A stretch of DNA of 64,000 nt. It comes from Sediminicoccus rosea. GTDB lineage: Bacteria; Pseudomonadota; Alphaproteobacteria; Acetobacterales; Acetobacteraceae. A program made the position numbers and the translations under genes. Positions within the stretch are counted from its first letter, which is position 1, and each line of letters opens with the position of its first letter. This document shows positions 1 through 64,000 of the stretch, one piece after another. The stretch spans positions 3,279,501 to 3,343,500 of the forward strand of contig NZ_CP137852.1 in NCBI RefSeq assembly GCF_033547095.1. Direction: 5' to 3'. Below the pieces are notes generated by a model that saw nothing but the letters and a program-made list of their open reading frames with translations, was not told the DNA's origin and searched no databases.

Positions 1-212
1 ACCTGAACCGTCGCCGCGGCGTGATCCAGAACCAGGACATGGCCGGCACCTCGGTCATCGTCCGGGCGCATGTGCCGCTGAAAGAGATGTTCGGCTACAT
101 CTCCAACCTTCGTGGCATGACGAAGGGCCGTGCGTCCTTCTCGATGCAGTTCCACCACTACGACCCCGTCCCCCGCAACGTGGCGGACGAGATCATGAAG
201 GCGGCGGGCTAA
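1..212 (+). CDS. fusA: Elongation factor G, C-terminal fragment
   Basis: The first 69 codons in view encode the end of translation elongation factor G, the GTPase that drives ribosomal translocation in the cytosol. The segment carries the domain V signature with [20 protein letters not shown] and ends in the typical [16 protein letters not shown] tail. Only domain V is present because the gene starts outside the window. A strong hairpin terminator follows 18 bases after the stop, so this is the end of its transcription unit. The family call rests on the highly conserved C-terminal motif and is secure. Confidence 0.95.
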
Positions 213-230
213 CCCTCCCCGCTTCGGTGA

Positions 231-263
231 AAGGCCGGCCAGGGCAACCTGGCCGGCCTTTTT
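231..263 (+). terminator. Rho-independent terminator after fusA
   Basis: A perfect 13-bp inverted repeat (AAGGCCGGCCAGG, loop GCAA, CCTGGCCGGCCTT) is followed directly by a T run. It sits just downstream of the EF-G stop codon and should end that transcript. Confidence 0.92.
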
Positions 264-468
264 CATATCCGGCCCTCCGATTTGGCTGCAAGCCCGCGCG
301 ATCGGCGGAGCCGATCCCCGGCAATGCTCAATCCGAATGGGGCCGCACTCCGCTCGTCCTTAGGTTCTTCCGCATGGCGGCGGCGTGTTTCCGCCACGTG
401 CGCCCGAACGCGCCCCGCCCAAAAGGCCTGCCCCATCCCGGGGCGGGCGTGCGAAGGAGTTTCAGCCC

Positions 469-597
469 ATGTCCAGCGAGACCCGCGACACCCGCGGAGC
501 CGTGATTCTCACCATCCTGCGCCTCGGCGTCCTGGCCACCGCCAGCGCCATGGTCGGCGTTCTCGGCCATGTCGCCTGGAGGCTGGTCACGGCCTAG
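469..597 (+). CDS. Small single-pass membrane protein
   Basis: A 42-residue protein begins at an ATG with a good ribosome binding site (GAAGGAG, about 10 bases upstream). A short polar N-terminus (MSSETRDTRG) is followed by one hydrophobic segment of about 25 residues (roughly 11-38) and a short tail, so it is probably a small inner-membrane protein. The family is not recognised. It stands alone between the fusA terminator and a convergent ABC binding protein gene. The ribosome binding site and clean membrane segment favour a real gene, but there is no homology evidence. Confidence 0.55.
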   Translation: MSSETRDTRGAVILTILRLGVLATASAMVGVLGHVAWRLVTA

Positions 598-689
598 AGC
601 ATGCTTCCGGCCATGGCTCGATCGCGGTCCGGTGAGAGCGGATCGCGATTCTGGTCACGCCGGGAAAGGCGCGCGGCACGGTCGCCCCC

Positions 690-2252
690 CTAGTCGCTCC
701 AGCGGGCCAGCCAGAAGCGCATCCGCCCATCCGCCGAGGCTGGCATGTCGAGCTGCCGCCGCATGGCGACCACCATGGGCTCCCGATAGAGCGGCACGGT
801 CCAGAAGGCGCGCCGCTCCATGGTGAAGGCCTCGGTCATCAAGGCAGTGCGGCGCGCCGGGTCCATTTCCGTCGCCGTGCGTGCGATCAGTGCGTCGAAG
901 GCGGGGTCGGAGACGCGGCCCGCATTCCAGCTCCCGCTGCGCTGGTTCTTGGTATGCAGCACGTTGTTGAGGATGGAGAAGCCATCGAGCTGCGGGGTAT
1001 TGGCCCAGCCCAGCAGGAAGATGTCGCTCTGGTGGTTCAGGAACCGCGCCATATAGGCCGGGTAGCGATAGACATTGAGGTTCGCCCGCACGCCGATCCG
1101 CGCCCACATGGAAGCGATGGCGCGGCAGACGCGCTCGCCATTCACGAAGCGGTCATTGGGGCATTCGAAGCCGATGCCGAAGCCGTCGGGGAAGCCGGCC
1201 TCTGCCAGCAGGCGGCGCGCGGCGGCGGGGTCATGCGCGACACGCGGCGTGGCGAGCGAGGCGTCATAGCCGCCGATCTCGGGCGCGATCAGCGTGTGGA
1301 TCGGCTGCGTCAGCCCGCGCATCACGCTGCCGGTGATGGCGGGCACGTCCACCGCCCGCGTCAGCGCCTCCCGCACGCGCACATCCGCCAGCGGGTTGCG
1401 CGGCTGGCCTTCCACCTGATGGTCGGGCGCCACGTTGAAGCCCAGGAACATCACGCGCAGATCCTGCGCCTCCACCACACGAATCGTGCCTGTGGCGCGG
1501 AAGCGGTCGAGGTCCTGCAGCGGCGTCGGCGTGATGACGTCGAGCTGTCCGCCCAGCAGCCCCGCCACCCGCGTCGCATCATTGGCAACGGGCGTGAAGA
1601 TCACGCGCTGGAGGTTGTGCGTGGGGCGGTCCCACCATTCGGGGAAACGCTCCAGCACCGTCTCGGCATCGGGCGTGCGGGAAACCAGGCGGAAGGGGCC
1701 GGTGCCGTTGGTGTTCTGGCTGGTATAGGCGACACGCCCGCGGGCGGGATCGGCCGGCAGCAGCGCGTCATGCCGAGTCATCCACGCCTCGGAGAGGATG
1801 GAGATGCCGGCGAGGTCGTTGATCAGCACGGGATAGGGTCCGCGCAGCAGCACATCCACCGTCCAGGGGCCGGATTGCGTGACCTCGCGGATCATGTGCG
1901 TGACCGAGGCATAGGGCGAATTGGGCACCGAGGCGCGCTTGAGCGAGGCCACCACATCGGCCGGCGTCATGGCACTGCCGTCGTGGAAGCGCACGCCCTG
2001 ACGGATCGTGAAGCGGTAGTGGTCGGGCGCCAGCACCTCCCACGCCGTGGCGAGGGCCGGCTCGAACTGCAGGTTGCGGTCATGCCGCACCAGGCTCTCG
2101 TAGATGTTGCCGAGCAGCGCCGCATTGGCCGTGCTGAAGGCGCCATGCGGATCCATGGTGGAGATCTCGCCGTTATTGCCCCAGCGCACGGTCTGCGCCT
2201 GCGCGAAGACGGGCGCCGCCAGCAGGGCGAGCGCGGTGAGGAAGCGGATCAT
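690..2252 (-). CDS. ABC transporter substrate-binding protein, family 5 (peptide/opine type)
   Basis: A 520-residue periplasmic solute-binding protein of the DppA/OppA family (SBP_bac_5), which binds peptides, opines or similar solutes for an ABC importer. A signal peptide is evident at residues 1-20 (MIRFLTALALLAAPVFAQAQ). The mature start TVRWGNNGEISTMDPHGAF is the usual family opening, and ADVVASLKRA and the KNQRSGSWN region near the C-terminus also fit. The start codon overlaps the stop of the upstream M81 peptidase gene by 4 bases, so the two are co-transcribed. No permease or ATPase gene of the importer is in view. The exact ligand cannot be read from the sequence. Confidence 0.88.
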   Translation of the reverse strand: MIRFLTALALLAAPVFAQAQTVRWGNNGEISTMDPHGAFSTANAALLGNIYESLVRHDRNLQFEPALATAWEVLAPDHYRFTIRQGVRFHDGSAMTPADVVASLKRASVPNSPYASVTHMIREVTQSGPWTVDVLLRGPYPVLINDLAGISILSEAWMTRHDALLPADPARGRVAYTSQNTNGTGPFRLVSRTPDAETVLERFPEWWDRPTHNLQRVIFTPVANDATRVAGLLGGQLDVITPTPLQDLDRFRATGTIRVVEAQDLRVMFLGFNVAPDHQVEGQPRNPLADVRVREALTRAVDVPAITGSVMRGLTQPIHTLIAPEIGGYDASLATPRVAHDPAAARRLLAEAGFPDGFGIGFECPNDRFVNGERVCRAIASMWARIGVRANLNVYRYPAYMARFLNHQSDIFLLGWANTPQLDGFSILNNVLHTKNQRSGSWNAGRVSDPAFDALIARTATEMDPARRTALMTEAFTMERRAFWTVPLYREPMVVAMRRQLDMPASADGRMRFWLARWSD

Positions 2253-3715
2253 GCGTTGCTCCTGTCGAGGGGAAAGATCGGGCGGCGGACGCGGCGCCAG
2301 TCGAATTGCGCGAAATCGAGGCTCGCCACCCCCGGCCCGTGGCAGGCGATGTCGGCCACCGCGAGCGGCCCGAAGGCTGGGATGTGGTTGGTCTTGGCCT
2401 TGAGGATGACGTAGCGGAAGCGCGTCGGCTCCAGGCCGAAATGCCGGTATTGTAGCGGGTCCAGCCCTTCGACGCGGCCTTCGCTGACCAGCAGCGTCAT
2501 GCGCGGCGTTTCCAGCACGGCGCAGCGGCCGAGGTCCACCGGCATGCCGGTGAAGACCGGCCCTTCCACCGTGAAACGCCCCATGGCGAGGCTCTTCACC
2601 ACGCCCGTCAGGCGCAGCGGGCGCAGCGGTTCCTTCAAGGCGGGCGAGGGCATCTTCCCGCCGATCTCGAGCGTCACGGTTGCGCCGATGCCGGCCGCGA
2701 TCATCTGGGCGACCGCCTCGGGGTCGCGGATGGGTCCGGCCAGGATGCGGTCCAGCCCCTGGTGCAGCGCCTCCTCGATCACGGCCATGCTGTCCATCGG
2801 CGCGCCCGAATGGCAGTTATCCGCCGTGTCGGCGAGGATGACGGTGCCGTCGGTGATCGCCGCCGCGCGCGCGATGGCGCTCTCCAGCGGCTCCAGCACC
2901 TGGGTGAATTCCTCGCGCAGCGACCAGGCGAGGCCGCCCACGCGGGCCGCCGCCGCCGCCGCCTGGGCGCGATCCTTGTGGGCGGTCGCCACCACGGTCA
3001 GCGCGGTATCGGCCGTGTCGGCCAGCGGGAAGCCGGTGAAGACCGTGCAGCAGGGCAGGCCCGCGTCCTCTTCCGCGCGCGCCGCGGCAATCACGTGCGA
3101 CATGGGCGGCTTGCTGGAGAGCCCGCGCACCATGTCCGGCAGCATGGGCACGCGGTGCAGCACGGTGACGGGATCGAGCCGCCCCTCCAGCACCTCCCGC
3201 AACAGCCGGCCAGCCAGGCGGCCGGTCTCGGGCATGTCGAGGTGCGGATAGGTGCGATAGCCCGGCATCACCGTGCAGTTCTCGACGAAGCGCGCCGTGA
3301 TGTTGCCATGGCTGTCCAACGCCGCGCCGATCGGCAGGCCGGGCCGCACCTGGCGGATCCGGGCCAGCATCTCGCCCTCCCCATCCTCGTAATCCTCCGC
3401 AACCATGGCGCCGTGCAGGTCGAGCAGCATGGCGTCGCACTCCCGCGCCGCGGCACAGAGGATCTCGCTGATCCGCTCGAAGGCATCGCGCGAGACGGGC
3501 GCGCTTGGCAGCGCGCGGGCGGCGATGGGGATGGTGACCTTGGCGCCCATCGCCTCGGCCTCCGCCAGCAGGCCCGCCATGGCATAGCCGGAACGGCGAT
3601 AGGTGCTGTGCGCCTCCTCTCCCGCCATCGGGCTGAAATCCTCCCAGCGCGTCGGCACGGGCGAGAAGGTGTTGGTCTCATGCTTGAACATGCCGACGGC
3701 GAGGCGAAGGCTCAT
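2249..3715 (-). CDS. M81 family metallopeptidase (MlrC-like)
   Basis: A 488-residue protein of the M81/MlrC family, named after microcystinase MlrC. Zinc-dependent hydrolysis of small peptides or amides is expected. The N-terminus GMFKHETNTFSP is the family signature. DLHGAM and LDSHGN supply probable zinc ligands, and ADTADNCHSGAPMDS marks the MlrC C-terminal domain. The start was set at the ATG giving MSLRLAVG because GGAAGG lies just upstream and family similarity begins there; an upstream in-frame extension has no family match. It overlaps the binding-protein gene by ATGA, suggesting import and hydrolysis of one compound class. The substrate is unknown. Confidence 0.85.
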   Translation of the reverse strand: MSLRLAVGMFKHETNTFSPVPTRWEDFSPMAGEEAHSTYRRSGYAMAGLLAEAEAMGAKVTIPIAARALPSAPVSRDAFERISEILCAAARECDAMLLDLHGAMVAEDYEDGEGEMLARIRQVRPGLPIGAALDSHGNITARFVENCTVMPGYRTYPHLDMPETGRLAGRLLREVLEGRLDPVTVLHRVPMLPDMVRGLSSKPPMSHVIAAARAEEDAGLPCCTVFTGFPLADTADTALTVVATAHKDRAQAAAAAARVGGLAWSLREEFTQVLEPLESAIARAAAITDGTVILADTADNCHSGAPMDSMAVIEEALHQGLDRILAGPIRDPEAVAQMIAAGIGATVTLEIGGKMPSPALKEPLRPLRLTGVVKSLAMGRFTVEGPVFTGMPVDLGRCAVLETPRMTLLVSEGRVEGLDPLQYRHFGLEPTRFRYVILKAKTNHIPAFGPLAVADIACHGPGVASLDFAQFDWRRVRRPIFPLDRSNA

Positions 3716-3877
3716 GCGCGGCCTTCCTGCACGCGCGGTCGAAGGGGCTTCGGCATAACGGCATCCTTCTCCGAATGGTTCGGACAAGTAGGGAAGCCCC
3801 TCCCCCCGCCCCACGCAAGCGCGAAGCGTGGACAAACGCACAAGTTCGGTCACATTCGGCGGTGGAGGAACCAACCC

Positions 3878-4831
3878 ATGAAGCGCCGCGCCGCCCTAGC
3901 CCTGCTCGCGACACCCGCCCTGGCACAGGCGCAGGCCGCTTGGCCGCAGCGGCCCGTCCGGATCATCGTCCCCTTCCCGCCCGGTGGGTCGAATGACGTG
4001 ATCGCGCGGCCCCTGGCCGAAAAGCTCCAGCAGCGCCTGGGCCAGCCGGTGGTGATCGAGAACCGGCCCGGCGCCGGGGGCGCCATCGGCGCCGCCCAGG
4101 TCGCGCAGGCGGCAGCGGATGGGCATACGCTGATGGTAACGAGCAGCAGCTTCGCCGCCTCCGCCGTGGTGCAGCGCACGCCCTATGACGCGGTGACGAG
4201 CTTCGAACCCGTGGCGCGCCTCGCCGTCGCACCTTTCCTCGTGCTGACCAACCTCAACTTCCCGCCGCGCGACATCGCTGGCCTCATCGCCTATGCGAAA
4301 GCAAATCCGGGGCGCGTGGATTTCGGCAGTTCGGGCCCCGGCGGCATCAACCACTTCGTCACCGAATACTTCGCGCTGCGTGCCGGGCTGCGGCTGAACC
4401 ACGTGCCGTATCGCGGCATGCCGCCCGCCGTGACCGACCTCGTCGCCGGCCATATCCAGATGCTGATCACGACGATGGCCAGCGCCTCCGCCCCCATCCG
4501 GGACCAGCGCGTCCGGCTGCTCGCCTATGCCGGCCCCGGCGCACCTGCCAGCAGCCCGCCCGCCCCCACGGTGCGCGCGGCGACCGGCCTCGACTACGAG
4601 GCCACCATCTGGTGGGCGCTCTTCGCACCGCGCGGCCTACCGGCAGAGGTGACGCGCATCCTCAACGCCGCCGTGGTGGCGAGCCTCGCCGAACCCGACG
4701 TGGCCCGTATCTATGAGGCGGAAGGCGCGACACCCGCCCCGTCCAGCCCCGCCGAATTCGCCGAGATCCTGCGCGCCGACATCGCCCGCTTCCGCGAAGT
4801 GGCGCAGGCCGCGAACATCCGCGCGGAGTGA
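3878..4831 (+). CDS. Bug/TctC family tripartite tricarboxylate-type binding protein (first copy)
   Basis: A 317-residue periplasmic binding protein of the Bug family, which serves tripartite tricarboxylate transporters or acts as an orphan sensor of carboxylates. The signal peptide is residues 1-19 (MKRRAALALLATPALAQAQ). WPQRPVRIIVPFPPGGSNDV and VIENRPGAGGAIGAAQVA are the standard family motifs. The start has a GGAGGAA ribosome binding site eight bases upstream. It is divergent from the M81 gene and followed at once by a second Bug gene. No TctA or TctB membrane genes are visible, which is common for the many orphan Bug proteins in this group of bacteria. The ligand is unknown. Confidence 0.9.
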   Translation: MKRRAALALLATPALAQAQAAWPQRPVRIIVPFPPGGSNDVIARPLAEKLQQRLGQPVVIENRPGAGGAIGAAQVAQAAADGHTLMVTSSSFAASAVVQRTPYDAVTSFEPVARLAVAPFLVLTNLNFPPRDIAGLIAYAKANPGRVDFGSSGPGGINHFVTEYFALRAGLRLNHVPYRGMPPAVTDLVAGHIQMLITTMASASAPIRDQRVRLLAYAGPGAPASSPPAPTVRAATGLDYEATIWWALFAPRGLPAEVTRILNAAVVASLAEPDVARIYEAEGATPAPSSPAEFAEILRADIARFREVAQAANIRAE

Positions 4832-4836
4832 GGGCG

Positions 4837-5772
4837 ATGCGCCGCCGCACCCTGCTCGCCGCGGGCACGCTGTTCGCGCCCCCGGCACTCGCCCAGCCGC
4901 GCACGCTGCGCCTCGTCGTCCCCTATCCGCCGGGCGGCAGCGCCGATGTGCTGGCACGCGCCATCGCCGAGCAGATCACGGCCATGGGCGGGCGCAGCGC
5001 CATCGTGGAGAACCGCGCTGGCGCCTCGGGCACCATCGGCGCGCTCTCCGTGGCACGGGCGGCGCCTGATGGCACGACGATCCTTCAGGCCGATGGCTCG
5101 CCCATGTCCATCCTTCTGGAAGCCGGGCGCACGCAGTATCGCGCCGAGGATTTCGCACCCCTCATGCGCCTCGCCACATCGCCCTTCGTGCTGGCGACGC
5201 GCCCCAATGGGCCGCTGCGGACCCTGGCCGATGTGATCGCCGCTGCCCGCGCCGCCCCGGGCCGCATCACCTATGCCACGCCCGGCGTGATGAGCTTCGC
5301 CCATGTGGTGGCCGAGCGCTTCGCCGCCGCCGCCGGGATCGAGCTGCTGCACGTGCCTTTCCAGGGCACCGGCCCCGCCACCAGCGCCGTGCTCGGCGGC
5401 CAGGTGGAGCTGATCCCCGTCCCGCCCGGCCAGGTGCTGGACCAGGGCGGCGGCGCGATCTTCCGCCCCATCGCCATCACGACAGAGGCGCGGCACCTGA
5501 GCCTGCCCGAGACACCAACCTTCCGCGAGGCGGGCGTGGACCTGGTCTTCCTCGGCTGGCGCGGCATGTTCCTCCCCGCCGTCACGCCGCCAGAGGCACT
5601 GGTGGCGCTGGAGCAGATGCTGACACAGGCCATGGCCGGCCCCATCGTCACAGCGGCCATGCAGCGCCTGGGCGAGGCGCCGGCGCCGCTCGGCCCGCGC
5701 GACTTCACCCGGTTCTGGGCGGAGGACCGGGCTGCCATCCGCGCCATCCTGCCGCGGCTGCCCCGCGAGTAG
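4837..5772 (+). CDS. Bug/TctC family binding protein (second copy)
   Basis: A second Bug-family periplasmic binding protein of 311 residues, a tandem paralogue of the preceding gene. MRRRTLLAAGTLFAPPALAQ is the signal peptide, followed by RTLRLVVPYPPGGSADVLAR and IVENRAGASGTIGALSVA. The ATG chosen gives a compact signal peptide. A GTG nine bases earlier overlaps the upstream stop and is an alternative start. The pair is diverged in sequence, so the two copies probably bind different carboxylates. Transporter membrane genes are absent from the window. Confidence 0.88.
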   Translation: MRRRTLLAAGTLFAPPALAQPRTLRLVVPYPPGGSADVLARAIAEQITAMGGRSAIVENRAGASGTIGALSVARAAPDGTTILQADGSPMSILLEAGRTQYRAEDFAPLMRLATSPFVLATRPNGPLRTLADVIAAARAAPGRITYATPGVMSFAHVVAERFAAAAGIELLHVPFQGTGPATSAVLGGQVELIPVPPGQVLDQGGGAIFRPIAITTEARHLSLPETPTFREAGVDLVFLGWRGMFLPAVTPPEALVALEQMLTQAMAGPIVTAAMQRLGEAPAPLGPRDFTRFWAEDRAAIRAILPRLPRE

Positions 5773-5843
5773 CGGCGCGGTTCCACCGGCGGCGCAACCG
5801 GCCTATCATGCTGCGCATCTGGCCCGTTCAGGATCTTCGTCGC

Positions 5844-6167
5844 ATGTCGCTCGTCAAAACCTCGGCCCGCATCTTCCAGCCGCCGCGCTCGGCCATGCAG
5901 TCGGGGCGGGCCAACACCCATGAGTGGGTGCTGGTCTTCACGCCCCCCGGCCGTCCGCGCCTTGACCCCCTGACCGGCTGGATCGGCTCGGGCGAGACGA
6001 CGAAGCAGCTTCGGTTGGTCTTTCCGACGCGCGAGGCGGCCATGGCCTACGCCAAGGCGCAAGGCATCGCCTATGAGGTGGAGGAGCCCGCCCGGGCGCG
6101 CCCCATCAAGCCCAAGGTGTATGCCGACAATTTCCGCACCAACCGCCCGGACAACTGGACGCACTGA
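5844..6167 (+). CDS. NADH dehydrogenase accessory subunit, NDUFS4-like (ETC complex I subunit)
   Basis: A 107-residue protein of the alphaproteobacterial NDUFS4 (ETC_C1) family, a supernumerary subunit of respiratory complex I on its matrix or cytoplasmic arm. Typical family segments are ARIFQPPRSAMQSG, WVLVF, GWIGSGET near the centre, LRLVFPTREAAMAYAKAQGI, and the C-terminal KVYADNFR-NRPDNWTH. The start was placed at MSLVKTSARI because AGGA lies about ten bases upstream. It is monocistronic, followed by tRNA-Arg. This family is characteristic of Alphaproteobacteria and supports the taxonomic guess. Confidence 0.92.
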   Translation: MSLVKTSARIFQPPRSAMQSGRANTHEWVLVFTPPGRPRLDPLTGWIGSGETTKQLRLVFPTREAAMAYAKAQGIAYEVEEPARARPIKPKVYADNFRTNRPDNWTH

Positions 6168-6182
6168 GCGGCCAGGACTTCA

Positions 6183-6259
6183 GCGCCCTTAGCTCAGTTG
6201 GATAGAGCAGGAGCCTTCTAAGCTTCAGGCCGGTGGTTCGAATCCACCAGGGCGCGCCA
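6183..6259 (+). tRNA. tRNA-Arg (anticodon TCT)
   Basis: A 77-base cloverleaf. The acceptor stem is GCGCCCT with AGGGCGC, the D arm AGCTCAGTTGGATAGAGC, the anticodon stem GGAGC/GCTTC with loop CTTCTAA (anticodon TCT, reading AGA), and the T arm GGTGGTTCGAATCCACC. CCA is encoded at the 3' end. The gene is intact and followed by inverted repeats that suggest past integration at its 3' end. Confidence 0.97.
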
Positions 6260-6261
6260 TC

Positions 6262-6312
6262 CCTCTTGCAAATCAACGCTTTGAAAGGGGGTTTGCAAGA
6301 GGTTTGCAAATC
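6262..6312 (+). repeat. Inverted and direct TTGCAAA repeats next to tRNA-Arg
   Basis: CCTCTTGCAAA (6262-6272) and TTTGCAAGAGG (6292-6302) form a perfect 11-bp inverted repeat. TTGCAAATC occurs at 6266-6274 and again at 6304-6312. The cluster begins three bases after the tRNA CCA end. Such repeats are typical of integrase arm sites or promoters next to tRNA integration targets, but no integrase gene remains here. Confidence 0.6.
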
Positions 6313-6556
6313 GACTGGCGCCGGGGCCCTTCCGGGCAAGGCGCTCGGCGGCGAACTTCGGCCCCCTCCTGCAGCCCACTTTCGTCTCTCTGGCCCGCTC
6401 GGCCCCGATGGCGTGTTTGTTCGCGTCGGCGAAAGTGCAGCAGGGCGGCCAGCTTGGACACGAACGGGACAGCCACGGCCTGGCCGGTCTTCCACCACGC
6501 GCAGTTGAATGGCGCCGGCCCTCACATGCCGGAGCCCATTTGAGTTGAGCCGGGCT

Positions 6557-7420
6557 TCAGTCTGCCGCCGAGGCATCCGGAAGGGGAACGAACTCTTCCG
6601 GTGACAAGGCGTCACAAGCCGGCGCCGAGCGTGCCTCTGCGTAAGCGGCAATCCGGCGCTGCAGCGCTGCGACACTTTTGCGCTGCTGGACCATCTGAGG
6701 GCTCGCTTCCGCCTCTGCGATGGTCGCAGCGCGGACGCGGCTCCACGTCGCACCCTCGCGCAGGGGCCGGGCGGGCACACCGCCAGCGACCGAGAAGGGC
6801 GCGATCTCTCCGCTTACGATGGCGGATTGCGCAATGACGCAATCGTGCCCGACCTGGGCGCCCTTCCCGATCCGGGCATCTCGACCGATCCACACGTGAT
6901 TGCCAATGACGACGTCTCGCTCGCGATTGATGCGTGCGCCGGTCGCGACATCGAAGATCGAATGGGAATCGGTGTTCGAGATCACGATCCTGGAAGAGAG
7001 CATGCAGTCCTCCCCCATGATGATCCGCGAGTTCTCTCCCACCATCACGATGCTGCCGCTGCTGGCGGTGCAAAATGCTCCGATGAACACGACGCCGCCC
7101 GATCCCACTATCTTGATCGTAAGCGCACCTAAACGGCTGTAAGCGCCCAAAATGATGACGTTTCTATCGCCCTCAATAATGATGCTGAGGCTTCGGGAGA
7201 TACTATACGAGCCGCCGAAAATGAAATTATCAGCTCCGGTACCTTTAACGCTTTTTGGGGGTGTCGCTTTTAACGCACAATGGACATGGGCTGGGCCCAT
7301 GGTGACCACGCTTTCATATGCCCCGAGAGGCTCCAGCATGAGACCATTGCCTGCACGCTCGGCCCTGCGGAGGGCGTCGACGGCCGGGCTGACGGGGTCA
7401 TTTACATTAGCCTGATCCAT
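6557..7420 (-). CDS. Hexapeptide-repeat acyltransferase (left-handed beta-helix)
   Basis: A 287-residue protein whose centre is an irregular run of hexapeptide (I/V-G-x) turns, such as VVFIGAFCTAS, GENSRIIMGEDCMLS, VVIGNHVWIGRDARIGKGAQVGHDCVIAQSAIVSGEIAP and SVAGGVPARPLR. These mark the left-handed beta-helix of acetyl- or succinyl-transferases that decorate sugars. SNTDSHSIFD supplies the usual catalytic histidine area. The C-terminal 60 residues look helical and are not recognised. An in-frame GTG four codons upstream is an alternative start. Part of the gene, about 7090-7260, is richer in A+T than its surroundings, which hints at horizontal origin. Its place at the edge of the EPS locus suggests glycan acylation. 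Confidence 0.8.
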   Translation of the reverse strand: MDQANVNDPVSPAVDALRRAERAGNGLMLEPLGAYESVVTMGPAHVHCALKATPPKSVKGTGADNFIFGGSYSISRSLSIIIEGDRNVIILGAYSRLGALTIKIVGSGGVVFIGAFCTASSGSIVMVGENSRIIMGEDCMLSSRIVISNTDSHSIFDVATGARINRERDVVIGNHVWIGRDARIGKGAQVGHDCVIAQSAIVSGEIAPFSVAGGVPARPLREGATWSRVRAATIAEAEASPQMVQQRKSVAALQRRIAAYAEARSAPACDALSPEEFVPLPDASAAD

Positions 7421-7865
7421 CGCTGGGCTCACTGTTGGTCGCGGAGAACATGGGGCGACTACGTTTACCTTGTAATCGTGATTCCGGATGATGACGACTG
7501 CGACAGCCGGTCATCCGGTCTGGGACGGCAAAAGGAGTGGGACGGAAACGGCGTGCTCCCTGATCGATCCGCCCATCGAGCAGGCCAACATATGGCTGGA
7601 CGCGGATGCGTCGGGCGGTATGGCGTTGCATCCAAGGCGGTAGGCACGATGCGGGCCCATCGGGCGGCCGGCTATCGCAGCCATTGGCGTCACCGACACG
7701 AACACATGCTGGCCGCGGGAACCCGCGCCGGGCGTTCTGCGTTTCGGGGCCACCCACCGAACCTTCCCGCCCGCCGGACATCGCTTCCTGCCTCGCACCG
7801 CGCGAGAGCCACCCGGCACGGCGCTTGATGAACCCCCTTCCGCAACCTTCAGCGGAGCCGCTTTC
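7421..7865. other. Intergenic region without a convincing gene
   Basis: About 445 bases lie between the divergent acyltransferase and epimerase genes. Short open frames exist on both strands, but none has a family resemblance, a good ribosome binding site or neighbour-like codon use. No clear GG-N10-GC promoter and no copy of the EPS palindrome was found here, in contrast to the other EPS transcription units. The promoters of both flanking genes must lie within it. Confidence 0.5.
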
Positions 7866-8804
7866 ATGGCGCTTTACCTCATCACCGGCGGTGCCGGCTT
7901 CATCGGCTCCCACCTCGCGGATGCGCTCATCGCGCGCGGCGACCGCGTGCGCGTGCTAGATGATCTCTCGACCGGCAAGCGTGAGAACCTCCCGCGCGGC
8001 GCAGAATTCATCGAGGGCGACGTGGCGGATGCGGCGCTGGTCCGCCTGGCCATCCAGGGTGCGGCCGGCTGCTTCCACCTCGCCGCCATCGCCTCCGTCG
8101 CGCGCTCCAACGAGGATTGGCTCGGCACGCATCGCGCGAACCAGACGGGCACCGTCGCCGTCATGGATGCGGCGCGCGCGGAAGGCCGCGTCCCCGTGGT
8201 CTATGCCTCCTCGGCGGCGATCTACGGAAACCCGGACCGCATGCCGATCAGCGAGGCGACGGCGCCCAGCCCCCTCACCGCCTACGGCGCGGACAAGCTG
8301 GGCTCCGAGTTGCATGGCCAGGTCGCCTGGCTCGCGCATGGCGTGCCGACCTTCGGCTGCCGCTTCTTCAACGTCTACGGCCCGCGGCAGGACCCGCATT
8401 CGCCCTATAGCGGCGTGATCTCCATTTTTGCGCGCCGCTTCGCATCCGGCGAGCCGCTGACCGTGAACGGCACGGGCGAGCAGGTGCGTGACTTCGTCTA
8501 TGTGGCCGATGTGGTGCGCCACCTGATGGGCGGCATGGGCCTGCTGCAGCGCGCGCCACAGGCCGCGGTCATCAATGTCTGCACGGGGCGCGCGACCTCG
8601 CTGCTGGAATTGCTGGCGGCGCTGGAGCGCGTCTGCGGCCGCAAGGCCGATCGCCGCTTCGGTCCCGAGCGGCCGGGCGACATCCGGCTCTCGCTGGGTG
8701 ATCCGGCCAAGGCCACGGCGCTGCTCGGCCTGCACGCGACGACGCGGTTGGATCAGGGCCTGGCGGCGACGCTGGGGCTCGTGGAGGCGGCGCTTGCCGC
8801 CTGA
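7866..8804 (+). CDS. NAD-dependent nucleotide-sugar epimerase/dehydratase (extended SDR)
   Basis: A 312-residue extended short-chain dehydrogenase. The Rossmann motif is at residues 7-13 within ITGGAGFIGSHLADAL, with ARGDRVRVLDDLSTG binding the nucleotide. The catalytic part shows YASSAAIYGNP and the Y-x-x-x-K motif (YGADK). VRDFVYVADVV and INVCTGRATSLLELL complete the UDP-glucose/GlcNAc 4-epimerase-like pattern (GalE/WbpP group). It probably makes a nucleotide sugar for the EPS built by the neighbouring enzymes. The 3' end overlaps the convergent O-antigen ligase gene by 52 bases. The exact sugar cannot be decided from motifs. Confidence 0.88.
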   Translation: MALYLITGGAGFIGSHLADALIARGDRVRVLDDLSTGKRENLPRGAEFIEGDVADAALVRLAIQGAAGCFHLAAIASVARSNEDWLGTHRANQTGTVAVMDAARAEGRVPVVYASSAAIYGNPDRMPISEATAPSPLTAYGADKLGSELHGQVAWLAHGVPTFGCRFFNVYGPRQDPHSPYSGVISIFARRFASGEPLTVNGTGEQVRDFVYVADVVRHLMGGMGLLQRAPQAAVINVCTGRATSLLELLAALERVCGRKADRRFGPERPGDIRLSLGDPAKATALLGLHATTRLDQGLAATLGLVEAALAA

Positions 8805-10150
8805 GCGAGCACGTAGCGGCTGGTGGCGGCGGCCAGCGCCAGCAGGATATAGACCGGCCAGGTGAAGGCCTGGGTAAGGAAAGTGCCGGAGACCGCGAAG
8901 CCGGCCATCCCCGCCAGCACCGCCTGCGCCATGGCATAGGGCGCCGCCTGGTAGTCGGCGCCCATGGCCTCGGGCGCGAGATCCCGCGCCGAGGCCATGG
9001 CCGAGCGCACGACGCGCACGCACATCCAGACGAAGACGAAGAAGGCCGGGAAGCCGCCTTCCGCCAGCACCGCGAACCAGGTGCTGTGCACCGCCTTGGC
9101 GAAGCCCTCCCACCAGTCCGAGTAAAAGTAGAAGTTGGGCACGTAGCAATTCAGGCCGACGCCAGTGAGCGGCCGCCCCACCGCCATGCGCCAGGCGGCG
9201 ATCCAGGCCTCGAGCCGGCCCATGGCACTCTCGTCGATCGCGCCCGCCTCGGCCGCGCCGCCCGATTGCCGCCCGCCCACCCCGGCCGCGACGAAGAGCC
9301 CGAGCAGGCCGACCGCCCCGCCGCCGAACAGCACCGCCTTGGACTTGATGCGCCGCGCGGCGAAGACGCCCAACACCGCCACAATGCCCAGCAACCCGCC
9401 GCGGCTCTGCGTCTCGAGGATCGCCATCATGATGAGCACGGCGCCGATCGCGCCGAAGCCGCGGCTAAGCGCCCCTGTGCGCGGCGTCAGCACCAGCGCG
9501 ACGGCAAAGGAGAGCGGGAAGAGGAGCACCAGCGAGAGGTCGTTCGGGTCGCCCAGCACCGAGCCGATGTCACGCCCGATGGTAACGCGCGTGCCCTCCA
9601 CCAGCCCGATCTCATTGGCGGCATTGGAGATCGCGACGCCCGCCACCAGCATCCCCGCCAGCACGAAGGCCCGTGCCGCCAGCGCGAAATCCCCCGGCGC
9701 CCGCGCCAGCGAGGCGATGGCGAAGGTCATGATCGCGATCTTCACATAGGTGTCCGTCCAATAGGACATCGCGACATCCTTACCGCTCGCGACCGGCAGC
9801 CCCAGCGTCATCAGCGCGAAGAGGATGGCGAAGAGCTTGAGCTCCGGGCTCCAGGCGATCCGCATGCGCTGCGTCAGCACCAGCGCCCCCAACACGATGA
9901 GGGAGCCAAGTGCAAGGAGCTGCGGGATCCGCAACGGGTTGAGCACGGGAAACGCCTCGTGCAGCCGGAAGAAGGTGAAGAGGATGAAGAGCAGGCACAG
10001 CAGGAAGGGCGCACGGAAGGCGAGAATGGCCGCAATGGGCGCGAGTGCGATCGCGACCGGCACCGCCGGATGCGGCACCAGCCAGGAAATGACGCCCACT
10101 ACCGCCACGGCGAGGAGGGCGACGGCGAGTTGAAGCTTCCAGCTATCCAT
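8753..10150 (-). CDS. O-antigen ligase / Wzy-type polymerase family membrane protein
   Basis: A 465-residue polytopic membrane protein with about ten to twelve hydrophobic segments. The Wzy_C-like loop lies around residues 300-345 (MGRLEAWIAAWRMAVGRPLTGVGLNCY, then a long aromatic periplasmic loop). This domain is shared by O-antigen ligases (WaaL) and some polymerases that join undecaprenyl-linked glycans. In this context, next to a flippase and glycosyltransferases, polymerase or ligase of the EPS is the likely role. It is translationally coupled to the upstream flippase gene by an 8-base overlap. Polymerase and ligase cannot be told apart by sequence alone. Confidence 0.82.
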   Translation of the reverse strand: MDSWKLQLAVALLAVAVVGVISWLVPHPAVPVAIALAPIAAILAFRAPFLLCLLFILFTFFRLHEAFPVLNPLRIPQLLALGSLIVLGALVLTQRMRIAWSPELKLFAILFALMTLGLPVASGKDVAMSYWTDTYVKIAIMTFAIASLARAPGDFALAARAFVLAGMLVAGVAISNAANEIGLVEGTRVTIGRDIGSVLGDPNDLSLVLLFPLSFAVALVLTPRTGALSRGFGAIGAVLIMMAILETQSRGGLLGIVAVLGVFAARRIKSKAVLFGGGAVGLLGLFVAAGVGGRQSGGAAEAGAIDESAMGRLEAWIAAWRMAVGRPLTGVGLNCYVPNFYFYSDWWEGFAKAVHSTWFAVLAEGGFPAFFVFVWMCVRVVRSAMASARDLAPEAMGADYQAAPYAMAQAVLAGMAGFAVSGTFLTQAFTWPVYILLALAAATSRYVLAQAASAASTSPSVAARP

Positions 10151-11561
10151 GCATCGCCTGGCGCTGCGGCAGGCGCGGCGCGGGCAGCAGGCCGAGCGCC
10201 ATGGCGAACGGGATGCAGCCCAGGCCCAGCAGGATCGCGCCGAGCGGCAAGGGCAGTCCGAGCGCCAGGATGCAAAGGGCGGAGAGAATGGCGAGGCGCC
10301 CCAGCCGGTAATCCAGCCGGACCCGCCGCTGCGAAAACCACAGGAACAGTCCGAGCCGGACGCCCTGTGCCAGCAGCGTCGCGATGATCGCGCCCATCAC
10401 GCCATGCGAAGGGATCAGGACCAGATAGGCGAGGATCGCCACCACCCCGGCCGCGCCATTCACCAGCATCGGCAGCGCGCCCGTCCGGCCCATGTAGCAG
10501 CCCACATTCACGAGGCTGCCGAGCGACTGCATGGCCAGCGCGGCACAGAGCCAGGGCAGGTAGGAGACGGCAGCGTGATAGGCCGGCGGCGTGGCGAGCT
10601 GGATCAGCACCGGCCCGCCCAGCGCCGTGCCGGCGGCTGCGAGCACGACCAGCGCACCGCCCATGCCAACCACCTGGGTCGTCTGCCGATGTCCATGCTC
10701 CGCCTCCAGCAGCCCGATACGGCGAGGATACCACCACAATTCGAAGGGTTGCGTCAGCAGGGCCGACACCATGGCGATCTTTGCCGCCAGCGCGTAATGC
10801 GCCAGGGCCTCGGGCGTCACGGCGCCGGCCAGCAGCCAGCGATCCGCCGTGCCGAGCGCGAAGCTGGCGAGGCCACCGCCGGTCAGCGGCAGCCCATAGA
10901 CGAGCAGCCGCGGCCAGATGCGCGGTTCTAAGGCGAGGCCGGTCTCCCGCGACTGGCGCAGCACCAGCAGCAGTGCCGTGAAGCCGGCGGCGACGGCGCC
11001 TGCCGCGAGCACGCCCGCGACCCCGTAGCCGGACCAGAGAAGTGCGGCGGCGAGGCCGGCTTGCGCCGTGCCCCGCACCACCATCACAACCGACCAGGCG
11101 AGCGCCCGGCCCTGCATCCGCATCCAGGCGAGCGGCACGCCAATCACTGCCTCCATGGCGACAGCGGCGCCCAGCAGCGTCACCTCGATCGGCGGGGCCG
11201 GCAGCGGCAGCAGCGCACCAGCCGGGGCCAGCAGCACCGCGATGATGAGGCCAAGGCCGGCCAGCAGCACACCCAGCCCCAGCACGCGCGCCGCCATCGC
11301 CATCCCCTCACGCCCGGGGGACGATGCGAAGCGGTAGAGCGTGTCCACCAGCCCTGCCCCGGCCAGCAGGGCCGCGATTTCGGCCGCACTGGAGAGGAGT
11401 TCCAGCCGGGCGAATTCCGCAGGCTCCAGATAGCCTGTCAGCAGCGGCAGCAGGAGGAGCGACAGCGCCTTGGTCCAGGCGATCGCCACGGCGTAGAGCG
11501 CCGCGGCGCGCAGCGGCGCGGGCAGCCGGGCGAGGGCATGAAGGGCTGTCTTGGGCATCAC
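10143..11561 (-). CDS. Polysaccharide flippase, Wzx/MATE-like
   Basis: A 472-residue integral membrane protein with twelve to fourteen predicted helices. It begins with the typical YAVAIAWTKALSLLLLPLLTGYLEPAEFARLELL segment seen in polysaccharide biosynthesis (Wzx) flippases of the MOP superfamily. It should move undecaprenyl-linked repeat units across the inner membrane. The start has AAGGA eight bases upstream. A minus-strand GG-N10-GC promoter at 11589-11604 would start transcription about 17 bases before this gene. It forms a two-gene unit with the O-antigen ligase family gene. Confidence 0.87.
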   Translation of the reverse strand: MMPKTALHALARLPAPLRAAALYAVAIAWTKALSLLLLPLLTGYLEPAEFARLELLSSAAEIAALLAGAGLVDTLYRFASSPGREGMAMAARVLGLGVLLAGLGLIIAVLLAPAGALLPLPAPPIEVTLLGAAVAMEAVIGVPLAWMRMQGRALAWSVVMVVRGTAQAGLAAALLWSGYGVAGVLAAGAVAAGFTALLLVLRQSRETGLALEPRIWPRLLVYGLPLTGGGLASFALGTADRWLLAGAVTPEALAHYALAAKIAMVSALLTQPFELWWYPRRIGLLEAEHGHRQTTQVVGMGGALVVLAAAGTALGGPVLIQLATPPAYHAAVSYLPWLCAALAMQSLGSLVNVGCYMGRTGALPMLVNGAAGVVAILAYLVLIPSHGVMGAIIATLLAQGVRLGLFLWFSQRRVRLDYRLGRLAILSALCILALGLPLPLGAILLGLGCIPFAMALGLLPAPRLPQRQAMHG

Positions 11562-11588
11562 ATCGATCCTTGAGGCGCGTCCCTGCCT

Positions 11589-11604
11589 CGCAGCCGGCGT
11601 GCCA
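11589..11604 (-). promoter_or_regulatory. Sigma-54 promoter for the flippase operon
   Basis: On the minus strand the sequence reads TGGCACGCCGGCTGCG, with GG and GC separated by exactly ten bases and a perfect TGGCAC -24 element. The predicted start site, near 11579, is about 18 bases before the flippase start codon. It is divergent from another sigma-54 promoter, with the palindrome at 11612-11625 exactly between them, 7 bases from each. Confidence 0.72.
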
Positions 11605-11611
11605 ACCGCCT

Positions 11612-11625
11612 TTCGCAGGCTGCGA
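11612..11625. promoter_or_regulatory. Palindromic regulator site, EPS copy 1
   Basis: TTCGCAGGCTGCGA is a 6+1+6 palindrome (TCGCAG-G-CTGCGA) with one extra base. It sits midway between two divergent sigma-54 promoters. The same 14 bases occur at 13647, with near-identical copies at 20311 and 29344. A further half-site, GCTGCGAGGCAG (minus strand), lies at 11583-11594. This is a candidate binding site for the locus's own sigma-54 activator. Confidence 0.7.
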
Positions 11626-11632
11626 CCCGCCC

Positions 11633-11648
11633 TGGCCCAAGGGTTGCA
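11633..11648 (+). promoter_or_regulatory. Sigma-54 promoter for the GT2 glycosyltransferase
   Basis: TGGCCCAAGGGTTGCA matches TGGCAC-N5-TTGCA with one mismatch and has GG-N10-GC spacing. The predicted start is near 11658, some 17 bases before the ATG at 11675. A GAAGGAG ribosome binding site lies in between. Confidence 0.75.
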
Positions 11649-11674
11649 GCGAGCGGCACGAAGGAGACCGCCTG

Positions 11675-12586
11675 ATGAACACGCCCGAAGTCAGCATCAT
11701 CATCCCGACCCGCAACGCCGCCGGCTGGCTGGCCCGCGCCATAGCCTCCGTGGGGCCGATGCCAGGCGCGGAGATCCTGGTGGTGGATGACGGCTCCACC
11801 GACGCGACCCAGCCCATGCTGGCCGAATTTGCCCTGCACGACCCACGGCTGCGCATCCTGACCGGCCGCGGCGAGGGCCCGGCGGCCGCACGCAACCTCG
11901 GCCTCGCCGCCGCGCGCGCGCCGCTCATCGCGTTCCTCGACGCGGATGACCGCTGGCGGCTCGGCAAGCTGGAGGCACAGCTGGCCTTCCATCAGGCGCA
12001 CCCCGAGGCCGGCTTCTCCTTCACCGACTACCGGCACATCACGGCCGAGCGCGAGGATCGCGGCACCTGCTTCGCCTTCTGGCCGCGCTTCGCCGCCTGC
12101 GTCGCAGGGCGCGAGGAGGGCTTCATGGTAGAGGCCGCCCCCGCCACGCTGCTGGCCGAGAACGTGATCGGCACCTCCACCGTCATGGCCCGCACGGAAC
12201 TGCTGCGGGAGGTGGGCGGCTTCCAGGCCGACATGGCCCAATCGGAGGATTGGGATCTCTGGCTGCGACTGGCCGCCCGCGCGCCCGTCGGCTGCCTGCC
12301 GGCGGTACTGACCGACTACACCGCGCACCGGCCCGGCAATCTTTCCGGGCAGAAGCGCGCGCGGCTTGCGGCCATGCAGCATGTGGTCCGGCGCCATGGC
12401 CCGATGGCGGCTCGGCTCGATCCCTCGGCGCTGCGCGCCTGCCGGGTGCGGCTGCTGGTCGCGGCGGCAGAGGCGGCGGCTGCGGAGGGTGCGCGGCTCA
12501 AGGCCGCGCTGCTGCATCTCGGCGCCTGGCTGCGCCAGCCGGCGCGGCGCCATGCGCGCGAAGCAGCGTCCGCCTTGCTGCGCTGA
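11675..12586 (+). CDS. Glycosyltransferase family 2
   Basis: A 303-residue GT-A fold enzyme. It begins VSIIIPTRNAAGWLARAIAS, followed by ILVVDDGSTDAT with the nucleotide-binding aspartates, GPAAARNLGLAAARAPLIAFLDADD with the metal-binding DAD, and SEDWDLWLRLA, the usual catalytic-base region. It transfers a sugar from a nucleotide donor to a lipid-linked EPS intermediate at the cytoplasmic face. It is transcribed alone from a sigma-54-type promoter and converges on the next glycosyltransferase gene with only 12 bases between stops. Donor and acceptor cannot be inferred. Confidence 0.9.
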   Translation: MNTPEVSIIIPTRNAAGWLARAIASVGPMPGAEILVVDDGSTDATQPMLAEFALHDPRLRILTGRGEGPAAARNLGLAAARAPLIAFLDADDRWRLGKLEAQLAFHQAHPEAGFSFTDYRHITAEREDRGTCFAFWPRFAACVAGREEGFMVEAAPATLLAENVIGTSTVMARTELLREVGGFQADMAQSEDWDLWLRLAARAPVGCLPAVLTDYTAHRPGNLSGQKRARLAAMQHVVRRHGPMAARLDPSALRACRVRLLVAAAEAAAAEGARLKAALLHLGAWLRQPARRHAREAASALLR

Positions 12587-12598
12587 TGGCGGGGCAGC

Positions 12599-13594
12599 TC
12601 AGTCCCGACCGGCATAGAGCTTGAGGATGCGCCCCACACCGGCCTCGCGGCTGTAGCGGGCGGCGATCGTCGCGCGCGCGGCCGCGCCCATGGCCCGCCG
12701 CGCCCCCTCCGCCATCGCGGCCCAGCTCGCCACCGCGCGGGCCAGCGCCGGCAGGTCGCCCGGCGAGGCAAGGAAGCCGTTCCGGCCCTCCTCGATCAGC
12801 TCCGGCAGGCCGCCCAGCGCGAAGGCCGCCACCGGCACGCCATGCGCCATGGCTTCCAGTGCCGCCAGCGGCAGCCCCTCGGCGCGCGAGGTGATGGCGA
12901 GCAGGCCGATCCCGGCCCAGGCCCCGCCCATCCCGGGCCGCGCCCCATGCAGCACAAGCCCCGAGACCGTGAGCGAATCCCGCATCGGGCCGTCCCCGAA
13001 CACCTCGTAGCGCGGCCCGGGCGACAGCCGGCTGAGTTCGGCGAAGAGGTCCGGTCCCTTTTCGGGAGAGAGGCGCCCCACGAAGGCGACCGTCATCGGG
13101 GCCCCGTCGGGCGGCTCAGGCGGCAGGGCCAGGAAATTCGGGATGAGTTCCCCGCCCCAGGGCAGCCGCGCCAGGATCGGCCGGCTGACGGCGATGCGCG
13201 GGTTGAGCCCGGAGGTCCAGCGATCCGCCGCATCATACAGGGCGAGCAGGCCGGGCGGCCGCTCGCCGGCATGGTAGGTGGCGACGCAGCGTGTGCCGGT
13301 CAGCCGCGCCGCGAGGCGGCCCAGCAGATTGGCCTTGTAGCCATGGGTGTGCAGCACCGCCGGCCGGCCAGCATGCAGGCGCCGCCACAGGGCGCGGAAG
13401 CCGCGGGGCAGCGCCTCCAGCGCCACGCCTTCGGCGGCGAGGCGCGCGGCCAGGGGATGCGGGCCGTGATCCTGCAGAAGCAGCACGCGCGGCATCCGCC
13501 CTGCCTCGCGCAGCCCTGCGGCCAGCTCCGCCACATGGCTCTCGATGCCGCCAAAGCCGCGGCTGTCGAGCAGAAGCCAGGTCTCGCGCGTCAT
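12599..13594 (-). CDS. Glycosyltransferase family 4-like
   Basis: A 331-residue GT-B enzyme. The N-terminal half opens TWLLLDSRGFGGIESHVAELAAGLREAG with a typical acceptor-side GGIE motif. LHTHGYKANLLGRL follows, and the C-terminal half has TVAFVGRLSPEKGPDLFAEL and SRAEGLPLAALEAMAHGVPV, the EX7E region that binds the nucleotide sugar. The start at ATG 13594 follows a strong GGAGGG site, although the open frame runs further upstream. It should add a sugar during EPS repeat-unit assembly. A minus-strand GG-N10-GC promoter lies at 13625-13640. Confidence 0.9.
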   Translation of the reverse strand: MTRETWLLLDSRGFGGIESHVAELAAGLREAGRMPRVLLLQDHGPHPLAARLAAEGVALEALPRGFRALWRRLHAGRPAVLHTHGYKANLLGRLAARLTGTRCVATYHAGERPPGLLALYDAADRWTSGLNPRIAVSRPILARLPWGGELIPNFLALPPEPPDGAPMTVAFVGRLSPEKGPDLFAELSRLSPGPRYEVFGDGPMRDSLTVSGLVLHGARPGMGGAWAGIGLLAITSRAEGLPLAALEAMAHGVPVAAFALGGLPELIEEGRNGFLASPGDLPALARAVASWAAMAEGARRAMGAAARATIAARYSREAGVGRILKLYAGRD

Positions 13595-13624
13595 CGCGCC
13601 CTCCGTCAGATGTCGCCCCCGCCT

Positions 13625-13640
13625 CGCACCTCGCATGCCG
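13625..13640 (-). promoter_or_regulatory. Possible sigma-54 promoter for the GT4 gene
   Basis: The minus strand reads CGGCATGCGAGGTGCG, which has GG-N10-GC spacing but a weaker match to the consensus. It would start transcription about 19 bases before the glycosyltransferase ATG. It lies 6 bases from the palindrome at 13647, the same geometry as at copy 1. Confidence 0.5.
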
Positions 13641-13646
13641 CCGCCA

Positions 13647-13672
13647 TTCGCAGGCTGCGAGGCAGGCTGCGA
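13647..13672. promoter_or_regulatory. Palindromic regulator sites, EPS copy 2 (double)
   Basis: A perfect TTCGCAGGCTGCGA (13647-13660) is followed by a second, overlapping copy, GAGGCAGGCTGCGA (13659-13672), with three mismatches. The pair lies between divergent sigma-54-type promoters. The first copy is 6 bases from the minus-strand -24 element and the second is 9 bases from the plus-strand one. Confidence 0.7.
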
Positions 13673-13681
13673 GGGCGGAGG

Positions 13682-13697
13682 CGGCACAGCGGTTGCA
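13682..13697 (+). promoter_or_regulatory. Sigma-54 promoter for the STAS-export-regulator operon
   Basis: CGGCACAGCGGTTGCA matches TGGCAC-N5-TTGCA except for the first base. GG-N10-GC spacing is exact. The predicted start near 13707 is about 26 bases before the ATG at 13733. Confidence 0.75.
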
Positions 13698-13732
13698 GTC
13701 CACCCGGCAGATCCCTTCCACGGAGCCCCGAT

Positions 13733-14125
13733 ATGACCGCTTTCGCACGCATCGCCGCCGACACCCTCAAGATCACCCCGCAATTCCCGCTCGATGCCGA
13801 AGGCAGCCTGAAGCTCCGTCCCGTTCTGGAAACCATCAGCGCCGTCGCCACGGCCAGTGCCCAGCGCGTGGTGCTCGACCTCTCCCAGGTTGAGGCGCTG
13901 GACGGCTCGGGCATCGGCGCCATCGCCTTCCTGCGCAAGCGTCTCGCCGCCGCCGGGCAGAGCCTGGAGCTGGCCGGCGCGCATGGGCAGCCGCTTGTGC
14001 TGCTGCGCCAGCTTGGCCTCGCCAGCGCCTTCGGCCTGAGCGAGGAGCGCCGCTCCTTCTGGGCCGGCCTGCTGCGCCCGCTTCCCGGCATGGGTTGGGG
14101 CGCCGCCCGCGGGGCCGCCGCGTGA
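13733..14125 (+). CDS. STAS domain protein (anti-sigma-factor-antagonist fold)
   Basis: A 130-residue protein with a STAS fold. A strand-helix-strand pattern runs through RVVLDLSQVEALDGSGIGAIAFLRKRL, where DLSQV-DGSG is the segment that carries the phosphorylatable serine in SpoIIAA-like proteins (S60 region). LELAGAHGQPLVLLRQLGL follows. The C-terminal 30 residues are Arg/Pro/Ala-rich and not recognised. It is the first gene of the STAS-lipoprotein-SLBB-ATPase-Hpt-regulator operon. STAS proteins of this kind occur in EPS loci, where their partner is usually unclear. No cognate anti-sigma kinase is seen in the window. Confidence 0.78.
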   Translation: MTAFARIAADTLKITPQFPLDAEGSLKLRPVLETISAVATASAQRVVLDLSQVEALDGSGIGAIAFLRKRLAAAGQSLELAGAHGQPLVLLRQLGLASAFGLSEERRSFWAGLLRPLPGMGWGAARGAAA

Positions 14126-14484
14126 GCCGCCTCGCTTCCCTCGCCCTGCTGCTGCCACTGTCCCTCGGGGCCTGCGCGAGCTGGCCCGGCGAGGGCCAGG
14201 GCGGCCTCGCGGAAATCCGCCTGCCCCCGCCGGTCGCAGAAGCCGCTCTGGAGACACGCCTTGCCTGCGCGCTCCGGCGGGTTGGCGTGCTGGAGGCGGC
14301 GGCGCGCGAGCAGGGGCGGGCCACAGGCCAGGCCAACCTGCTCCGCCTCACCGCCACTCGCGCGACGCGAGAGACGTATGGCAGTCTCCCGCGAGATGCC
14401 GGGCGGACCCTCGACCGGCTGGAGCAAGACGCGGCAAGCCTCCATCCGGTTCTGGGGGGCCCCGCACTGCCGGAGTGCACCTGA
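14122..14484 (+). CDS. Small lipoprotein of the EPS operon
   Basis: A 120-residue protein starting at GTG 14122, which overlaps the STAS stop by four bases. The N-terminus SRLASLALLLPLSLGACASW is a lipoprotein signal with lipobox LGAC (Cys at about residue 16). The mature part is short, largely helical, and contains one further Cys pair candidate (LACALRR and PECT). It is not recognised beyond being a lipoprotein. Tight coupling to the SLBB export gene downstream suggests an outer-membrane or periplasmic role in EPS export. Confidence 0.7.
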   Translation: MSRLASLALLLPLSLGACASWPGEGQGGLAEIRLPPPVAEAALETRLACALRRVGVLEAAAREQGRATGQANLLRLTATRATRETYGSLPRDAGRTLDRLEQDAASLHPVLGGPALPECT

Positions 14485-16604
14485 TGATCCGTCGCCTGGC
14501 CATTTGGATGATGGTTCTGCTGCTGGCGCTCGCCGCGCCGGCACAGGCCCAGAACGGCCAGGCCAACGGCAACCTTCGGCTGAACGTAGGCGACATCATC
14601 CAGGTGACCCTGCCTGGCGAGGAGGCCTTCGCCCAACCCTTGCAGATTGACCGCGAGGGCCGGGTGAACCTGCCCGAGGTTGGGCCGGTGGATGTCGCGG
14701 GCCTGACCGTGGCCCAGGCGCGCGACCGCGTGCGCGCCGCCCTGGCCCAATCCTTCCGTGACCTCGGCCGCTTCAACCTCACCTTGCGCGAACGCCGCCT
14801 TCTGGTGAGCGTGGGGGGGTTCGTCCGCACGCCGGGGCCGGTCGAGCTGCCGGCCGGCGCCAATGTGCAGCAGGCGATCGCTGCGGCGGGCGGCCTCAGC
14901 CAGGGCGCCCAGCTCGACCGCATGCAGGTGCGGCGCGGCAACGAGGTCATCACCTTCGACTACAAGCGCTTCCTCGACACCGGCGCACGCAACATCCTGC
15001 CCGCGCTGCGCCCGCTGGACGAGATCTTCGTCCCTGCCTCCCCGCTCACGGGCAACGTGCAGATCGATTTCGACGCACGCACCCTCGCCGCCGCCGGCGA
15101 TGCGGCGGAGGACCGCAGCGCGGTGCGCGTCTTCGGCGAAGTGCAGAGTGCCGGCAGCTTTGCCTGGCGCCAGGGGATGACGGTGATGGACGCCATCATC
15201 CGCGCCGGCGGCGTCACCCGCTTCGCCGGCACCGAGCAGGTGCGGGTCATCACCAATGGCGAGCCCCGCACCTTCAACCTCAAGGCCTTCCTCGACAGCG
15301 GCAATGCGGCGATGAACCCGCCCATCGCCGCGGGCACCACCATCTTCGTGCCGGTCCAGGCGGAGGAGGTGCGCCAGGGGCCGCGCGTCATCTATGTCAT
15401 GGGCGAGGTGGCGCGGCCGGGCGCCTTCGAGGTCCGCCCGGGCACCGGCTTCTTCGACCTGCTGGCCAATGCGGGCGGCCCCACCCGCTTCGCCGAAACC
15501 CGCCAGGTCCGCATCATCCGCGCGGATGGGCGCCGGGTGGAGCCCTTCGACCTCGGCGCCTTCATCGAAGGCGGCGGTGGCATACCTCCTGCATTGTCCC
15601 CCGGCGATGCGATCTTCGTCCCCGAAAAGACCCAACAGACCGAGCAGGCCAGTTGGCTGCGCGTGCCCCCCAGCCGGGCGGTGCGGGTGATGGGCGCCGT
15701 GCGCAACCCCGGCCGCTATGAGTGGTCGAACGAGATGAGCCTGCTCGACCTCATCGCGCAGGCCGGCGGCCCCAATGAACGGGCCGACACGGCCGGCGTT
15801 CAGATCCTGATGGGCGACCGCGGCCAGACCCGCCGCTTCGACCTGCGCCGCTTCCTGGCCGAGGGCGGCCGAGCCGGCTCGCTGCCGGAGATCCGCGCCG
15901 GCTACACGATCACCATCCCCGAACTGCCGGTCAGCCCGAGCGACCAGCGCTCCACATGGGTCGGCCAGCCGGCCGAGCGCTCGATCTACATCATGGGCAG
16001 CGTGGGCTCGCCCGGCCGCTACGCCTTCGAGCCACAGCTCTCCTTCCTCGACATCATGTCGGCGGCCGGCGGGCCTACCGCCGCGGCCGACCTGCTGAAC
16101 ATCCGCGTCGCCCACCGTGGCGAGGGTCGGGACCGCGTCAGCCGCGTGAACCTCGCGGCCTATTTCGAGAGCGGCGATGACAGCCTGCTGCCCCGCGTGC
16201 GGCCGGGCGATGTCATCTTCGTGCCGGACCGCAACCGCAACTGGCTGGAGCAGTCGCCCGGCAGCACCGTCCGGGTGCTCGGCGCAGTCAACCGCCCCGG
16301 CCGCTACCAGTTCAACGACAGCATGAACCTGCTGGACCTGCTGGCCGAGGCGGGTGGTCCGACGCGCGACGCCTGGCAGGAGCGCATCGTCGTGGTCAAC
16401 CTCTCCTGCTGCCAGGACCAGGCAAGCAGCTTCGACCTGCCGGCCTTTGCCCGCAGCGGCGACTTCACCCGCATGCCCGTCGTCCGCGCAGGAGACACCG
16501 TCTACGTGCCATCCAACACGCAGAGCGGCTGGCGCATCCTCTTCGACGCGCTGCGGGACGTGCTTCCCATCATCTCGATCATCGCGCTCATAGGAGCCCT
16601 CTGA
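14484..16604 (+). CDS. Polysaccharide export protein with six SLBB repeats (Wza-like)
   Basis: A 706-residue secreted protein with a signal peptide at residues 1-23 (cleavage after AQA). A polysaccharide-export domain (NLRLNVGDIIQVTLPGEEAF, about 30-100) is followed by six SLBB repeats starting near residues 107, 212, 302, 399, 500 and 594. Each contains a G-V-x-x-P-G core and ends in AGG. The last 25 residues (FDALRDVLPIISIIALIGAL) form a membrane helix. Wza has two such repeats and an outer-membrane helix, so this is a much longer version that could span the periplasm. It is coupled to the lipoprotein gene and followed by the BY-kinase-like gene. Confidence 0.9.
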   Translation: MIRRLAIWMMVLLLALAAPAQAQNGQANGNLRLNVGDIIQVTLPGEEAFAQPLQIDREGRVNLPEVGPVDVAGLTVAQARDRVRAALAQSFRDLGRFNLTLRERRLLVSVGGFVRTPGPVELPAGANVQQAIAAAGGLSQGAQLDRMQVRRGNEVITFDYKRFLDTGARNILPALRPLDEIFVPASPLTGNVQIDFDARTLAAAGDAAEDRSAVRVFGEVQSAGSFAWRQGMTVMDAIIRAGGVTRFAGTEQVRVITNGEPRTFNLKAFLDSGNAAMNPPIAAGTTIFVPVQAEEVRQGPRVIYVMGEVARPGAFEVRPGTGFFDLLANAGGPTRFAETRQVRIIRADGRRVEPFDLGAFIEGGGGIPPALSPGDAIFVPEKTQQTEQASWLRVPPSRAVRVMGAVRNPGRYEWSNEMSLLDLIAQAGGPNERADTAGVQILMGDRGQTRRFDLRRFLAEGGRAGSLPEIRAGYTITIPELPVSPSDQRSTWVGQPAERSIYIMGSVGSPGRYAFEPQLSFLDIMSAAGGPTAAADLLNIRVAHRGEGRDRVSRVNLAAYFESGDDSLLPRVRPGDVIFVPDRNRNWLEQSPGSTVRVLGAVNRPGRYQFNDSMNLLDLLAEAGGPTRDAWQERIVVVNLSCCQDQASSFDLPAFARSGDFTRMPVVRAGDTVYVPSNTQSGWRILFDALRDVLPIISIIALIGAL

Positions 16605-16606
16605 CC

Positions 16607-17254
16607 ATGACCCATGCCTCCGACCATCCCGAGATCGAAGCGCTCTGGCGCGGCATCGCCGGCGCCGGCAGCGTCGCCATCGCGGCCGCCCAGCCTGGCG
16701 AGGGCACCAGCATGGTGGCAGAGGCGATCTGGCGGCGGGCCGAGCATTCGGGCCGCACCGCGCTGCTGGTGCATCTCAACGGCAACAAGCCCGGTGCCGA
16801 ACCCGGCCGGCTCGAGCGCATGGGCAATCACCCGCTGGGCGAGATCGGCGCGCCGGATGCGGCCCAGGTCGCCGCCTGGCGGGAACCTGCCCGCCTGCGC
16901 GAGGCCATCGCCGAATGGCGCAGGGATTGGGACCTCGTGGTGCTCGACGCTTCACCCGTGCTGGCACGCGGCGCACAGAGCCTACCGGGGCTGACCGCCG
17001 CCGCCGCCGCTGAGGCGACGCTGCTGGTGGTGCTGGCCGGACGCACGGCCGCATCCGCCCTGCGGGAGGCGCGCGAGCGCCTGCGGGTGTCCGGGGCGAC
17101 GCTGGTGGGTGTCGCGCTCAATGATCGCGACAATCCCTCCCTCGCCATGGAACTGGAGCGGCAGGTCGCCCGCATCGGACGCGTCTTGCCAGGCCTCGCC
17201 GCCCGGCTGACGCGCGCGGTCCGCGGCTCCGCGTTGCTGGGCCTGCGCGTGTGA
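16607..17254 (+). CDS. BY-kinase-like ATPase with degenerate Walker A (CpsD/CapB family)
   Basis: A 215-residue P-loop protein matching the cytoplasmic domain of bacterial tyrosine kinases that pair with Wzz/GumC co-polymerases. IAAAQPGEGTSMVAEAIWRRA (residues 25-45) aligns with the usual SAxPGEGKS loop, but the lysine is replaced by Thr34. The second motif reads LLVHLNGN, where an aspartate is expected. Walker B-like DLVVLDASPVL is retained. No tyrosine cluster is present at the C-terminus. It may therefore be a non-catalytic regulator. The start lies three bases after the SLBB stop, and it overlaps the Hpt gene by four bases. Confidence 0.75.
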   Translation: MTHASDHPEIEALWRGIAGAGSVAIAAAQPGEGTSMVAEAIWRRAEHSGRTALLVHLNGNKPGAEPGRLERMGNHPLGEIGAPDAAQVAAWREPARLREAIAEWRRDWDLVVLDASPVLARGAQSLPGLTAAAAAEATLLVVLAGRTAASALREARERLRVSGATLVGVALNDRDNPSLAMELERQVARIGRVLPGLAARLTRAVRGSALLGLRV

Positions 17255-17577
17255 GCGCCCCCCTGCTGGATGCCGAGCACTGGGCGCAACTCGCGAGCGA
17301 CCTGCCGGCCGAGGATTTGCGCCATGTCTGCCAATTGCTCGTGCGCGACGCGCAGGCCATGCTGGCCGCCATGAGGGACGCGGAATCGGCCGGTGACACG
17401 GCGGCCTGGCAACGTGCGGCACACCGGCTGGCCGGTGGTGCCGGCGGCGTGGCTGCGCGACCTTTGGAGCAGGCGGCCCGCGCGGCCATGGAACAGCCGC
17501 CTGGTGCCGCGGCCCTTGCCGAGATCACCGGGTTGGTCGACGCCACCATCATGGCGCTCGAGGAACGGCTCGGATGA
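17251..17577 (+). CDS. Histidine phosphotransfer (Hpt) domain protein
   Basis: A 108-residue all-helical protein. The segment AAWQRAAHRLAGGAGGVAA (residues 51-69) matches the Hpt signature H-x-L-x-G-x-A-G, with His58 as the probable phospho-acceptor. It would shuttle phosphate between a hybrid kinase receiver and a response regulator. It starts at GTG 17251, overlapping the ATPase stop, and its own stop overlaps the sigma-54 regulator start by ATGA. This coupling strongly links it to that regulator. The hybrid kinase at 31242-33809 has no Hpt domain of its own and is the obvious donor (inference). Confidence 0.85.
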   Translation: MSAPLLDAEHWAQLASDLPAEDLRHVCQLLVRDAQAMLAAMRDAESAGDTAAWQRAAHRLAGGAGGVAARPLEQAARAAMEQPPGAAALAEITGLVDATIMALEERLG

Positions 17578-19139
17578 GCCAGGCGCCGCTGGTCCTCATC
17601 GTCGAGGACAGCCCGCCCCAGGTGGCGCTCGCCCAGGCCCTGCTGCGCGACCTCGGCACCCGCATCGCGGTGGCCGAGACGGCGCAGGCGGCACACGAGG
17701 CCATCACGCAGGAGGCGCCCGACGTCATCCTGCTCGATCTGGAGTTGCCCGATGGCAAGGGCATGGACCTGATGCGCCGCCTGAAGACGGAAGGCATCGA
17801 CTCCACCGTGATCGTCATCACTGCCAATGGCTCGATCGGCACGGCGGTCGAAGCGATGCGCGAGGGCGCACGCGACTTCGTGCTGAAGCCCTACAACAAG
17901 GCGCGGCTGACGGTCACGCTCAACAATGCGCTGGAAGCGCGCCGCCTGACGCAGGAATTGCAGGCGGTGAAGGCGGATCTGGCGCCGGACCGCTACCACG
18001 GCTTCATCGGCGCCTCGCCCGCCATGCGCGCGGTCTATCGCACCATCGAGAGTGTCGCGGCCTCCAAGGCCACCGTGTTCATCACGGGTGAGAGTGGAAC
18101 CGGCAAGGAACTGGCCGCGGAAGCGGTCCACCAGGCCTCGCCCCGCCGCAAGGCGCCCTTCATAGCGCTGAATTGCGGCGCCATCCCGAAGGATCTGCTG
18201 GAGAGCGAAATCTTCGGCCATGTCAAAGGCGCCTTCACGGGCGCCACCGAGAACCGCGTAGGCGCGGCCAAGGCGGCCGATGGCGGGACGCTCTTCCTGG
18301 ATGAAATCGGCGAGATGCCGATGGACATGCAGGTGAAGCTGCTGCGCTTCGTGCAGACCGGAAGCTTCACGCCCGTCGGCGCCACCCGCGCGGAGAAGGT
18401 GGATGTGCGCTTCGTCGCCGCCACCAACCGCGACATCTGGGCCGCCGTCGAGGAAGGCCGCTTCCGCGAGGACCTCGCCTATCGCCTCTATGTCGTGCCG
18501 GTGGAGATGCCGGCGCTGCGCGAGCGCGGGGCCGATGTCATCATGATCGCACGCGCCTTCCTCAAGGCCTTCGCCAAGGAAGAGCGCAAGGCCTTCCGCA
18601 GCCTCACGCCGGAGGCCGAAACGGTGCTCGCCGCCTATCCCTGGCCCGGCAATGTGCGGCAACTGCAGAACGCGATCCGCAACGCCGTGGTGCTGCATGA
18701 CGGACCCGCCCTAGAGCGCGGCATGCTGCCGCCGCAATTGCTGCGGGCGGCACCACGGGGCATGGCCGTGTCCCCCCAACCGGCAGCCCCCGTGCCGGAC
18801 GCCCCCATGCCCGCAGAACCGCTGCCCTCAGCGCCCGTGCCCTCAACGCCCTCTGGGCTACCACTGCCCGTGCCCGCAGCCGCCATCCCCGTGCCGGAGC
18901 CGGTCTTGGCCGCCCCCCTGCCCTTGGAGCCGCCCCCGAAGCCGGCCGCGGCTGCCCCGCAGGAGCCAGAATTCCTGCCGATGAAGGAAATCGAGCGCCG
19001 CGCCATCCTCGCGGCCCTCCGCCACACCCAACGCGACGTGCCGCGCGCGGCGACGCTGCTCGACATCAACCCCTCCACCATCTACCGCCGCCTCATCACC
19101 TGGCGCGAGGAAGGGACGCTTCCGCCCGAGTTCGCCTGA
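17574..19139 (+). CDS. Sigma-54-dependent response regulator (NtrC/LuxO-like)
   Basis: A 521-residue regulator. The receiver domain (1-125) has acidic pocket ED11-12, phospho-acceptor Asp55 and Lys105. The AAA+ domain (about 142-385) has Walker A GESGTGKE at 172-179, the sigma-54 loop GAFTGA at 219-224, Walker B TLFLDEIGE and the arginine-finger region. A Pro/Ala-rich linker of about 65 residues (400-466) separates it from a Fis-type helix-turn-helix (470-513). All catalytic residues are intact. It activates RNA polymerase carrying RpoN. Candidate targets are the GG-N10-GC promoters with TTCGCAG-S-CTGCGA sites in this locus, one of which drives its own operon. Confidence 0.95.
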   Translation: MSQAPLVLIVEDSPPQVALAQALLRDLGTRIAVAETAQAAHEAITQEAPDVILLDLELPDGKGMDLMRRLKTEGIDSTVIVITANGSIGTAVEAMREGARDFVLKPYNKARLTVTLNNALEARRLTQELQAVKADLAPDRYHGFIGASPAMRAVYRTIESVAASKATVFITGESGTGKELAAEAVHQASPRRKAPFIALNCGAIPKDLLESEIFGHVKGAFTGATENRVGAAKAADGGTLFLDEIGEMPMDMQVKLLRFVQTGSFTPVGATRAEKVDVRFVAATNRDIWAAVEEGRFREDLAYRLYVVPVEMPALRERGADVIMIARAFLKAFAKEERKAFRSLTPEAETVLAAYPWPGNVRQLQNAIRNAVVLHDGPALERGMLPPQLLRAAPRGMAVSPQPAAPVPDAPMPAEPLPSAPVPSTPSGLPLPVPAAAIPVPEPVLAAPLPLEPPPKPAAAAPQEPEFLPMKEIERRAILAALRHTQRDVPRAATLLDINPSTIYRRLITWREEGTLPPEFA

Positions 19140-19175
19140 GTGGCCGAGCGCGGCCAGGCGGCGTAAGCAGGGCGC

Positions 19176-20291
19176 ATGACGCGCAACACCAGCTTCGAGA
19201 TTTTCCTGACCGCCCTGCCCGGGCTGGAGGAGGCGCTGCTGGCCGAGGTCCGCGGCAAGGGCTTCCGCCGGCCACGCGCCGTCCCGGGCGGCGTGGTTCT
19301 GGAAGGCGGCTGGCCCGAGGTCTGGCGCGCCAATCTCTGGATCCGGGGCGCGGGCCGCGTCCTGGCCCGCATCGCGCGCTTCCGCGTCGAACACCTGGCG
19401 CAACTGGATGGCCGCGCGCGGCATCTACCCTGGGCCGCGGTGCTGCGGCCCGACATTCCCGTCCGCGTGGAGGCCACCTGCTCCCGCTCGCGCATCTACC
19501 ACAGCGGGGCGGCGGCCGAGCGCATCGAGCGCGCCATCCGCGAGACGCTGGGCGCGCCCGTCTCGGAGGAGGCCGAGGTGACGGTGCGCGTGCGGATCGA
19601 GAACGACATCTGCACCGTCAGCCTCGACACCTCGGGCGACCTGCTGCACCGGCGCGGCCACAAGCAGGCGGTGAACGTGGCACCGATGCGCGAGACGATG
19701 GCGACACTCTTCCTGCGGCAATGCGGCTTCGAGGGGAATGAGCCGGTCTTCGACCCCATGTGCGGCTCGGGCACCTTCATCATCGAGGCGGCGGAGATCG
19801 CAGCCCACCTCAACCCTGGCCGGGACCGGGCCTTCGCCTTCGCGCAGCTTGCGACCTTCGATCCGGAGGCCTGGGCGCGCATGCGCGGGGTGAACCCCTT
19901 CCGCGTGCCGCAGGCAAGGTTCTTCGGGCGCGACCGCGATGCCGGCGCCATCACGATGAGCCAGGCGAATGCGGAACGCGCCGGCATCGCCGCCTTCACG
20001 GATTTCCAACGCGCCACCATCAGCGAGGCCACCCCGCCACCCGGGCCGCCCGGCCTCGTCATCGTGAACCCGCCCTATGGCAACCGCCTGGGTGACAGGA
20101 AGCAGCTCCTGCCGCTCTACCAGGCGCTCGGCCATGTGCTGCTCACGCGCTTCTCCGGCTGGCGCGTCGGGCTGGTGGCGGCCGAGCCTCGGCTCGCGCA
20201 GGCGACGCGCCTGCCTTTCCTGCCCTCCAGCCCGCCCGTCCCGCATGGCGGGCTGCGCGTGACGCTCCACCGCACCGCCGCCCTGCCCTGA
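19176..20291 (+). CDS. THUMP-domain SAM-dependent RNA methyltransferase (RlmL N-half-like)
   Basis: A 371-residue enzyme. The N-terminal third (FEIFLTALPGLEEALLAEV, then THUMP-like strands around 60-150) binds RNA. The C-terminal Rossmann domain has DPMCGSGTFIIEAAEIA (SAM motif I, around 190-205) and NPPYGNRLGD (motif IV, around 290), as in the N2-guanosine methyltransferases of 23S rRNA (RlmL/YcbY) and Trm14-type tRNA enzymes. It lies 36 bases after the regulator gene and probably belongs to housekeeping RNA modification rather than EPS synthesis. The precise target base is not decidable here. Confidence 0.85.
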   Translation: MTRNTSFEIFLTALPGLEEALLAEVRGKGFRRPRAVPGGVVLEGGWPEVWRANLWIRGAGRVLARIARFRVEHLAQLDGRARHLPWAAVLRPDIPVRVEATCSRSRIYHSGAAAERIERAIRETLGAPVSEEAEVTVRVRIENDICTVSLDTSGDLLHRRGHKQAVNVAPMRETMATLFLRQCGFEGNEPVFDPMCGSGTFIIEAAEIAAHLNPGRDRAFAFAQLATFDPEAWARMRGVNPFRVPQARFFGRDRDAGAITMSQANAERAGIAAFTDFQRATISEATPPPGPPGLVIVNPPYGNRLGDRKQLLPLYQALGHVLLTRFSGWRVGLVAAEPRLAQATRLPFLPSSPPVPHGGLRVTLHRTAALP

Positions 20292-20304
20292 GGGTCCATC
20301 GCGC

Positions 20305-20327
20305 GCTGCCTCGCAGGCTGCGAATGG
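20305..20327. promoter_or_regulatory. Palindromic regulator site, EPS copy 3
   Basis: On the minus strand, CCATTCGCAGCCTGCGAGGC-AGC matches copy 2 at 21 of 23 positions. The palindromic core TCGCAGGCTGCGA is at 20311-20323. It lies 17 bases upstream of the sigma-54 promoter of glmS. Flanking CCATCGC and GCGATGG add an outer inverted repeat (20296-20302 and 20338-20344). Confidence 0.7.
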
Positions 20328-20341
20328 AGCGAAGGGAGCGA

Positions 20342-20357
20342 TGGCACGCCGTATGCC
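20342..20357 (+). promoter_or_regulatory. Sigma-54 promoter for the glmS operon
   Basis: TGGCACGCCGTATGCC has a perfect TGGCACG -24 element and GG-N10-GC spacing, with a weaker -12 (ATGCC). The predicted start near 20367 is about 27 bases before the glmS ATG. Confidence 0.65.
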
Positions 20358-20393
20358 TTGCCTGGGGGGATTACCTTCTCAGGAGCGAATGGC

Positions 20394-22226
20394 ATGTGCG
20401 GCATTGTGGGCATGGTGAACGGACATCCGGTGGCGGTGGACCTCGCTGCCGCGCTGGGGCGCCTCGAATATCGCGGCTATGACTCGGCCGGCGTGGCGCT
20501 GGCCGGACCCGGTCTGCCGGTGCACCGCATCCTCGGCCGCGCGACCGATCTGGTGCCGATGCTGGAGGCGGCCCAGCCGCGCGGCCGCGCCGGCATCGGC
20601 CACACGCGCTGGGCCACGCATGGCCGGCCCGATCTGCGCAACGCCCACCCGCACACGCATGGCGGCGTCGCCGTCGTGCACAATGGCATCATCGAAAATC
20701 ACGACGCCCTTCGGCGCCAGCTGCGTGACCAGGGCCATCACTTCGCCTCCGACACCGACTCCGAGGTGATCCCGCATCTGATGGCCGAGGCGATCAGCCA
20801 GGGTCTGGAGCCGATCGAGGCGCTGCTCGTCACCTGCCGGGCACTGGAAGGGGCCTATGCAATCGCCGCCGTGACCGAGGCCGAGCCGGATCGCATCCTG
20901 GTGGCCCGGATGGGCAGCCCCTTGGTGGTGGCGCGCGGCGAGGGCATGGCCGCCATCGCCTCCGACCCCGCGGCGCTGGCCGGCATGGCCCGGGAATATG
21001 CGCCGCTCGCCGAGGGCGAGATCGCTGAACTCACCGGCGACGGCATCACTTTCCATCCCGTCCGGATCCAGGAGCGCCGCCGTCAGCAGCGGCCCGTGGC
21101 GCAGGACCGGCGCGCCCCGCGCCGTGAATGGCAGACGGTGGCGGACCCGATGGCGGCGCGCGAGGATGGTCGCCGCTTCGCGCACCACACGCGCCGCGAG
21201 ATCGCCGAGCAGCCCGAGGCGCTGGCCGCGACCGATGCGGCGCTGAAGGGCTTGGCGCTGCCGCCCGATGTTGTGGCCTGCGATCGCTTCACGGTGATCG
21301 CCTGCGGCAGTTCGCTCTTCGCCGGTGCCACCGCGCGCGAGGCGATCGAGCGCGCGGCCGGCGTCACGGTGGACCTCGAGATCGCCTCCGAATTCCGCGA
21401 CCGTGCCGCCCCGCCGCGGGGCATCGCCATCCTGATCTCGCAATCGGGCGAAACGGCCGACACCATCGCCGCCATGGCGCGCTTCCGCGCCGCCGGCCTC
21501 TCCACCATCGGCATGGTGAACGTCCGGGAATCCGTGATCGGCCGCACGGCGGAGCTGGTCTGGCCGATCAGCGCCGGACAGGAGATCGGCGTCGCTGCCA
21601 CCAAATCTTTCACCGCGCAGCTCCTGGCGCTAATGCGCTTCGGCATCGCGCTCGGCGAGGCGCGTGGCACGGGCGACGCCGCATTCCGCACTCGCCTGGC
21701 CCGCGCGCTGGATGATTTGCCGCGCATCTGCACCGAGGCCGAGGCGATGGAACCCATCGCCCGTATCCTGGCCGAGCGCATCGCGGGCGAAGAGGAGGCA
21801 CTCTTCATCGGTCGTGGCTGGGGCGCGGCACTCGCCCAGGAAGGCGCCCTGAAGCTGAAGGAACTGAGCTACATCCGCGCCGAGGGTTATCCCTCGGGCG
21901 AGCTGAAGCACGGCCCGATCGCGGTGATCCGCGAGGGCTCGCCCGTCATCGTCTGCACGCCGGGCGATGCCGGGCAGGCCAAGGTGCTGGCCAATGCCAG
22001 CGCGGTCGCGGCGCGGGGCGCGCATCTGGTGGCGCTGACCGATGTGGGCGGCGCCGAGGCGGCGGCCGCAACGGCGGCCGAGACCATCACCATGCCGGGC
22101 GATGCGTTGGTGGCACCCTTCGCACAGGCGGTGTTCCTGCAGTTGCTCGCCTACCACACGGCCGTCGTGCTCGGGCATGACGTGGACCGGCCGCGCAACC
22201 TCGCCAAGTCGGTGACCGTGGAATGA
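20394..22226 (+). CDS. glmS: Glutamine--fructose-6-phosphate aminotransferase (isomerizing)
   Basis: A 610-residue cytosolic enzyme that makes glucosamine-6-phosphate, the entry to UDP-GlcNAc. The N-terminus MCGIVGMVNG exposes the Cys1 nucleophile of the glutaminase domain. LEYRGYDSAG, TRWATHG, VVHNGIIENH and TDSEVIPHL follow. The two sugar-isomerase (SIS) domains carry IACGSSLFAG, ISQSGETADT, GAALAQEGALKLKEL and the conserved C-terminal tail PRNLAKSVTVE. The start was chosen at MCGIVG with AGGAG ten bases upstream. Placed first in an EPS operon under a sigma-54-type promoter, it may be a second, EPS-dedicated GlmS that supplies amino sugar precursor. Confidence 0.95.
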   Translation: MCGIVGMVNGHPVAVDLAAALGRLEYRGYDSAGVALAGPGLPVHRILGRATDLVPMLEAAQPRGRAGIGHTRWATHGRPDLRNAHPHTHGGVAVVHNGIIENHDALRRQLRDQGHHFASDTDSEVIPHLMAEAISQGLEPIEALLVTCRALEGAYAIAAVTEAEPDRILVARMGSPLVVARGEGMAAIASDPAALAGMAREYAPLAEGEIAELTGDGITFHPVRIQERRRQQRPVAQDRRAPRREWQTVADPMAAREDGRRFAHHTRREIAEQPEALAATDAALKGLALPPDVVACDRFTVIACGSSLFAGATAREAIERAAGVTVDLEIASEFRDRAAPPRGIAILISQSGETADTIAAMARFRAAGLSTIGMVNVRESVIGRTAELVWPISAGQEIGVAATKSFTAQLLALMRFGIALGEARGTGDAAFRTRLARALDDLPRICTEAEAMEPIARILAERIAGEEEALFIGRGWGAALAQEGALKLKELSYIRAEGYPSGELKHGPIAVIREGSPVIVCTPGDAGQAKVLANASAVAARGAHLVALTDVGGAEAAAATAAETITMPGDALVAPFAQAVFLQLLAYHTAVVLGHDVDRPRNLAKSVTVE

Positions 22227-22927
22227 GCGCGACCCTCTCCCTCAAAGCCTGGGTGAAGCGCGGCGAGCACCCCGCCGCCCGCCTCGCCTTCCGCGTCGCC
22301 AAGGCGGTCCGTAGCGCGCGCGTTCCGGTGATCCGCCCGCTGCATCAGGCGCTCTATGCCCTGCACAAGGGCGTGACGGGCGCCTGGAGCAATGCCACGC
22401 GCATCCTCTGGTGGACGCCGATGTTCCTCTCGCGCGTCGAGAACGAGGCGCCGGGCCTTTACCTCGAAGGCGGCATGCCGCTGGTGCTGGGCCCGCTGTC
22501 CATCCGCCTCGGACGTGATGTGCGGCTCTCCGCCACAACGACGCTCACCGGCCGCAGCGCTAGCGCCGCGCCGCTGCTCGAAGTGGGCAGCAATGTGGAT
22601 ATCGGCTGGCAGACCACCATCGCCGTCGGCACGCGTGTCGTGATGGGCGACAATGTGCGCCTCGCCGGCCGCTGCTTCCTCGCTGGCTATCCCGGGCATC
22701 CGCTGGAGGCCGAGCGCCGCGCGGCGGGGCTGCCCTGCGATGCGGCGCAGATCGGCGACATCATCCTGGAGGACGATGTCTGGCTCGCCAGCGGCGTGAC
22801 GGTCCTGGCCGGCGTGCGCATCGGCCGCGGCACGGTGGTGGGCACGGGCAGCGTCGTCACGCGCGACCTGCCGCCCGACGTCATCGCCGCCGGCTGCCCC
22901 GCCCGCGTGATCCGGGAGATCGGCTGA
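22223..22927 (+). CDS. Hexapeptide acyltransferase of the EPS operon
   Basis: A 234-residue protein. The C-terminal half is a left-handed beta-helix of hexapeptide repeats (VGSNVDIGWQTTIAVGTRVVMGDNVRLAGRC, then IGDIILEDDVWLASGVTVLAGVRIGRGTVVGTGSVVTRDLPPDV) ending with AAGCPARVIREIG, as in serine/galactoside O-acetyltransferases. The N-terminal 90 residues are basic and unfamiliar. It should acylate a sugar of the EPS. It is coupled to glmS by an ATGA overlap, and its stop overlaps the next gene's start. Confidence 0.85.
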   Translation: MSATLSLKAWVKRGEHPAARLAFRVAKAVRSARVPVIRPLHQALYALHKGVTGAWSNATRILWWTPMFLSRVENEAPGLYLEGGMPLVLGPLSIRLGRDVRLSATTTLTGRSASAAPLLEVGSNVDIGWQTTIAVGTRVVMGDNVRLAGRCFLAGYPGHPLEAERRAAGLPCDAAQIGDIILEDDVWLASGVTVLAGVRIGRGTVVGTGSVVTRDLPPDVIAAGCPARVIREIG

Positions 22928-24036
22928 TGGCGCATGACCTGATCGTGTTCGGCGAGGATTGGGGGGCGCATCCCTCCTCCAGCCAGCATCTGGTCTCGCA
23001 TATGGCGAAAGAGCGCGAGGTGGTTTGGGTGAACTCCATCGGCCTGCGCAAGCTCAGCCTCTCGATGGGCGATGCCACGCGCGCTGTGCGCAAGCTGGGT
23101 GCCGCTTTCCGCCGCAAGGCGCCGGCTCCGCGCGTGGCCGCCCCGGGCCCGGTGGTGCAGCCGCTCGCATTGCCGATGGCCGAGAGCCGCATGGGCCGCG
23201 CGGTCAACCGCGCACTGATCGGCGGCAAGGTCCGCATGGCCGCCGCCGGCCTGAAGCGCCCCGTGGTCTGGGCCGCCCTCCCCTCCGCCGTCGCGGCGCT
23301 CGGCGCGCTCGGCGAGCACGGGGTGGTCTATTACTGCGGCGATGACTTCTCGGCGCTCTCCGGCGTGGATCACGCCGCCGCCCAGCGTATGGAAGCGGAA
23401 CTGGTTTCCCGCGCCGACCTGATCCTCGCCGCCAGCGAGATGCTGGCCTCGCGCTTTCCCGCGCACAAGACGCGCCTGCTGCCGCATGGCGTGGACGCCG
23501 CGCTGTTCGGCACACCCGTACCCCGCCCGGCCGACATGCCCGAGGGCGGCCCGGTCGCCGGCTTCTATGGCAGCCTAGCCCCCTGGATTGACCTCGACCT
23601 GGTGGCCGCCACGGCACGGCTCCTACCCGAATGGCGCTTCGTGATGATCGGCGCGGCCCAGACCGACCTTTCCGCCATCGAGGGCATCGGCAACGTTCAT
23701 CGCCTGGGCGCGCGACCGCATGCGGCGCTGCCCGGCTATGCGCAGCATTGGGATGCCGGGATCATCCCCTTCCGCGACACGCCGCAGATCCGCGCCTGCA
23801 ACCCACTGAAGCTGCGCGAATATCTCGCATCTGGCCGGCCGGTGGTCAGCACCGATTTTCCTGCCCTGAACGGCTACCGTCACCTGATCCAGGTGGCGCA
23901 GACGCCGGAGGGGTTCGCCGCTGCCCTATGCGCAAGCCTCACCGACACCGACGGCCCGGGCCGCCAGGCCGCCGTCGCCGCCCAGTCCTGGGCCGCCCGT
24001 GCCGCTGAGGCCGCCGCCTGGATAGACGCGCTGTGA
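22927..24036 (+). CDS. Glycosyltransferase (GT-B, family 1/4-like)
   Basis: A 369-residue GT-B protein. It opens DLIVFGEDWGAHPSSSQHLVSHMAKEREVVWVNSIGLRK, a form common in EPS glycosyltransferases. YYCGDDFSALSGVD and LPHGVDAALF lie centrally, and the C-terminal half shows VAGFYGSLAPWIDLDLVAATARLLPEWRFVMIG and IPFRDTPQIRACNPLKLREYLASGRPVVSTDF. The last segment is the nucleotide-sugar-binding region. It is the third gene of the glmS operon, with overlaps at both ends. The sugar is unknown. Confidence 0.87.
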   Translation: MAHDLIVFGEDWGAHPSSSQHLVSHMAKEREVVWVNSIGLRKLSLSMGDATRAVRKLGAAFRRKAPAPRVAAPGPVVQPLALPMAESRMGRAVNRALIGGKVRMAAAGLKRPVVWAALPSAVAALGALGEHGVVYYCGDDFSALSGVDHAAAQRMEAELVSRADLILAASEMLASRFPAHKTRLLPHGVDAALFGTPVPRPADMPEGGPVAGFYGSLAPWIDLDLVAATARLLPEWRFVMIGAAQTDLSAIEGIGNVHRLGARPHAALPGYAQHWDAGIIPFRDTPQIRACNPLKLREYLASGRPVVSTDFPALNGYRHLIQVAQTPEGFAAALCASLTDTDGPGRQAAVAAQSWAARAAEAAAWIDAL

Positions 24037-26309
24037 GGGCGCTGCTCATCCTGCTCCTGTCGCTCGCCTCGGCCTCGGCCGAGACGCTGCGGATCGGCCC
24101 GCCCCCGATCATGCCCGCCCTGCCGGAACTCGTCCTCACTGGCGAGAACCTGGGCACCGTCCCCTCCCTCCTCGTGCTGCGCGTGGATGATCGCGCGAGC
24201 CCGCCCTATCACGACCGCGCCAATATCGAGCGCATGGTGCCGCCCGGCCCCTTCACTCTCCGTCTGCGGCTGCCGCTGCTGACGACGCCACGCGGCCGCG
24301 CGATCGAACCCGGCGCCATCCGCCTCGCCATCGCCGATGCGCGGGACTCCGGCATGCGCCTCTCCCGCCTCGCCATCGAGGGCGCACCCGCGCTTCCCCT
24401 CGGCGTCCATGGCTGGTCCTTCGCGCCCGAAGGCGCGGCGCCACTGAGCGGGATGACGAGCGTCATCCCTGGAGGCCCAGGCCTCACCGGGATCAATCCA
24501 CGCCATGTGCGCCGGCCGGGCGAGGATCCGATCCTTGCGCGCGGGATGACGGGCGTGACCCGCTTCGCCGCCCCCCTCCCGCCCGGTGACTGGAAGATCA
24601 CTCTCTGGACCGAGGATCCCGGCGAGTGGGAGACGCTGCCGCAATTGCTGGAGCACCGCGTCCGCATCAATGGCCGGGACGTCGTCCTGTTCCGCCGCAC
24701 GCCGGAGGAATGGGCCGCGCAACGCTATTTCGCCGGCCGCGAGGGTGAGGTGACGGATAGCCCCTGGGCCGCACTCGGCGCACGGCGAGGCGGGCGCATC
24801 GAGGCCGATGTCCAACTCGCGCCCGGCGAGGATCTCGTTGTCGAACTGGCCGGCCATCCGCGGGCCGCGACGCATCTCGCCGCCATCCTGGCCGAGCCAG
24901 GCACCGAGGGCCGCCGCGCGATGGAAGCGCTGCGCGAGGCTCGCTTCAACGAGAACTGGCCCGTGCTGCATCGCCCCGCGGCGCAGAATGCGACACGCCT
25001 CTCCGTCACCAGTCCAGCACAAAGCTGGGCGGCCCCAGGCAGCATCGTGGCACTCCGATTCACCGCGACCGGGCCTGCGGGCACCCTGACGCCCAGCTGG
25101 ATCTGGCAGGGTGAGGCGCTGCCCATGCGCGTGCTCTGGGGCCAGTGGCGCTGGCGCCGCCCGGCGCCGGAGACGCCCGGCGTGGTGCTCTCGGCCGCGC
25201 ATCTGCGGGCCGATTCGGAGGCGATACCCCTCCCCGCCGGCCTGCCGCGCGAGATCACGGCACTGGTCACGATCCCCGAAGGCGCACCTCCCGGCGAGCG
25301 GCGGCTGCGCCTCTCGGTCGGAGGCGCCACCGCGGAGGCGCGGCTGACCGTGCTGCCCCTCCGGCGCCCGGCCCCCTCGCAGCGCGTCGGTGTCTTCCTC
25401 GACGTGGCCCCGCACCTCACGCCAGCCCAATCGTCTCGCCAATCCGCCTGCGACCTGGAGACGCTGCGCGCCCTGGGCCTCGACCTGATCGCGCCGCCGC
25501 TCGCAACCCCACCTGACCATGCGGCGTTGGTGGCCGACCTCGCCGCCGCCGCGACACGCTTCCCTGGCCCGATTATCGCCTACGCCCCTCTGCGCCGGCT
25601 GGAGGCGCAAATGGGCCCACGCGACGCCGCCCAGACGCTGGTAGCGGCCGAGAGGGCGATCGCCGCCGCCGGCCTGCCGCAACCCGTTTGGGTGGTGGCG
25701 GACGAGCCCTCCGGCGCTGGCATGGCCGATCGCGTGCGCGCGATGGCCGTCGCATTGCGCGAGGCAGGCAGCGAGGCGCGCCTCGCCGGCCACCTGAACA
25801 ACCCGGCCGACACCGCCCTGCTGCCGCTGCTGCACTTGGCCACCGTGAACCAGGGCTATGGCGCCGATGCGAACGACATCGCCCGCCTCAGGGCTGCCGG
25901 GCTGCGGGCCTTTCTGTACAACATGCCGAGGCTGCGGCTCGCCGCCGGCTTCTACCTCTGGCGCAGCGGCGCGGAGGGCCTGCTGCAATGGCATGCCCGG
26001 ATGCCCACGGCCGATGCCTTCGATCCGACCGACGGCCGTGAGGGCGATGTGCAGTTCTTCTGGCCCACGCCAGGCATCTGCGCCGCCCCCGACCTCGATG
26101 CCGACCTGCTGGAAATCCTGGCCGGCCAGGAGGACCTGCGCTGGCTCGCCTGGCTCGAGACCGCGCCGGGCGACGCGGCCGTGGCACTCCGCCGCCGCCT
26201 GCGCCGGGAGGTGCCGGCCACCTGGCGGGAGGCCATGGCCCTGCCGCCCGGTGCACCGGAGCTGTGGCAAAATGCAATCATCGCCCTGGCACGCGACTTG
26301 GTGAGATAA
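24033..26309 (+). CDS. Large secreted protein with GH-like C-terminal domain, function unknown
   Basis: A 758-residue protein with a signal peptide (MRALLILLLSLASASA) from a GTG start that overlaps the upstream stop. Residues about 20-460 look like beta-rich modules. From about 450 a TIM-barrel-like region follows (VGVFLDVAPHLT, ALGLDLIAPPL, PIIAYAPLRRLEAQ, QPVWVVADEPSGAGMADRVRAM, HLATVNQGYGA, FYLWRSGAEG), reminiscent of DUF4091/GH123-type glycoside hydrolases with an Asp-Glu pair (ADEP). It may trim or bind the EPS in the periplasm. The catalytic assignment is inference; the family is not firmly recognised. Confidence 0.6.
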   Translation: MRALLILLLSLASASAETLRIGPPPIMPALPELVLTGENLGTVPSLLVLRVDDRASPPYHDRANIERMVPPGPFTLRLRLPLLTTPRGRAIEPGAIRLAIADARDSGMRLSRLAIEGAPALPLGVHGWSFAPEGAAPLSGMTSVIPGGPGLTGINPRHVRRPGEDPILARGMTGVTRFAAPLPPGDWKITLWTEDPGEWETLPQLLEHRVRINGRDVVLFRRTPEEWAAQRYFAGREGEVTDSPWAALGARRGGRIEADVQLAPGEDLVVELAGHPRAATHLAAILAEPGTEGRRAMEALREARFNENWPVLHRPAAQNATRLSVTSPAQSWAAPGSIVALRFTATGPAGTLTPSWIWQGEALPMRVLWGQWRWRRPAPETPGVVLSAAHLRADSEAIPLPAGLPREITALVTIPEGAPPGERRLRLSVGGATAEARLTVLPLRRPAPSQRVGVFLDVAPHLTPAQSSRQSACDLETLRALGLDLIAPPLATPPDHAALVADLAAAATRFPGPIIAYAPLRRLEAQMGPRDAAQTLVAAERAIAAAGLPQPVWVVADEPSGAGMADRVRAMAVALREAGSEARLAGHLNNPADTALLPLLHLATVNQGYGADANDIARLRAAGLRAFLYNMPRLRLAAGFYLWRSGAEGLLQWHARMPTADAFDPTDGREGDVQFFWPTPGICAAPDLDADLLEILAGQEDLRWLAWLETAPGDAAVALRRRLRREVPATWREAMALPPGAPELWQNAIIALARDLVR

Positions 26310-26366
26310 CCCCGCAGAGCGCGCCTAGGACCAGAGGGGCGCGCCCTCGCGCGGGAGACGAGTTTC

Positions 26367-26822
26367 GTGAAGCCCACCCTGTCTTGCCTGATCCTGCTCG
26401 CGCTGGCGGCCTGCGCCGCGCCCGATCCGCTGCGCGCCATCCCCGGCCATGAGCGAACCATGCTGCAGGCAGAGGCCCGCCAAGCGACCGGTCGCGACCG
26501 CCGATCCGCGGTGGACGCCATTCTGGCGCGCGCCCGCGCCAATGACCCCGCCCCTCTCGCGCTTCGCTTTCCCGGCACTGTGACAACCCCGGATGCCGCC
26601 CAGCGCGAGGCCGTAGCGCGCTTCGCCGCAGCCGCACGCGGGGCTCCGCGGCTCGTCGTCCAGGCCCGCCAAGGCGGCGGCGGAGAGATGCTCGGTCCGC
26701 GCCGCGCCGTTGCCGTCGCGCGCCTGCTGGAGCCTGACTTCGCGCAGGTGGACATCCAGTTCGACCTGCAGGTGCCGCCCGACACCATCCGTATCCTCTT
26801 GCCCACAGAGCGTGCCCGATGA
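26367..26822 (+). CDS. Lipoprotein of the GumC-glycosyltransferase segment
   Basis: A 151-residue protein from GTG 26367. KPTLSCLILLALAACAAPD is a lipoprotein signal with lipobox LAAC (Cys16). The mature part has a short helical stretch (HERTMLQAEARQATGRDRRSAVDAILARARAN), then PRLVVQARQGGGGEMLGPRRAVAVARLLEP, resembling OmpA/CpaD-like peptidoglycan-side folds in spacing only. It is not firmly recognised. It overlaps the GumC gene by ATGA, so a partner role in EPS export at the envelope is likely. Confidence 0.65.
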   Translation: MKPTLSCLILLALAACAAPDPLRAIPGHERTMLQAEARQATGRDRRSAVDAILARARANDPAPLALRFPGTVTTPDAAQREAVARFAAAARGAPRLVVQARQGGGGEMLGPRRAVAVARLLEPDFAQVDIQFDLQVPPDTIRILLPTERAR

Positions 26823-28264
26823 GCGCCGCGCCCCCGCTCTCCGAAATCATCCACGCGCTGCTGGCCGCTGGTTGGCGCCGCCGCTACCTGATCATCGTGC
26901 CGCTGCTGCTGCTGCCCGTGCTGGGCGGCCTGGTCGGCAGCTTCGTGCCGCACTCCTACGAGACGCGCATGTCGGTCCTCGTGCAGGAGCCCGGCCGCTT
27001 CAATCCCTTCCTGGAGGACCTCTCGGTCCGCTCCAACCTGCGCGACCGAATGGATGGGCTACGCGCCCTGCTCACCTCACGCCATGTGCTGCTGAGCGTC
27101 GCCGAAGACCTTGGCATGGTGCAGCCTGGCGCCGGCGAGGCCGAGCAGTCCCGCGCTGTCTCCGCACTCGCCTCCTCCGTCTCGGTGCAACTCATCGGCC
27201 AGGAGATGGTGGAACTCCGCTACCGGGCGCGGCGGCCCGAGGGCATTGACCGCGTGCTGGCGCAGATCGGCCAGCGCTTCATCGAGCGCGTGCGCGGCCC
27301 CGAGGACGCATCGCTGCGTGACAGCGTCGCCTTCCTCGGCGGTCAGATTCAGGACGCGCAGAATGCGCTGAACCACGCAGAACAGGCACTCTCCAGCTTC
27401 AAGTCCCGACATGCGGCACAACTCCCCGACATGCGGGCGGCCAACCTCCAGCGCCTGGCACAGATGCGCGAGCAACTGGCCGAGCGCGAGGTGCGCCTCG
27501 CCGGCGCCGAGGCCGAGATCGCCTCCATCTCCAGCCGCCTCCTGCAGACCGACCCGGTGATCGGGCGGCTGGAGCAAGACATCGTGGCCGCTCGGGGCGA
27601 ACTCGCCCTGCTGCGGAGCCGCTATACCGATGCCCATTCGCGCGTGCAGGCCGCCCTCAACCGCGCCGAGAGCCTGGAGCAGGAGCGTGACAGCCACGTC
27701 GCCCGCAGCGGCATCGCGATGGACGACACACGGCTGCGTAACATCGCCTCGGTCAGCACCACACGTGGCGACGGCGCCCAGCCGCTCCTGGTCAGCCAGG
27801 TCGCCATCCTCGATCAGGCGCGCGCGCGGCTCGGCCAGCTGCGCGGCGAGACGGAGAGCCTGCGTAGCGCCGTCACCGACCTCGCGCGCCATGTCGCGAA
27901 TTCGGGGGAGGTGGAGCGCGAGTTGCGCGGCCTGGAGCGTGACGTGGCGGTCCAGGCCGACCTCACGCAGCAATTGCGCCGGCGCTTCGAGACGGCGCGC
28001 GTCACGGCCGACCTCGCGCGGCAGCAGGCACCCGAGCGCATCAAGGTCATCGACCGCCCCTTCGAGCCGACGGCACCGATCAAGCCAATGACAATGATCT
28101 TCGCCCTTGCCGGCATCGTAGCAGGTCTGGCGCTGGGCATCGGCCTCGCCGCCCTGTTCGACCTGATGGATGGTTCGCTGCGCGGCATCCGCGCCACGGA
28201 GAAACTGCTCGGTGTGCCGGTCCTGGCGCGGCTGCCGCGCGCCAGGCAGGAGATGCCGGCATGA
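26819..28264 (+). CDS. GumC/Wzz family chain-length determinant (polysaccharide co-polymerase)
   Basis: A 481-residue inner-membrane protein. TM1 is at about 25-46 (IIVPLLLLPVLGGLVGSFV), and a Wzz-type periplasmic domain begins YETRMSVLVQEPGRFNPFLEDL. Long coiled coils span about 175-290 and 335-400. TM2 near the C-terminus (MTMIFALAGIVAGLALGIGLAALFDLMDGSLRG) precedes a short cytoplasmic tail. KVIDRPFEPTAPIKP just before TM2 is the usual GumC/Wzz Pro-rich motif. It controls EPS chain length and links polymerase to export. The cytosolic tyrosine-kinase-like domain is not fused here but encoded separately at 16607. Confidence 0.9.
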   Translation: MSAAPPLSEIIHALLAAGWRRRYLIIVPLLLLPVLGGLVGSFVPHSYETRMSVLVQEPGRFNPFLEDLSVRSNLRDRMDGLRALLTSRHVLLSVAEDLGMVQPGAGEAEQSRAVSALASSVSVQLIGQEMVELRYRARRPEGIDRVLAQIGQRFIERVRGPEDASLRDSVAFLGGQIQDAQNALNHAEQALSSFKSRHAAQLPDMRAANLQRLAQMREQLAEREVRLAGAEAEIASISSRLLQTDPVIGRLEQDIVAARGELALLRSRYTDAHSRVQAALNRAESLEQERDSHVARSGIAMDDTRLRNIASVSTTRGDGAQPLLVSQVAILDQARARLGQLRGETESLRSAVTDLARHVANSGEVERELRGLERDVAVQADLTQQLRRRFETARVTADLARQQAPERIKVIDRPFEPTAPIKPMTMIFALAGIVAGLALGIGLAALFDLMDGSLRGIRATEKLLGVPVLARLPRARQEMPA

Positions 28265-29376
28265 GCGGCGCAGTCATCCACGTTGTGCAGCACCTGAGCC
28301 CCGGCGGGCTGGAGGTCATGGCCCTCGAGCTTGCCCGGGCGCAACAGGCGCAGGGTCGGCCCGCGCTGGTGCTGAGCCTGGAGGGCAACCTGGAGACGGC
28401 CATCGCGCATTGGCCGCGCCTCGCGGGCCAGCGCGAGCAATTGCTCTTCGCCGCCAAGCGGCCAGGCCTTGATCCGATGCTGATGCCGCGCCTGATTTCG
28501 CTGTTCCGGCGCCTCCGCCCGGCGGTGGTCCATACCCATCACGTGGGCCCCATGCTCTATGCGGGTACCGCCGCGCGCCTGGCCGCCGTGCCGGCCCGCC
28601 TGCATACCGAGCATGACGCCTGGCACCTCACCGATCCCAAACGACGCCGCCTCGTGCGCCTGGCGCGGCGCTTGATGGCGCCGGTGATGATCGCCGATGC
28701 GCCACATGTCGCCCAAAGCGTGGCCGAGGCGCTCGGCGGAACCCCACCTGTCATCGTCATGAACGGCGTGGACACCGAGCGCCTGCGGCCGCGGGACCAG
28801 GCCGCGGCCCGCCACGCCCTCGGCCTGCCTGACGGACAGCGTCTGCTCGGCATCGCGGCGCGGCTGGAGCATGTGAAGGGCGTGGACGTGGCCTTGGAGG
28901 CGCTGCGCCTCTTGCCGCGTGACGTGCATCTGGCCATCGCCGGTGGGGGGAGCGAGGCGACAGCGCTGCGCGCCCAGGCGAGCGCGCTCGGGATCGCGGA
29001 TCGGCTGCATTGGCTCGGCGTGATGGACGACATGTCGCGATTCTACCCGGCCCTCAACCTGCTGCTGGTGCCCTCGCGGCATGAGGGACTGCCGCTGGCG
29101 CCGCTCGAGGCGCAGGCCTGCGGCATCCGCGTGGTGGCCACGAATGTCGGCGGCACCGCGGCCGGCATCTGCCCGAGGACAGGCCAGCTCGTGACGGCGG
29201 AAGATCCCGCCGCCTTGGCCGGCGCCGTCCTGCTCGCTCTCGAGGGAACGGGCGATCCGCGTCCCTTCGTGCTGCGCGAGGCCAGCCTTGATGCGGCGGC
29301 ACGCGCCTGCCTGACGCTCGCTGCGCCCAAATTCCGCGCGCCCATCGCAAGCTGCGAGGCAGCGCGCGAGAGCTAA
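28261..29376 (+). CDS. Glycosyltransferase family 4
   Basis: A 371-residue GT-B enzyme. The N-terminal half has VIHVVQHLSPGGLEVMALELARAQ and VVHTHHVGPMLYAG. The C-terminal half has LGIAARLEHVKGVDVALEALRLL, HLAIAGGGSEATAL, and PSRHEGLPLAPLEAQACGIRVVATNVGG with the EX7E motif. It adds a sugar during EPS unit assembly. Coupled to gumC by ATGA, it is the last gene of the glmS operon. Its final codons contain copy 4 of the regulatory palindrome (29341-29363), so regulatory DNA for the next operon lies inside this coding sequence. Confidence 0.9.
   Translation: MSGAVIHVVQHLSPGGLEVMALELARAQQAQGRPALVLSLEGNLETAIAHWPRLAGQREQLLFAAKRPGLDPMLMPRLISLFRRLRPAVVHTHHVGPMLYAGTAARLAAVPARLHTEHDAWHLTDPKRRRLVRLARRLMAPVMIADAPHVAQSVAEALGGTPPVIVMNGVDTERLRPRDQAAARHALGLPDGQRLLGIAARLEHVKGVDVALEALRLLPRDVHLAIAGGGSEATALRAQASALGIADRLHWLGVMDDMSRFYPALNLLLVPSRHEGLPLAPLEAQACGIRVVATNVGGTAAGICPRTGQLVTAEDPAALAGAVLLALEGTGDPRPFVLREASLDAAARACLTLAAPKFRAPIASCEAARES
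29341..29363. promoter_or_regulatory. Palindromic regulator site, EPS copy 4 (inside a gene end)
   Basis: The core ATCGCAAGCTGCGA (29344-29357) and flank GGCAGC match copy 2 at 19 of 23 positions. It lies in the last codons of the GT4 gene, 20 bases upstream of the -24 element of the next operon's promoter. Confidence 0.6.
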
Positions 29377-29377
29377 G

Positions 29378-29393
29378 CGGACCCGCACTTGCA
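29378..29393 (+). promoter_or_regulatory. Sigma-54 promoter for the GT2-sugar transferase operon
   Basis: CGGACCCGCACTTGCA has GG-N10-GC spacing and a perfect TTGCA -12 element; the -24 is weaker. The predicted start near 29403 is about 26 bases before the ATG at 29429. Confidence 0.62.
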
Positions 29394-29428
29394 CAAGGCC
29401 TTCCGAACCCTTCGGAGGCCCGGCTGCC

Positions 29429-30577
29429 ATGCATCTCCTGCTCGCGATCATCACGCTCGGCGCGATCGCGCTGATCCTCTATCACCACCTCGCTTGGCCG
29501 CTCATTCTCCGGCGGGCAGCCCTGAAAGCTCCACCCGCGCCCCGCCCACTGCCGCGCCATCTGTTGCCTGCCATCACGCTCGTAATGCCCGCGCACAACG
29601 AAGCGCGGTTCATCGCCCGGAAGATCGCGAACCTCGCCGCGCTGGACTATCCGCGCGAGCAGCTGCGCATCATCATCGCGACGGATGGCTGCTCCGACGA
29701 GACGCCCACCATCGCGCGGGCCGAGCTGCAGCGCCAAGGGCTCTCGGCCGAGCTGCGCATCTTTGCCCAGAACCGTGGCAAGGTGGCGGTGCTGAACGAG
29801 ATCGTGGATGCGCTCCGTGGCGGCATCGTCGCACTGACCGATGTCTCGGCGCTGCTCCCGGCCGACGCCCTCAAGCGCATCGCGGCGCATTTCGCCGAGC
29901 CGCGTCTTGGCGCCGTCGGTGGCACCTATGTGCTCGACAAGCCCGGCTCGGCGGGCGAGGCGAAGTATTGGCGCTGGCAGGTCGCGGGCAAGCGCGGGGA
30001 GGCCGCGCTGGGCGCGCCACTCGGCCTGCATGGCGCCTTCTGGGCCTTCCGCCGCGAGGCCTTCGCGCCACTGGCACCCGACACGATCAATGATGATTTC
30101 ACGCTGCCGATGCAGATGGTGCTGCGGGGCTGGCGCGTTGGCTACGACGCCGGACTCCTGGCGCGCGAGGCGGAGTGCAGCAGCCCCGCGCAGGATCTCC
30201 GCCGACGCCGGCGTATCGCGGCGGGAAACATGCAGCAGATGCTCCGCTTGATGCCGCTGCTGCATCCGCGCCATGGCGGCGTGGCAGTCGCCTTTCTCTC
30301 AGGCAAGGCGTTGCGCGTGGTGATGCCGCTGCTGATCCTCATCGCCGGACTGGGCACGGCGTTGCTGGCCCCGCACTCCACCTTCTTCACGATGCTGGCC
30401 ATCGCCGAGATCGCGGGACTGCTGGCCGCCCTCGCCGGCCTGGCGCTGGGCAGCCGCGCGCCTCGGATCCTCGCCTTGGCCGCCTATGCACTGGCCGGAC
30501 ACGCGGCAAGCGGAATGGGCGCCGCCCGCTACATGCTCAGTCGCCCCACCCAGCCCTGGCGGCGCGCTGCGCCGTAA
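29429..30577 (+). CDS. Membrane-bound processive-type glycosyltransferase family 2
   Basis: A 382-residue protein with an N-terminal membrane helix (LLLAIITLGAIALILYHHLAW) and a GT-A domain (ITLVMPAHNEARFIARKIANLAAL, IIIATDGCSDETP, LTDVSALLPADAL as the D-x-S/D metal site). INDDFTLPMQMVLRGWRVGYDAGLLAREA carries the TED-like acceptor motif. Two or three C-terminal membrane segments follow (about 290-350). This is the layout of cellulose-synthase/hyaluronan-type enzymes. An RRR cluster lies where processive enzymes have QxxRW, but the exact motif is not seen. GGAGG precedes the start. It is cotranscribed with the initiating sugar transferase. Confidence 0.87.
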   Translation: MHLLLAIITLGAIALILYHHLAWPLILRRAALKAPPAPRPLPRHLLPAITLVMPAHNEARFIARKIANLAALDYPREQLRIIIATDGCSDETPTIARAELQRQGLSAELRIFAQNRGKVAVLNEIVDALRGGIVALTDVSALLPADALKRIAAHFAEPRLGAVGGTYVLDKPGSAGEAKYWRWQVAGKRGEAALGAPLGLHGAFWAFRREAFAPLAPDTINDDFTLPMQMVLRGWRVGYDAGLLAREAECSSPAQDLRRRRRIAAGNMQQMLRLMPLLHPRHGGVAVAFLSGKALRVVMPLLILIAGLGTALLAPHSTFFTMLAIAEIAGLLAALAGLALGSRAPRILALAAYALAGHAASGMGAARYMLSRPTQPWRRAAP

Positions 30578-30600
30578 GACAACAACCGGAGACAACCGAC

Positions 30601-31239
30601 ATGCTCGACTGCGATCCCCCCCGCTCCATCCGCGTCGCCAAGCGCGCCATGGACATCGTCGTGGCCCTTCTGGCCCTGATCCTTACCCTGCCGCTCTGGC
30701 CGATCATCGCGCTGGCCATCAAACTCGACAGTCCCGGCCCTGTGCTGTTCCGGCAGTTGCGCATCGGGCGGGCCGATCGGGACCGCGTGGTGCTCTTCAC
30801 CATGCTGAAGTTCCGCTCCATGCGCGCCGACGCCGAGAAGCAGACCGGCGCCGTCTGGGCCAAGCAGCGTGACCCGCGCATCACCCGCGTCGGTGCCTTC
30901 CTCCGCAAGTCGCGACTGGATGAGATCCCGCAACTGATCAACGTATTGAAGGGCGACATGGCGCTGATCGGGCCGCGGCCGGAACGCCCGGGATTCTACC
31001 AGAAACTCGACCGCGCCATTCCCTTCTTCGCCGAGCGGACGGGCGGCATCCGGCCGGGCATCACGGGCCTCGCCCAGGTGAATCAGGGCTATGACACGAG
31101 CCTGGACGACGTCCGCAACAAGGTCGCCTGGGATCATGCCTATGCGATGCGGCTCACCAGCTTCCGCACCTGGCTCGGCACAGACATCGGCATCGCGCTT
31201 CGGACACTGGTCGTAATGGCAGGCGGCCGGGGGCAATAG
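30601..31239 (+). CDS. Initiating sugar transferase (undecaprenyl-phosphate sugar-1-phosphate transferase)
   Basis: A 212-residue protein of the bacterial sugar transferase family (WbaP C-terminal half/PglC type). The reentrant membrane helix (RAMDIVVALLALILTLPLWPIIALAIKLDSPGPVLFRQ), the KFRSMR motif, and SRLDEIPQLINVLKGDMALIGPRPERP with the catalytic D-E pair are all present. It moves a sugar phosphate from a nucleotide sugar to undecaprenyl phosphate and so starts EPS repeat synthesis at the inner membrane. The large N-terminal membrane domain of WbaP is absent. CCGGAG precedes the ATG. Its stop lies 2 bases from that of the convergent kinase gene. Confidence 0.93.
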   Translation: MLDCDPPRSIRVAKRAMDIVVALLALILTLPLWPIIALAIKLDSPGPVLFRQLRIGRADRDRVVLFTMLKFRSMRADAEKQTGAVWAKQRDPRITRVGAFLRKSRLDEIPQLINVLKGDMALIGPRPERPGFYQKLDRAIPFFAERTGGIRPGITGLAQVNQGYDTSLDDVRNKVAWDHAYAMRLTSFRTWLGTDIGIALRTLVVMAGGRGQ

Positions 31240-31241
31240 CG

Positions 31242-33809
31242 TCAGCCGGCCTCGCCTTCCTCGTGGGCGAGACCCAGCGCATTCATCAGCGCGGCGCGCA
31301 CAACGGGCTTGGGCAGGTAGTCGTCCATGCCCGCCTCCAGGCATTGCCGCTCATAGACCGGCCCCACGGCAGCGGTCAGGCCGATGATGCGTGTCGTCCG
31401 GTTGGGACTGTCGCCTGATCGGATGTTCCTGGTCGCTTCCAGTCCGTCCATCACGGGCATCTGCATGTCCATCAGGATCGCGTCAAAGCGTCGGCCTGCC
31501 AGGGCCTCCAGCGCGACGGCACCGTTCTCGGCCAGTGTCACGCCGACGCCCGCCTGCTCCAGCATCCGGGTCAGGACGAACTGGTTGACCGGATTGTCTT
31601 CGACAACGAGCGCCTGCATGCGCGTACTGATCTCGGCCCCGCCGGCCGGCTCCGGTTCCGGGGCTGGCATGCGTGCACGAAACGCGTGACGCAACGCCTC
31701 GCGCAGGCGAGCGGGCATGGAGGGTTTGAGAAGCAACGCATTGAACAAGCCGAAGGGCGGCGGCCCATGGGTGCCTTCGCCTGCGCTGAGCAGGATGAGG
31801 CGCAGATCCGGGCCGCTCTCCTCGCGGATGCGTTGCGCGAGGCCGAAGCCGCTTTCCTCGCCCAGGCGCCCGTCCAGGATTACCGCATCCAGGGGGCGCC
31901 CGGCCGCTTTCGCCTCGCGCAGCCTGGCAATGGCGCCCTCTCTCTCCTCAGCTTCCGTCGGCTCTGCGCCGAGGCCACGCAGCTGGCGGCAGATGATGCC
32001 GCGGTTGATGGGTTGCTGCGCCACCACCATAACGCGCTTGCCGACGAAGCCGAGTTCGGGTGGCTCTGGCATGGTCGGCGCCACCTCCACGGCGATGGTG
32101 AAGCGGAAAACGCTGCCGCCGCCCGGTCGAGGCTCTGCCTCGATCCCGCCGCCGAGGATTTCAGCCAGCCTGCGCGAAATGGCCAGGCCGAGACCGGTGC
32201 CCCCGAAGCGGCGACTGGTGGAGGCGTCGGCCTGGGTGAAGCGCTCGAAGAGCTTGGGGATGTTGGCGGGATCAATGCCTATGCCCGTGTCACTCACCGC
32301 GCACACCAATCGCCAACCGCCTTGCGGGGCATCGGGCGCCGCCGAGAGTGTCACACGGATCCAGCCCTGATCGGTGAACTTGACCGCATTGCCCAGCAGA
32401 TTGAGCAGGATCTGGCGGAAGCGGCCTGGCGCGCCGATCACCTGCGCCGGCACGCTGGGCTCGATGTTGCCGACCAACTCGATGTCCTTGGCCGCTGCGC
32501 GCGGCGCGAAGAGCTCGATGATGTTGGTCACCTGCTCCTCGGGCGAGAACATTTCCTGCTCAAGTTCGATCTCACCGGCCTCGATCTTGGAGAAATCCAG
32601 GATGTCGTTCAGTACCGTCATCAGGTGATCGGCCGATGTCTGAATGGTCTCGGCGTAGCGGCGCTGCGTTTGGTTCAGCCGGGTCTCGAGCAGGAGGCCG
32701 CTCAGACCGATCACACCGTTCATCGGGGTGCGGATCTCATGGCTCATCGAAGCCAGGAACTCCTCCTTCGCCTTGGAGGCGCTGCGCGCCAGCGCCTCGC
32801 TCTCCGCCAGCCGCTGGCCTTGCCGGAGCAACAGGGCGAGCGCCGTGCCGGCGATGACCGCGACAGCGATGCAGGCCAGAAGGAAGATGTGCAACTGCTC
32901 GCGCACCGGCTCCATGATGTCGCGGCGGCTCTGCGCCACCTCGATCACGATCGGCACCTGACGACTCACCGCGAAGCTCGCGGTCACATCTCGCTGGAAT
33001 GCATCCTGGCCGATGAGGGAGCCCACTTCTCGGCGCGGCAGGAAATCACGGAAGAGCCAATTGTCGGGGAGGCTTTGACCAATCGCCTCGCTGCGCCCGT
33101 CACCATGGGCCAGCAGCGCGCCTTCGAAGCTGTAGAGGCGAATATCCACGCCGAAGGCTTCCCCGGGTGTGGCTGCGATCGCCGTCAGATATTCGGGGTT
33201 CACGAGCGCCACCGCGAACTCGCCCTGAGGCGTTCCCGAAGGAGGGCGCGCCAGCGCGAGGGGGATGGTCCAGCGGCGCCACGCCACATCGGCTGCGGGC
33301 TCCTCCAGCAGGCGGCCTGGCTGTGGGGGCAGGACCCGAAGGACACCAACCGCCCCGGCCGCGCGGATGCGCAGCAACTCTTGGAACCAGGCACTGGCCC
33401 CAAATTCGCGCCCGGCGAGGGCCGGCGGCATCGCCTCGACGACGCGGCCCTGGCCGTCCAGCAGGAGAACCGCACGAAGCTGCGGCATGTCCTGGATGAG
33501 GTTCGACATATCGGGCGAGAGGGACCGGGCCTCTCCCCGTTGGGTCCGTGCCATGAGGTCGGAGAGGACGAATCCGACCGTGTCCACCGTGCGGGAGATC
33601 TGATCGGCGAGGCCGACGGCGATGGCCTGGGTCAAATGGGCGGCGTCCGTCTCTGCCCGCACCTGCCGACGCGAGGATTGCACCGCATAAGCGATGGCCA
33701 GGACCGCCATGACGAGCACGACCGCGATGATGACGACGATTCGGTAGCCAAACATCCCGCCCCAGCGGCGAACTAGAGGTGTTTCTCGCGGGGCGGCCTT
33801 GGCGGACAT
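31242..33809 (-). CDS. Hybrid sensor histidine kinase with two receiver domains
   Basis: An 855-residue membrane kinase. TM1 (about 23-43) and TM2 (about 308-328) flank a periplasmic sensor domain of about 260 residues, probably double-Cache-like. The HisKA domain has His357 in SMSHEIRTPMNG, and the ATPase domain shows NAVKFTD, DTGIGI and GGTGLGL. The first receiver (about 591-705) keeps Asp646 but lacks the N-terminal acidic pair, so it may be inactive. The second (about 731-848) has EDN and Asp781. No Hpt domain is fused. The separate Hpt gene at 17251 and the sigma-54 regulator at 17574 make it a natural phosphorelay partner (inference). Confidence 0.93.
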   Translation of the reverse strand: MSAKAAPRETPLVRRWGGMFGYRIVVIIAVVLVMAVLAIAYAVQSSRRQVRAETDAAHLTQAIAVGLADQISRTVDTVGFVLSDLMARTQRGEARSLSPDMSNLIQDMPQLRAVLLLDGQGRVVEAMPPALAGREFGASAWFQELLRIRAAGAVGVLRVLPPQPGRLLEEPAADVAWRRWTIPLALARPPSGTPQGEFAVALVNPEYLTAIAATPGEAFGVDIRLYSFEGALLAHGDGRSEAIGQSLPDNWLFRDFLPRREVGSLIGQDAFQRDVTASFAVSRQVPIVIEVAQSRRDIMEPVREQLHIFLLACIAVAVIAGTALALLLRQGQRLAESEALARSASKAKEEFLASMSHEIRTPMNGVIGLSGLLLETRLNQTQRRYAETIQTSADHLMTVLNDILDFSKIEAGEIELEQEMFSPEEQVTNIIELFAPRAAAKDIELVGNIEPSVPAQVIGAPGRFRQILLNLLGNAVKFTDQGWIRVTLSAAPDAPQGGWRLVCAVSDTGIGIDPANIPKLFERFTQADASTSRRFGGTGLGLAISRRLAEILGGGIEAEPRPGGGSVFRFTIAVEVAPTMPEPPELGFVGKRVMVVAQQPINRGIICRQLRGLGAEPTEAEEREGAIARLREAKAAGRPLDAVILDGRLGEESGFGLAQRIREESGPDLRLILLSAGEGTHGPPPFGLFNALLLKPSMPARLREALRHAFRARMPAPEPEPAGGAEISTRMQALVVEDNPVNQFVLTRMLEQAGVGVTLAENGAVALEALAGRRFDAILMDMQMPVMDGLEATRNIRSGDSPNRTTRIIGLTAAVGPVYERQCLEAGMDDYLPKPVVRAALMNALGLAHEEGEAG

Positions 33810-33872
33810 CTCAAGGTCGAAGTCTGCGCCCCGGCCCTCGAATTGTCATCAGTGCATGGCGGGAGCAGGACA

Positions 33873-33895
33873 GGGCGCAGCGGACTGCTGCGCCC
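33873..33895. promoter_or_regulatory. Inverted repeat upstream of the hybrid kinase
   Basis: GGGCGCAG and CTGCGCCC form perfect 8-bp arms around a 7-base loop, about 64 bases upstream of the kinase start. The CGCAG...CTGCG arms recall the EPS palindrome but the spacing differs (7 against 1), and no GG-N10-GC promoter was found beside it. It may be a stem-loop or operator of unknown function. Confidence 0.35.
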
Positions 33896-33996
33896 CGCAG
33901 CCCGCGGAGAGCGGACTGGTCGCTATGCGTACCGAGCATGATGGGGTGGGCTTGCCAGGGCCAGCGATGCGTGCAAAACACTCACCCACGGAGCGG

Positions 33997-34071
<75 letters not shown>

Positions 34072-34645
34072 GTCGGTTTTCTAACCTCACAGTTATCTTT
34101 CGCTGACAGCGTCCTGAACCGCAGGTTTCCTGGGGTTTTGCCGCGTTGGCTTGAGGGTTGGAGAACGCAACGATCCCGAAAATCGCTCTCCGGAGGCGCG
34201 AAGGTCTCCAAAGCTCGGTACTTGGGCGATTGAGTCTACAGCATCAAGCCCCTGAAATTGCGACATTTGTCGGCTGAGGAACGCCGCCTGGTTGCGCATG
34301 GCGACCGCATACCGGTCGTGCCTGGGAGCGCGAAATCGTTCATCATGAGGTCAACGCCCACGACCGCCGCTTGCTGGACCACCCGATGCCGGCGCTCAGA
34401 GGCAAGACACCGCGGCCGCGACCAAAGCTCGAATCGGGTCCGTGCGGTGGCGGCCGCGCTCAAGACGCCGGAAAGCCGTTCAGGGCAGCAGAGACCCGGC
34501 GACCCGATGATGCGCTGTGATCTCGGCTGGCTATGGCGGGAGCCTGGGGTGGAGCGAATGCGGCGGTGACGAAATGAGGTAGTGGCGTCTGGCAACGGGC
34601 GGCATCCTGCGCGAAGACGGGACTTGAAACGCGTGATGGTGCCGG
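34072..34645. other. Gene-poor junction between tRNA-Gly and the defence island
   Basis: About 570 bases with lower and uneven base composition. A 103-codon frame (34258-34569, plus) and short minus-strand frames exist, but none has a recognisable family or a good ribosome binding site. The stretch is consistent with scarred DNA left by past insertion at the tRNA. The promoter for the downstream Mod gene must lie near its right end. Confidence 0.5.
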
Positions 34646-36196
34646 ATGCCGATTCTGAACTGGTTGACCCGAGACGAAGACATACGCTCAGCCCAGCGCG
34701 TCCCCTATCGCCTGCTGGAGGAAGTGCCTGACCTGTCCGCGGGTGAGCGGGATAGCGGCAACATGTTGATCCAGGGTGACAATCTCGATGCGCTGAAGGC
34801 GCTACTGCCATTCTATTCTGGCCGTGTAAAATGCGTTTATATCGATCCGCCCTACAACACGCGCTCCGCGTTTGAGCATTACGACGACAATTTAGAGCAC
34901 ACTCAATGGCTGGCGCTGATGTGGCCCCGGCTTGAGATCCTTCGGGATCTGTTGGCCGAAGACGGCTCGATTTGGGTGTCGATCGATGACAATGAGGGGC
35001 ACTACCTCAAAGTCATCATGGACGAGGTGTTCGGGCGCCGGAACTTCCTCGCAGAAGTTATATGGCAGAAGCGGACCTCCCGTGAAAATCGCGCTGCAAT
35101 CGGTCAAGCTCACGATACTATTCTTGCCTACGGCAAAATGCCGCCGATCGAATGGAAAGCAATCCGCAACCCCCTCTCGCCCAATCTGAATGGTTTCTCG
35201 AACCCGGATGCTGACCCACGCGGTCCATGGCGATCGATCCCCTTTTCCGCACAGGGATACCGGCCAAACCAGATGTATGTGATTGAGGGGCCGAATGGCG
35301 AGCGGCACGAACCACCTCGCGGTCGCTGCTGGGGTGCCACTGAAGAAGTATTCCGTAGATACGAAGCGGAGAACCGGGTCTACTTTCCGCGCAATGGCGC
35401 CGGTCGCCCACGCATAAAGCAGTTCGCTGGGGAAGAAGCTGGCTTGGTGCCGATGTCTCTATGGCTTGCTGAAGAAGTCGGCACGAATGAAGAGTCGAAA
35501 CGGGAGATACTCCGGCTGTTTGAGGATGGGTCGCCCTTCGGCACGCCAAAGCCCGAACGCCTCATGCAGCGTATCCTTCACATCGCCACCAACCCTGGCG
35601 ACCTCGTGCTCGATTCGTTCCTTGGCTCCGGCACGACCGCGGCCGTCGCGCATAAAATGGGCCGGCGCTACATTGGCATCGAAATGGGGGATCACGCAGT
35701 CACCCATTGCGTGCCCCGCCTGCGAAAAGTCATCGACGCCGAGCAAGGCGGGGTTTCGAGCAGCGTAGGCTGGCAGGGCGGCGGCGGGTTCCGCTTCTAC
35801 CGGCTCGGCCCGCCCGTCTTCGATGCGGAGGGCCATATCCGCCAGGATATCCGCTTCCCCATCCTCGCGGCCCATGTCTGGTTCAGTGAGACCAATCGAC
35901 CCTGGGATGGGAATGGCAATTCACCTTTCCTGGGCCTGCACGGGGGGCAAGCCTTCGCGTTGCTCTACAACGGCATCCTCGGCGACAAGCGGCCGGGTGC
36001 AGGCAATGTCCTGACTCGAGCTACCCTCGCGCTGATCCGGGATGCGATCGCCCAGGTCCATCCAAACTTCGCCGCGGAGAGCCCAGCCTATCCGCTCACC
36101 ATCTATGGCGAGCAATCCCGGCTGACACCCGCAACCCTCGATCGTGAGCGCATCACCTTCAAGCAGACGCCCTACGACATCAAAGCGCGGGCCTGA
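34646..36196 (+). CDS. mod: Site-specific DNA methyltransferase, type III Mod-like (beta class)
   Basis: A 516-residue N6-adenine or N4-cytosine methyltransferase. The catalytic motif DPPY is at residues 67-70 (VYIDPPYNTRSAF), before the SAM-binding FLGSGTT at 325-331. This is the beta-class order found in type III Mod subunits. GNMLIQGDNLDALKAL is the usual Mod N-terminal segment, and the central region (about 150-290) is the likely target-recognition domain. It would form a complex with the Res-like protein 10 bases downstream and protect the host DNA. The recognition sequence is unknown. Confidence 0.9.
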   Translation: MPILNWLTRDEDIRSAQRVPYRLLEEVPDLSAGERDSGNMLIQGDNLDALKALLPFYSGRVKCVYIDPPYNTRSAFEHYDDNLEHTQWLALMWPRLEILRDLLAEDGSIWVSIDDNEGHYLKVIMDEVFGRRNFLAEVIWQKRTSRENRAAIGQAHDTILAYGKMPPIEWKAIRNPLSPNLNGFSNPDADPRGPWRSIPFSAQGYRPNQMYVIEGPNGERHEPPRGRCWGATEEVFRRYEAENRVYFPRNGAGRPRIKQFAGEEAGLVPMSLWLAEEVGTNEESKREILRLFEDGSPFGTPKPERLMQRILHIATNPGDLVLDSFLGSGTTAAVAHKMGRRYIGIEMGDHAVTHCVPRLRKVIDAEQGGVSSSVGWQGGGGFRFYRLGPPVFDAEGHIRQDIRFPILAAHVWFSETNRPWDGNGNSPFLGLHGGQAFALLYNGILGDKRPGAGNVLTRATLALIRDAIAQVHPNFAAESPAYPLTIYGEQSRLTPATLDRERITFKQTPYDIKARA

Positions 36197-36206
36197 GGGG
36201 CATCTC

Positions 36207-38837
36207 ATGAAGTTGAAGCAATACCAGACCGGTACTCTCTCCATCCTCCGCCGCTTCTTCGAGGAAGCCCGCGTGGCAGGGCCGAAGCAGGCCTACGAGG
36301 CGCTTACCAAGGAGCCAGACCAGGCGAAGCGGCTGGGCCGCTATGGGGGGACCTATACGGCACTCGAAGCCCTGCCGAACGCGCCCTATGTCTGCCTGCG
36401 GCTGCCCACAGGCGGCGGCAAGACGATCCTGGGAGCCCACGCTATCAGCATCGCGCGCGATGCCTGGGTGGAAAAAGAGTACCCGATGGTGCTGTGGCTG
36501 GTGCCATCCAACACCATCCGCCTGCAAACCGCCGAGGCCCTCAAGAACCCACGGCACCCCTATCGCCAAGCCATGGACGAAGCCTTTTCCGGCCGCGTGC
36601 GCGTCTTCGATATCGGTGATTTCGCGAATATCCGACCGCACGATATTCGCGACCATTGCTGTATCGTGGTGGGCACCATCCAAACGCTCCGCGTGCAGAA
36701 CACCGAGGGCCGGAAGGTCTATGCTCACAACGAGGATATGGAGCCGCACTTCACCGGGCTGCCGAAAACGCTGCCCGGTCTGGAGACGCTGGAGAATGGT
36801 GGGGTCAAATTCTCCTTCGCCAACCTCATGCACATCCATCGGCCGCTGATGATCGTGGATGAGGCGCACAACGCCGTCACCGGCCTCACGCGGGACATGC
36901 AGGCCCGTGTGAACCCCTCGGCCATCATCGAGTTCACAGCGACGCCGCGTCTCAACTCCAACATCCTGCACAGCGTCACGGCGCAGGAATTAAAGCTGGA
37001 GGAGATGATCAAGCTGCCGATCATGCTCAAGGAACATGACACCTGGCAGAATGCGGTGAACGGCGCCATCGCGGCGCGCGCGTCGCTCGCCGCCGCGGCC
37101 GAGACAGATGCCGACTACATTCGTCCCATCATCCTGTTCCAGGCCCAGCCGAAGAACCAGGAGGTCACGGTCGCGGCGCTGAAGAAGCACCTGATGGAGG
37201 TGGAGCAGATTCCAGAAGCGAAGATCGCCGTGGCGACCGGCGATCAACGTGAGTTGGACGGGCTCGACCTCTTCGACCGCAATTGCCCCATTGAATACGT
37301 CATCACCGTCGAGGCGCTGAAGGAAGGCTGGGATTGCTCGTTCGCCTACGTTTTCTGCTCAGTGTCGCGCATCCAGAGCGCCGTGGACGTCGAGCAGTTG
37401 CTGGGCCGGGTGCTGCGCATGCCTTATGCGAAGCGCCGGCGCGCGGATGCGCTGAACAGGGCCTATGCTTTCCTCTCCGAGCCCTCCTTTGGCGAGGCGG
37501 CGAAAACCCTCGCTGACAAGCTTGTCGCCATGGGCTTCGAAGAGGACGAGGCAAAGGATAACATCGCCCCGGTTCAGCCAGACCTTGGCGACCCGACCAC
37601 CCTGTTCGGACCACAGGAGCGGCCACGACCTACCCTGCGGCACAAACTGAGCGCGGCGCCCGAGGTCATCGCCGCGCTGACGCAGCACGAAGGCGTCACG
37701 ATCCACGAGAAGGAAGGCGGACAGGTAGAGATCGCCGTCTCCGGGCCTCTCGATCCCGCGCGCGAAAAGGCAATTGCGGAAACGCTTCCTGAGACGGCCC
37801 GCCAGGGATTTGCTGACGCCGTCGCCGCATTCCGTGCCGATGCACAGGCACTGCTGTCACCCGCCGAGATGCAGGAGCCGTTCGCGGTTCCGCGCCTGGT
37901 GTCGGAGATCCAGGGCAAGCTGGAATTCGCGGACACCGACGTCTTCATGGAGTTCCGTGACTGGTCGCTGCTCGATCATTCGCCGCGGATGGCGGAGGGT
38001 GAGTTCGCAATCCGTGAGACCGCTCGCAGCTTCGAAATCGACCTGGACGGCAATCGCATCACCTACCAGTTCGCCGATGAGCAGGAGCAGCTCGCGCTCG
38101 ACATCGACGTAGCCGGCTGGACGCCTGAGGCGCTGGTGCTCTGGCTCGACCGGCAAGCGCGACAGCCGGATATTCACCAAGGCGAGCTCCTTCGATGGCT
38201 GCGTGACCTTGTGGCGCATTTGATCACCACGCGTGGGATGCACATCGCTGCGCTGATGCGCTGCAAATTCATCCTTGCCCGCAAGGTCCGCGAGAAGCTG
38301 GCTGCCATTCGCCAGCAGGAGCGCAACGGCGTCTATCAACGCTATCTCTTCGCGCCCGAGGCCAAGGTGGGTGTCTCCTTCGATGACGCCTTCACGTTCA
38401 AGGAGGGCATGTATTGGGACCAACGCCGCTATCGGGGCCGCTGGCGGCCGCGGAAGCATTTCCTGGGCGCTGACAACCTACCCGCCTTCGACGGTACGGA
38501 GGATGGCGAGGAGTTTCAATGCGCGCAGGCCATCGACAGTCTGCCGACTGTCAAATTCTGGATCAGAAATGTCGCGCGCCATCCCAACTCGTTCTGGCTG
38601 CCGACGGCCAGCGACAAGTTCTACCCTGACTTCGTCGCCATGTTGGATGACGGGCGCACGCTGGTGGTCGAGTACAAAGGCGCGCATCTGGCGGATGGGG
38701 CAGACACGAATGAGAAGCGCCTCATCGGGGAATTGTGGGAACGCCAAAGCCAGGGTCGGGCCCTGTTCATTGTCGTCGAGAAATCGGCGGCCGCGAGAGA
38801 CGTGCGCACGCAGCTGTCAGATAAGATTAAGACCTGA
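36207..38837 (+). CDS. res: Type III restriction subunit Res-like (SF2 helicase with C-terminal nuclease)
   Basis: An 876-residue protein. Helicase domain 1 has Walker A LPTGGGKT at 66-73, DEAH at 218-221 and EFTATPR. Domain 2 has VEALKEGWDCSFAYVFC and QLLGRVLRMPYAKRR. The C-terminus carries a PD-(D/E)xK nuclease (FYPDFVAMLDDGRTLVVEYKG, about 806-830). This is the domain order of type III Res subunits, which translocate on DNA using ATP and cut near unmethylated sites. The start was set at MKLKQYQTG, the typical family opening, 10 bases after mod. All key motifs are intact. Confidence 0.9.
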   Translation: MKLKQYQTGTLSILRRFFEEARVAGPKQAYEALTKEPDQAKRLGRYGGTYTALEALPNAPYVCLRLPTGGGKTILGAHAISIARDAWVEKEYPMVLWLVPSNTIRLQTAEALKNPRHPYRQAMDEAFSGRVRVFDIGDFANIRPHDIRDHCCIVVGTIQTLRVQNTEGRKVYAHNEDMEPHFTGLPKTLPGLETLENGGVKFSFANLMHIHRPLMIVDEAHNAVTGLTRDMQARVNPSAIIEFTATPRLNSNILHSVTAQELKLEEMIKLPIMLKEHDTWQNAVNGAIAARASLAAAAETDADYIRPIILFQAQPKNQEVTVAALKKHLMEVEQIPEAKIAVATGDQRELDGLDLFDRNCPIEYVITVEALKEGWDCSFAYVFCSVSRIQSAVDVEQLLGRVLRMPYAKRRRADALNRAYAFLSEPSFGEAAKTLADKLVAMGFEEDEAKDNIAPVQPDLGDPTTLFGPQERPRPTLRHKLSAAPEVIAALTQHEGVTIHEKEGGQVEIAVSGPLDPAREKAIAETLPETARQGFADAVAAFRADAQALLSPAEMQEPFAVPRLVSEIQGKLEFADTDVFMEFRDWSLLDHSPRMAEGEFAIRETARSFEIDLDGNRITYQFADEQEQLALDIDVAGWTPEALVLWLDRQARQPDIHQGELLRWLRDLVAHLITTRGMHIAALMRCKFILARKVREKLAAIRQQERNGVYQRYLFAPEAKVGVSFDDAFTFKEGMYWDQRRYRGRWRPRKHFLGADNLPAFDGTEDGEEFQCAQAIDSLPTVKFWIRNVARHPNSFWLPTASDKFYPDFVAMLDDGRTLVVEYKGAHLADGADTNEKRLIGELWERQSQGRALFIVVEKSAAARDVRTQLSDKIKT

Positions 38838-38961
38838 TCGCACCGGTCGGTTTCGGCATTGCCGGCCGACGTCCTACGAGAGGCAGCAATCCAGCTCGCG
38901 TGGCATGCACTACGACCAGACGAAGCTGGAGCCTCGGTCTGGCCAGGCCAATCTGCCGTGG

Positions 38962-41505
38962 TTAGCCGATCAGCGCCTCGACCTCCTTCACTTGCACCAA
39001 GTTCGCCACCTCGGCGTGCAGGTCTACCGCCTGTCCCGCCGCCGAAATCGAAATCACGAGTGCATAACGGCCCCTGTCTTCCATACGTCGTTGACCGATG
39101 TGTGACTTCCACCAACCGCCCACAGGGTAAATTGCGATCGAGTCGTGCCCGGCCAGATCAATGGCGTAGCCCCGCCATAGGTCGCAGTGGAGCGATCCAG
39201 CCTGCACCGCCTTGGGTCCCAGCAGCCAGTAATCTGTTTCGGTTTCAGCTGCCGACCCGTCGCTCTCCTGCGCGGCATTAACGCGGGCGCGAAACGCCAC
39301 CGCTGTTTCTCCGCGCTTTTTCATCGCGAAGCGAAGGCCGAAGGAGCGGTACGTATCTGGGCGTGTCGCCGCCCTGCCTGTCAGGTTCGGCTCGATGAAA
39401 TAGGACAGCGTCACTTTCATCATGACAATTTCGTTCTCGAGCTGCTCCAAGGCGGCTTTCGGCCAAGGCAGGTCGTAAAAGTGCATCTCGTTATAGACGC
39501 CTGTCCGGCCGTCGGCGCCGACTGCAAAAGGTTGGATCTCTGCCTGCGCCACCATGGTTGCCTCATTGCGCGCCGACAGGATTGCTCTCCCGACGTCAGG
39601 AACGCCGTAGCCCATCTCACGCAGGATCTGCTGCTTTTTAGCCTTCGAGCCCGTCTTCCAATGCGCCCCCCGGCCAATCAGCTGCTTGCGGATGGGCTGC
39701 GGCCAAGCGGCTGAATCCACTGTCAGTGCACGATGGGTCTCCGGCCACAACTCAGGTAGAGCCGCTTGGAGCTGACCGACGAAGTTGCCAGCCAGACCGG
39801 CCGCGGCGCTGGTCGCCCAGAACGGGACCAGCGGCTCAACTGCGACAGCAGAGCCCGGCGCAAGCAGCGACGCGGCCTGATGCCAACCGCAGAAGCCAGT
39901 TTCGTCCGACATCATATTGCCGGCCTCAAACAGCACCTCCGGCTTGATCGGCGTCAGGTCGTCGGGGAGTGATTGCGAGCCTCGGCTGAAGGGACTGCGG
40001 TGGTTCGCTGGTACGACGGGCTCCAACGCTGGTGGTGGCGTCGGCGCAGGCTCCTTGCGCGTGAAGCCGCCAATCGTCAGCGCATTCCAACTCTGCGACG
40101 GGTCTTCGAGCGGCTGCAACTGAACGACATCGACCTTCAGGCCGCCGGACACATTGCCGGTGGCGACCAGAACAAGGCGCTTGGGCGCGTCGGATGCGGG
40201 CACCCCATCTGCCGCGTCGCCCGGCATTGAGCCGGCCGCGACTTGGTCGAGCGCCCCGCTCCAACTGGAGGGCCGGCTCGGCGGAAAATCGGTCGTTGAT
40301 GTCGCAAGACAGAACGCCCGCTTGACACCAGGTCGCTCGATTTCAACCTGGGCCACTGCGCCCTGAGTCACCACCCCGTAGCTCGGCGGCTTTGTAGCCG
40401 GGAAACCTCGCGGCGGCAGCAGCTTCATCGACTCGACGCCGTGGGTAAGCGGCACGGTAGTCGTCCCATTCATGTGCGGATCGAGATCGCCATAGAGAAC
40501 GATGCCTGCGAGGGCAGTGCCGTGCCCACCATCCGGGGCGTGGTCATCCGTTCCCCAGGCCGCGTCATAGGCCCAAGCACCCTTGAGGCCGGGTACGATA
40601 AGCGGGTGATCGGCCGCGACGCCGGTATCAAGTGTGCAGACCACAGGCGCGGCGTCTGGGGCTGCTACGACACGCTCTGCAAGCTCGGCGACCCAGTCGT
40701 GTTGCCCGACCCCGCTCCCGCCCCGATCGAGGAAAGCCTCGATGGTGCCGGTCGCCCGCCGGACCTCGCTGATCGCCCCCGGTACGTGCTCGGCAAATGC
40801 CCCAAGCGCGCCCGCAGCAGCATGAACGAACAGGACCGTCATGTCTGGAAATAGTAGGCGGTCGGCGTGGACGTCGAGGTTTGCCCCGCGCGCCACAACG
40901 GCCACCCGCTCAGCCCGCCCCGGCCCGCCGAGGATCCAGATCTCCCACCAGACCAACTCTTGCGCACCGAAATCGACCGCACCAACAAAAAGCGATTGGG
41001 TTGGAGCGGCTGTGATCGTTTCGACGACCTCGAATCGGTCGACATCCGGCCGCGGAGCATTGCCAGGATCGCGCCCATACTCGGCGATGCGGTCCCGCAA
41101 GTATCCTCTGGCTTCGTCGGGCACGAACAGCAGCGCGCTCTCTGTCCTGTCGTCCTTCCGATCGGTCCGTAGCACCACGATGTCTTGCGCAGGGAATTCC
41201 AGCGTTGCCGGAACCTTTGCCGCCTTCGAGCGCGAGGCCTCGGCAGGGGGGAGCGTCGACAACTCGACCACGGTGCCCGGCTTTAGCCCGGCGACCTGCA
41301 GTCGTAGGTCGTCCGCTGGTGCAGGCAGACTCCCCAGCGCCCGAGACAACTGGTCGAGAAGCGCCCTGGAATGCTTTGCGTAGTCCGAGCGCAAGGGCTT
41401 GCGCTCCTGCGAACGCTTAGGAAAACTGTACTGCGTTACTTCGCGGAACGTGTCGATTGAAACGTGCGGCCGATCTCTCGCGCCGTAATCTTCAGGCTCC
41501 GCCAT
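38962..41505 (-). CDS. ietS: Subtilisin-like serine protease of an IetAS-type defence pair
   Basis: An 847-residue S8 family protease without a signal peptide, so it is cytoplasmic. The catalytic triad is visible: Asp293 in CTLDTGVAADHP, His328 in DGGHGTALAG and Ser566 in FWATSAAAG, with oxyanion Asn451 in LVATGN. An N-terminal region of about 280 residues and a C-terminal beta-rich region of about 230 residues are additional. It is encoded 51 bases after an AAA+ ATPase gene in the same direction. ATPase plus cytoplasmic subtilase is the known layout of the IetAS antiphage and plasmid-stability system. The placement beside a restriction system supports a defence role. Confidence 0.82.
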   Translation of the reverse strand: MAEPEDYGARDRPHVSIDTFREVTQYSFPKRSQERKPLRSDYAKHSRALLDQLSRALGSLPAPADDLRLQVAGLKPGTVVELSTLPPAEASRSKAAKVPATLEFPAQDIVVLRTDRKDDRTESALLFVPDEARGYLRDRIAEYGRDPGNAPRPDVDRFEVVETITAAPTQSLFVGAVDFGAQELVWWEIWILGGPGRAERVAVVARGANLDVHADRLLFPDMTVLFVHAAAGALGAFAEHVPGAISEVRRATGTIEAFLDRGGSGVGQHDWVAELAERVVAAPDAAPVVCTLDTGVAADHPLIVPGLKGAWAYDAAWGTDDHAPDGGHGTALAGIVLYGDLDPHMNGTTTVPLTHGVESMKLLPPRGFPATKPPSYGVVTQGAVAQVEIERPGVKRAFCLATSTTDFPPSRPSSWSGALDQVAAGSMPGDAADGVPASDAPKRLVLVATGNVSGGLKVDVVQLQPLEDPSQSWNALTIGGFTRKEPAPTPPPALEPVVPANHRSPFSRGSQSLPDDLTPIKPEVLFEAGNMMSDETGFCGWHQAASLLAPGSAVAVEPLVPFWATSAAAGLAGNFVGQLQAALPELWPETHRALTVDSAAWPQPIRKQLIGRGAHWKTGSKAKKQQILREMGYGVPDVGRAILSARNEATMVAQAEIQPFAVGADGRTGVYNEMHFYDLPWPKAALEQLENEIVMMKVTLSYFIEPNLTGRAATRPDTYRSFGLRFAMKKRGETAVAFRARVNAAQESDGSAAETETDYWLLGPKAVQAGSLHCDLWRGYAIDLAGHDSIAIYPVGGWWKSHIGQRRMEDRGRYALVISISAAGQAVDLHAEVANLVQVKEVEALIG

Positions 41506-41556
41506 GCAACCCTAACCTCGAGCTTCTGTGTCCCATCCGTCCGGCCAGCGCCCTAC

Positions 41557-42567
41557 CTAATGGCCAGCTTGGCGGCGGAACTTGCTCTTCAGGGATTGCC
41601 GGTCCTGAAGCGCTTGCCCAAGCGCATCCGACGACACTTTGGTCGCGCCTTCGAGGATGGCATCTTTGACGACTGCATCGGCGGCACGCACGAGTTCAGC
41701 CTGGCTTAAGCCATCGAGGGCGGGCTGTATCGTCGGCCAGGAGCGGGCACTCAGCCTAAAACTACCTAGGCGCCGTTCCAGGATGGCGCGTGCGGCCGAC
41801 TGGTCCGGCAGCCCATATTCGATGACTTCGTCGAAACGCCGAGCGAGAGCCTCGTCTAGTATCTCGACGTGATTGGTCGCCGCGAGCACAAGGCTGTCCG
41901 TGCTGTTGGGCTCTTCCATGAAAGCAAGCACAGAATTGAGGACACGGCGGATTTCGCCTACGTCGTTCGAATCCCCACGGCGCGCACCGATCGCATCGAA
42001 CTCATCGAGAAGGTAAACGCCCCGCGTTTGCGCGATCTGATCGAATAGCAGGCGCAACTTCCCGGCCGTCTCACCAAAGAAACGGCTAAACAACGCCTCG
42101 AGCCGGACGGTGAATAGTGGCAGGTGCAGCTCGCCGGCCAACGCCGACGCGGTCATCGTCTTGCCAGTCCCAGGCGGACCAACAAGCAGGATATGCGTGG
42201 TCGGAACCTGCCCGTGGTTCCGAAGAGTCGCGCGCTCCTGCTGCTGCCGTACCACGCGGGTCAGGCGCTCGCGGACGCCGTCTGACAAGACCATGCTGGC
42301 AAGAGAGACCTTGGGGTAGCCGGTCTCGACCAAGCCTTGGAGTTCACCGCGTGGGCGAGCGAGGGGGATTGGCGTCTGACCGCTGGCCGGCCGACCACTG
42401 CGCTGCTGATCCCGAGCCTTCTGGACCAGGCGCTTCAGCCTATCCGCCTCCTCCGGCCGCCCCTGCCGAGCCTCTTGCGCGGCGACCTGTAGCGCGATCG
42501 AAAGGAATTGCTCGTCATCTCCCTCGATATGCGAATTGAGGAGAGCAAGCAGATGCTTCGTCGACAT
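41557..42567 (-). CDS. ietA: AAA+ ATPase of an IetAS-type defence pair
   Basis: A 336-residue AAA+ protein. Walker A is GPPGTGKT (130-137), Walker B YLLDEFDAIG (about 185-194) and sensor 1 LVLAATNH, and the arginine-finger region DEALARRFDEVIEYGLP is intact. It resembles classic FtsH/spastin-like AAA modules. An N-terminal helical region of about 85 residues precedes it. The start at MSTKHLL follows a strong GGAGGGAGG site. It is the upstream gene of the protease pair. The ATPase probably controls or feeds the subtilase during infection (inference from the family). Confidence 0.82.
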   Translation of the reverse strand: MSTKHLLALLNSHIEGDDEQFLSIALQVAAQEARQGRPEEADRLKRLVQKARDQQRSGRPASGQTPIPLARPRGELQGLVETGYPKVSLASMVLSDGVRERLTRVVRQQQERATLRNHGQVPTTHILLVGPPGTGKTMTASALAGELHLPLFTVRLEALFSRFFGETAGKLRLLFDQIAQTRGVYLLDEFDAIGARRGDSNDVGEIRRVLNSVLAFMEEPNSTDSLVLAATNHVEILDEALARRFDEVIEYGLPDQSAARAILERRLGSFRLSARSWPTIQPALDGLSQAELVRAADAVVKDAILEGATKVSSDALGQALQDRQSLKSKFRRQAGH

Positions 42568-42745
42568 TCGCGCCTCCCTCCTTCGCATGCCCGGGATTCA
42601 GCCCGAGAATCTGTTAGCACTTGACGTGGCACGTAGGTGAGTAAATCAATAGCCCACCGTCCGCTATCATGCCAAGATTCTGCGGATATCTCCCAAGAGC
42701 AGTACGCCTGTGGCGGTTGGGCTGCGGACGAGTTAGAGGCGGGGT

Positions 42746-43156
42746 TCAAGGCGATCCTCTGTCGCCCGATGGTGAAGCGGCGAGCACATCAAGCTGCTCT
42801 GCCCACAGTGTCGGAAGCGGCTCCGCCAGCCGCGGTAGCGTTATGTTATCTCGCTGCCGTCCACTGATAATCATCTCAACAACACTGGGCGCCAATAGCG
42901 TGAGTTGAAGCAGGCGGCCAAGGTACCCGCGATCGATCTTCTCCGCCGCAGCCATCTCCGTCACCGATGCGTAGCGCCCCTGATCGAGCATCCGCTGGTA
43001 CCGAAACGCCCGCGCCAGGGCCTTCACCAGCGCCGGGTCGGCGCGCGTGGGGACCCGCGCTACGGTATCCGTCATCGGCGTCACGACGGTCTTCCGCCCT
43101 GGCCGGTGGCGGATCGCCAGCGGCACCCGGACCGTGATGCTGGTCGCCGTGGTCAT
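42746..43156 (-). CDS. Small recombinase-associated protein, helix-turn-helix-like
   Basis: A 136-residue basic protein. A strand-rich basic start (TTATSITVRVPLAIRHRPGRKTVVTP) is followed by a helical part (LVKALARAFRYQRMLDQGRYASVTEMAAAEKIDRGYLGRLLQLTLLAPSVVEMI) that looks like a ParB/KorB-type or phage regulator HTH. The start overlaps the recombinase stop by ATGA, so the two proteins are made together. Proteins of this type often follow serine recombinases in this kind of element. A recombination-directionality or DNA-binding role is possible but not shown. Confidence 0.65.
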   Translation of the reverse strand: MTTATSITVRVPLAIRHRPGRKTVVTPMTDTVARVPTRADPALVKALARAFRYQRMLDQGRYASVTEMAAAEKIDRGYLGRLLQLTLLAPSVVEMIISGRQRDNITLPRLAEPLPTLWAEQLDVLAASPSGDRGSP

Positions 43157-44505
43157 GCTGCCGACCTCAGCGCATCGGGAGCGATGGCGCCGAGGTCGCG
43201 GACCAGGCCGCCGAGCCCGTCCAGCCGCAGCCGAATGTCCGCGCCAGCCGGGCCGACCACCACCCGCTCCACCAGCGACCGCACGATCCGCGCCTGCTCC
43301 GCCGGAAATAGGTGCTCCCACAGCGGGTCGAGCCGATGGAGCGCATCCTGCGTCTCGCCCTCTGTCAGGTCCGGCGCCTCCCTGCGCGCCGCCCGCCAGG
43401 TGCCGACCACGATCTCCGGCTGCCGCAGCAGAGCCCGCACCTGATCGACCACCGCCGCCTCGATCTCCGCTGCCGATACCCGGCGCACGATGGTGTCGTC
43501 GCCGGCGGCGTCGCCCTTCAGCACGCGCTGCGCCACGTAGTATCGGTAGAGGCGGCCGTTCTTTCTGGCGTGGGACGGCGACAAAGCCCGACCGTCGGTG
43601 CCAAAGATCAGCCCCTTCAACAGCGCCGGCGTCTGCGCGCGGCTTTGGTTGGCGCGGACCCGCGGGCTGACCTGGAGCACGGCATGCGCCCGGTCCCACA
43701 GCTCCCGCGGCACGATGCCCTGGTGCTCGCCAGGATAAATGTTTCCCTTGTGCGCGGCCTCGCCGACATAGGTCCGGTTGTTCAGCAGCTTGTAGACATC
43801 GCCCTTGTCGAGCGGGCGGCCCACCTTGCTGGTGAGGCCTTCCTCTCGAAGGCGCTTCACCGTCTCCATGCCCGAGCCCGTCTCGGCGAAGATATCGAAC
43901 ACCCGACGCACCCGCGGCGCCTCGTCCTCATTCACGATCAGCTTCCTGGCTACGACGTCGTAGCCGAGCGGCACCTTGCCCCCCATCCACATGCCACGGG
44001 CTCGGGAGGCCGCGAATTTGTCGCGGATGCGCTCGCCAATGACCTCGCGCTCGAACTGCGCGAAGCTGAGCAGGATATTCAGCGTCAGCCGCCCCATGCT
44101 GGTGGTCGTATTGAACGACTGTGTGACCGACACGAAGGTCACGCCATGCGCGTCCATCACCTCCACCAGCTTGGCGAAATCCATCAGCGAGCGGCTGAGG
44201 CGATCGATTTTGTAGACCACAATCACATCGACCAGGTCGGCCTGGATGTCACGAAGCAGGCGTTGCAGCGCCGGCCGCTCCAGCGTGCCGCCAGAGAAGC
44301 CGCCATCGTCGTAGCGATCGCGGACCAGCAGCCACCCCTCGGCCCGCTGGCTGGTGATGTATGCCTCGCAAGCATCGCGCTGCGCGTCGAGGGTGTTGAA
44401 TTCCTTCTCCAGCCCCTCGTCGGTGGATTTCCGCGTGTAGACCGCACAGCGCAGCTTCTTCGTGGTGGCCGGCATGGCCGGCTCGATGCGGGCGCGCCGG
44501 GTCAT
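43153..44505 (-). CDS. Large serine recombinase (phage/element integrase)
   Basis: A 450-residue resolvase/invertase-type recombinase. The N-terminal catalytic domain has Ser27 in AVYTRKSTDEG, then DDGGFSGGTLERPALQRLL, YKIDRLSRSL and GRLTLNILLSFAQFEREVIGERIRDK. The recombinase domain (GKVPLGYDV, VRRVFDIFAETGSG) and a C-terminal region follow, but the zinc-ribbon cysteines often seen in this family are missing. It should integrate and excise the element, and probably marks its left end near 42.6-42.7 kb. It is coupled by 4-base overlaps to genes on both sides. Confidence 0.92.
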   Translation of the reverse strand: MTRRARIEPAMPATTKKLRCAVYTRKSTDEGLEKEFNTLDAQRDACEAYITSQRAEGWLLVRDRYDDGGFSGGTLERPALQRLLRDIQADLVDVIVVYKIDRLSRSLMDFAKLVEVMDAHGVTFVSVTQSFNTTTSMGRLTLNILLSFAQFEREVIGERIRDKFAASRARGMWMGGKVPLGYDVVARKLIVNEDEAPRVRRVFDIFAETGSGMETVKRLREEGLTSKVGRPLDKGDVYKLLNNRTYVGEAAHKGNIYPGEHQGIVPRELWDRAHAVLQVSPRVRANQSRAQTPALLKGLIFGTDGRALSPSHARKNGRLYRYYVAQRVLKGDAAGDDTIVRRVSAAEIEAAVVDQVRALLRQPEIVVGTWRAARREAPDLTEGETQDALHRLDPLWEHLFPAEQARIVRSLVERVVVGPAGADIRLRLDGLGGLVRDLGAIAPDALRSAA

Positions 44506-44999
44506 GCGTCACCCCGCGCGCGCAATCCGAAGAATGTCCAGCCGTTCCACCGCGTGCCGGTGATGTGGCGCGCGATTGCCGAGAGCGACTGATACGGCCG
44601 CCCCTCGAACTCGAAGTCGTCGACGCGCACGGTGACCACGTGCCGCACGCCCTGCCATTCCCTGATCAGGCGGGTGCCGGCCAGCGGGCGGCTATCGGCG
44701 CGGATGCGACGCAGGACGACGTTGCCGCCATCCAATTGTTCGCCAAGCGCCACCAGCCGGTCGACGGTCTCGGGCTTCAGCCCGCCATAGGCCAATTCCT
44801 GGATGCGATAGGCCAGCCGGCTCTGGATGTAGGCCCGATTCCAGGGCGGCGGCTCCTTGCCGAACAGCTCCCGCCATTGGTCTTTCAGCATGGCGGTGGG
44901 CGCAGCCTGCAGCGCGGCGAGGCGGCTCAGCACCTGCGTCGGCGGGATCTTCGGGATGGTGGGTGCCGGCGCGGCCGCGGCGGTGGATCGTCTGGTCAT
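44502..44999 (-). CDS. DUF2924 family protein
   Basis: A 165-residue protein with the DUF2924 pattern: LKDQWRELFGKEPPPWNRAYIQSRLAYRIQELAYGGLKPE, then GTRLIREWQGVRHVVTVRVDDFEFEGRPYQSLSAIARHITGTRWNGWTFFGL. The end resembles the RAMA-like DNA-modification-associated fold (inference). DUF2924 genes are regular neighbours of serine recombinases in alphaproteobacterial phage elements, as here, where it overlaps the recombinase start by 4 bases. The function is unknown. Confidence 0.85.
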   Translation of the reverse strand: MTRRSTAAAAPAPTIPKIPPTQVLSRLAALQAAPTAMLKDQWRELFGKEPPPWNRAYIQSRLAYRIQELAYGGLKPETVDRLVALGEQLDGGNVVLRRIRADSRPLAGTRLIREWQGVRHVVTVRVDDFEFEGRPYQSLSAIARHITGTRWNGWTFFGLRARGDA

Positions 45000-45211
45000 G
45001 CGAGTCCCTTCCTGTTGGGGTTCGCATGCAGGCGCTGCCTGCCAGTGGAGTGAAGGCGAACGTCTCCCGCCCCCCGAGCTATCTCCTCATCCCGCGCATC
45101 ATCCTCGGCAGCGCGGCTGCGCAGCCGCACCAGGCCCCTAGCCAGGATGCCGCAGACCTCGCGGAGGTGCGGCGGAAGGTGAGCGTTCAGTCCCACGGGC
45201 GATGGCTTCAT
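44996..45211 (-). CDS. Small conserved protein upstream of DUF2924
   Basis: A 71-residue protein whose stop overlaps the DUF2924 start by 4 bases. The core LPPHLREVCGILARGLVRLRSR is an amphipathic helix. Short proteins with this helix and an LH-x-T-x-Q-x-LHANP-like tail are common before DUF2924 genes. The start context GGGTAGGGCTAAGTATG is repeated exactly at 47839-47855 on the other strand, at the start of another small gene. The function is unknown. Confidence 0.65.
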   Translation of the reverse strand: MKPSPVGLNAHLPPHLREVCGILARGLVRLRSRAAEDDARDEEIARGAGDVRLHSTGRQRLHANPNRKGLA

Positions 45212-45248
45212 ACTTAGCCCTACCCGCCTCGGCGGCGATCCGTCCCAA

Positions 45249-45938
45249 TCAGGCGGGCATGCGCGCCAAAGCCTCGTGATAACGCCGCCAGAGCAAAGCG
45301 ACTTTCTTCTTGATGGTGCTCTGGTCTGGGTACTGATTACGGGCTGCGAACCACTCCACCATGCGCCGGACGATGGCTGCTTGGCTTTCTGGGAAGCCGT
45401 CAATCTGCATCGATACCGCCAGCTCGCAGTAGAACTCGTCCCAGTCATATTTCGGCGGCGCCCCGCGCTGGCCATTTCGGGCGACGACAGGCACGGTTGC
45501 CGTCGAGACTATCGTCGCTGCTTGCTCTGCCTCGAAGCGCTCGCGCTCAGCATGCCGAACAACCAGCCGCTCGCGAGGCACAAGGAACTGCTCCTCCCCA
45601 TCCGATGGCACCCAGAGGCTGCGGTACATGCCCGGTTCCGTGCGAAATGCGCTCACCCCGTGCGTCCCCGTCATCATCACGTGCCAGGCGTCGTGCGCCC
45701 ACAGATCCAGCGTCCCGGTGAACCGGAAGCGGCGCTCCGGCATGTCGACGAAATGTCCATCATCCACTTCCTCGACGCTGCCATCTTCAAGCGGCAGCTG
45801 CGCCACCACGATCGATAGCGTCAGTTCGCCAGCGATGGCGAAGTTGGCGATGTCGAGTTCACTTACGCCCCAACGTTCACAGACCTCGGCCAGCCCGTAG
45901 CAGGGCTTCCTCACAATTCGGCCGCCCACGACGTTCAT
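45249..45938 (-). CDS. Hypothetical protein of the lysogeny block
   Basis: A 229-residue protein, family not recognised. The N-terminus (YGLAEVCERWGVSELDIANFAIAGELTLSIVV) looks like a helix-turn-helix that could bind DNA. The middle is beta-rich with PERRFRFTGTLDLWAHDAW. The C-terminus (YDWDEFYCELAVSMQIDGFPESQAAIVRRMVEWFAARNQYPDQSTIKKKVALLWRRY) is helical and recurs in many phage-borne hypothetical proteins. It overlaps the XRE regulator gene by 4 bases. Confidence 0.65.
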   Translation of the reverse strand: MNVVGGRIVRKPCYGLAEVCERWGVSELDIANFAIAGELTLSIVVAQLPLEDGSVEEVDDGHFVDMPERRFRFTGTLDLWAHDAWHVMMTGTHGVSAFRTEPGMYRSLWVPSDGEEQFLVPRERLVVRHAERERFEAEQAATIVSTATVPVVARNGQRGAPPKYDWDEFYCELAVSMQIDGFPESQAAIVRRMVEWFAARNQYPDQSTIKKKVALLWRRYHEALARMPA

Positions 45939-46216
45939 CCCTTCCCGACAAAGCGCAACCGCCGATACGCTTGCACAACCTTGGCCATATCCTTCCGCAT
46001 GTCGGGCGGCAGTCGCTGCGCCTCGACGAACAGATCATCCATCCGCACGCCGAGAATGGCGGCGGCACGCTCTATCAGCTCGTCGCGGGGCGGATTTTCC
46101 TGGTCGCGCTCAATGCGCGACCAATAGGCCGCCGAGATTTCCAATCGCTCCGCGAAATCGTTCAACCCGATGCCGAGCGCAGTCCGTCGCTCGCGGATGA
46201 CCGATCCAAAGCTCAC
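45935..46216 (-). CDS. XRE family transcriptional regulator
   Basis: A 93-residue protein with a Cro/CI-type helix-turn-helix at about residues 7-62 (IRERRTALGIGLNDFAERLEISAAYWSRIERDQENPPRDELIERAAAILG). The C-terminal tail is short, without a protease or dimerisation domain. It overlaps the ImmA/IrrE peptidase gene by 4 bases, the standard ICE/phage repressor-antirepressor pair. It probably binds the operator palindrome at 46966-46988 in front of this operon and controls entry to excision or replication. Confidence 0.9.
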   Translation of the reverse strand: MSFGSVIRERRTALGIGLNDFAERLEISAAYWSRIERDQENPPRDELIERAAAILGVRMDDLFVEAQRLPPDMRKDMAKVVQAYRRLRFVGKG

Positions 46217-46947
46217 CGTTGCTCTCCTTGAACCAGGCCGTAGCGGCTCAGCCGTACGGCGATAAAGCGCTCTGATACGCCGAAGTCGCCCGCCAGCGCG
46301 GCGACCACGCCCTCGATCACCTCGGGCGGGTTGTCGGCGGCCAAAACGCGGCTGCCCTGCCGTCCCCGATGCGCCGCATGCACCGTGCGCAGCCGCTCGG
46401 ACCGCGCGTGCACAAGCATCCGGAGGTGGAGCTGCACCGGGGGAGCGAGTAGCGCACCCATGAATTCATTCGCCCGACGCTCGGAGGCCGCTGTGGTCCG
46501 ATCGAGCAGCGCGCTCGGGCCGGCCGTCACTGACCGATACCGCCGCGCTGGCGTGCCGAGTGCCACAGGCACATCGAACACCACGTGGCCCAGCTCGTGC
46601 GCCGCGGTGCTGATTGCCAGGTCCGGCCGGCCGGCCACCATGCGCGCATTCACCGAGACCAGCGCCGTGCCGGGCATGTCGGGATCCGTCTCGCAGACGC
46701 CGAGCACCGCCGCTCCGGTACCATCATGCACGGGGTGGTCGAGCTCCCAGGCGACCAGGATAGCCCGGCCATTCGCCGATACCGTCCGCGTGGCGCCGAC
46801 CAGTGCGGCGAGCGGCAGCGCGAATCCACCAGGCTCGGTCATGGCCTGGCGGCGCACCTGCGCCGCGACCGCCCAGAGGGTCTGGGCCGACAACGGCCGA
46901 GGCGCGCCCGAAGCGGCGTGATGCGGGTACTCAACAGTGATGGACAT
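46213..46947 (-). CDS. ImmA/IrrE family metallo-endopeptidase
   Basis: A 244-residue zinc peptidase. The catalytic motif HELGH is at 117-121, and the ERRANEF segment carries the downstream zinc ligand. In ICEBs1 and many phages such enzymes cleave the neighbouring XRE repressor and induce the element. The start at MSITVEYP was chosen because similarity begins there. It is the first gene of the minus-strand block of six or seven overlapping genes that ends with the recombinase. Confidence 0.9.
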   Translation of the reverse strand: MSITVEYPHHAASGAPRPLSAQTLWAVAAQVRRQAMTEPGGFALPLAALVGATRTVSANGRAILVAWELDHPVHDGTGAAVLGVCETDPDMPGTALVSVNARMVAGRPDLAISTAAHELGHVVFDVPVALGTPARRYRSVTAGPSALLDRTTAASERRANEFMGALLAPPVQLHLRMLVHARSERLRTVHAAHRGRQGSRVLAADNPPEVIEGVVAALAGDFGVSERFIAVRLSRYGLVQGEQR

Positions 46948-46965
46948 GCCGGGATCATGACGAAT

Positions 46966-46988
46966 TGCTGTGCGATTGGTCAACAGCA
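46966..46988 (-). promoter_or_regulatory. Operator palindrome and promoter of the lysogeny block
   Basis: TGCTGT and ACAGCA form a 6-bp palindrome around 11 bases, about 19 bases upstream of the ImmA/IrrE start. Read on the minus strand, TTGACC within it, then 17 bases, then TCATGA gives a plausible sigma-70 promoter, so a bound repressor would block the -35 element. The XRE protein two genes downstream is the likely ligand. Confidence 0.6.
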
Positions 46989-47126
46989 TTGTTCCCCTCA
47001 TGTTCGCCCATCCCCGATATCCACAGGCGATCGGCTGAGGGAGCAGTTCCCGCATGGGTGGGGCGTAAATCGCCAGGCTATCCCTCTGATTTCGGTCGAA
47101 AGAGGCCATAAGTCACTGAATTAACA

Positions 47127-47160
47127 TGGGGAATAAATCCCAGATCACTTTAATTCCCCA
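47127..47160. promoter_or_regulatory. Inverted repeat in the divergent control region
   Basis: TGGGGAAT (47127-47134) and ATTCCCCA (47153-47160) are perfect 8-base arms in an AT-rich stretch about 85 bases upstream of the sigma-like factor gene. It may be an operator for the plus-strand phage operon. Confidence 0.5.
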
Positions 47161-47243
47161 TTGCGCCCCATTCCGCCTCTCCGCCCCGGCAGGCCGTGTG
47201 GTTGCTTCTGGACGTCATAGCCGCCCAGCAGGAGCCACGCCCG

Positions 47244-47819
47244 ATGCCCGCCCAGCTTTCCCTCGCCGATCTCGATGTCGTTCACCCGCTTGCCGAGCGG
47301 TACGCGCGGCGCCTCTGCCGCACCCTCGGGCGGCCGAGCCATGAGCGGGAGGACATGGAGCAGGACATGCTGCTCGACCTCCTGGCGCGGTTGCCCGGCT
47401 TCGATCCGGCGCGCGGGACGCTGGCGGCCTTCGCCACGGTTTGCTTCCAGCACCGCGCGTCCCGTCTCGCGATCCGCCTGCGCCGCGAGAAGCGCGAACG
47501 GCATGAGGCGTCGCTGGACGACGTGGTGCCCGGCCAGGAGGAGGACCTGACCCTCGCCGACATCATCCCCGAATCCGAGGGGTATGCGGCGTGGTGCGGC
47601 CAGCAGACCGACGCGGTGGCCGCGCTGGAGCGCCGCCTCGATCTGGATCGCGCCGGCACCGTCCTGGACCAGCGCGACCACAGCATCTGCGCAGCCCTGA
47701 CGCAGTGCACGCCGCACGAGCTCGGCCAGCAGGGTCCCCTGCCGCGGTCGGTCCTCTACCGCCGCATCCGCGAACTGCGCCTGCGGCTCCTCGCCGGCGG
47801 CATCGCCGCTGCGGCCTGA
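47244..47819 (+). CDS. RNA polymerase sigma-70-like factor of the phage element
   Basis: A 191-residue protein with sigma region 2-like helices (AERYARRLCRTLGRPSHEREDMEQDMLLDLLARLPGFDPARGTLAAFATVCFQHRASRLAIRLRREKR) and a C-terminal part (LTQCTPHELGQQGPLPRSVLYRRIRELRLRL) that fits a region 4 helix-turn-helix. It is the first gene of the plus-strand block, so it could direct expression of the replication and packaging genes. The start has GGAG nine bases upstream. ECF-type sigma is the best fit, with moderate certainty. Confidence 0.75.
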   Translation: MPAQLSLADLDVVHPLAERYARRLCRTLGRPSHEREDMEQDMLLDLLARLPGFDPARGTLAAFATVCFQHRASRLAIRLRREKRERHEASLDDVVPGQEEDLTLADIIPESEGYAAWCGQQTDAVAALERRLDLDRAGTVLDQRDHSICAALTQCTPHELGQQGPLPRSVLYRRIRELRLRLLAGGIAAAA

Positions 47820-47852
47820 GACGCATCGGCGAGGGGCTGGGTAGGGCTAAGT

Positions 47853-48194
47853 ATGGACACCTTCATCACCGACATCCGCGCAGTGTCGAAGCCTCTCACC
47901 GAGGCGTCGCTCTGCACCTGGCTGGGCGCCGCGGCTCCCGGCGACAGCATCACCTACCACCGCGGCACGCTCGCCCGGCAGGTCTGCCCGCAGTTGCGGT
48001 GCCTGCCCGAGCAGGAGCGCACCGCGCTGCAGCGCTTGGCGGCCCGCGCCTGGAAGCTGGCCGAGCTCGGCCTGGCGGACATCGTGCAGCGCCGCCACGG
48101 CTATGAGGACTACGCCTACATCCTCGTCGCCCGCCGCCGGCCGCGTCGCTATGCGTCGTCCATCCTGCCCCTACTGCTCGCGGAGGCCGCGTGA
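47853..48194 (+). CDS. Small phage-block protein
   Basis: A 113-residue protein, not recognised. It looks like a winged-helix fold (LTEASLCTWLGAAAPGDSITYHRGTLARQ, then ERTALQRLAARAWKLAELGLADIVQRRHGYEDYAYILVARR), a pattern found in small phage regulators. The start lies in GGGTAGGGCTAAGTATG, which is also found at the start of the gene at 45211. It overlaps the next gene by one base. Confidence 0.65.
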   Translation: MDTFITDIRAVSKPLTEASLCTWLGAAAPGDSITYHRGTLARQVCPQLRCLPEQERTALQRLAARAWKLAELGLADIVQRRHGYEDYAYILVARRRPRRYASSILPLLLAEAA

Positions 48195-48736
48195 TGGACG
48201 CGCCCCGCACCAACCGCCCCACCCTCGACGCACTGCGCCACATGCCGGTGAGCGACGTCATCGCGCTTCCCGCCGAGCATCTCGCGCTGCTGCAGACCGA
48301 TGCGCGCGAGGCGCTCGATGCCGCCAAGCGTATGCAGGACTGGATCGAGGCCGCGATCGCGCTCCGCTATGAGCAGCGCGCCATCGGCGCCCGTGCCGCC
48401 GCCGGCAAAGACACCGGCACCGTTCGCTTCCGGGACGGCGCCGTGGAGATCGCCGTCGATCTGCCGAAGAAGGTGGATTGGGATCAGGCCCGGCTCGCGG
48501 CGCTGTCGGAGCAGATCCGCGCCGGCGGCGAGGATCCCGGCCAGTACGTCGAGGTCAGCTTCAAGGTCTCGGAGCGCGCCTATACCGCCTGGCCGGAGCG
48601 CATTCGCGCCGCCTTCGATCCGGCCCGCACGGTGCGCACGGGCCGCGCCACCTATCGCCTCGCCATCCTCTCCGATGTCGCGCAGCGCGACAGCTCGCAT
48701 GCCGCAGGCATCCTCCCGATGCAGGGAGGCCGCTGA
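48194..48736 (+). CDS. Phage protein of unknown function
   Basis: A 180-residue soluble protein. A helical half (HLALLQTDAREALDAAKRMQDWIEAAIALRYEQRA) is followed by a beta-rich half (TVRFRDGAVEIAVDLPKKVDWDQARLAALSEQI, then YVEVSFKVSERAYTAWPERIRAAFDPART). Proteins of this shape precede Sak4-type ATPases in many alphaproteobacterial prophages. It starts at an ATG overlapping the previous stop and ends by overlapping the ATPase start. The function is unknown. Confidence 0.7.
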   Translation: MDAPRTNRPTLDALRHMPVSDVIALPAEHLALLQTDAREALDAAKRMQDWIEAAIALRYEQRAIGARAAAGKDTGTVRFRDGAVEIAVDLPKKVDWDQARLAALSEQIRAGGEDPGQYVEVSFKVSERAYTAWPERIRAAFDPARTVRTGRATYRLAILSDVAQRDSSHAAGILPMQGGR

Positions 48737-49602
48737 TGGCGCTGCGTATCATCACCGCAGACGAGCGGCAGGCCGAGGAGCGCGGCGTCAAGGCTGCCAT
48801 TCTCGGCAAGCCCGGCATGGGCAAGACCTGGCTTCTGAACACCACCTGCGCCGTCACCACGCTCTTCATGGATCTCGAGGCGGGCGATCTCGCCGTGCAG
48901 GGCTGGCGGGGCGCTTCGATCCGCCCGCGGACGTGGGAGGAATGCCGCGACCTGGCGCTGTTCCTCGCCGGCCCGAACCCCGCGCTGCGCGACGACCAGC
49001 CCTATTCCGCGGCCCAGCATGCGCGGGTGGTTCGCGAGTACGGCGATCCGGCGCGCATGGATCACTACGTCACGCTGTTCATCGACAGCATCACCGTCGC
49101 CGGTCGCCTCTGCTTCCAGTGGTGCCGCGGCCAGCCCGAGGCCTTCGCGGAGCGCACCGGCAAGCCTGACGTGCGCGGCGCCTACGGCCTCCATGGGCGC
49201 GAGATGATCGCATGGCTCACGCATCTGCAGCACGCCCGCGGCCGCAACGTGATCTTCGTCGGGATCCTCGACGAGAAGCTCGACGACTTCAATCGCCGCG
49301 TGTTCAGCCTGCAGATCGAGGGCAGCAAGACCAGCCTCGAACTGCCGGGCATCGTCGATGAAGTGCTTACGCTGGCAGAGATCAAGGACCAGGGCGGGCA
49401 GCCGTTCCGAGCGCTGGTCTGCCACACGCTGAACCCCTGGGGCTATCCGGCGAAGGACCGCAGTGGCCGGCTCGACCTGCTGGAGCCACCGGATCTCGGA
49501 CGCATCTTCGCCAAGATCCGCAGAACGGAAGCGCCCATTGCGGCGGCGCCCGCGCTGACGGCCCCGCTCATCACTGCCGCCACCGACACCCCCACCACCT
49601 GA
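48736..49602 (+). CDS. RecA-fold ATPase, Sak4-like recombination protein
   Basis: A 288-residue P-loop ATPase with Walker A GKPGMGKT (24-31). TLFMDLEAGD and YVTLFIDSITVAGR provide Walker B-like acidic residues, and FVGILDEK follows. The size and motifs fit Sak4-type phage single-strand annealing or RecA-like proteins, which act with a single-strand binding protein. The next gene has the expected size and Pro-rich acidic-poor tail for such a partner. The C-terminal 25 residues are Ala/Thr/Pro-rich and probably disordered. Confidence 0.75.
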   Translation: MALRIITADERQAEERGVKAAILGKPGMGKTWLLNTTCAVTTLFMDLEAGDLAVQGWRGASIRPRTWEECRDLALFLAGPNPALRDDQPYSAAQHARVVREYGDPARMDHYVTLFIDSITVAGRLCFQWCRGQPEAFAERTGKPDVRGAYGLHGREMIAWLTHLQHARGRNVIFVGILDEKLDDFNRRVFSLQIEGSKTSLELPGIVDEVLTLAEIKDQGGQPFRALVCHTLNPWGYPAKDRSGRLDLLEPPDLGRIFAKIRRTEAPIAAAPALTAPLITAATDTPTT

Positions 49603-49618
49603 CCGGAGGAGAAGCACC

Positions 49619-50284
49619 ATGGCTTCTTGGAACGACTACAACGACGCCCAGTCGAACCCGAACCTGATCCCCAAGGGGACGCTGGCGAAGGTTCGCCTCA
49701 CCATCCGGCCCGGCGGCTTCGACGATCCGAGCCAGGGCTGGACCGGCGGCTACGCCACACGCGGCAGCACCGGCGCCGTCTATCTCAACGGCGAGTTCAC
49801 CGTGCTGGAGGGCCCCTACGCCAAGCGGAAAATCTTCACGCTGATCGGCCTCTACAGCCCGAAGGGTCCGGAATGGGCGGGGATGGGCCGCAGCTTCCTG
49901 CGCGGAATGCTGAACTCCGCGCGCGGCATTTCCGACAAGGATGTCTCGCCCCAGGCGCAGGCGGCGCGCCGCATCGGCGGCTTCGCGGACCTGGAGGGGC
50001 TGGAGTTTGTCGCGAAGATCGAGCACGGCACCGACGCCGGCGGCGAGACCAAAAACGAAGTCCGTATGGCGGTGACGCCGGACCATCGAGACTACGCGCA
50101 GGCGATGGGGCGCACCACCGCCCCGGCAGGGTATGCGGCGCCTGCCTATGCCCCGCCGTCCCAGGGCTATGCCCCGCCCGTGCATACGCCCCCGCCCGCC
50201 GCGCCGGCCATGCAGCAGGGCGCCTTCCCGGTCGCGGCGCAGCAGCCCGCCAGCGCCGATCCGCGCCCCGCCTGGGCGCGCTGA
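49619..50284 (+). CDS. Phage protein, possible single-strand DNA-binding partner of Sak4
   Basis: A 221-residue protein. The beta-rich N-terminal 150 residues (ASWNDYNDAQSNPNLIPKGTLAKVRLTIRPGG, TGAVYLNGEFTVLEGPYAKRKIFTLIGLYSPKG) are followed by a low-complexity Pro/Ala/Gln tail (about 165-221), the shape of single-strand binding proteins. The gene follows the Sak4-like gene and precedes a helicase, which is where phage SSBs sit. Similar proteins are usually annotated as hypothetical. The SSB role is inference. Confidence 0.65.
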   Translation: MASWNDYNDAQSNPNLIPKGTLAKVRLTIRPGGFDDPSQGWTGGYATRGSTGAVYLNGEFTVLEGPYAKRKIFTLIGLYSPKGPEWAGMGRSFLRGMLNSARGISDKDVSPQAQAARRIGGFADLEGLEFVAKIEHGTDAGGETKNEVRMAVTPDHRDYAQAMGRTTAPAGYAAPAYAPPSQGYAPPVHTPPPAAPAMQQGAFPVAAQQPASADPRPAWAR

Positions 50285-50301
50285 GGGAGGGCCGAACGAG
50301 C

Positions 50302-51978
50302 ATGATGCTCCGCCCCCGCCAGAAGCTCTTCGTCGAGCGCAGCCTTCGTGCGCTTGGCGAGCACGGCAACACCCTCGGCGTCGCCCCGACCGGTGCTGGC
50401 AAGACCATCATGCTGTCGGCGGCGGTGGGCGAGCATGTCGGCGGCAGCGGCGCGAAGGCCGCGGTCCTCGCGCATCGGGATGAACTGACGGCGCAGAACC
50501 TGGCGAAGTTCCGCCGCGTGAATCCCGGCATCTCCACCTCGGTGGTGGATGCCCGCCAGAAGTCGTGGGGCGGCCAGGTCACCTTCGCCATGGTGCCCAC
50601 GCTGACGCGCCAGGCGAACCTGGAGGCGATGCCGGCGCTGGACCTGCTGGTGATCGACGAGGCGCACCACGCCGTCGCCGACAGCTATCGCCGCATCATC
50701 GATCGCGCCCGCGATCGCAACCCGGACTGCCGCATCTACGGTGTCACCGCCACGCCGAACCGCGGCGACAAGATCGGGCTGCGCCAGGTGTTCTCGAACG
50801 TCGCGGATCAGATCCGGCTCGGTGAGCTGATCGCCTCCGGCCACCTGGTGCCGCCGCGCACCTTCATCATCGATGTCGGCGTACAGGATGAGCTCCGGGC
50901 CGTGCGCCGCAGCGGCGATGATTTCGACATGGGCGAGGTCGCCCGCGTGATGGACACGGTGCCGGTCACCGATGCCGTGGTGAAGCACTGGCAGGAGAAG
51001 GCGGGCGGCCGCCAGACCGTGGCGTTCTGCTCAACCGTCGCCCATGCCGAGCACGTCGCCGCCGCCTTCAACGCGGCCGGCGTCCCCACCGTCATGGTGA
51101 CCGGCGACATGCCGGACGGCGAGCGGCGCTCCGTCCTGGCCGCCTATGCCCGGGGCGAGGCGCGCATCGTCGTGAATGTCGCGGTGCTGACGGAGGGCTG
51201 GGACCACCCGCCCACCTCCTGCGTTGTGCTGCTGCGGCCCAGCTCCTTCAAGTGCACCATGATCCAGATGGTCGGCCGCGGGCTGCGCACCGTGGATCCG
51301 GTCGAGCATCCCGGCATCGTCAAGCGCGACTGCATCGTGCTCGACTTCGGCACCTCCTCGCAGATCCATGGCTGCCTGGAGCAGGATGTCGATCTCGACA
51401 GCCAGCCCGGCGAGGGCGAGCCGCCCACCAAGACCTGCCCTGCCTGCGAGGCCGAGGTGCCGATCGCAGTGATGGAGTGCCCGATCTGCGGCCACGCCTT
51501 CGAGCCCCGCGGGCGCGAGACGGCGCCGCTCACCGACTTCATCATGACGGAGATCGATCTGCTCCGTCGCTCCGCCTTCCAGTGGTGCGACCTGTTCGGC
51601 GACGACGCCGCGCTGCTGGCAAATGGGTTCAACGGCTGGGCGGGTATCTTCTTCCTGAACGGGGCCTGGCACGCAGTCGGCGGCGCCAAGGAGGAGCGGC
51701 CGCGCCTGCTCTCCATCGGGGAGCGGCTGGTGGCGCTGGCCGCGGCGGATGACTGGCTGAACACCTACGAGACGGACGAGAGCGCCCACAAGAGCCGGCG
51801 CTGGCTGCGCGAGCCGCCGACAGAGCGCCAGCTGGTCCACCTGCCGCCGGCAGTACGGGCCGATCTCAGCATGACGCGTTACCAGGCCTCGGCGCTGCTG
51901 ACCTTCAAGTTCAACCGCCAGGCCATCCAGCATCTCGTGCGGAGCGCCCAGCCCGCGGCGCTGGGGCAGGCCGCATGA
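50302..51978 (+). CDS. Superfamily 2 DEAD/DEAH-box helicase with zinc ribbon
   Basis: A 558-residue helicase. Walker A is APTGAGKT (28-35), DEAH is at 119-122, and VTATPNR, LTEGWDHPPTSCVVLLRP and MIQMVGRGLRT (motif VI) are intact. A C-terminal zinc ribbon is made by CPACEAEVPIAVMECPICG. It is related to the RecQ/Hel308-distant UvrB-like helicases of phages. It probably unwinds DNA during element replication or recombination. The start at ATG 50302 follows GGGAGGG. Confidence 0.88.
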   Translation: MMLRPRQKLFVERSLRALGEHGNTLGVAPTGAGKTIMLSAAVGEHVGGSGAKAAVLAHRDELTAQNLAKFRRVNPGISTSVVDARQKSWGGQVTFAMVPTLTRQANLEAMPALDLLVIDEAHHAVADSYRRIIDRARDRNPDCRIYGVTATPNRGDKIGLRQVFSNVADQIRLGELIASGHLVPPRTFIIDVGVQDELRAVRRSGDDFDMGEVARVMDTVPVTDAVVKHWQEKAGGRQTVAFCSTVAHAEHVAAAFNAAGVPTVMVTGDMPDGERRSVLAAYARGEARIVVNVAVLTEGWDHPPTSCVVLLRPSSFKCTMIQMVGRGLRTVDPVEHPGIVKRDCIVLDFGTSSQIHGCLEQDVDLDSQPGEGEPPTKTCPACEAEVPIAVMECPICGHAFEPRGRETAPLTDFIMTEIDLLRRSAFQWCDLFGDDAALLANGFNGWAGIFFLNGAWHAVGGAKEERPRLLSIGERLVALAAADDWLNTYETDESAHKSRRWLREPPTERQLVHLPPAVRADLSMTRYQASALLTFKFNRQAIQHLVRSAQPAALGQAA

Positions 51979-51981
51979 TCT

Positions 51982-52353
51982 ATGGCCCGCTCCCTGGAAC
52001 CGCCCTGCGCCGTCTGCTCCCGCCCGGCGCGTGGCTTTGGCTGGTTCGACCCGGTGCCGCGGAAGAAGCCGCGGCCCTCGGTCTCCTTTTGCTGCATCGC
52101 CTGCCAGGGCTTCTGGTCGCGCTTGGCGGGGAGGTCGTCCGCCATGGTTGACCTCACTGAGCAGGAGAAGGCCGCGATGCGCGCCGCCATGCGCCGCGTG
52201 GCGGAGACGATGGCCGAGATCGGCTGGGGCACCCGCTTCCAGGAGCTGAGCGAGGCGCAGGTGCTCACCCTGATCGAGGTCGCCGTCGGCGGCTTCCAGG
52301 AGGCGATGCAGGCGATCGCCCGGCATGACGCGGCGGCGGAGGTGCCCTTCTGA
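51982..52353 (+). CDS. DUF6511-like zinc-finger phage protein
   Basis: A 123-residue protein. The N-terminal CAVCSRPARGFGWFDP...FCCIACQGFW is a four-cysteine zinc-binding motif (CxxC and CxxC) shared with DUF6511-type phage proteins. The C-terminal half is helical (TEQEKAAMRAAMRRVAETMAEIG). It starts three bases after the helicase stop and overlaps the nuclease gene by one base. The function is unknown. Confidence 0.7.
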   Translation: MARSLEPPCAVCSRPARGFGWFDPVPRKKPRPSVSFCCIACQGFWSRLAGRSSAMVDLTEQEKAAMRAAMRRVAETMAEIGWGTRFQELSEAQVLTLIEVAVGGFQEAMQAIARHDAAAEVPF

Positions 52354-53120
52354 TGCTCGACTTCAACAGCCGCAGCCAGACCTCAACGCATGTGAATGCC
52401 GCCATCGACGCGGCGCTGGTCGCCTCCAATCAGGCAGCGCTGCCGCGCAGCTACCTGGGTGGGTCGCGCCTCGGTCATGCCTGCGAGCGGGCGCTGCAAT
52501 TCGAGTTCGTGAAGGCCCCGAAGGACGAAGGCGCCGACTTCGACGGACGGCTGCTGCGCATCTTCGGGATCGGCAACGCGCTGGAGGACGTGGCCGTCGC
52601 TTGGCTGCGCGCCGCCGGCTTCGATCTCTACACCCGCCGTGGGGGTGACGAGCATGGCGAGCAGTTTGGCTTCTCGGTAGCGGGCGGTCGCATCCGCGGC
52701 CATGTCGATGGCGTCTTCGCCGGCGGCCCGACCATCCCCGGCATGGCGTTCCCGGCGCTGTGGGAATGCAAGACCATGAATGCCAAGGCCTGGCGCGAGA
52801 CGTCCAGTAAGGGCGTCGGCGTGGCCAAGCCGATCTATGCGGCGCAGATTGCGGTCTACCAGGCATACATGGACGCCAGCGTCCCAGGCGTGGCGGACAA
52901 CCCGGCGCTGTTCACCGCCATCAACAAGGACACGGCGGAGCTGCATCATGAGCTACTGCCGTTCAACGCGGAGCTGGCGCAGCGCATGTCGGACCGGGCG
53001 GTGCGCATCCTGGCCGCGACGGATGCTGGCGAATTGCTGCCCCGCGTTGCCGCCAAGGCCGATCACTTCGAGTGTCGCTTCTGCCCCTGGGCCAAGCGGT
53101 GCTGGGCGCTGCCTGTATGA
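52353..53120 (+). CDS. Cas4/AddB-like PD-(D/E)xK exonuclease with four-cysteine cluster
   Basis: A 255-residue nuclease. Asp119 in GHVDGVF and the E138-x-K140 pair in LWECKT form the PD-(D/E)xK site. Cys44 near the N-terminus and Cys241, Cys244 and Cys250 at the C-terminus match the iron-sulfur cluster layout of Cas4 and AddB nucleases. It is therefore a likely phage recombination exonuclease that works with the Sak4-like annealing protein. It overlaps its neighbours on both sides (1 and 4 bases). No CRISPR array is present. Confidence 0.82.
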   Translation: MLDFNSRSQTSTHVNAAIDAALVASNQAALPRSYLGGSRLGHACERALQFEFVKAPKDEGADFDGRLLRIFGIGNALEDVAVAWLRAAGFDLYTRRGGDEHGEQFGFSVAGGRIRGHVDGVFAGGPTIPGMAFPALWECKTMNAKAWRETSSKGVGVAKPIYAAQIAVYQAYMDASVPGVADNPALFTAINKDTAELHHELLPFNAELAQRMSDRAVRILAATDAGELLPRVAAKADHFECRFCPWAKRCWALPV

Positions 53121-55468
53121 CGGCATGGGGCGACTTCAACGATGCCGCGCCGCTGCCGGATGACTGCGTGAGCGAACTTCCCGCCGCTGGGCAGATCGCC
53201 CTCGATCGACTTCCCGGTGCAGGGCAGCCGATGCCGGCGGCCGCTGGGCCCATGGCCCCGGACGTCGCGCAGATCGCTATCTTCCTCGATGTGGTGTTCG
53301 GCTATTGCGACGGGCTGATCCCCGTCCGCAGCTTTGTCGACCAGGGCCAGGGCCTCGACACCAAGCCGCACAACATCTGGGTCCCGGCCGACCGGCACGC
53401 CGCCGCATCCCTCAGCGCCTATGCCACCTGGGCCGCGCGCGAGGGCAGCGCCGTCTATGTCATCCCCGGCACCGTCGCCGAGCAGGGCCAGGCCCGCGCC
53501 GAGCATGTGCTGCAGATGCAGACCGTGGTGGTCGATCTCGACGCCGGCGACATCGCCGCCAAGCTGGGCCACCTCATCCAACATCTCGGCGCACCCACCC
53601 TGCTGGTCGAGAGCGGCGGCCGCACCACGGAGGGCGCCGCCAAGCTGCATGCCTGGTGGCGGCTGTCCGAGCCGGCCGAGGGTGAAGATCTGGCACGCCT
53701 CTGCGTGCTGCGCGGTGAGATCGCGGAGAAGGTCGGTGGCGACCTGCACTTCCGATCCGCTCACCAGCCGATCCGCGTGCCTGGCACCGTCCACCAGAAG
53801 CATGGCGTGCAGCGGCGCGTCACCATTCGCGAGCACCGGCCCAGGGTCGAGGTGGAGCTCGCCGACTTCGCCGCAGCGGTCGCGGCCATGCCCACTATGC
53901 CGGGCCTGGCGGCGCCCACCGCCGCCCCTGGCGCCACCCGCCCCAGACTCGATTCCGTCCTGACTACGCCGGTGCGCGAGGGCAGTCAGGACGCCTGGAC
54001 CCGCTTCCAGGGCGCCAGCGCTGCCATCGGCCACTTCGTCCGCATGGTCCATGAGGGCCGCATGACCGGCGACGACGGCTGGGAGGCCATCTGCCAATAC
54101 AACGCCGCCTGCCTCCGCCCGGCCTGGCCTCTGGACCGCCTCAAGGTCGAGGCGGACAGCATCTGGGCACTGCACGTCGACCGCAACGGGCCGCCGTTGC
54201 TTCGCGCCACTGCGCCGCCGTCCAGCGCCATCCCCGCGCACACGCTCGGCGCGCTGCTCGACGACACCTCGCCGATGCCCGACGACCTCATCGGGCCACG
54301 CCTGCTGACCCCGGGTGGGATGCTGGTGCTCGGCGGCGCGCCGAAGGTCGGCAAATCCGACTTCCTGATCAGCCTGCTGGTCCACGCCGCCGCCGGCGCA
54401 CCGTTCCTGCGATTCACCGCACCGCGCCCGCTGCGGGTTTTCTATCTGCAGGCCGAGATCCAATACCACTACCTGCGCGAACGCCTGCAGCAGCTCCGGC
54501 TCGATCCCGCGGTCGTCGCTCGCGCTCGCAACACCCTCGTTGTTACCCCCAAGCTCCGTATGCTGCTGGACGAACAGGGAGTGCCCCTCGTCGCGGCTTC
54601 CATCCGCGCTGCTTTCCCCGATGCGCCGCCAGACATCATCTGCATCGACCCCATCCGCAACCTCTTCGATGGTGGGCCCGCGGGCGAAGGGGAGAACGAC
54701 AACAGCGCGATGATGTTCTTCCTGCAGAGCCGCGTGGAGGCGCTGCGGGACGAGGTCGCCCCGGAAGGCGGCATCATCCTCGCCCACCATACGAAGAAGC
54801 TCAGCAAGCAGCAGGTGAAGGATGATCCCTTCCTGGCGCTGTCCGGCGCCAGCGCGCTGCGCGGCTACTACACCTCGGGCGCCATCCTGTTCCGCCCCGA
54901 CGAGGAGCAGACCGAGCGCGAGCTTCATGTCGAGCTCCGCAACGGGCCCGGCCTCGAGCTGATGCTGGTCGACAAACGTGGTGGCGCCTGGGTGGAGCTC
55001 GATCGCACGGGCCAGCGCCTGGTGCGGAAAGACATCGGCGGCAAGCTCGATGCCGAGCGCAGCCGGCGCCACGACGTCATCCTGCAAATCATCGCCAACG
55101 AGGCTCGCGAGGGGAAGGTCTTCACCGGTAGCGCCTTCGCCGCACAATTCGAGAACACCCACGGCCTGGGGGGTGACGACACCATCGCGCGCCGCATCAA
55201 CGTCCTCGCGAACAAGGGCTACATCAAGTTCCTGCGTGACGCGCCCGAGTTCGGCATCCCGGTCAGCAAATCCACCAAGGGCTACCTCCTGGTGCAGGAC
55301 ATGCTCTTCGGGACGGATCGCGAGACGGTCGATCCTGAGACCGGCGAGATCACGCGCACCCTCGTTCCGCTGCTGCCGACGCACTTCCAATCGGAGACCA
55401 ACAACGCAGTTTTGCCCGTCGAGAATCCGGAAATCTGGGTGCTGAACGACCCGGAGGCCCAGGCATGA
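53117..55468 (+). CDS. Phage primase-helicase fusion (PrimPol-like domain plus RepA-like ATPase)
   Basis: A 783-residue protein. The N-terminal half resembles archaeo-eukaryotic-type primases of phages and plasmids: VVVDLDAGD (137-145) as the acidic metal site, ESGGRTTEGAAKLHAWWRL, and RSAHQPIRVPGTVHQKHG with the conserved His-Arg. The C-terminal half is a RecA-like RepA/AAA_25 helicase with Walker A GGAPKVGKS (406-414), FYLQAEIQ, and DIICIDPIRNLF as Walker B, then a winged-helix tail. It should start and drive replication of the element. The iteron-like array begins within 30 bases of its stop. Confidence 0.8.
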   Translation: MTAWGDFNDAAPLPDDCVSELPAAGQIALDRLPGAGQPMPAAAGPMAPDVAQIAIFLDVVFGYCDGLIPVRSFVDQGQGLDTKPHNIWVPADRHAAASLSAYATWAAREGSAVYVIPGTVAEQGQARAEHVLQMQTVVVDLDAGDIAAKLGHLIQHLGAPTLLVESGGRTTEGAAKLHAWWRLSEPAEGEDLARLCVLRGEIAEKVGGDLHFRSAHQPIRVPGTVHQKHGVQRRVTIREHRPRVEVELADFAAAVAAMPTMPGLAAPTAAPGATRPRLDSVLTTPVREGSQDAWTRFQGASAAIGHFVRMVHEGRMTGDDGWEAICQYNAACLRPAWPLDRLKVEADSIWALHVDRNGPPLLRATAPPSSAIPAHTLGALLDDTSPMPDDLIGPRLLTPGGMLVLGGAPKVGKSDFLISLLVHAAAGAPFLRFTAPRPLRVFYLQAEIQYHYLRERLQQLRLDPAVVARARNTLVVTPKLRMLLDEQGVPLVAASIRAAFPDAPPDIICIDPIRNLFDGGPAGEGENDNSAMMFFLQSRVEALRDEVAPEGGIILAHHTKKLSKQQVKDDPFLALSGASALRGYYTSGAILFRPDEEQTERELHVELRNGPGLELMLVDKRGGAWVELDRTGQRLVRKDIGGKLDAERSRRHDVILQIIANEAREGKVFTGSAFAAQFENTHGLGGDDTIARRINVLANKGYIKFLRDAPEFGIPVSKSTKGYLLVQDMLFGTDRETVDPETGEITRTLVPLLPTHFQSETNNAVLPVENPEIWVLNDPEAQA

Positions 55469-55496
55469 AACGCCACTTTGATACGATGTCGCACTG

Positions 55497-55697
55497 TGCG
55501 GAACTTGCTGCGGAACTTCCATGTTCCGCAAGTTCCGCAAGATTGCGGAACTTGCCTGCGGAACTCGAATCCTCCAGCGATATCAGTGGGTTGAACAAGT
55601 TCCGCAAGTTCCGCAGCGAGGCTTTGCGGAACTTGCTTGCGGAACTTCAAAATATCTCCCGTATTCAATGGGTTAGGCAAGTTCCGCAAGTTCCGCA
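55497..55697. repeat. Array of twelve TGCGGAACT units in alternating pairs (putative phage origin/iterons)
   Basis: Twelve copies of TGCGGAACT(T), or its complement AAGTTCCGCA, occur within 201 bases, two of them shortened at one end. They are arranged forward-forward, reverse-reverse, three times over. Plus-strand copies start at 55497, 55509, 55544, 55557, 55625 and 55638; minus-strand copies are at about 55523, 55530, 55597, 55606, 55679 and 55688. Reverse pairs repeat every 9 bases (7 in the shortened first pair) and forward pairs every 12-13. Each forward pair can fold with the next reverse pair. An open frame crosses the array, but the repeats make it unlikely to be coding. Confidence 0.85.
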
Positions 55698-55701
55698 AAA
55701 T

Positions 55702-55756
55702 GCTACCCCCCTACGGGGGGTGTGCGTGCGCGTCCAAAAGACGCGCGCACACCACA
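55702..55756. promoter_or_regulatory. Two consecutive GC-rich hairpins after the repeat array
   Basis: ACCCCC-CTACG-GGGGGT (about 55705-55721) is followed at once by GCGCGTC-CAAAA-GACGCGC, with further GTGCGT/GCGCAC pairing outside it (about 55722-55754). No T run follows, so a simple terminator is unlikely. A replication or transcription control structure is possible. Confidence 0.55.
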
Positions 55757-55893
55757 CCCCGGGGCGCCTGGTTCGGGTTCGGGGACCACCCACCACCAGG
55801 GTCATTCCACCCAAGCCGGGCAGCGACGACGAGCTCCGCCAAGAACCGCGCCGTCGCCGCCCTCACCAGGATCATCCCCTCTCGGAGACCACC

Positions 55894-56439
55894 ATGGATT
55901 TCGCGACTCTCACCATGCCCGCCCCTGACGCAAGCACCGTCCTGCCCGATCCCAATCTCTACCGGCCGCGCAAGCCCGGCATCCTGGCCCTCGATCTCGG
56001 CACCACCACCGGCTGGGCCCTGCGCTTCGGGGACGGCGGGACCACCTCCGGCACCATGACCTTTAAGCCCGGTCGCTTCGAGGGCGGCGGGATGCGTTTC
56101 CTGCGCTTCCGCGGATGGCTCGCCGAAATTGCCGCCCTGTCCGGCGGCGTGACGCGGATCGTGTTCGAGGAAGTCCGCGCCCATGCCGGCACCGACGCGG
56201 CGCACATCTACGGCGGCTTCCTCGGCATGCTGACCGCCTGGTGCGAGGAGCACGAGGTGCCCTACGAGGGCGTTTCGGTCGGCACGATCAAGCGCTACGC
56301 GACCGGCAAGGGCAACGCTGACAAGGCGAAGATGGTCGCCGCCATCCAGGCTCGCGGCTTCGCGCCGGCCGACGACAACGAGGCGGATGCCATCGCCCTT
56401 CTGCTTTGGGCCACCGACCCGACGGGAGGCCGCGCATGA
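55894..56439 (+). CDS. RuvC-like Holliday junction resolvase (phage type)
   Basis: A 181-residue RNase H-fold nuclease. Asp34 in ILALDLGTTTGWAL, Glu92-Glu93 in IVFEEVRAH, and the C-terminal Asp pair in ADDNEADAIALLLWA (161-165) form the acidic site of RuvC-family resolvases. It would resolve branched phage DNA before packaging. The start was put at ATG 55894 with GGAG nine bases upstream. The longer frame from 55465 runs through the repeat array and has no family match before residue 144. Confidence 0.85.
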   Translation: MDFATLTMPAPDASTVLPDPNLYRPRKPGILALDLGTTTGWALRFGDGGTTSGTMTFKPGRFEGGGMRFLRFRGWLAEIAALSGGVTRIVFEEVRAHAGTDAAHIYGGFLGMLTAWCEEHEVPYEGVSVGTIKRYATGKGNADKAKMVAAIQARGFAPADDNEADAIALLLWATDPTGGRA

Positions 56440-56666
56440 GCATGCACGGCGCACCACTGCCGCCCCGGTCCTGCCTCGACCGCGGCACGCGCAGCCCGAC
56501 CAACGACAGCGAGGTGAACGCCATGCGTGCGGCTGCCTGGCATCGGCACGGCGTGGCCGCGCTGCCTGTCGCCGACATCACGGACGACTGGCTCCGTCAG
56601 GCCATCACCAATGAAGCCAACCGGCGCTGGGGGCGTCGCAACGGGGAGAACCACCATGGCCGGTAA
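56436..56666 (+). CDS. Small phage protein
   Basis: A 76-residue protein starting at the ATGA overlap with the resolvase gene. The C-terminal half (RAAAWHRHGVAALPVADITDDWLRQAITNEANRRWGRRNG) looks like a short DNA-interacting helix pair. It overlaps the start of the next gene by 11 bases. It is not recognised; support comes from position and coupling. Confidence 0.55.
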   Translation: MSMHGAPLPPRSCLDRGTRSPTNDSEVNAMRAAAWHRHGVAALPVADITDDWLRQAITNEANRRWGRRNGENHHGR

Positions 56667-57210
56667 GCGCAAGCCCAAGGTGGCGAAGCCGAAGGACGAC
56701 GATCTCGCGAAGCCGTCGAAGTGGCGGTTGCAGCATGGTGGCTTCTCGGAGCCGATCCGCGAGGCCGATCCGGAAACGGGCTCACCCGTCGCGCATCGTC
56801 GTGCCGTCGACACGCTCGGGCTGATGCTGGCGCACGGCAGCATCACGCCGCAGATGCACGAAGCGGGTGAGATCTTCCGCGGGCTGTTCCGCGCCGCCTG
56901 CTTCGACAGCATGTCGACGTCGCAGATCATGCGCATCCCAGGCACGCGCGTCGACACGCTCTCGACGATGCAGGTGGAGGCACGGCGCCGCGTCGCTGCG
57001 GCGCTCGATGCTCTGGGGGGGCAGGACAGCCCCTGCGGCTCCTGCGCGTGGTTTGTCGTCGGCCTGGAGTTCTCGGTCCGCGAGTGGTCGATGCGGCAGG
57101 GCTGGGCCGGACGGACGGTGCACGGCCCAGTGGGACAGGGCATCCTGGTCGGGTCCCTTGGCATTCTCGCCGTACACTTTGGGCTGATGCCACGAGCGAG
57201 GGCGGCGTGA
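56656..57210 (+). CDS. DUF6456-like phage protein
   Basis: A 184-residue protein. A basic, disordered start (AGKRKPKVAKPKDDD) is followed by HRRAVDTLGLMLAHGSITPQMHEAGEIFRGLFRAACFD, then TMQVEARRRVAAALDALGGQDSPCGSCAWFVVGLEFSVREWSMRQGW, typical of the DUF6456 helical domain. These occur as regulators near phage packaging genes, so a late-gene control role is possible. GGGGAGA precedes the ATG. It is the last gene of this plus-strand run before a 317-base gap. Confidence 0.7.
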   Translation: MAGKRKPKVAKPKDDDLAKPSKWRLQHGGFSEPIREADPETGSPVAHRRAVDTLGLMLAHGSITPQMHEAGEIFRGLFRAACFDSMSTSQIMRIPGTRVDTLSTMQVEARRRVAAALDALGGQDSPCGSCAWFVVGLEFSVREWSMRQGWAGRTVHGPVGQGILVGSLGILAVHFGLMPRARAA

Positions 57211-57527
57211 CGCGGGACGATCGGGGCGGTCATCATCGCCCCGATCACGCTGTTACAATTCGCCCCGTAGCGGCTCCGAAATCGATAAGGCTAGAAGCAA
57301 GACACGTAGAGAAGGTGCGAGAGCACCGCGGCTCCCGAGCCACTCGCCAGCTGATCAGCCACTGTGGCTCTCAAGCCGCAGGGTCCTTCCTGGCCCCGCT
57401 GTATGCGGGGGGCGGAAGCGCGCAACATTCCTAGCGCCAGGCCATTTTTCCAGGTTGCCACGGCGCCGCGTTGCCAGCCTCCCCAGGCGGCAATTCTCAC
57501 CACCACCATCGATTCCAGCAGGTGCGC
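57211..57527. other. Gene-free spacer before the ParB-methyltransferases
   Basis: A 317-base stretch with no convincing frame on either strand. It contains a small GGTGC-GAGA-GCACC hairpin (57314-57327) and an AT-richer segment near 57270-57310. It probably holds the end of the replication operon and a promoter for the methyltransferase pair. Confidence 0.5.
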
Positions 57528-58985
57528 ATGCCCCAGGCCCCATGGTCTGCGAGCGCCGTTGAGGCGCGCGCGGTCGCCTCGCTGCTGCCCTATGCCGGCA
57601 ATGCGCGCACGCATTCCGCCGAACAGGTAGCGCAGATCGCGGCCAGCATTCTGGAATTCGGCTTCGTGGCGCCGGTGCTCGTCGACGAGCGCGGCGAGGT
57701 CATCGCCGGCCATGGCCGGCTGCAGGCCGCCAAATCCCTGGGCCTGGAGACCGTTCCCACCATCACTCGCGCCGGCCTGACCGAGGCGCAGAAGGCCGCG
57801 TACCGCCTGGCGGACAATCGCATCGCCCTGAACGCGGGGTGGGACGAAGCGCTGCTGGCGGCGGAGGTCGCCAAGCTGCAGGAGATGGGCGGTCTCGATC
57901 TGGCGCTGACTGGCTTCGATGCCGGCGAGCTTGATCGCCTGCTGGCCGGCATGGAGCCGGTGGCAACGGACCCTGGCAACGGGCCGCTTGCCAGCCCGGC
58001 TGTTGCCAGCGGCGAGCCCCCTGGCAACGAGGCGCCGGCAGACGATCCCGCGGACGCCGAACCGGAGCCGCCCCGCCAGGCCGTCACCCGCCCCGGCGAT
58101 CTCTGGCTGCTGGGCGACCACCGCCTGCTCTGCGGCGACAGCACCGACGCCGCCTCGGTGGCGCGCGTGATGGGCGAGGACCGTGCCGCGCTGCTGTTCA
58201 CCAGCCCGCCCTATGGGAACCAACGCGACTACACCACCGGCGGCGGCACCGATTGGGATGCCCTGATGCAGGGCGTGTTCCAGCATCTCGACGTGGCCAT
58301 GCGGCCGGACGGCCAGGTGCTGGTGAACCTCGGGCTGATCCATCGCGACAATGAATGGCAGCCCTATTGGGCCGGCTGGCTCGACTGGATGCGCGCCCGC
58401 GGCTGGCGGCGCTTCGGGCTCTACACCTGGGACCAGGGGCCGGGCCTGCCGGGTGATTGGAACGGCCGCCTCGCACCCGCCTTCGAGTTCGTCTTCCACT
58501 TCAACCGTCAGGCCCGCCAGGCGAACAAGATCGTCCCCTGCAAATGGGCCGGCACACCGAACAAGGGCAGCGGGCTGCGCGCCGCCGACGGCACCATCTC
58601 GGAGTACCAGCATGCCGGCCTGCCGGTGCAGGACTTCCGGATCCCCGACAACGTGCTGCGCCTGACCCGCCACAAGGGCCGCGGCATCGAGACGGAGCAC
58701 CCCGCGGTGTTCCCGGTCGTGCTGCCGGAATTCCTGATGCGCACCTACACCGACGAGGGCGAGGTCGTGTTCGAACCGTTCGGCGGCTCCGGCACCACTA
58801 TCCTGGCCGGCCAGCGCACCTGCCGCCGCGTGTGCGCCATCGAGCTGGCGTCCGCCTATGTCGACTTGGCGATCGCCCGCTGGCGGATGCTGCACCCCGA
58901 CCTGCCGGTGACGCTGGCAGATGATGGCCGCGATTACGAGGCTGTCGCCGCGGCCCGCATGGAGGCCACCGCCGATGCGGCCTGA
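57528..58985 (+). CDS. ParB-N-domain DNA methyltransferase (first copy)
   Basis: A 485-residue fusion. Residues 1-130 are a ParB/Srx-like nuclease-fold domain (EQVAQIAASILEFGFVAPVLVDERGEVIAGHGRLQAAKSLG, with GHGR at 61-64). A Pro/Gly-rich linker (140-185) follows. The methyltransferase domain has TSPPYG at 225-230 and FGGSGTT at 418-424, in beta-class order. It is an orphan phage methyltransferase that probably modifies the element's DNA to avoid restriction. The serine in TSPPY suggests N4-cytosine chemistry (inference). It overlaps the second copy by 11 bases. Confidence 0.88.
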   Translation: MPQAPWSASAVEARAVASLLPYAGNARTHSAEQVAQIAASILEFGFVAPVLVDERGEVIAGHGRLQAAKSLGLETVPTITRAGLTEAQKAAYRLADNRIALNAGWDEALLAAEVAKLQEMGGLDLALTGFDAGELDRLLAGMEPVATDPGNGPLASPAVASGEPPGNEAPADDPADAEPEPPRQAVTRPGDLWLLGDHRLLCGDSTDAASVARVMGEDRAALLFTSPPYGNQRDYTTGGGTDWDALMQGVFQHLDVAMRPDGQVLVNLGLIHRDNEWQPYWAGWLDWMRARGWRRFGLYTWDQGPGLPGDWNGRLAPAFEFVFHFNRQARQANKIVPCKWAGTPNKGSGLRAADGTISEYQHAGLPVQDFRIPDNVLRLTRHKGRGIETEHPAVFPVVLPEFLMRTYTDEGEVVFEPFGGSGTTILAGQRTCRRVCAIELASAYVDLAIARWRMLHPDLPVTLADDGRDYEAVAAARMEATADAA

Positions 58986-60243
58986 CCTTCAGATGGAGAT
59001 GATGCCGGTGGCATCGCTCGCGGCCTATGCCGCCAATGCGCGCATGCACCCCACCGAGCAGGTGGCGCAGCTGGCGGCGTCCATAGCCGAGTTCGGCTTC
59101 AACGTGCCGGTGCTGGTGGACGATGCCGGCGTCCTGATCGCGGGCCATGGTCGCGTCCTAGCGGCCAAGGCTCTCGGGCTCAACGCGGTGCCCGCCATCC
59201 GGCTCGGCCATCTGTCCGAGGCCCAGGCGCGGGCCTTCCGGCTGGCAGACAACCAGCTGGCGCTGAATTCAACCTGGGACGAGAGCCTGCTTGCCGCCGA
59301 ACTGCGGGAACTGCGGGCGGAAGAATTCGATCTAGGCGTGATTGGCTTTGACGAGGCGGCACTGGATCGTTTGCTGGCCGATGCAACAGGCGACGAGACG
59401 GGCGGCGGCAGCGGCGATCCCGATGCGCCGGCGCCCGAGCCACCGGTCGTGCCGGTCACCCGTCCAGGCGATCTGTGGCAGCTCGGGCCGCATCGCCTGC
59501 TCTGCGGTGATGCCACCTCCGCCGCCAATGTCGCGCGCCTGCTGGATGGCGCGGCCCCGCATCTGATGATCACCGACCCGCCCTATGGCGTGAACTACGA
59601 TCCAGAATGGCGCAACCAGGCCGGCGTCTCGGCCACCATGCGCACCGGCAAGGTGGCAAATGACGACCGCGCCGACTGGCGCCAGGCCTGGGCGCTGTTC
59701 CCTGGCGACGTCGCCTATGTCTGGCACGCCGGCGTGCACAGCCGCACGGTGATCGAGAGCCTCGAGGCGACCGGCTTCGTGATCCGCAGCCAGATCGTCT
59801 GGGCCAAGTCGCGCTTTGTTTTGGGCCGAGGCGACTACCACTGGCAGCACGAGCCCTGCCTCTATGCCGTTCGCAAGGGCGCCACCGGTCACTGGCAGGG
59901 CGCCCGCGACCAGGCCACGCTCTGGGCCATCAGCAATGGCGGCGACGAGGATGCGGCCACGGTACATGGCACGCAGAAGCCGGTGGAGTGCATGCGCCGC
60001 CCCATCATCAACAACAGCGCCGTGGGCGAGACGATCTACGATCCCTTCCTCGGCAGCGGCACCACGCTGATTGCCGCGGAGGCGACAGGCCGCGCCTGCT
60101 ACGCGGTGGATATCGATCCGCGTTATGTCGATGTGGCCATTCAGCGGTGGCAGCGCATGACCGGAAAGGCAGCTATCCTGGCGGGTGAGGAGCGGGCCTT
60201 CAACGATATCGCCGCCGCCCGCGGAGTGCAGACGGCGGCGTGA
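58975..60243 (+). CDS. ParB-N-domain DNA methyltransferase (second copy)
   Basis: A 422-residue paralogue with the same architecture: ParB-like domain (1-130, with LIAGHGRVLAAKALG at about 54-68), short linker, then TDPPYG at 200-205 and FLGSGTT at 358-364. The DPPY motif fits N6-adenine methylation, unlike the SPPY of the first copy. The segment between the motifs is quite different, so target recognition probably differs. It starts inside the first gene. A convergent DUF3489 gene follows beyond an inverted repeat. Confidence 0.88.
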   Translation: MRPDLQMEMMPVASLAAYAANARMHPTEQVAQLAASIAEFGFNVPVLVDDAGVLIAGHGRVLAAKALGLNAVPAIRLGHLSEAQARAFRLADNQLALNSTWDESLLAAELRELRAEEFDLGVIGFDEAALDRLLADATGDETGGGSGDPDAPAPEPPVVPVTRPGDLWQLGPHRLLCGDATSAANVARLLDGAAPHLMITDPPYGVNYDPEWRNQAGVSATMRTGKVANDDRADWRQAWALFPGDVAYVWHAGVHSRTVIESLEATGFVIRSQIVWAKSRFVLGRGDYHWQHEPCLYAVRKGATGHWQGARDQATLWAISNGGDEDAATVHGTQKPVECMRRPIINNSAVGETIYDPFLGSGTTLIAAEATGRACYAVDIDPRYVDVAIQRWQRMTGKAAILAGEERAFNDIAAARGVQTAA

Positions 60244-60273
60244 TGAGGCCGGTGGTCTTCGATTGCCGGGAGG

Positions 60274-60308
60274 GTGTTTCCATTTGGCGCCCTGCCGTTT
60301 GGAAACAC
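60274..60308. terminator. Inverted repeat between convergent genes, possible bidirectional terminator
   Basis: GTGTTTCCA and TGGAAACAC are perfect 9-base arms around 17 bases, lying between the second ParB-methyltransferase and the convergent DUF3489 gene. The position suits transcription termination from both sides, although there is no long T run. Confidence 0.5.
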
Positions 60309-60319
60309 TCGCCTGGTTG

Positions 60320-61150
60320 TTACTCGGCGATGCGGTAAATCGTGAAGCTTCCGCGCGCACCCTCCTTGTTCGGGCCGACCTGGCGGATCCGCTCCATCAC
60401 CTCGACCGCGTGGCCCTTTTTCTTCAGTCCCGCCAGGAAGCCGCGGACCGTGTTGTTGTTCCAGCCTGTGCCCTCGGCAATCTGCGTGACCGTCGCGCCC
60501 TCGGGCCGGCGCAGCATGGCCAGCACCTGCTCCTGCTTCGTGCCTTCGCGCGGCTTCCGGGGCGCACCCGGCTCGCGGGCGACGCGGGCGGGCTTGCCAG
60601 CGAGCAGGATGCGGAGCGCCGCGACTGGCGCGTCGAGGGCCCCAAGCAGGTCGCCATCATGCGTCCCAAATCGAGCGGCCTGATCGTCCCAGGCGGCGAG
60701 CACCGCCGCGGCCGCGTCGCGCAGGCTGGTCCGCGGTGTGGCGGCGCGCGCCGCCAGGGCCTGGTCGAGCAGGCCAATTTCTTCCGTCAGGGGCGCGGCC
60801 TGGGCGGGGTCGGCTGCGGGCGCGGGGCTTTCCCCCGGCGTGGCGTCTGGTGCCGCCGTGGGCGCCGTGTGTGCCACCGCGTCGCCGTCGTTCGGGTCGA
60901 TGCCTATGGCGCGCAGCCCCTCGTCGGTGATGCGCGCCACGATCCAGGTGCCGTCCTCGTCCTGGCGCCAGCCCAGCCCGACGAAGTCCCGCGGGGCGTT
61001 GATCTCGGTCAGCAGGTTGTTCTTGATGAGGCTGCGGAACACTGCATTGCGCGCCGCGGCCGGCAGGGTCTTGGGCGCGCGGGCCAGGCCCATCTCGTGC
61101 TGGGCTGCGGCGCTCAGGATCACGCGCTGTGTGTCAGAAAGCTGGGTCAT
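60320..61150 (-). CDS. DUF3489 family protein
   Basis: A 276-residue protein. The N-terminal part (LSDTQRVILSAAAQHEMGLARAPKTLPAAARNAVFRSLIKNNLLTEI) is a winged-helix-like region. An Ala/Pro linker follows, and the C-terminal domain has GTKQEQVLAMLRRPEGATVTQIAEGTGWNNNTVRGFLAGLKKKGHAVEV, the DUF3489 helix-turn-helix signature. It is probably a DNA-binding regulator of the element. The ATG was chosen with GGAGA seven bases upstream. It runs opposite to its surroundings, together with the small gene at 61246. Confidence 0.85.
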   Translation of the reverse strand: MTQLSDTQRVILSAAAQHEMGLARAPKTLPAAARNAVFRSLIKNNLLTEINAPRDFVGLGWRQDEDGTWIVARITDEGLRAIGIDPNDGDAVAHTAPTAAPDATPGESPAPAADPAQAAPLTEEIGLLDQALAARAATPRTSLRDAAAAVLAAWDDQAARFGTHDGDLLGALDAPVAALRILLAGKPARVAREPGAPRKPREGTKQEQVLAMLRRPEGATVTQIAEGTGWNNNTVRGFLAGLKKKGHAVEVMERIRQVGPNKEGARGSFTIYRIAE

Positions 61151-61245
61151 CGTGGTGGTCTCCGGTTCCGGGTGCCGGTCATCGGCCCCTACTGCCGGGA
61201 GCCCCGCCGGCGTCGCCGGTCGGGGCGGTGCGGGAATGGCCCGCG

Positions 61246-61482
61246 TCAGGCTTCGTATTCGCCGCGGCGGAAATGCTGGTCCGCGATGTCCTTCAGCTTC
61301 GCGGTGGCATCCGAAAGCCAAGCCGCTTCGCCCCAAAGCACCGTCTCGGGGTCTGCGCCGAAGTGGTCCGCGCTGGCCTGGGTGAGTTCCGCGAGGAGGG
61401 CATCGAATTCGGCCTTCTTCGTGAGGAAGGCGGCCAGGCTGTTTTCCTGGTTGCGGGCGGCGCGGGCGGTGCGGTCGGTCAT
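61246..61482 (-). CDS. Small helical protein upstream of DUF3489
   Basis: A 78-residue, mostly helical protein (ARNQENSLAAFLTKKAEFDALLAELTQASADHFGADPETVLWGEAAWLSDATAKLKDIADQHF). It lies 95 bases upstream of the DUF3489 gene on the same strand and is probably its operon partner. Small proteins like this commonly accompany DUF3489. It is not otherwise recognised. Confidence 0.65.
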   Translation of the reverse strand: MTDRTARAARNQENSLAAFLTKKAEFDALLAELTQASADHFGADPETVLWGEAAWLSDATAKLKDIADQHFRRGEYEA

Positions 61483-61606
61483 CTTGGTCTCCGTCGTGGT
61501 GCAGGGCATCCCCTGCGTGTGACGGACCATTCGCGCTGTGCCGCGCACGAGCCAAGCGCATCTCGCGCTCATCGAATTGCTAAGATCGGAGGGGTTCGAT
61601 CACATC

Positions 61607-62209
61607 ATGATCGCAGCCGCTTCCGATGCGCTGGTGCCCTCGCAGCGCGAGGTGGCGCGCCGGCTGGGCATCTCGCACACCGCGCTGCAGAAGGCCGCCC
61701 AGTCCGGCCGCATCGCGCAGGAACCGGGCGGCGGCTGGGACGTCGAGAAGGTCCGCGCGCGGCTGGCTGCGAGCAGCGATCCGGCGCGCAAAACGGCGGC
61801 CATGGTGGCGCCTGTACAGCCTTCGCCTTCGCCTTCGCCCTCGCTACCACCGCCCCCGCCGCGGCCGGCCATCGTCGCGCCGCCCCTGCCGGAGCCACTG
61901 CCTACACCCTCCACGGGCGGCAGCAGCTTCCACAATGCGCGCACCGCCAACGAGATGCTCAAGGCCCAGGAGCGAAAGCTCCGGCTCGATGAGCGCCGCG
62001 GCCAGCTGGTCGAGAAGGCGCGCGCGCTGATGCTGGTGCACCGCCTGGCGAAGGAGGAGCGCGATGCCATTCTCGCCTGGCCAGCCCGTGTCGCCGCGGA
62101 ACTGGCGGCCGAACTCGGCGTCGACGCGCATCGGCTGCAGACACTGATGGACGCCCGACTGCGCCAGCACCTGGCAGAACGCAATGATGTCCGCGTGGCG
62201 GTCGCATGA
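61607..62209 (+). CDS. Phage terminase small subunit-like protein
   Basis: A 200-residue protein. A Nu1-type winged-helix/HTH (VPSQREVARRLGISHTALQKAAQSGRIAQEPGGGWDVEKVRARL) is followed by a Pro/Ser-rich linker (about 65-100) and a helical region (NEMLKAQERKLRLDERRGQLVEKARALMLVHRLAKEERDAILAWPARVAAELAAELGVD) that resembles lambda Nu1/P27-type small terminases. It recognises packaging sites for the large subunit, whose gene overlaps its stop. The ATG at 61607 follows GGAGGGG at a long spacing; an ATG at 61538 is an alternative start. Confidence 0.82.
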   Translation: MIAAASDALVPSQREVARRLGISHTALQKAAQSGRIAQEPGGGWDVEKVRARLAASSDPARKTAAMVAPVQPSPSPSPSLPPPPPRPAIVAPPLPEPLPTPSTGGSSFHNARTANEMLKAQERKLRLDERRGQLVEKARALMLVHRLAKEERDAILAWPARVAAELAAELGVDAHRLQTLMDARLRQHLAERNDVRVAVA

Positions 62210-64000
62210 TCAGCGGCGAGCAGATTGTCGCTGAGCTCGGCAACTTCGACGGCGCCGCCGAGATCCTCCAGGCCTGGCGCGACGGCATGGCGCCCGAGCC
62301 CGCCCTGCTGGTCTCGGACTGGGCCGACAAGCACCGCATGCTCGGCTCTCGCGGCAGCGCCGAGCCAGGGCCGTGGCGGACCGCGCGCACGCCCTATTTG
62401 CGCGACGTGATGGATGCCCTCTCGCCCGCTCACCCGGCGCGGCGGGTCGTGTTCATGAAGGGGGCGCAGGTCGGCGGCACCGAGTGCGGCAATAACTGGA
62501 TTGGCTATGTCATCCATCACGCGCCCGGCCCCATGCTGGCGGTGCAACCCACCACCGAACTGGCCAAGCGCTTCTCCGACCAGCGCATCGACCCGCTGGT
62601 GGAGGAGACGCCCGCCATCCGGCAGCGGGTCGCGCCCGCGCGCTCGCGGGACAGTGGCAATCGTCAGCTCAGCAAGGAGTTCCCCGGCGGCCAGCTGGTG
62701 ATGACGGGCGCCAACAGCGCGGTGGGCCTGCGCTCCATGTCGGCGCGCTTCCTGTTTCTGGACGAGGTGGACGCCTATCCCGGCGATGTCGAGGGCGAAG
62801 GCGATCCAGTCGCGCTGGCCGAGGCCCGCGCCCGCACCTTCGGCTGGCGGCGCAAGACGCTGCTGGTTTCCACGCCCACCATCTCGGGCCTGTCGCGCAT
62901 CGAGCGGGAATACCTCGCCTCCGACCAGCGGCGGTTCTTCCTGCCGTGCCCGCATTGCGCCGCGATGCAGTGGCTGCGCTTTGAGCGGTTAGTCTGGGAG
63001 AAGGGCGAACCGGACAGCGCCCGCTATCTCTGCGAGGCCTGCGACGGCGCCATCGGCGAGCAGCATAAGACCACCATGCTGGCCGGCGGCGAATGGCGGC
63101 CCACCGCCATCCCGCAGGATCCGCACGCAATCGGCTTTCACATCTCGGCGCTCTACTCGCCGGTCGGCTGGTTCTCCTGGTCGCAGGCGGTGCGCGATTG
63201 GGAGGCCGCGCAGGGCGACGATCGCGCCATCAAGACATTTCGGAACACCGTCCTGGGCGAGACCTGGCAGGAGAGCGGCGAGGCACCGGACTGGCAGCGC
63301 CTCTACGATCGGCGGGAGGAATGGGCGCCGGGCACCGTCGCGGCCGAGGGGCTGCTGCTGACGGCTGGCGTCGACGTCCAGCGCGACCGCCTCGAGGCCA
63401 GCATCTGGGCCTGGGCGCAGGATCGCCAATCCTGGCTGATCGAGCACCGCATCCTGGTGGGCAATCCCTTCGAGGCGGCGGTCTGGGACGAGCTGCGCGG
63501 CCTGCTGGGCGAGACCTGGCGGCATGCTTCCGGCCACCGGCTCGGCCTCGCCATGACGGCGATCGACAGCGGCGACGGCATGACCACAGCGGAGGTCTAT
63601 GCGTTCGTGCGCCGCGCCGGCGCCGGTCGGGCCATTGCCGTGAAGGGTCAGGACGGGTTGCGGGCGGCGATCGGCCAGCCCTCGGCCACCGAGGTGCGGC
63701 GAAACGGCCGCAAGCTGGGCGGGCTGAAACTCTGGCCGGTCGGCTCGTCCTTTCTGAAGGGTGAGACTTACGGTTGGCTGAAGCTGGAGCGGCCGACCGC
63801 GGAGAGCGGCGATCCGTTCCCGCCAGGCTTTGTCCACCTGCCGCTGCATGCGGCCGGCGAGGAATTCTGCCGCCAGCTGACCGCCGAGCAGTTCGTCGCC
63901 CGCGCCGGCCGCAACGGCTTTCGCCGGCTCGAGTGGGTCAAAACCAGGGAACGGAACGAGGCGCTGGACTGCCGGGTCTATGCGCGTGCTGCCGCGGCGG
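62206..64000 (+). CDS. Phage terminase large subunit, GpA-like (3' end outside window)
   Basis: 598 codons are in view and the frame is still open at the window edge. The ATPase part shows RRVVFMKGAQVGGTECGNNWIGY (Walker A region with GAQVGGTE) and SARFLFLDEVDAYPGD (Walker B). Two CxxC pairs (FLPCPHC, YLCEACDG) follow, then AGVDVQRDRLEASIWAW and AIDSGDGMTTAEVYAFV, the RNase H-like nuclease. This is the GpA family of lambda-like terminases, the motor that packages DNA into proheads. It overlaps the small-subunit gene by ATGA and proves the phage nature of the element. Confidence 0.95.
   Translation, partial: MISGEQIVAELGNFDGAAEILQAWRDGMAPEPALLVSDWADKHRMLGSRGSAEPGPWRTARTPYLRDVMDALSPAHPARRVVFMKGAQVGGTECGNNWIGYVIHHAPGPMLAVQPTTELAKRFSDQRIDPLVEETPAIRQRVAPARSRDSGNRQLSKEFPGGQLVMTGANSAVGLRSMSARFLFLDEVDAYPGDVEGEGDPVALAEARARTFGWRRKTLLVSTPTISGLSRIEREYLASDQRRFFLPCPHCAAMQWLRFERLVWEKGEPDSARYLCEACDGAIGEQHKTTMLAGGEWRPTAIPQDPHAIGFHISALYSPVGWFSWSQAVRDWEAAQGDDRAIKTFRNTVLGETWQESGEAPDWQRLYDRREEWAPGTVAAEGLLLTAGVDVQRDRLEASIWAWAQDRQSWLIEHRILVGNPFEAAVWDELRGLLGETWRHASGHRLGLAMTAIDSGDGMTTAEVYAFVRRAGAGRAIAVKGQDGLRAAIGQPSATEVRRNGRKLGGLKLWPVGSSFLKGETYGWLKLERPTAESGDPFPPGFVHLPLHAAGEEFCRQLTAEQFVARAGRNGFRRLEWVKTRERNEALDCRVYARAAAA

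Follow-up and report, generated by a model that had tools for sequence, protein, structure and literature searches.

A palindrome adjoining sigma-54-like promoters in a syp-type polysaccharide locus of the Acetobacteraceae

Gene content and order of the locus

The window analysed here, a 64-kb stretch of DNA, carries genes for exopolysaccharide (EPS) synthesis, export and regulation, six GG-N10-GC elements resembling sigma-54 promoters and four copies of a palindrome, the elements and palindromes lying where an initial annotation of the sequence had placed them (Table 1). The true start of the SypR-type priming transferase is probably near 30570.

Table 1. Genes, palindromes and predicted promoters, with the basis of assignment or remarks
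Feature	Position	Strand	Basis or remarks
Wzy/O-antigen ligase-like polymerase (syp L position)	8753..10150	-	Pfam Wzy_C; tblastn to Vibrio-like loci
Wzx flippase (syp K)	10143..11561	-	Pfam Polysacc_synt; Vibrio-like loci
Promoter c1- (TGGCACGCCGGCTGC)	11589..11604	-	9 bp from core (also in G005, G015); reads into Wzx/Wzy genes
Palindrome copy 1 (TTCGCAGGCTGCGA)	11612..11625	+	Common to divergent c1- and c1+
Promoter c1+ (TGGCCCAAGGGTTGC)	11633..11648	+	8 bp from core (also in G005, G015); reads into GT2 gene
GT2 glycosyltransferase	11675..12586	+	Pfam
GT4 glycosyltransferase	12599..13594	-	37-39% identity to post-activator gene of 7 Vibrio-like loci
Promoter c2- (CGGCATGCGAGGTGC)	13625..13640	-	8 bp from core (also in G005); reads into GT4 gene
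Palindrome copy 2 (TTCGCAGGCTGCGA)	13647..13660	+	Common to divergent c2- and c2+
Promoter c2+ (CGGCACAGCGGTTGC)	13682..13697	+	22 bp from core (also in G005); reads into STAS-activator operon
STAS-domain protein (SypA position)	13733..14125	+	Pfam STAS; Vibrio-like loci
Small lipoprotein-like protein (start uncertain)	14122..14484	+	Sequence; kept in G005, G015
Wza-type export protein with SLBB domains (SypC)	14475..16604	+	Pfam; TIGR03027 193 bits (cut-off 180); 47-51% to Vibrio-like loci
Wzc/BY-kinase-like ATPase (SypD)	16607..17254	+	Weak NCBIfam matches below cut-off; Vibrio-like loci
Hpt phosphotransfer protein	17251..17577	+	Pfam Hpt
LuxO/SypG-type sigma-54 activator	17574..19139	+	Receiver, AAA+ with GAFTGA, long Pro/Ala linker, Fis-type HTH
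Palindrome copy 3 (TTCGCAGSCTGCGA / TTCGCAGCCTGCGA)	20311..20324	-	Exact on minus strand
Promoter c3 (TGGCACGCCGTATGC)	20342..20357	+	19 bp from core; reads into glmS operon
GlmS	20391..22226	+	TIGR01135 603 bits, above cut-off
Acetyltransferase (SypM position)	22223..22927	+	Vibrio-like loci
Glycosyltransferase	22927..24036	+	Vibrio-like loci
Chain-length protein (SypO)	26819..28264	+	TIGR03007 211 bits (below cut-off 279); Vibrio-like loci
GT4 glycosyltransferase (SypP)	28261..29376	+	Vibrio-like loci
Palindrome copy 4 (ATCGCAAGCTGCGA)	29344..29357	+	Exact for 13-bp core only
Promoter c4 (CGGACCCGCACTTGC)	29378..29393	+	21 bp from core (also in G005); reads into GT2/priming transferase genes
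GT2 glycosyltransferase (SypQ)	29429..30577	+	Pfam; Vibrio-like loci
Priming sugar transferase (SypR)	30175..31239	+	Pfam Bac_transf; 59% to L356 homologue
Hybrid histidine kinase, two receivers	31242..33809	-	Pfam; candidate phosphodonor through Hpt

With the syp gene order of PMC5801674 as reference, the STAS-B-Wza-Wzc-kinase/Hpt-activator and O-P-Q-R blocks are collinear, and sequence comparison makes this a polysaccharide locus of the syp type whose genes run in parallel with those of Vibrio-like loci. Among the seven Vibrio-like loci fetched (family f75, which we took to be Vibrionaceae), STAS, SLBB and activator genes stood in identical order in all seven, with a Wzc-like match between them in six; an Hpt match was seen in one (L345), and only L345 together with L356 showed the full series of genes as far as the priming transferase. 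The likeness to the syp, scv and eps loci of Vibrio thus comprises the order STAS, small protein, Wza, Wzc-like protein, phosphotransfer and activator (PMC5801674, PMC10804989), a later block of chain-length protein, two glycosyltransferases and priming transferase, and several sigma-54 operons with TTC-NCA-NNN-TG-type sites (accessible text of PMC10162802). Unlike Vibrio syp, however, the present locus has a separate Hpt gene, Wzx/Wzy and a glycosyltransferase on divergent operons, glmS inside the locus, and a putative target outside it, before an exosortase-dependent surface-protein gene. SypE, the second response regulator, which acts on SypA, had no counterpart among the subset of open reading frames scanned with Pfam, and is likewise missing from the legend to the V. 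diabolicus cluster (PMC5801674). The comparison places a syp-type biofilm system in the Acetobacteraceae.

The palindrome and its pairing with promoters

The 13-bp core of the palindrome, TCGCANNNTGCGA, occurs four times in the window against 0.12 expected from dinucleotide shuffles. As GG-N10-GC elements are found at chance level (1836 observed, 1827 expected), the promoter motif by itself is no evidence; core and element within 30 bp of one another, on the other hand, give seven matches (the six promoters, c1- being counted twice) where 0.13 are expected. Predicted transcription starts, counted on the sequence, fall about 15-24 nt ahead of start codons, rather than the 17-27 nt first reported. 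The initial annotation was right to call the copies at 11612 and 13647 exact and that at 29344 near-exact, but copy 3, also described as near-exact, is exact when read on the minus strand. Likewise, its 21 of 23 flank matches to copy 2 recur on recounting (best 23-mer, at 20311), whereas its 19 of 23 for 29344 becomes 20.

Across the 5.1-Mb genome the core has seven copies, against four for the reversed pattern, and the exact 14-mer has four: three in the window and one at C1:3589763 (site 5). The genome scan for enrichment beside promoters that had been proposed bears the association out: five of the seven cores adjoin sigma-54-like promoters, with seven matches to the loose pattern GG-N9-TGC (three for the reversed control), the cores at 939062 and 1804978 having no match in this search. 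Shifting the pattern by one base (GG-N10-TGC) left no match (control, one). Among 60 genomes, however, GG-N9-TGC was matched in 20 and GG-N10-TGC in 13, so that the loose pattern discriminates little on the whole-genome level.

Site 5 lies about 280 kb from copy 4, upstream of an exosortase-dependent surface-protein gene, with a gap of only 1 bp. The palindrome is one mismatch off there in genomes G005 and G019, as is copy 2 in G015. The exosortase-like gene next to site 5 is present in four of the five same-genus genomes where the locus was detected and in none of the 16 others (Fisher p 8e-4, ignoring relatedness and genome incompleteness). Furthermore, other Acetobacteraceae genera carry palindrome and promoter ahead of STAS-activator operons, glmS-EPS operons and PEP-CTERM genes. 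The pair precedes activator operons in seven fetched loci (L167, L175, L176, L177, L178, L184, L185) and glmS operons in L181, L182 and L183; four activator operons with the pair (L142, L144, L145, L150) are STAS-led, all above the Pfam STAS cut-off. The secreted proteins downstream of it have PEP-CTERM tails, three of four above the Pfam cut-off and the fourth at 19.5 of 20.7 bits. Of eight stretches surrounding activators that a protein search had returned, seven (L168-L174) lack the exact core, among them L173, a STAS-Hpt-activator operon. Thus, the proposed sigma-54 EPS regulon marked by a palindrome is strongly supported, since the palindrome and its promoter are met again in other genera with the same spacing and gene set, but it is not self-contained: site 5 is outside the locus, and other genera have the site before PEP-CTERM genes.

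The candidate activator

The protein encoded at 17574-19139 matches Pfam Sigma54_activat, Response_reg and HTH_8 and has the GAFTGA motif of a bacterial enhancer-binding protein, in agreement with the initial annotation. It scores 553.7 bits against the LuxO equivalog NF041946, below the curated 800. Its recognition helix, NPSTIYRRL, follows the NPST[IV]YR[KR] form of nearly all Acetobacteraceae activators (SASTIYRK in G030 is an exception); the SPST[ILV]YRK helices of the Vibrio-like activators are similar, and both differ from PrsR.

The palindrome, first described as not a known site, closely resembles the SypG/LuxO upstream activating sequence, given for SypG as TTCTCANNNTGMDWN in the accessible text of PMC10162802. 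Counted in the best orientation of each copy, there is one mismatch (T to G, position 4) at c1, c2 and c3 and two at c4, so none of the four copies is exact; the single difference in the best copies makes the palindrome a variant of the described site. Its half-site is TTCGCA, against TTCTCA in Vibrio syp, and it looks like a SypG-kind site of changed specificity. The LuxO system shares the domain order, a similar HTH and a palindrome with a CANNNTG centre, and LuxU is the Hpt partner of LuxO. However, the palindrome has 4-5 mismatches to the LuxO site TTGCAWWWTGCAA, the Pro/Ala linker spans about 57 residues here and about two in LuxO, and the regulator, unlike LuxO, would target EPS genes.

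We consider it likely that this LuxO/SypG-type activator, the likeliest protein to bind the palindrome, uses it as its upstream activating site; the pairing with promoters beyond chance is evidence for this. In such a scheme, phosphate would travel from a hybrid kinase (probably 31242-33809) by way of the Hpt protein to the activator. Once phosphorylated, the activator would bind TCGCANNNTGCGA by its Fis-type HTH, with 1-22 bp in this genome, and up to 43 bp in the family, between the site and the -24 GG downstream of it; the spacing statistics suggest that it mostly occupies one face of the helix. Given its AAA+ domain and GAFTGA motif, it would drive open-complex formation by sigma-54 polymerase. 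Its targets would include its own STAS-to-activator operon, the flippase/polymerase, glmS-EPS and glycosyltransferase operons and the distant surface protein, so that the surface protein would be induced along with the polysaccharide.

A second Hpt-activator pair is encoded at C1:909108-910337. That this paralogue is the main palindrome protein, or that both activators share the site, seems improbable. It is 67% identical over residues 6-421, its helix (NPSTIYRKL) is nearly the same, and it is present in 14 of the 20 other genomes of the genus (E 1e-90 or better). Yet among 11 same-genus genomes with the paralogue and no detected EPS locus, nine have no palindrome-promoter match and two (G003, G008) one loose match each; the exact core is missing from the 19 kb around the paralogue, and in seven loci of other genera the palindrome precedes an operon with an activator of the locus-activator clade.

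Control by a PrsK/PrsR system (Haft 2006) has next to no probability in our judgement. There, too, a response-regulator activator governs PEP-CTERM genes of EPS producers through sigma-54 (PMC1569441), and PEP-CTERM genes are apparent targets in other genera. However, this reading is largely refuted by the absence of any PrsR above cut-off in the present genome (TIGR02915 search), although nine of 20 other same-genus genomes have one; the locus activator itself reaches 374 bits, below the curated 502.6. Moreover, PrsR is of another regulator family with a different HTH, and its motif 1 finishes with TTTACA and has a longer spacer, of 32-92 nt (PMC1569441). A syp-type system appears tied to exosortase/PEP-CTERM surface proteins without PrsR.

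Spacing and helical phasing

The initial annotation spoke of fixed geometry, but the gaps are stepped: 1, 8-9 and 19-22 bp between core and GG in this genome. Across the family the distance from the end of the site to the -24 GG ranges from 1 to 43 bp and changes by roughly 10 bp at a time, a new observation, against 50-73 bp in the Vibrio-like loci, five of seven of which have TTCTCANNNTGARA upstream of a promoter of the TGGCAY type. Also new is that the site-promoter gap of one gene shifts between lineages by about whole helical turns. The c3 gap is 19 bp here and 10 bp in G005, G015, G017 and G019. With such a natural set of orthologous promoters, the need of sigma-54 activators for a DNA loop becomes directly testable.

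A looser pattern gave 56 listed matches over 299 genomes (reversed control, 26), and later scans used the stricter promoter GGCAY-N6-TGC. This yielded 20 matches outside and five inside the present genome at 0-24 bp, 20 at 25-55 bp (control, 2) and seven at 56-86 bp (control, 3). All 40 strict matches from other genera were considered, and 37 lie at 7-12, 18-22, 27-31 or 36-43 bp, the others having gaps of 0, 46 and 52. A permutation test for a period of 10.5 bp gave p 5e-5, and the 26 TGGCAY matches gave p 9e-4. A second list, compiled by hand, has 39 entries, with a single one for each combination of lineage, gene and gap; eight are from the same genus. It omits strict gaps of 0 (G250), 7 (G278, sugar transferase following), 18 (G183), 27 and 28 (G119), 27 (G297), 36 (G280), 46 (G110, GroES-like) and 52 (G104) and loci L212 and L232, keeps G203, G248, G209 C897 and the second G157 promoter despite unclear genes, and adds c1+ and c4 (looser promoters), L219, L224, L241 and L242. 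Because of these choices it is a selected list, and the 40-match set is the unselected test; relatedness is ignored in both.

As a register control, a scan of genome contigs gave at least 117 loci, classed by judgement from the recorded taxon and downstream gene. Among the matches listed, 22 of 22 in 20 Acetobacteraceae-type loci were in register (11.4 expected), as were 48 of 87 in other taxa (45.1 expected, p 0.54), transketolase matches being collapsed to one and L291 (gap 19, no ORF seen) counted with the latter. Fourteen of the 20 loci are apparently contigs or isolates already represented in the 40-match set or in the genus, so that the control is not independent support. Betaproteobacterial matches with a constant 10-bp gap (L187, L200, L206, L207, L216, L245, L255, L256) and likewise L268, L270 and L283 lie in coding DNA that, from its translation, we take to be transketolase, and were judged to be chance.

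The usual distance of an activator site is about 100-150 bp upstream (accessible text of PMC7057263), with DNA looping, whereas the core here ends 1-22 bp before the GG, a distance odd for an activator that would also suit a repressor. On that reading a separate repressor would use the palindrome as its operator and block sigma-54 polymerase, and the activator would act from a different site; we regard this as very unlikely. In its favour, gaps of 1 bp at site 5 and 8-9 bp at c1 and c2- bring the palindrome near the polymerase footprint, a single palindrome is common to divergent promoters, and several activators of the clade have no exact core nearby. Against this, the palindrome fits the SypG site class and the activator the corresponding HTH class, helical steps out to about 43 bp exceed the needs of a simple steric block, and the subset of ORFs scanned included no further recognisable DNA-binding regulator.

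Returning to the locus activator, we tentatively propose, without leaning towards it, an Acetobacteraceae class of sigma-54 promoter in which the activator site abuts the promoter at one to four helical turns on a constant face, a tethered linker would hand the AAA+ ring directly to sigma-54 without a DNA loop, and one palindrome can serve two back-to-back promoters. Linker length and gap were inversely related across 13 Acetobacteraceae genomes in a post hoc, non-significant comparison (Spearman -0.49, p 0.09; -0.55, p 0.08 with G005 and G015 left out), a trend that is broken by the Vibrio-like activators, which combine a long linker with gaps of 50-73 bp.

Palindrome–promoter pairs in the genus

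The initial annotation had proposed a set of EPS promoters marked by a shared palindrome, and all four palindromes and all six GG-N10-GC elements that it named were found in place. The 13-bp core, TCGCANNNTGCGA, occurs four times in the window compared with 0.12 in shuffled sequences, and the core with a GG-N10-GC element no more than 30 bp away gave seven matches against 0.13 (one promoter being counted twice). With 1836 occurrences against 1827 expected, GG-N10-GC is uninformative on its own. Across the 5.14 Mb of the genome, the core is found seven times and its reversed control four times, and five of the seven are accompanied by a promoter-like element in the correct register (seven matches against three for the reversed control). 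One of these lies outside the window, about 280 kb from copy 4 (site 5), and precedes TGGCACGCGCCTTGC and a gene for an Npun_F0296 exosortase-dependent surface protein (81.5 bits; cut-off 29). The next gene may, very tentatively, encode a divergent exosortase; the own-genome copy matched no NCBIfam model and its orthologue in G015, of the same genus, scored 16.4 against a cut-off of 23. This gene is present in four of the five same-genus genomes where the EPS locus was detected and in 0 of the 16 where it was not detected, several genomes being incomplete.

Positions of the EPS locus, its surroundings and related sites (plain numbers, window; C1, own-genome contig; L, fetched stretches)
Feature	Position	Content
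EPS locus	8753-33809	
EPS locus, first part		polymerase and flippase (minus), GT2, GT4 (minus), STAS, small lipoprotein, SLBB/Wza
EPS locus, middle part		Wzc-like ATPase, Hpt, sigma-54 activator, RlmL-like methyltransferase, GlmS, acetyltransferase, GT
EPS locus, last part		unknown 758-residue protein, small lipoprotein, chain-length protein, GT, GT, priming transferase, hybrid kinase
Palindrome copies 1, 2, 3, 4	11612, 13647, 20311, 29344	
EPS activator	17574-19139	LuxO/SypG type
RlmL/Trm14-like methyltransferase gene	19176-20291	between activator and glmS
758-residue protein	24033-26309	signal-peptide-like start
Genes after EPS locus	34646-44505	DNA methylase, type III restriction-like helicase, subtilase with AAA ATPase, serine recombinase
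Site 5	C1:3589763	
Second Hpt-activator pair	G000:C1:909108-910337 (L094:8739-10488)	
Palindrome cluster in G613	L355:15746-15784	LuxO-like

A syntenic locus is present in G005 and G015 (in the latter spread over several contigs), with fragments in G017 and G019. The gaps, from the end of the core to the -24 GG of the promoter, are 8 and 9 bp at copy 1 in G005 and G015, 8 and 22 at copy 2 and 21 at copy 4 in G005, and 1 at site 5 in G015; before glmS the gap is 10 in all four genomes and 19 in our own. Single mismatches occur in copy 2 of G015 and in site 5 of G005 and G019. The RlmL/Trm14-like methyltransferase gene is retained at the same place in all four. The interval between copy 1 and the flippase in G005 (L087:4820-6032) holds a GT4-like gene of 386 residues (L251) that is absent from the window (11561-11612).

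Recurrence and helical spacing in other genera

The pairing of palindrome and promoter is not due to chance, recurs across genera and changes in helical steps. In 299 genomes searched for the core followed by GGCAY-N6-TGC (a strict composite), 20 composites outside our own genome had gaps of 0-24 bp, 20 had gaps of 25-55 bp (reversed control, 2) and seven had gaps of 56-86 bp (control, 3). Among all 40 from other genera, 37 lie at 7-12, 18-22, 27-31 or 36-43 bp, with a best period of 10.1 and, at 10.5 bp, a permutation p of 5e-5 that ignores kinship; a hand-reduced, selected list of 39 gave a best period of 10.3 (0 of 20000 permutations). Among the 87 matches listed from other taxa, there was no phasing (p = 0.54). 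By lineage, the gap is 10, 18, 19, 29, 30 or 40 before glmS and 20, 21, 22, 29, 30 or 42 before STAS or activator operons, so that the differences between related promoters come to roughly whole turns. These whole-turn steps are the best indication of a site that acts on the polymerase from a single face. The geometry is unusual; activator sites are usually some 100-150 bp away, with looping, according to the available text of PMC7057263.

The genes that follow these composites encode STAS proteins (L142, L144, L145 and L150, all four over the Pfam cut-off), GlmS (L147, L151, L152 and L155, from translation and partly tblastn), epimerases (L110-L113, from translation), glycosyltransferases, a flippase (from translation) and four secreted proteins that end in a PEP-CTERM tail (L117, L148 and L154 exceed the Pfam cut-off, and L126 falls slightly short). 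A further set of composites, including those upstream of a GroES-like gene (L157), an integrase-like ORF (L153, L158) and a solute-binding protein (L141), seems to have arisen by chance. Furthermore, in Magnetospirillum and Terasakiella (L191, L192), a response-regulator gene follows the same core and a sigma-54-like promoter, with gaps of 22 and 21 bp, perhaps marking a related regulon outside the family.

Relation to syp-type loci and to LuxO/SypG activators

In the part of PMC8941931 available, syp-type (scv) loci are known from 26 gammaproteobacterial and two alphaproteobacterial genera, Elstera and Terasakiella, and that part does not name Acetobacteraceae among the bearers. Activator matches at 1e-105 or better were found in 45 of 398 genomes of the phylum, among them eight of one f75-family genus with two activators each. 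The EPS locus is collinear with Vibrio-like (f75) loci, seven of which were fetched around the less similar, full-length activator in genomes assigned to Vibrionaceae by gene content. STAS, SLBB and activator keep the order of our locus in all seven, with a Wzc-like match in six and an Hpt match in one; in L345 with its extension L356, the gene run reaches the priming transferase, 59% identical. In V. diabolicus, the eps genes carry the labels O (chain length), P and Q (glycosyltransferases) and R (priming glycosyltransferase) (PMC5801674, in part), and in V. fischeri the locus is organised as four sigma-54 operons that carry SypG sites (PMC10804989, in part).

The SypG site, TTCTCANNNTGMDWN, differs from copies 1, 2 and 3 at one position and from copy 4 at two, whereas the LuxO site, TTGCAWWWTGCAA, differs from the copies at four to five (sites as given in the available text of PMC10162802). 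Sites of the form TTCTCANNNTGARA lie upstream of TGGCAY-type promoters in five of the seven Vibrio-like loci, 50-73 bp before the GG when near variants are included; some other pairs, with looser promoters, range from 47 to 128 bp. In G613, clustered LuxO-like palindromes, TTGCAAATTGCAA and TTGCAATTTGCGA, precede TGGCATGTCGGTTGC by 68 and 43 bp and may show the site in an intermediate form.

The top NCBIfam match of the EPS activator is LuxO (553.7 bits, below the cut-off of 800), which is also its closest solved structure by sequence (5ep0). The Acetobacteraceae activators form one FastTree clade beside the LuxO/SypG-like proteins (branch supports not considered), and their recognition helix is like that of the Vibrio-like activators, with one exception (G030), and unlike that of PrsR. 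The PEP-CTERM/PrsR regulon, as the available part of PMC1569441 describes it, is a parallel rather than the same system, since no PrsR exceeded the cut-off in our own genome. PrsR is patchy in the genus, exceeding the cut-off in 9 of the 20 other genomes (G001-G020), and G005 and G015 carry both PrsR and the syp-type activator.

A candidate regulon and its surroundings

Taken on sequence, the palindrome is probably the upstream activating site of the EPS activator, a reading in which our confidence is slightly trimmed because seven activator stretches lacked the core. Twenty wider stretches were fetched, eight picked by activator and 12 by motif; the exact core is close to an activator in eight of the 20 and absent within the stretch from seven of the eight picked by activator (L168-L174), which means that the activator clade as a whole does not generally have an exact core close by. 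Strict composites do occur elsewhere in some of the genomes concerned (G095, G110 and G203). Phosphate would pass from the hybrid kinase through Hpt to the activator, which on the palindrome would fire the adjoining sigma-54 promoters; its targets would include the activator operon, which makes positive feedback likely. In the activator, a long Pro/Ala linker (about 57 residues; about seven in the paralogue) could give the AAA+ ring enough reach to contact sigma-54 with the HTH still bound close by, although SypG-like proteins also have long linkers and their sites lie further away. Among the open-licence papers listed, none dealt with the palindrome site or a syp-type locus in Acetobacteraceae. 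The system appears to be a variant of the known syp/SypG type, and its promoter geometry is worth testing.

The paralogue, in the second Hpt-activator pair, shares 67% identity with the EPS activator across most of the sequence and is present in 14 of the 20 other same-genus genomes, with no exact core within 19 kb of the pair. The 758-residue protein, which had no Pfam or NCBIfam match and no tblastn match in the Vibrio-like stretches, is conserved in other genera, within their glmS-EPS operons (49-50% in L181 and L182). Finally, the gene set that follows the EPS locus suggests an adjoining mobile island.
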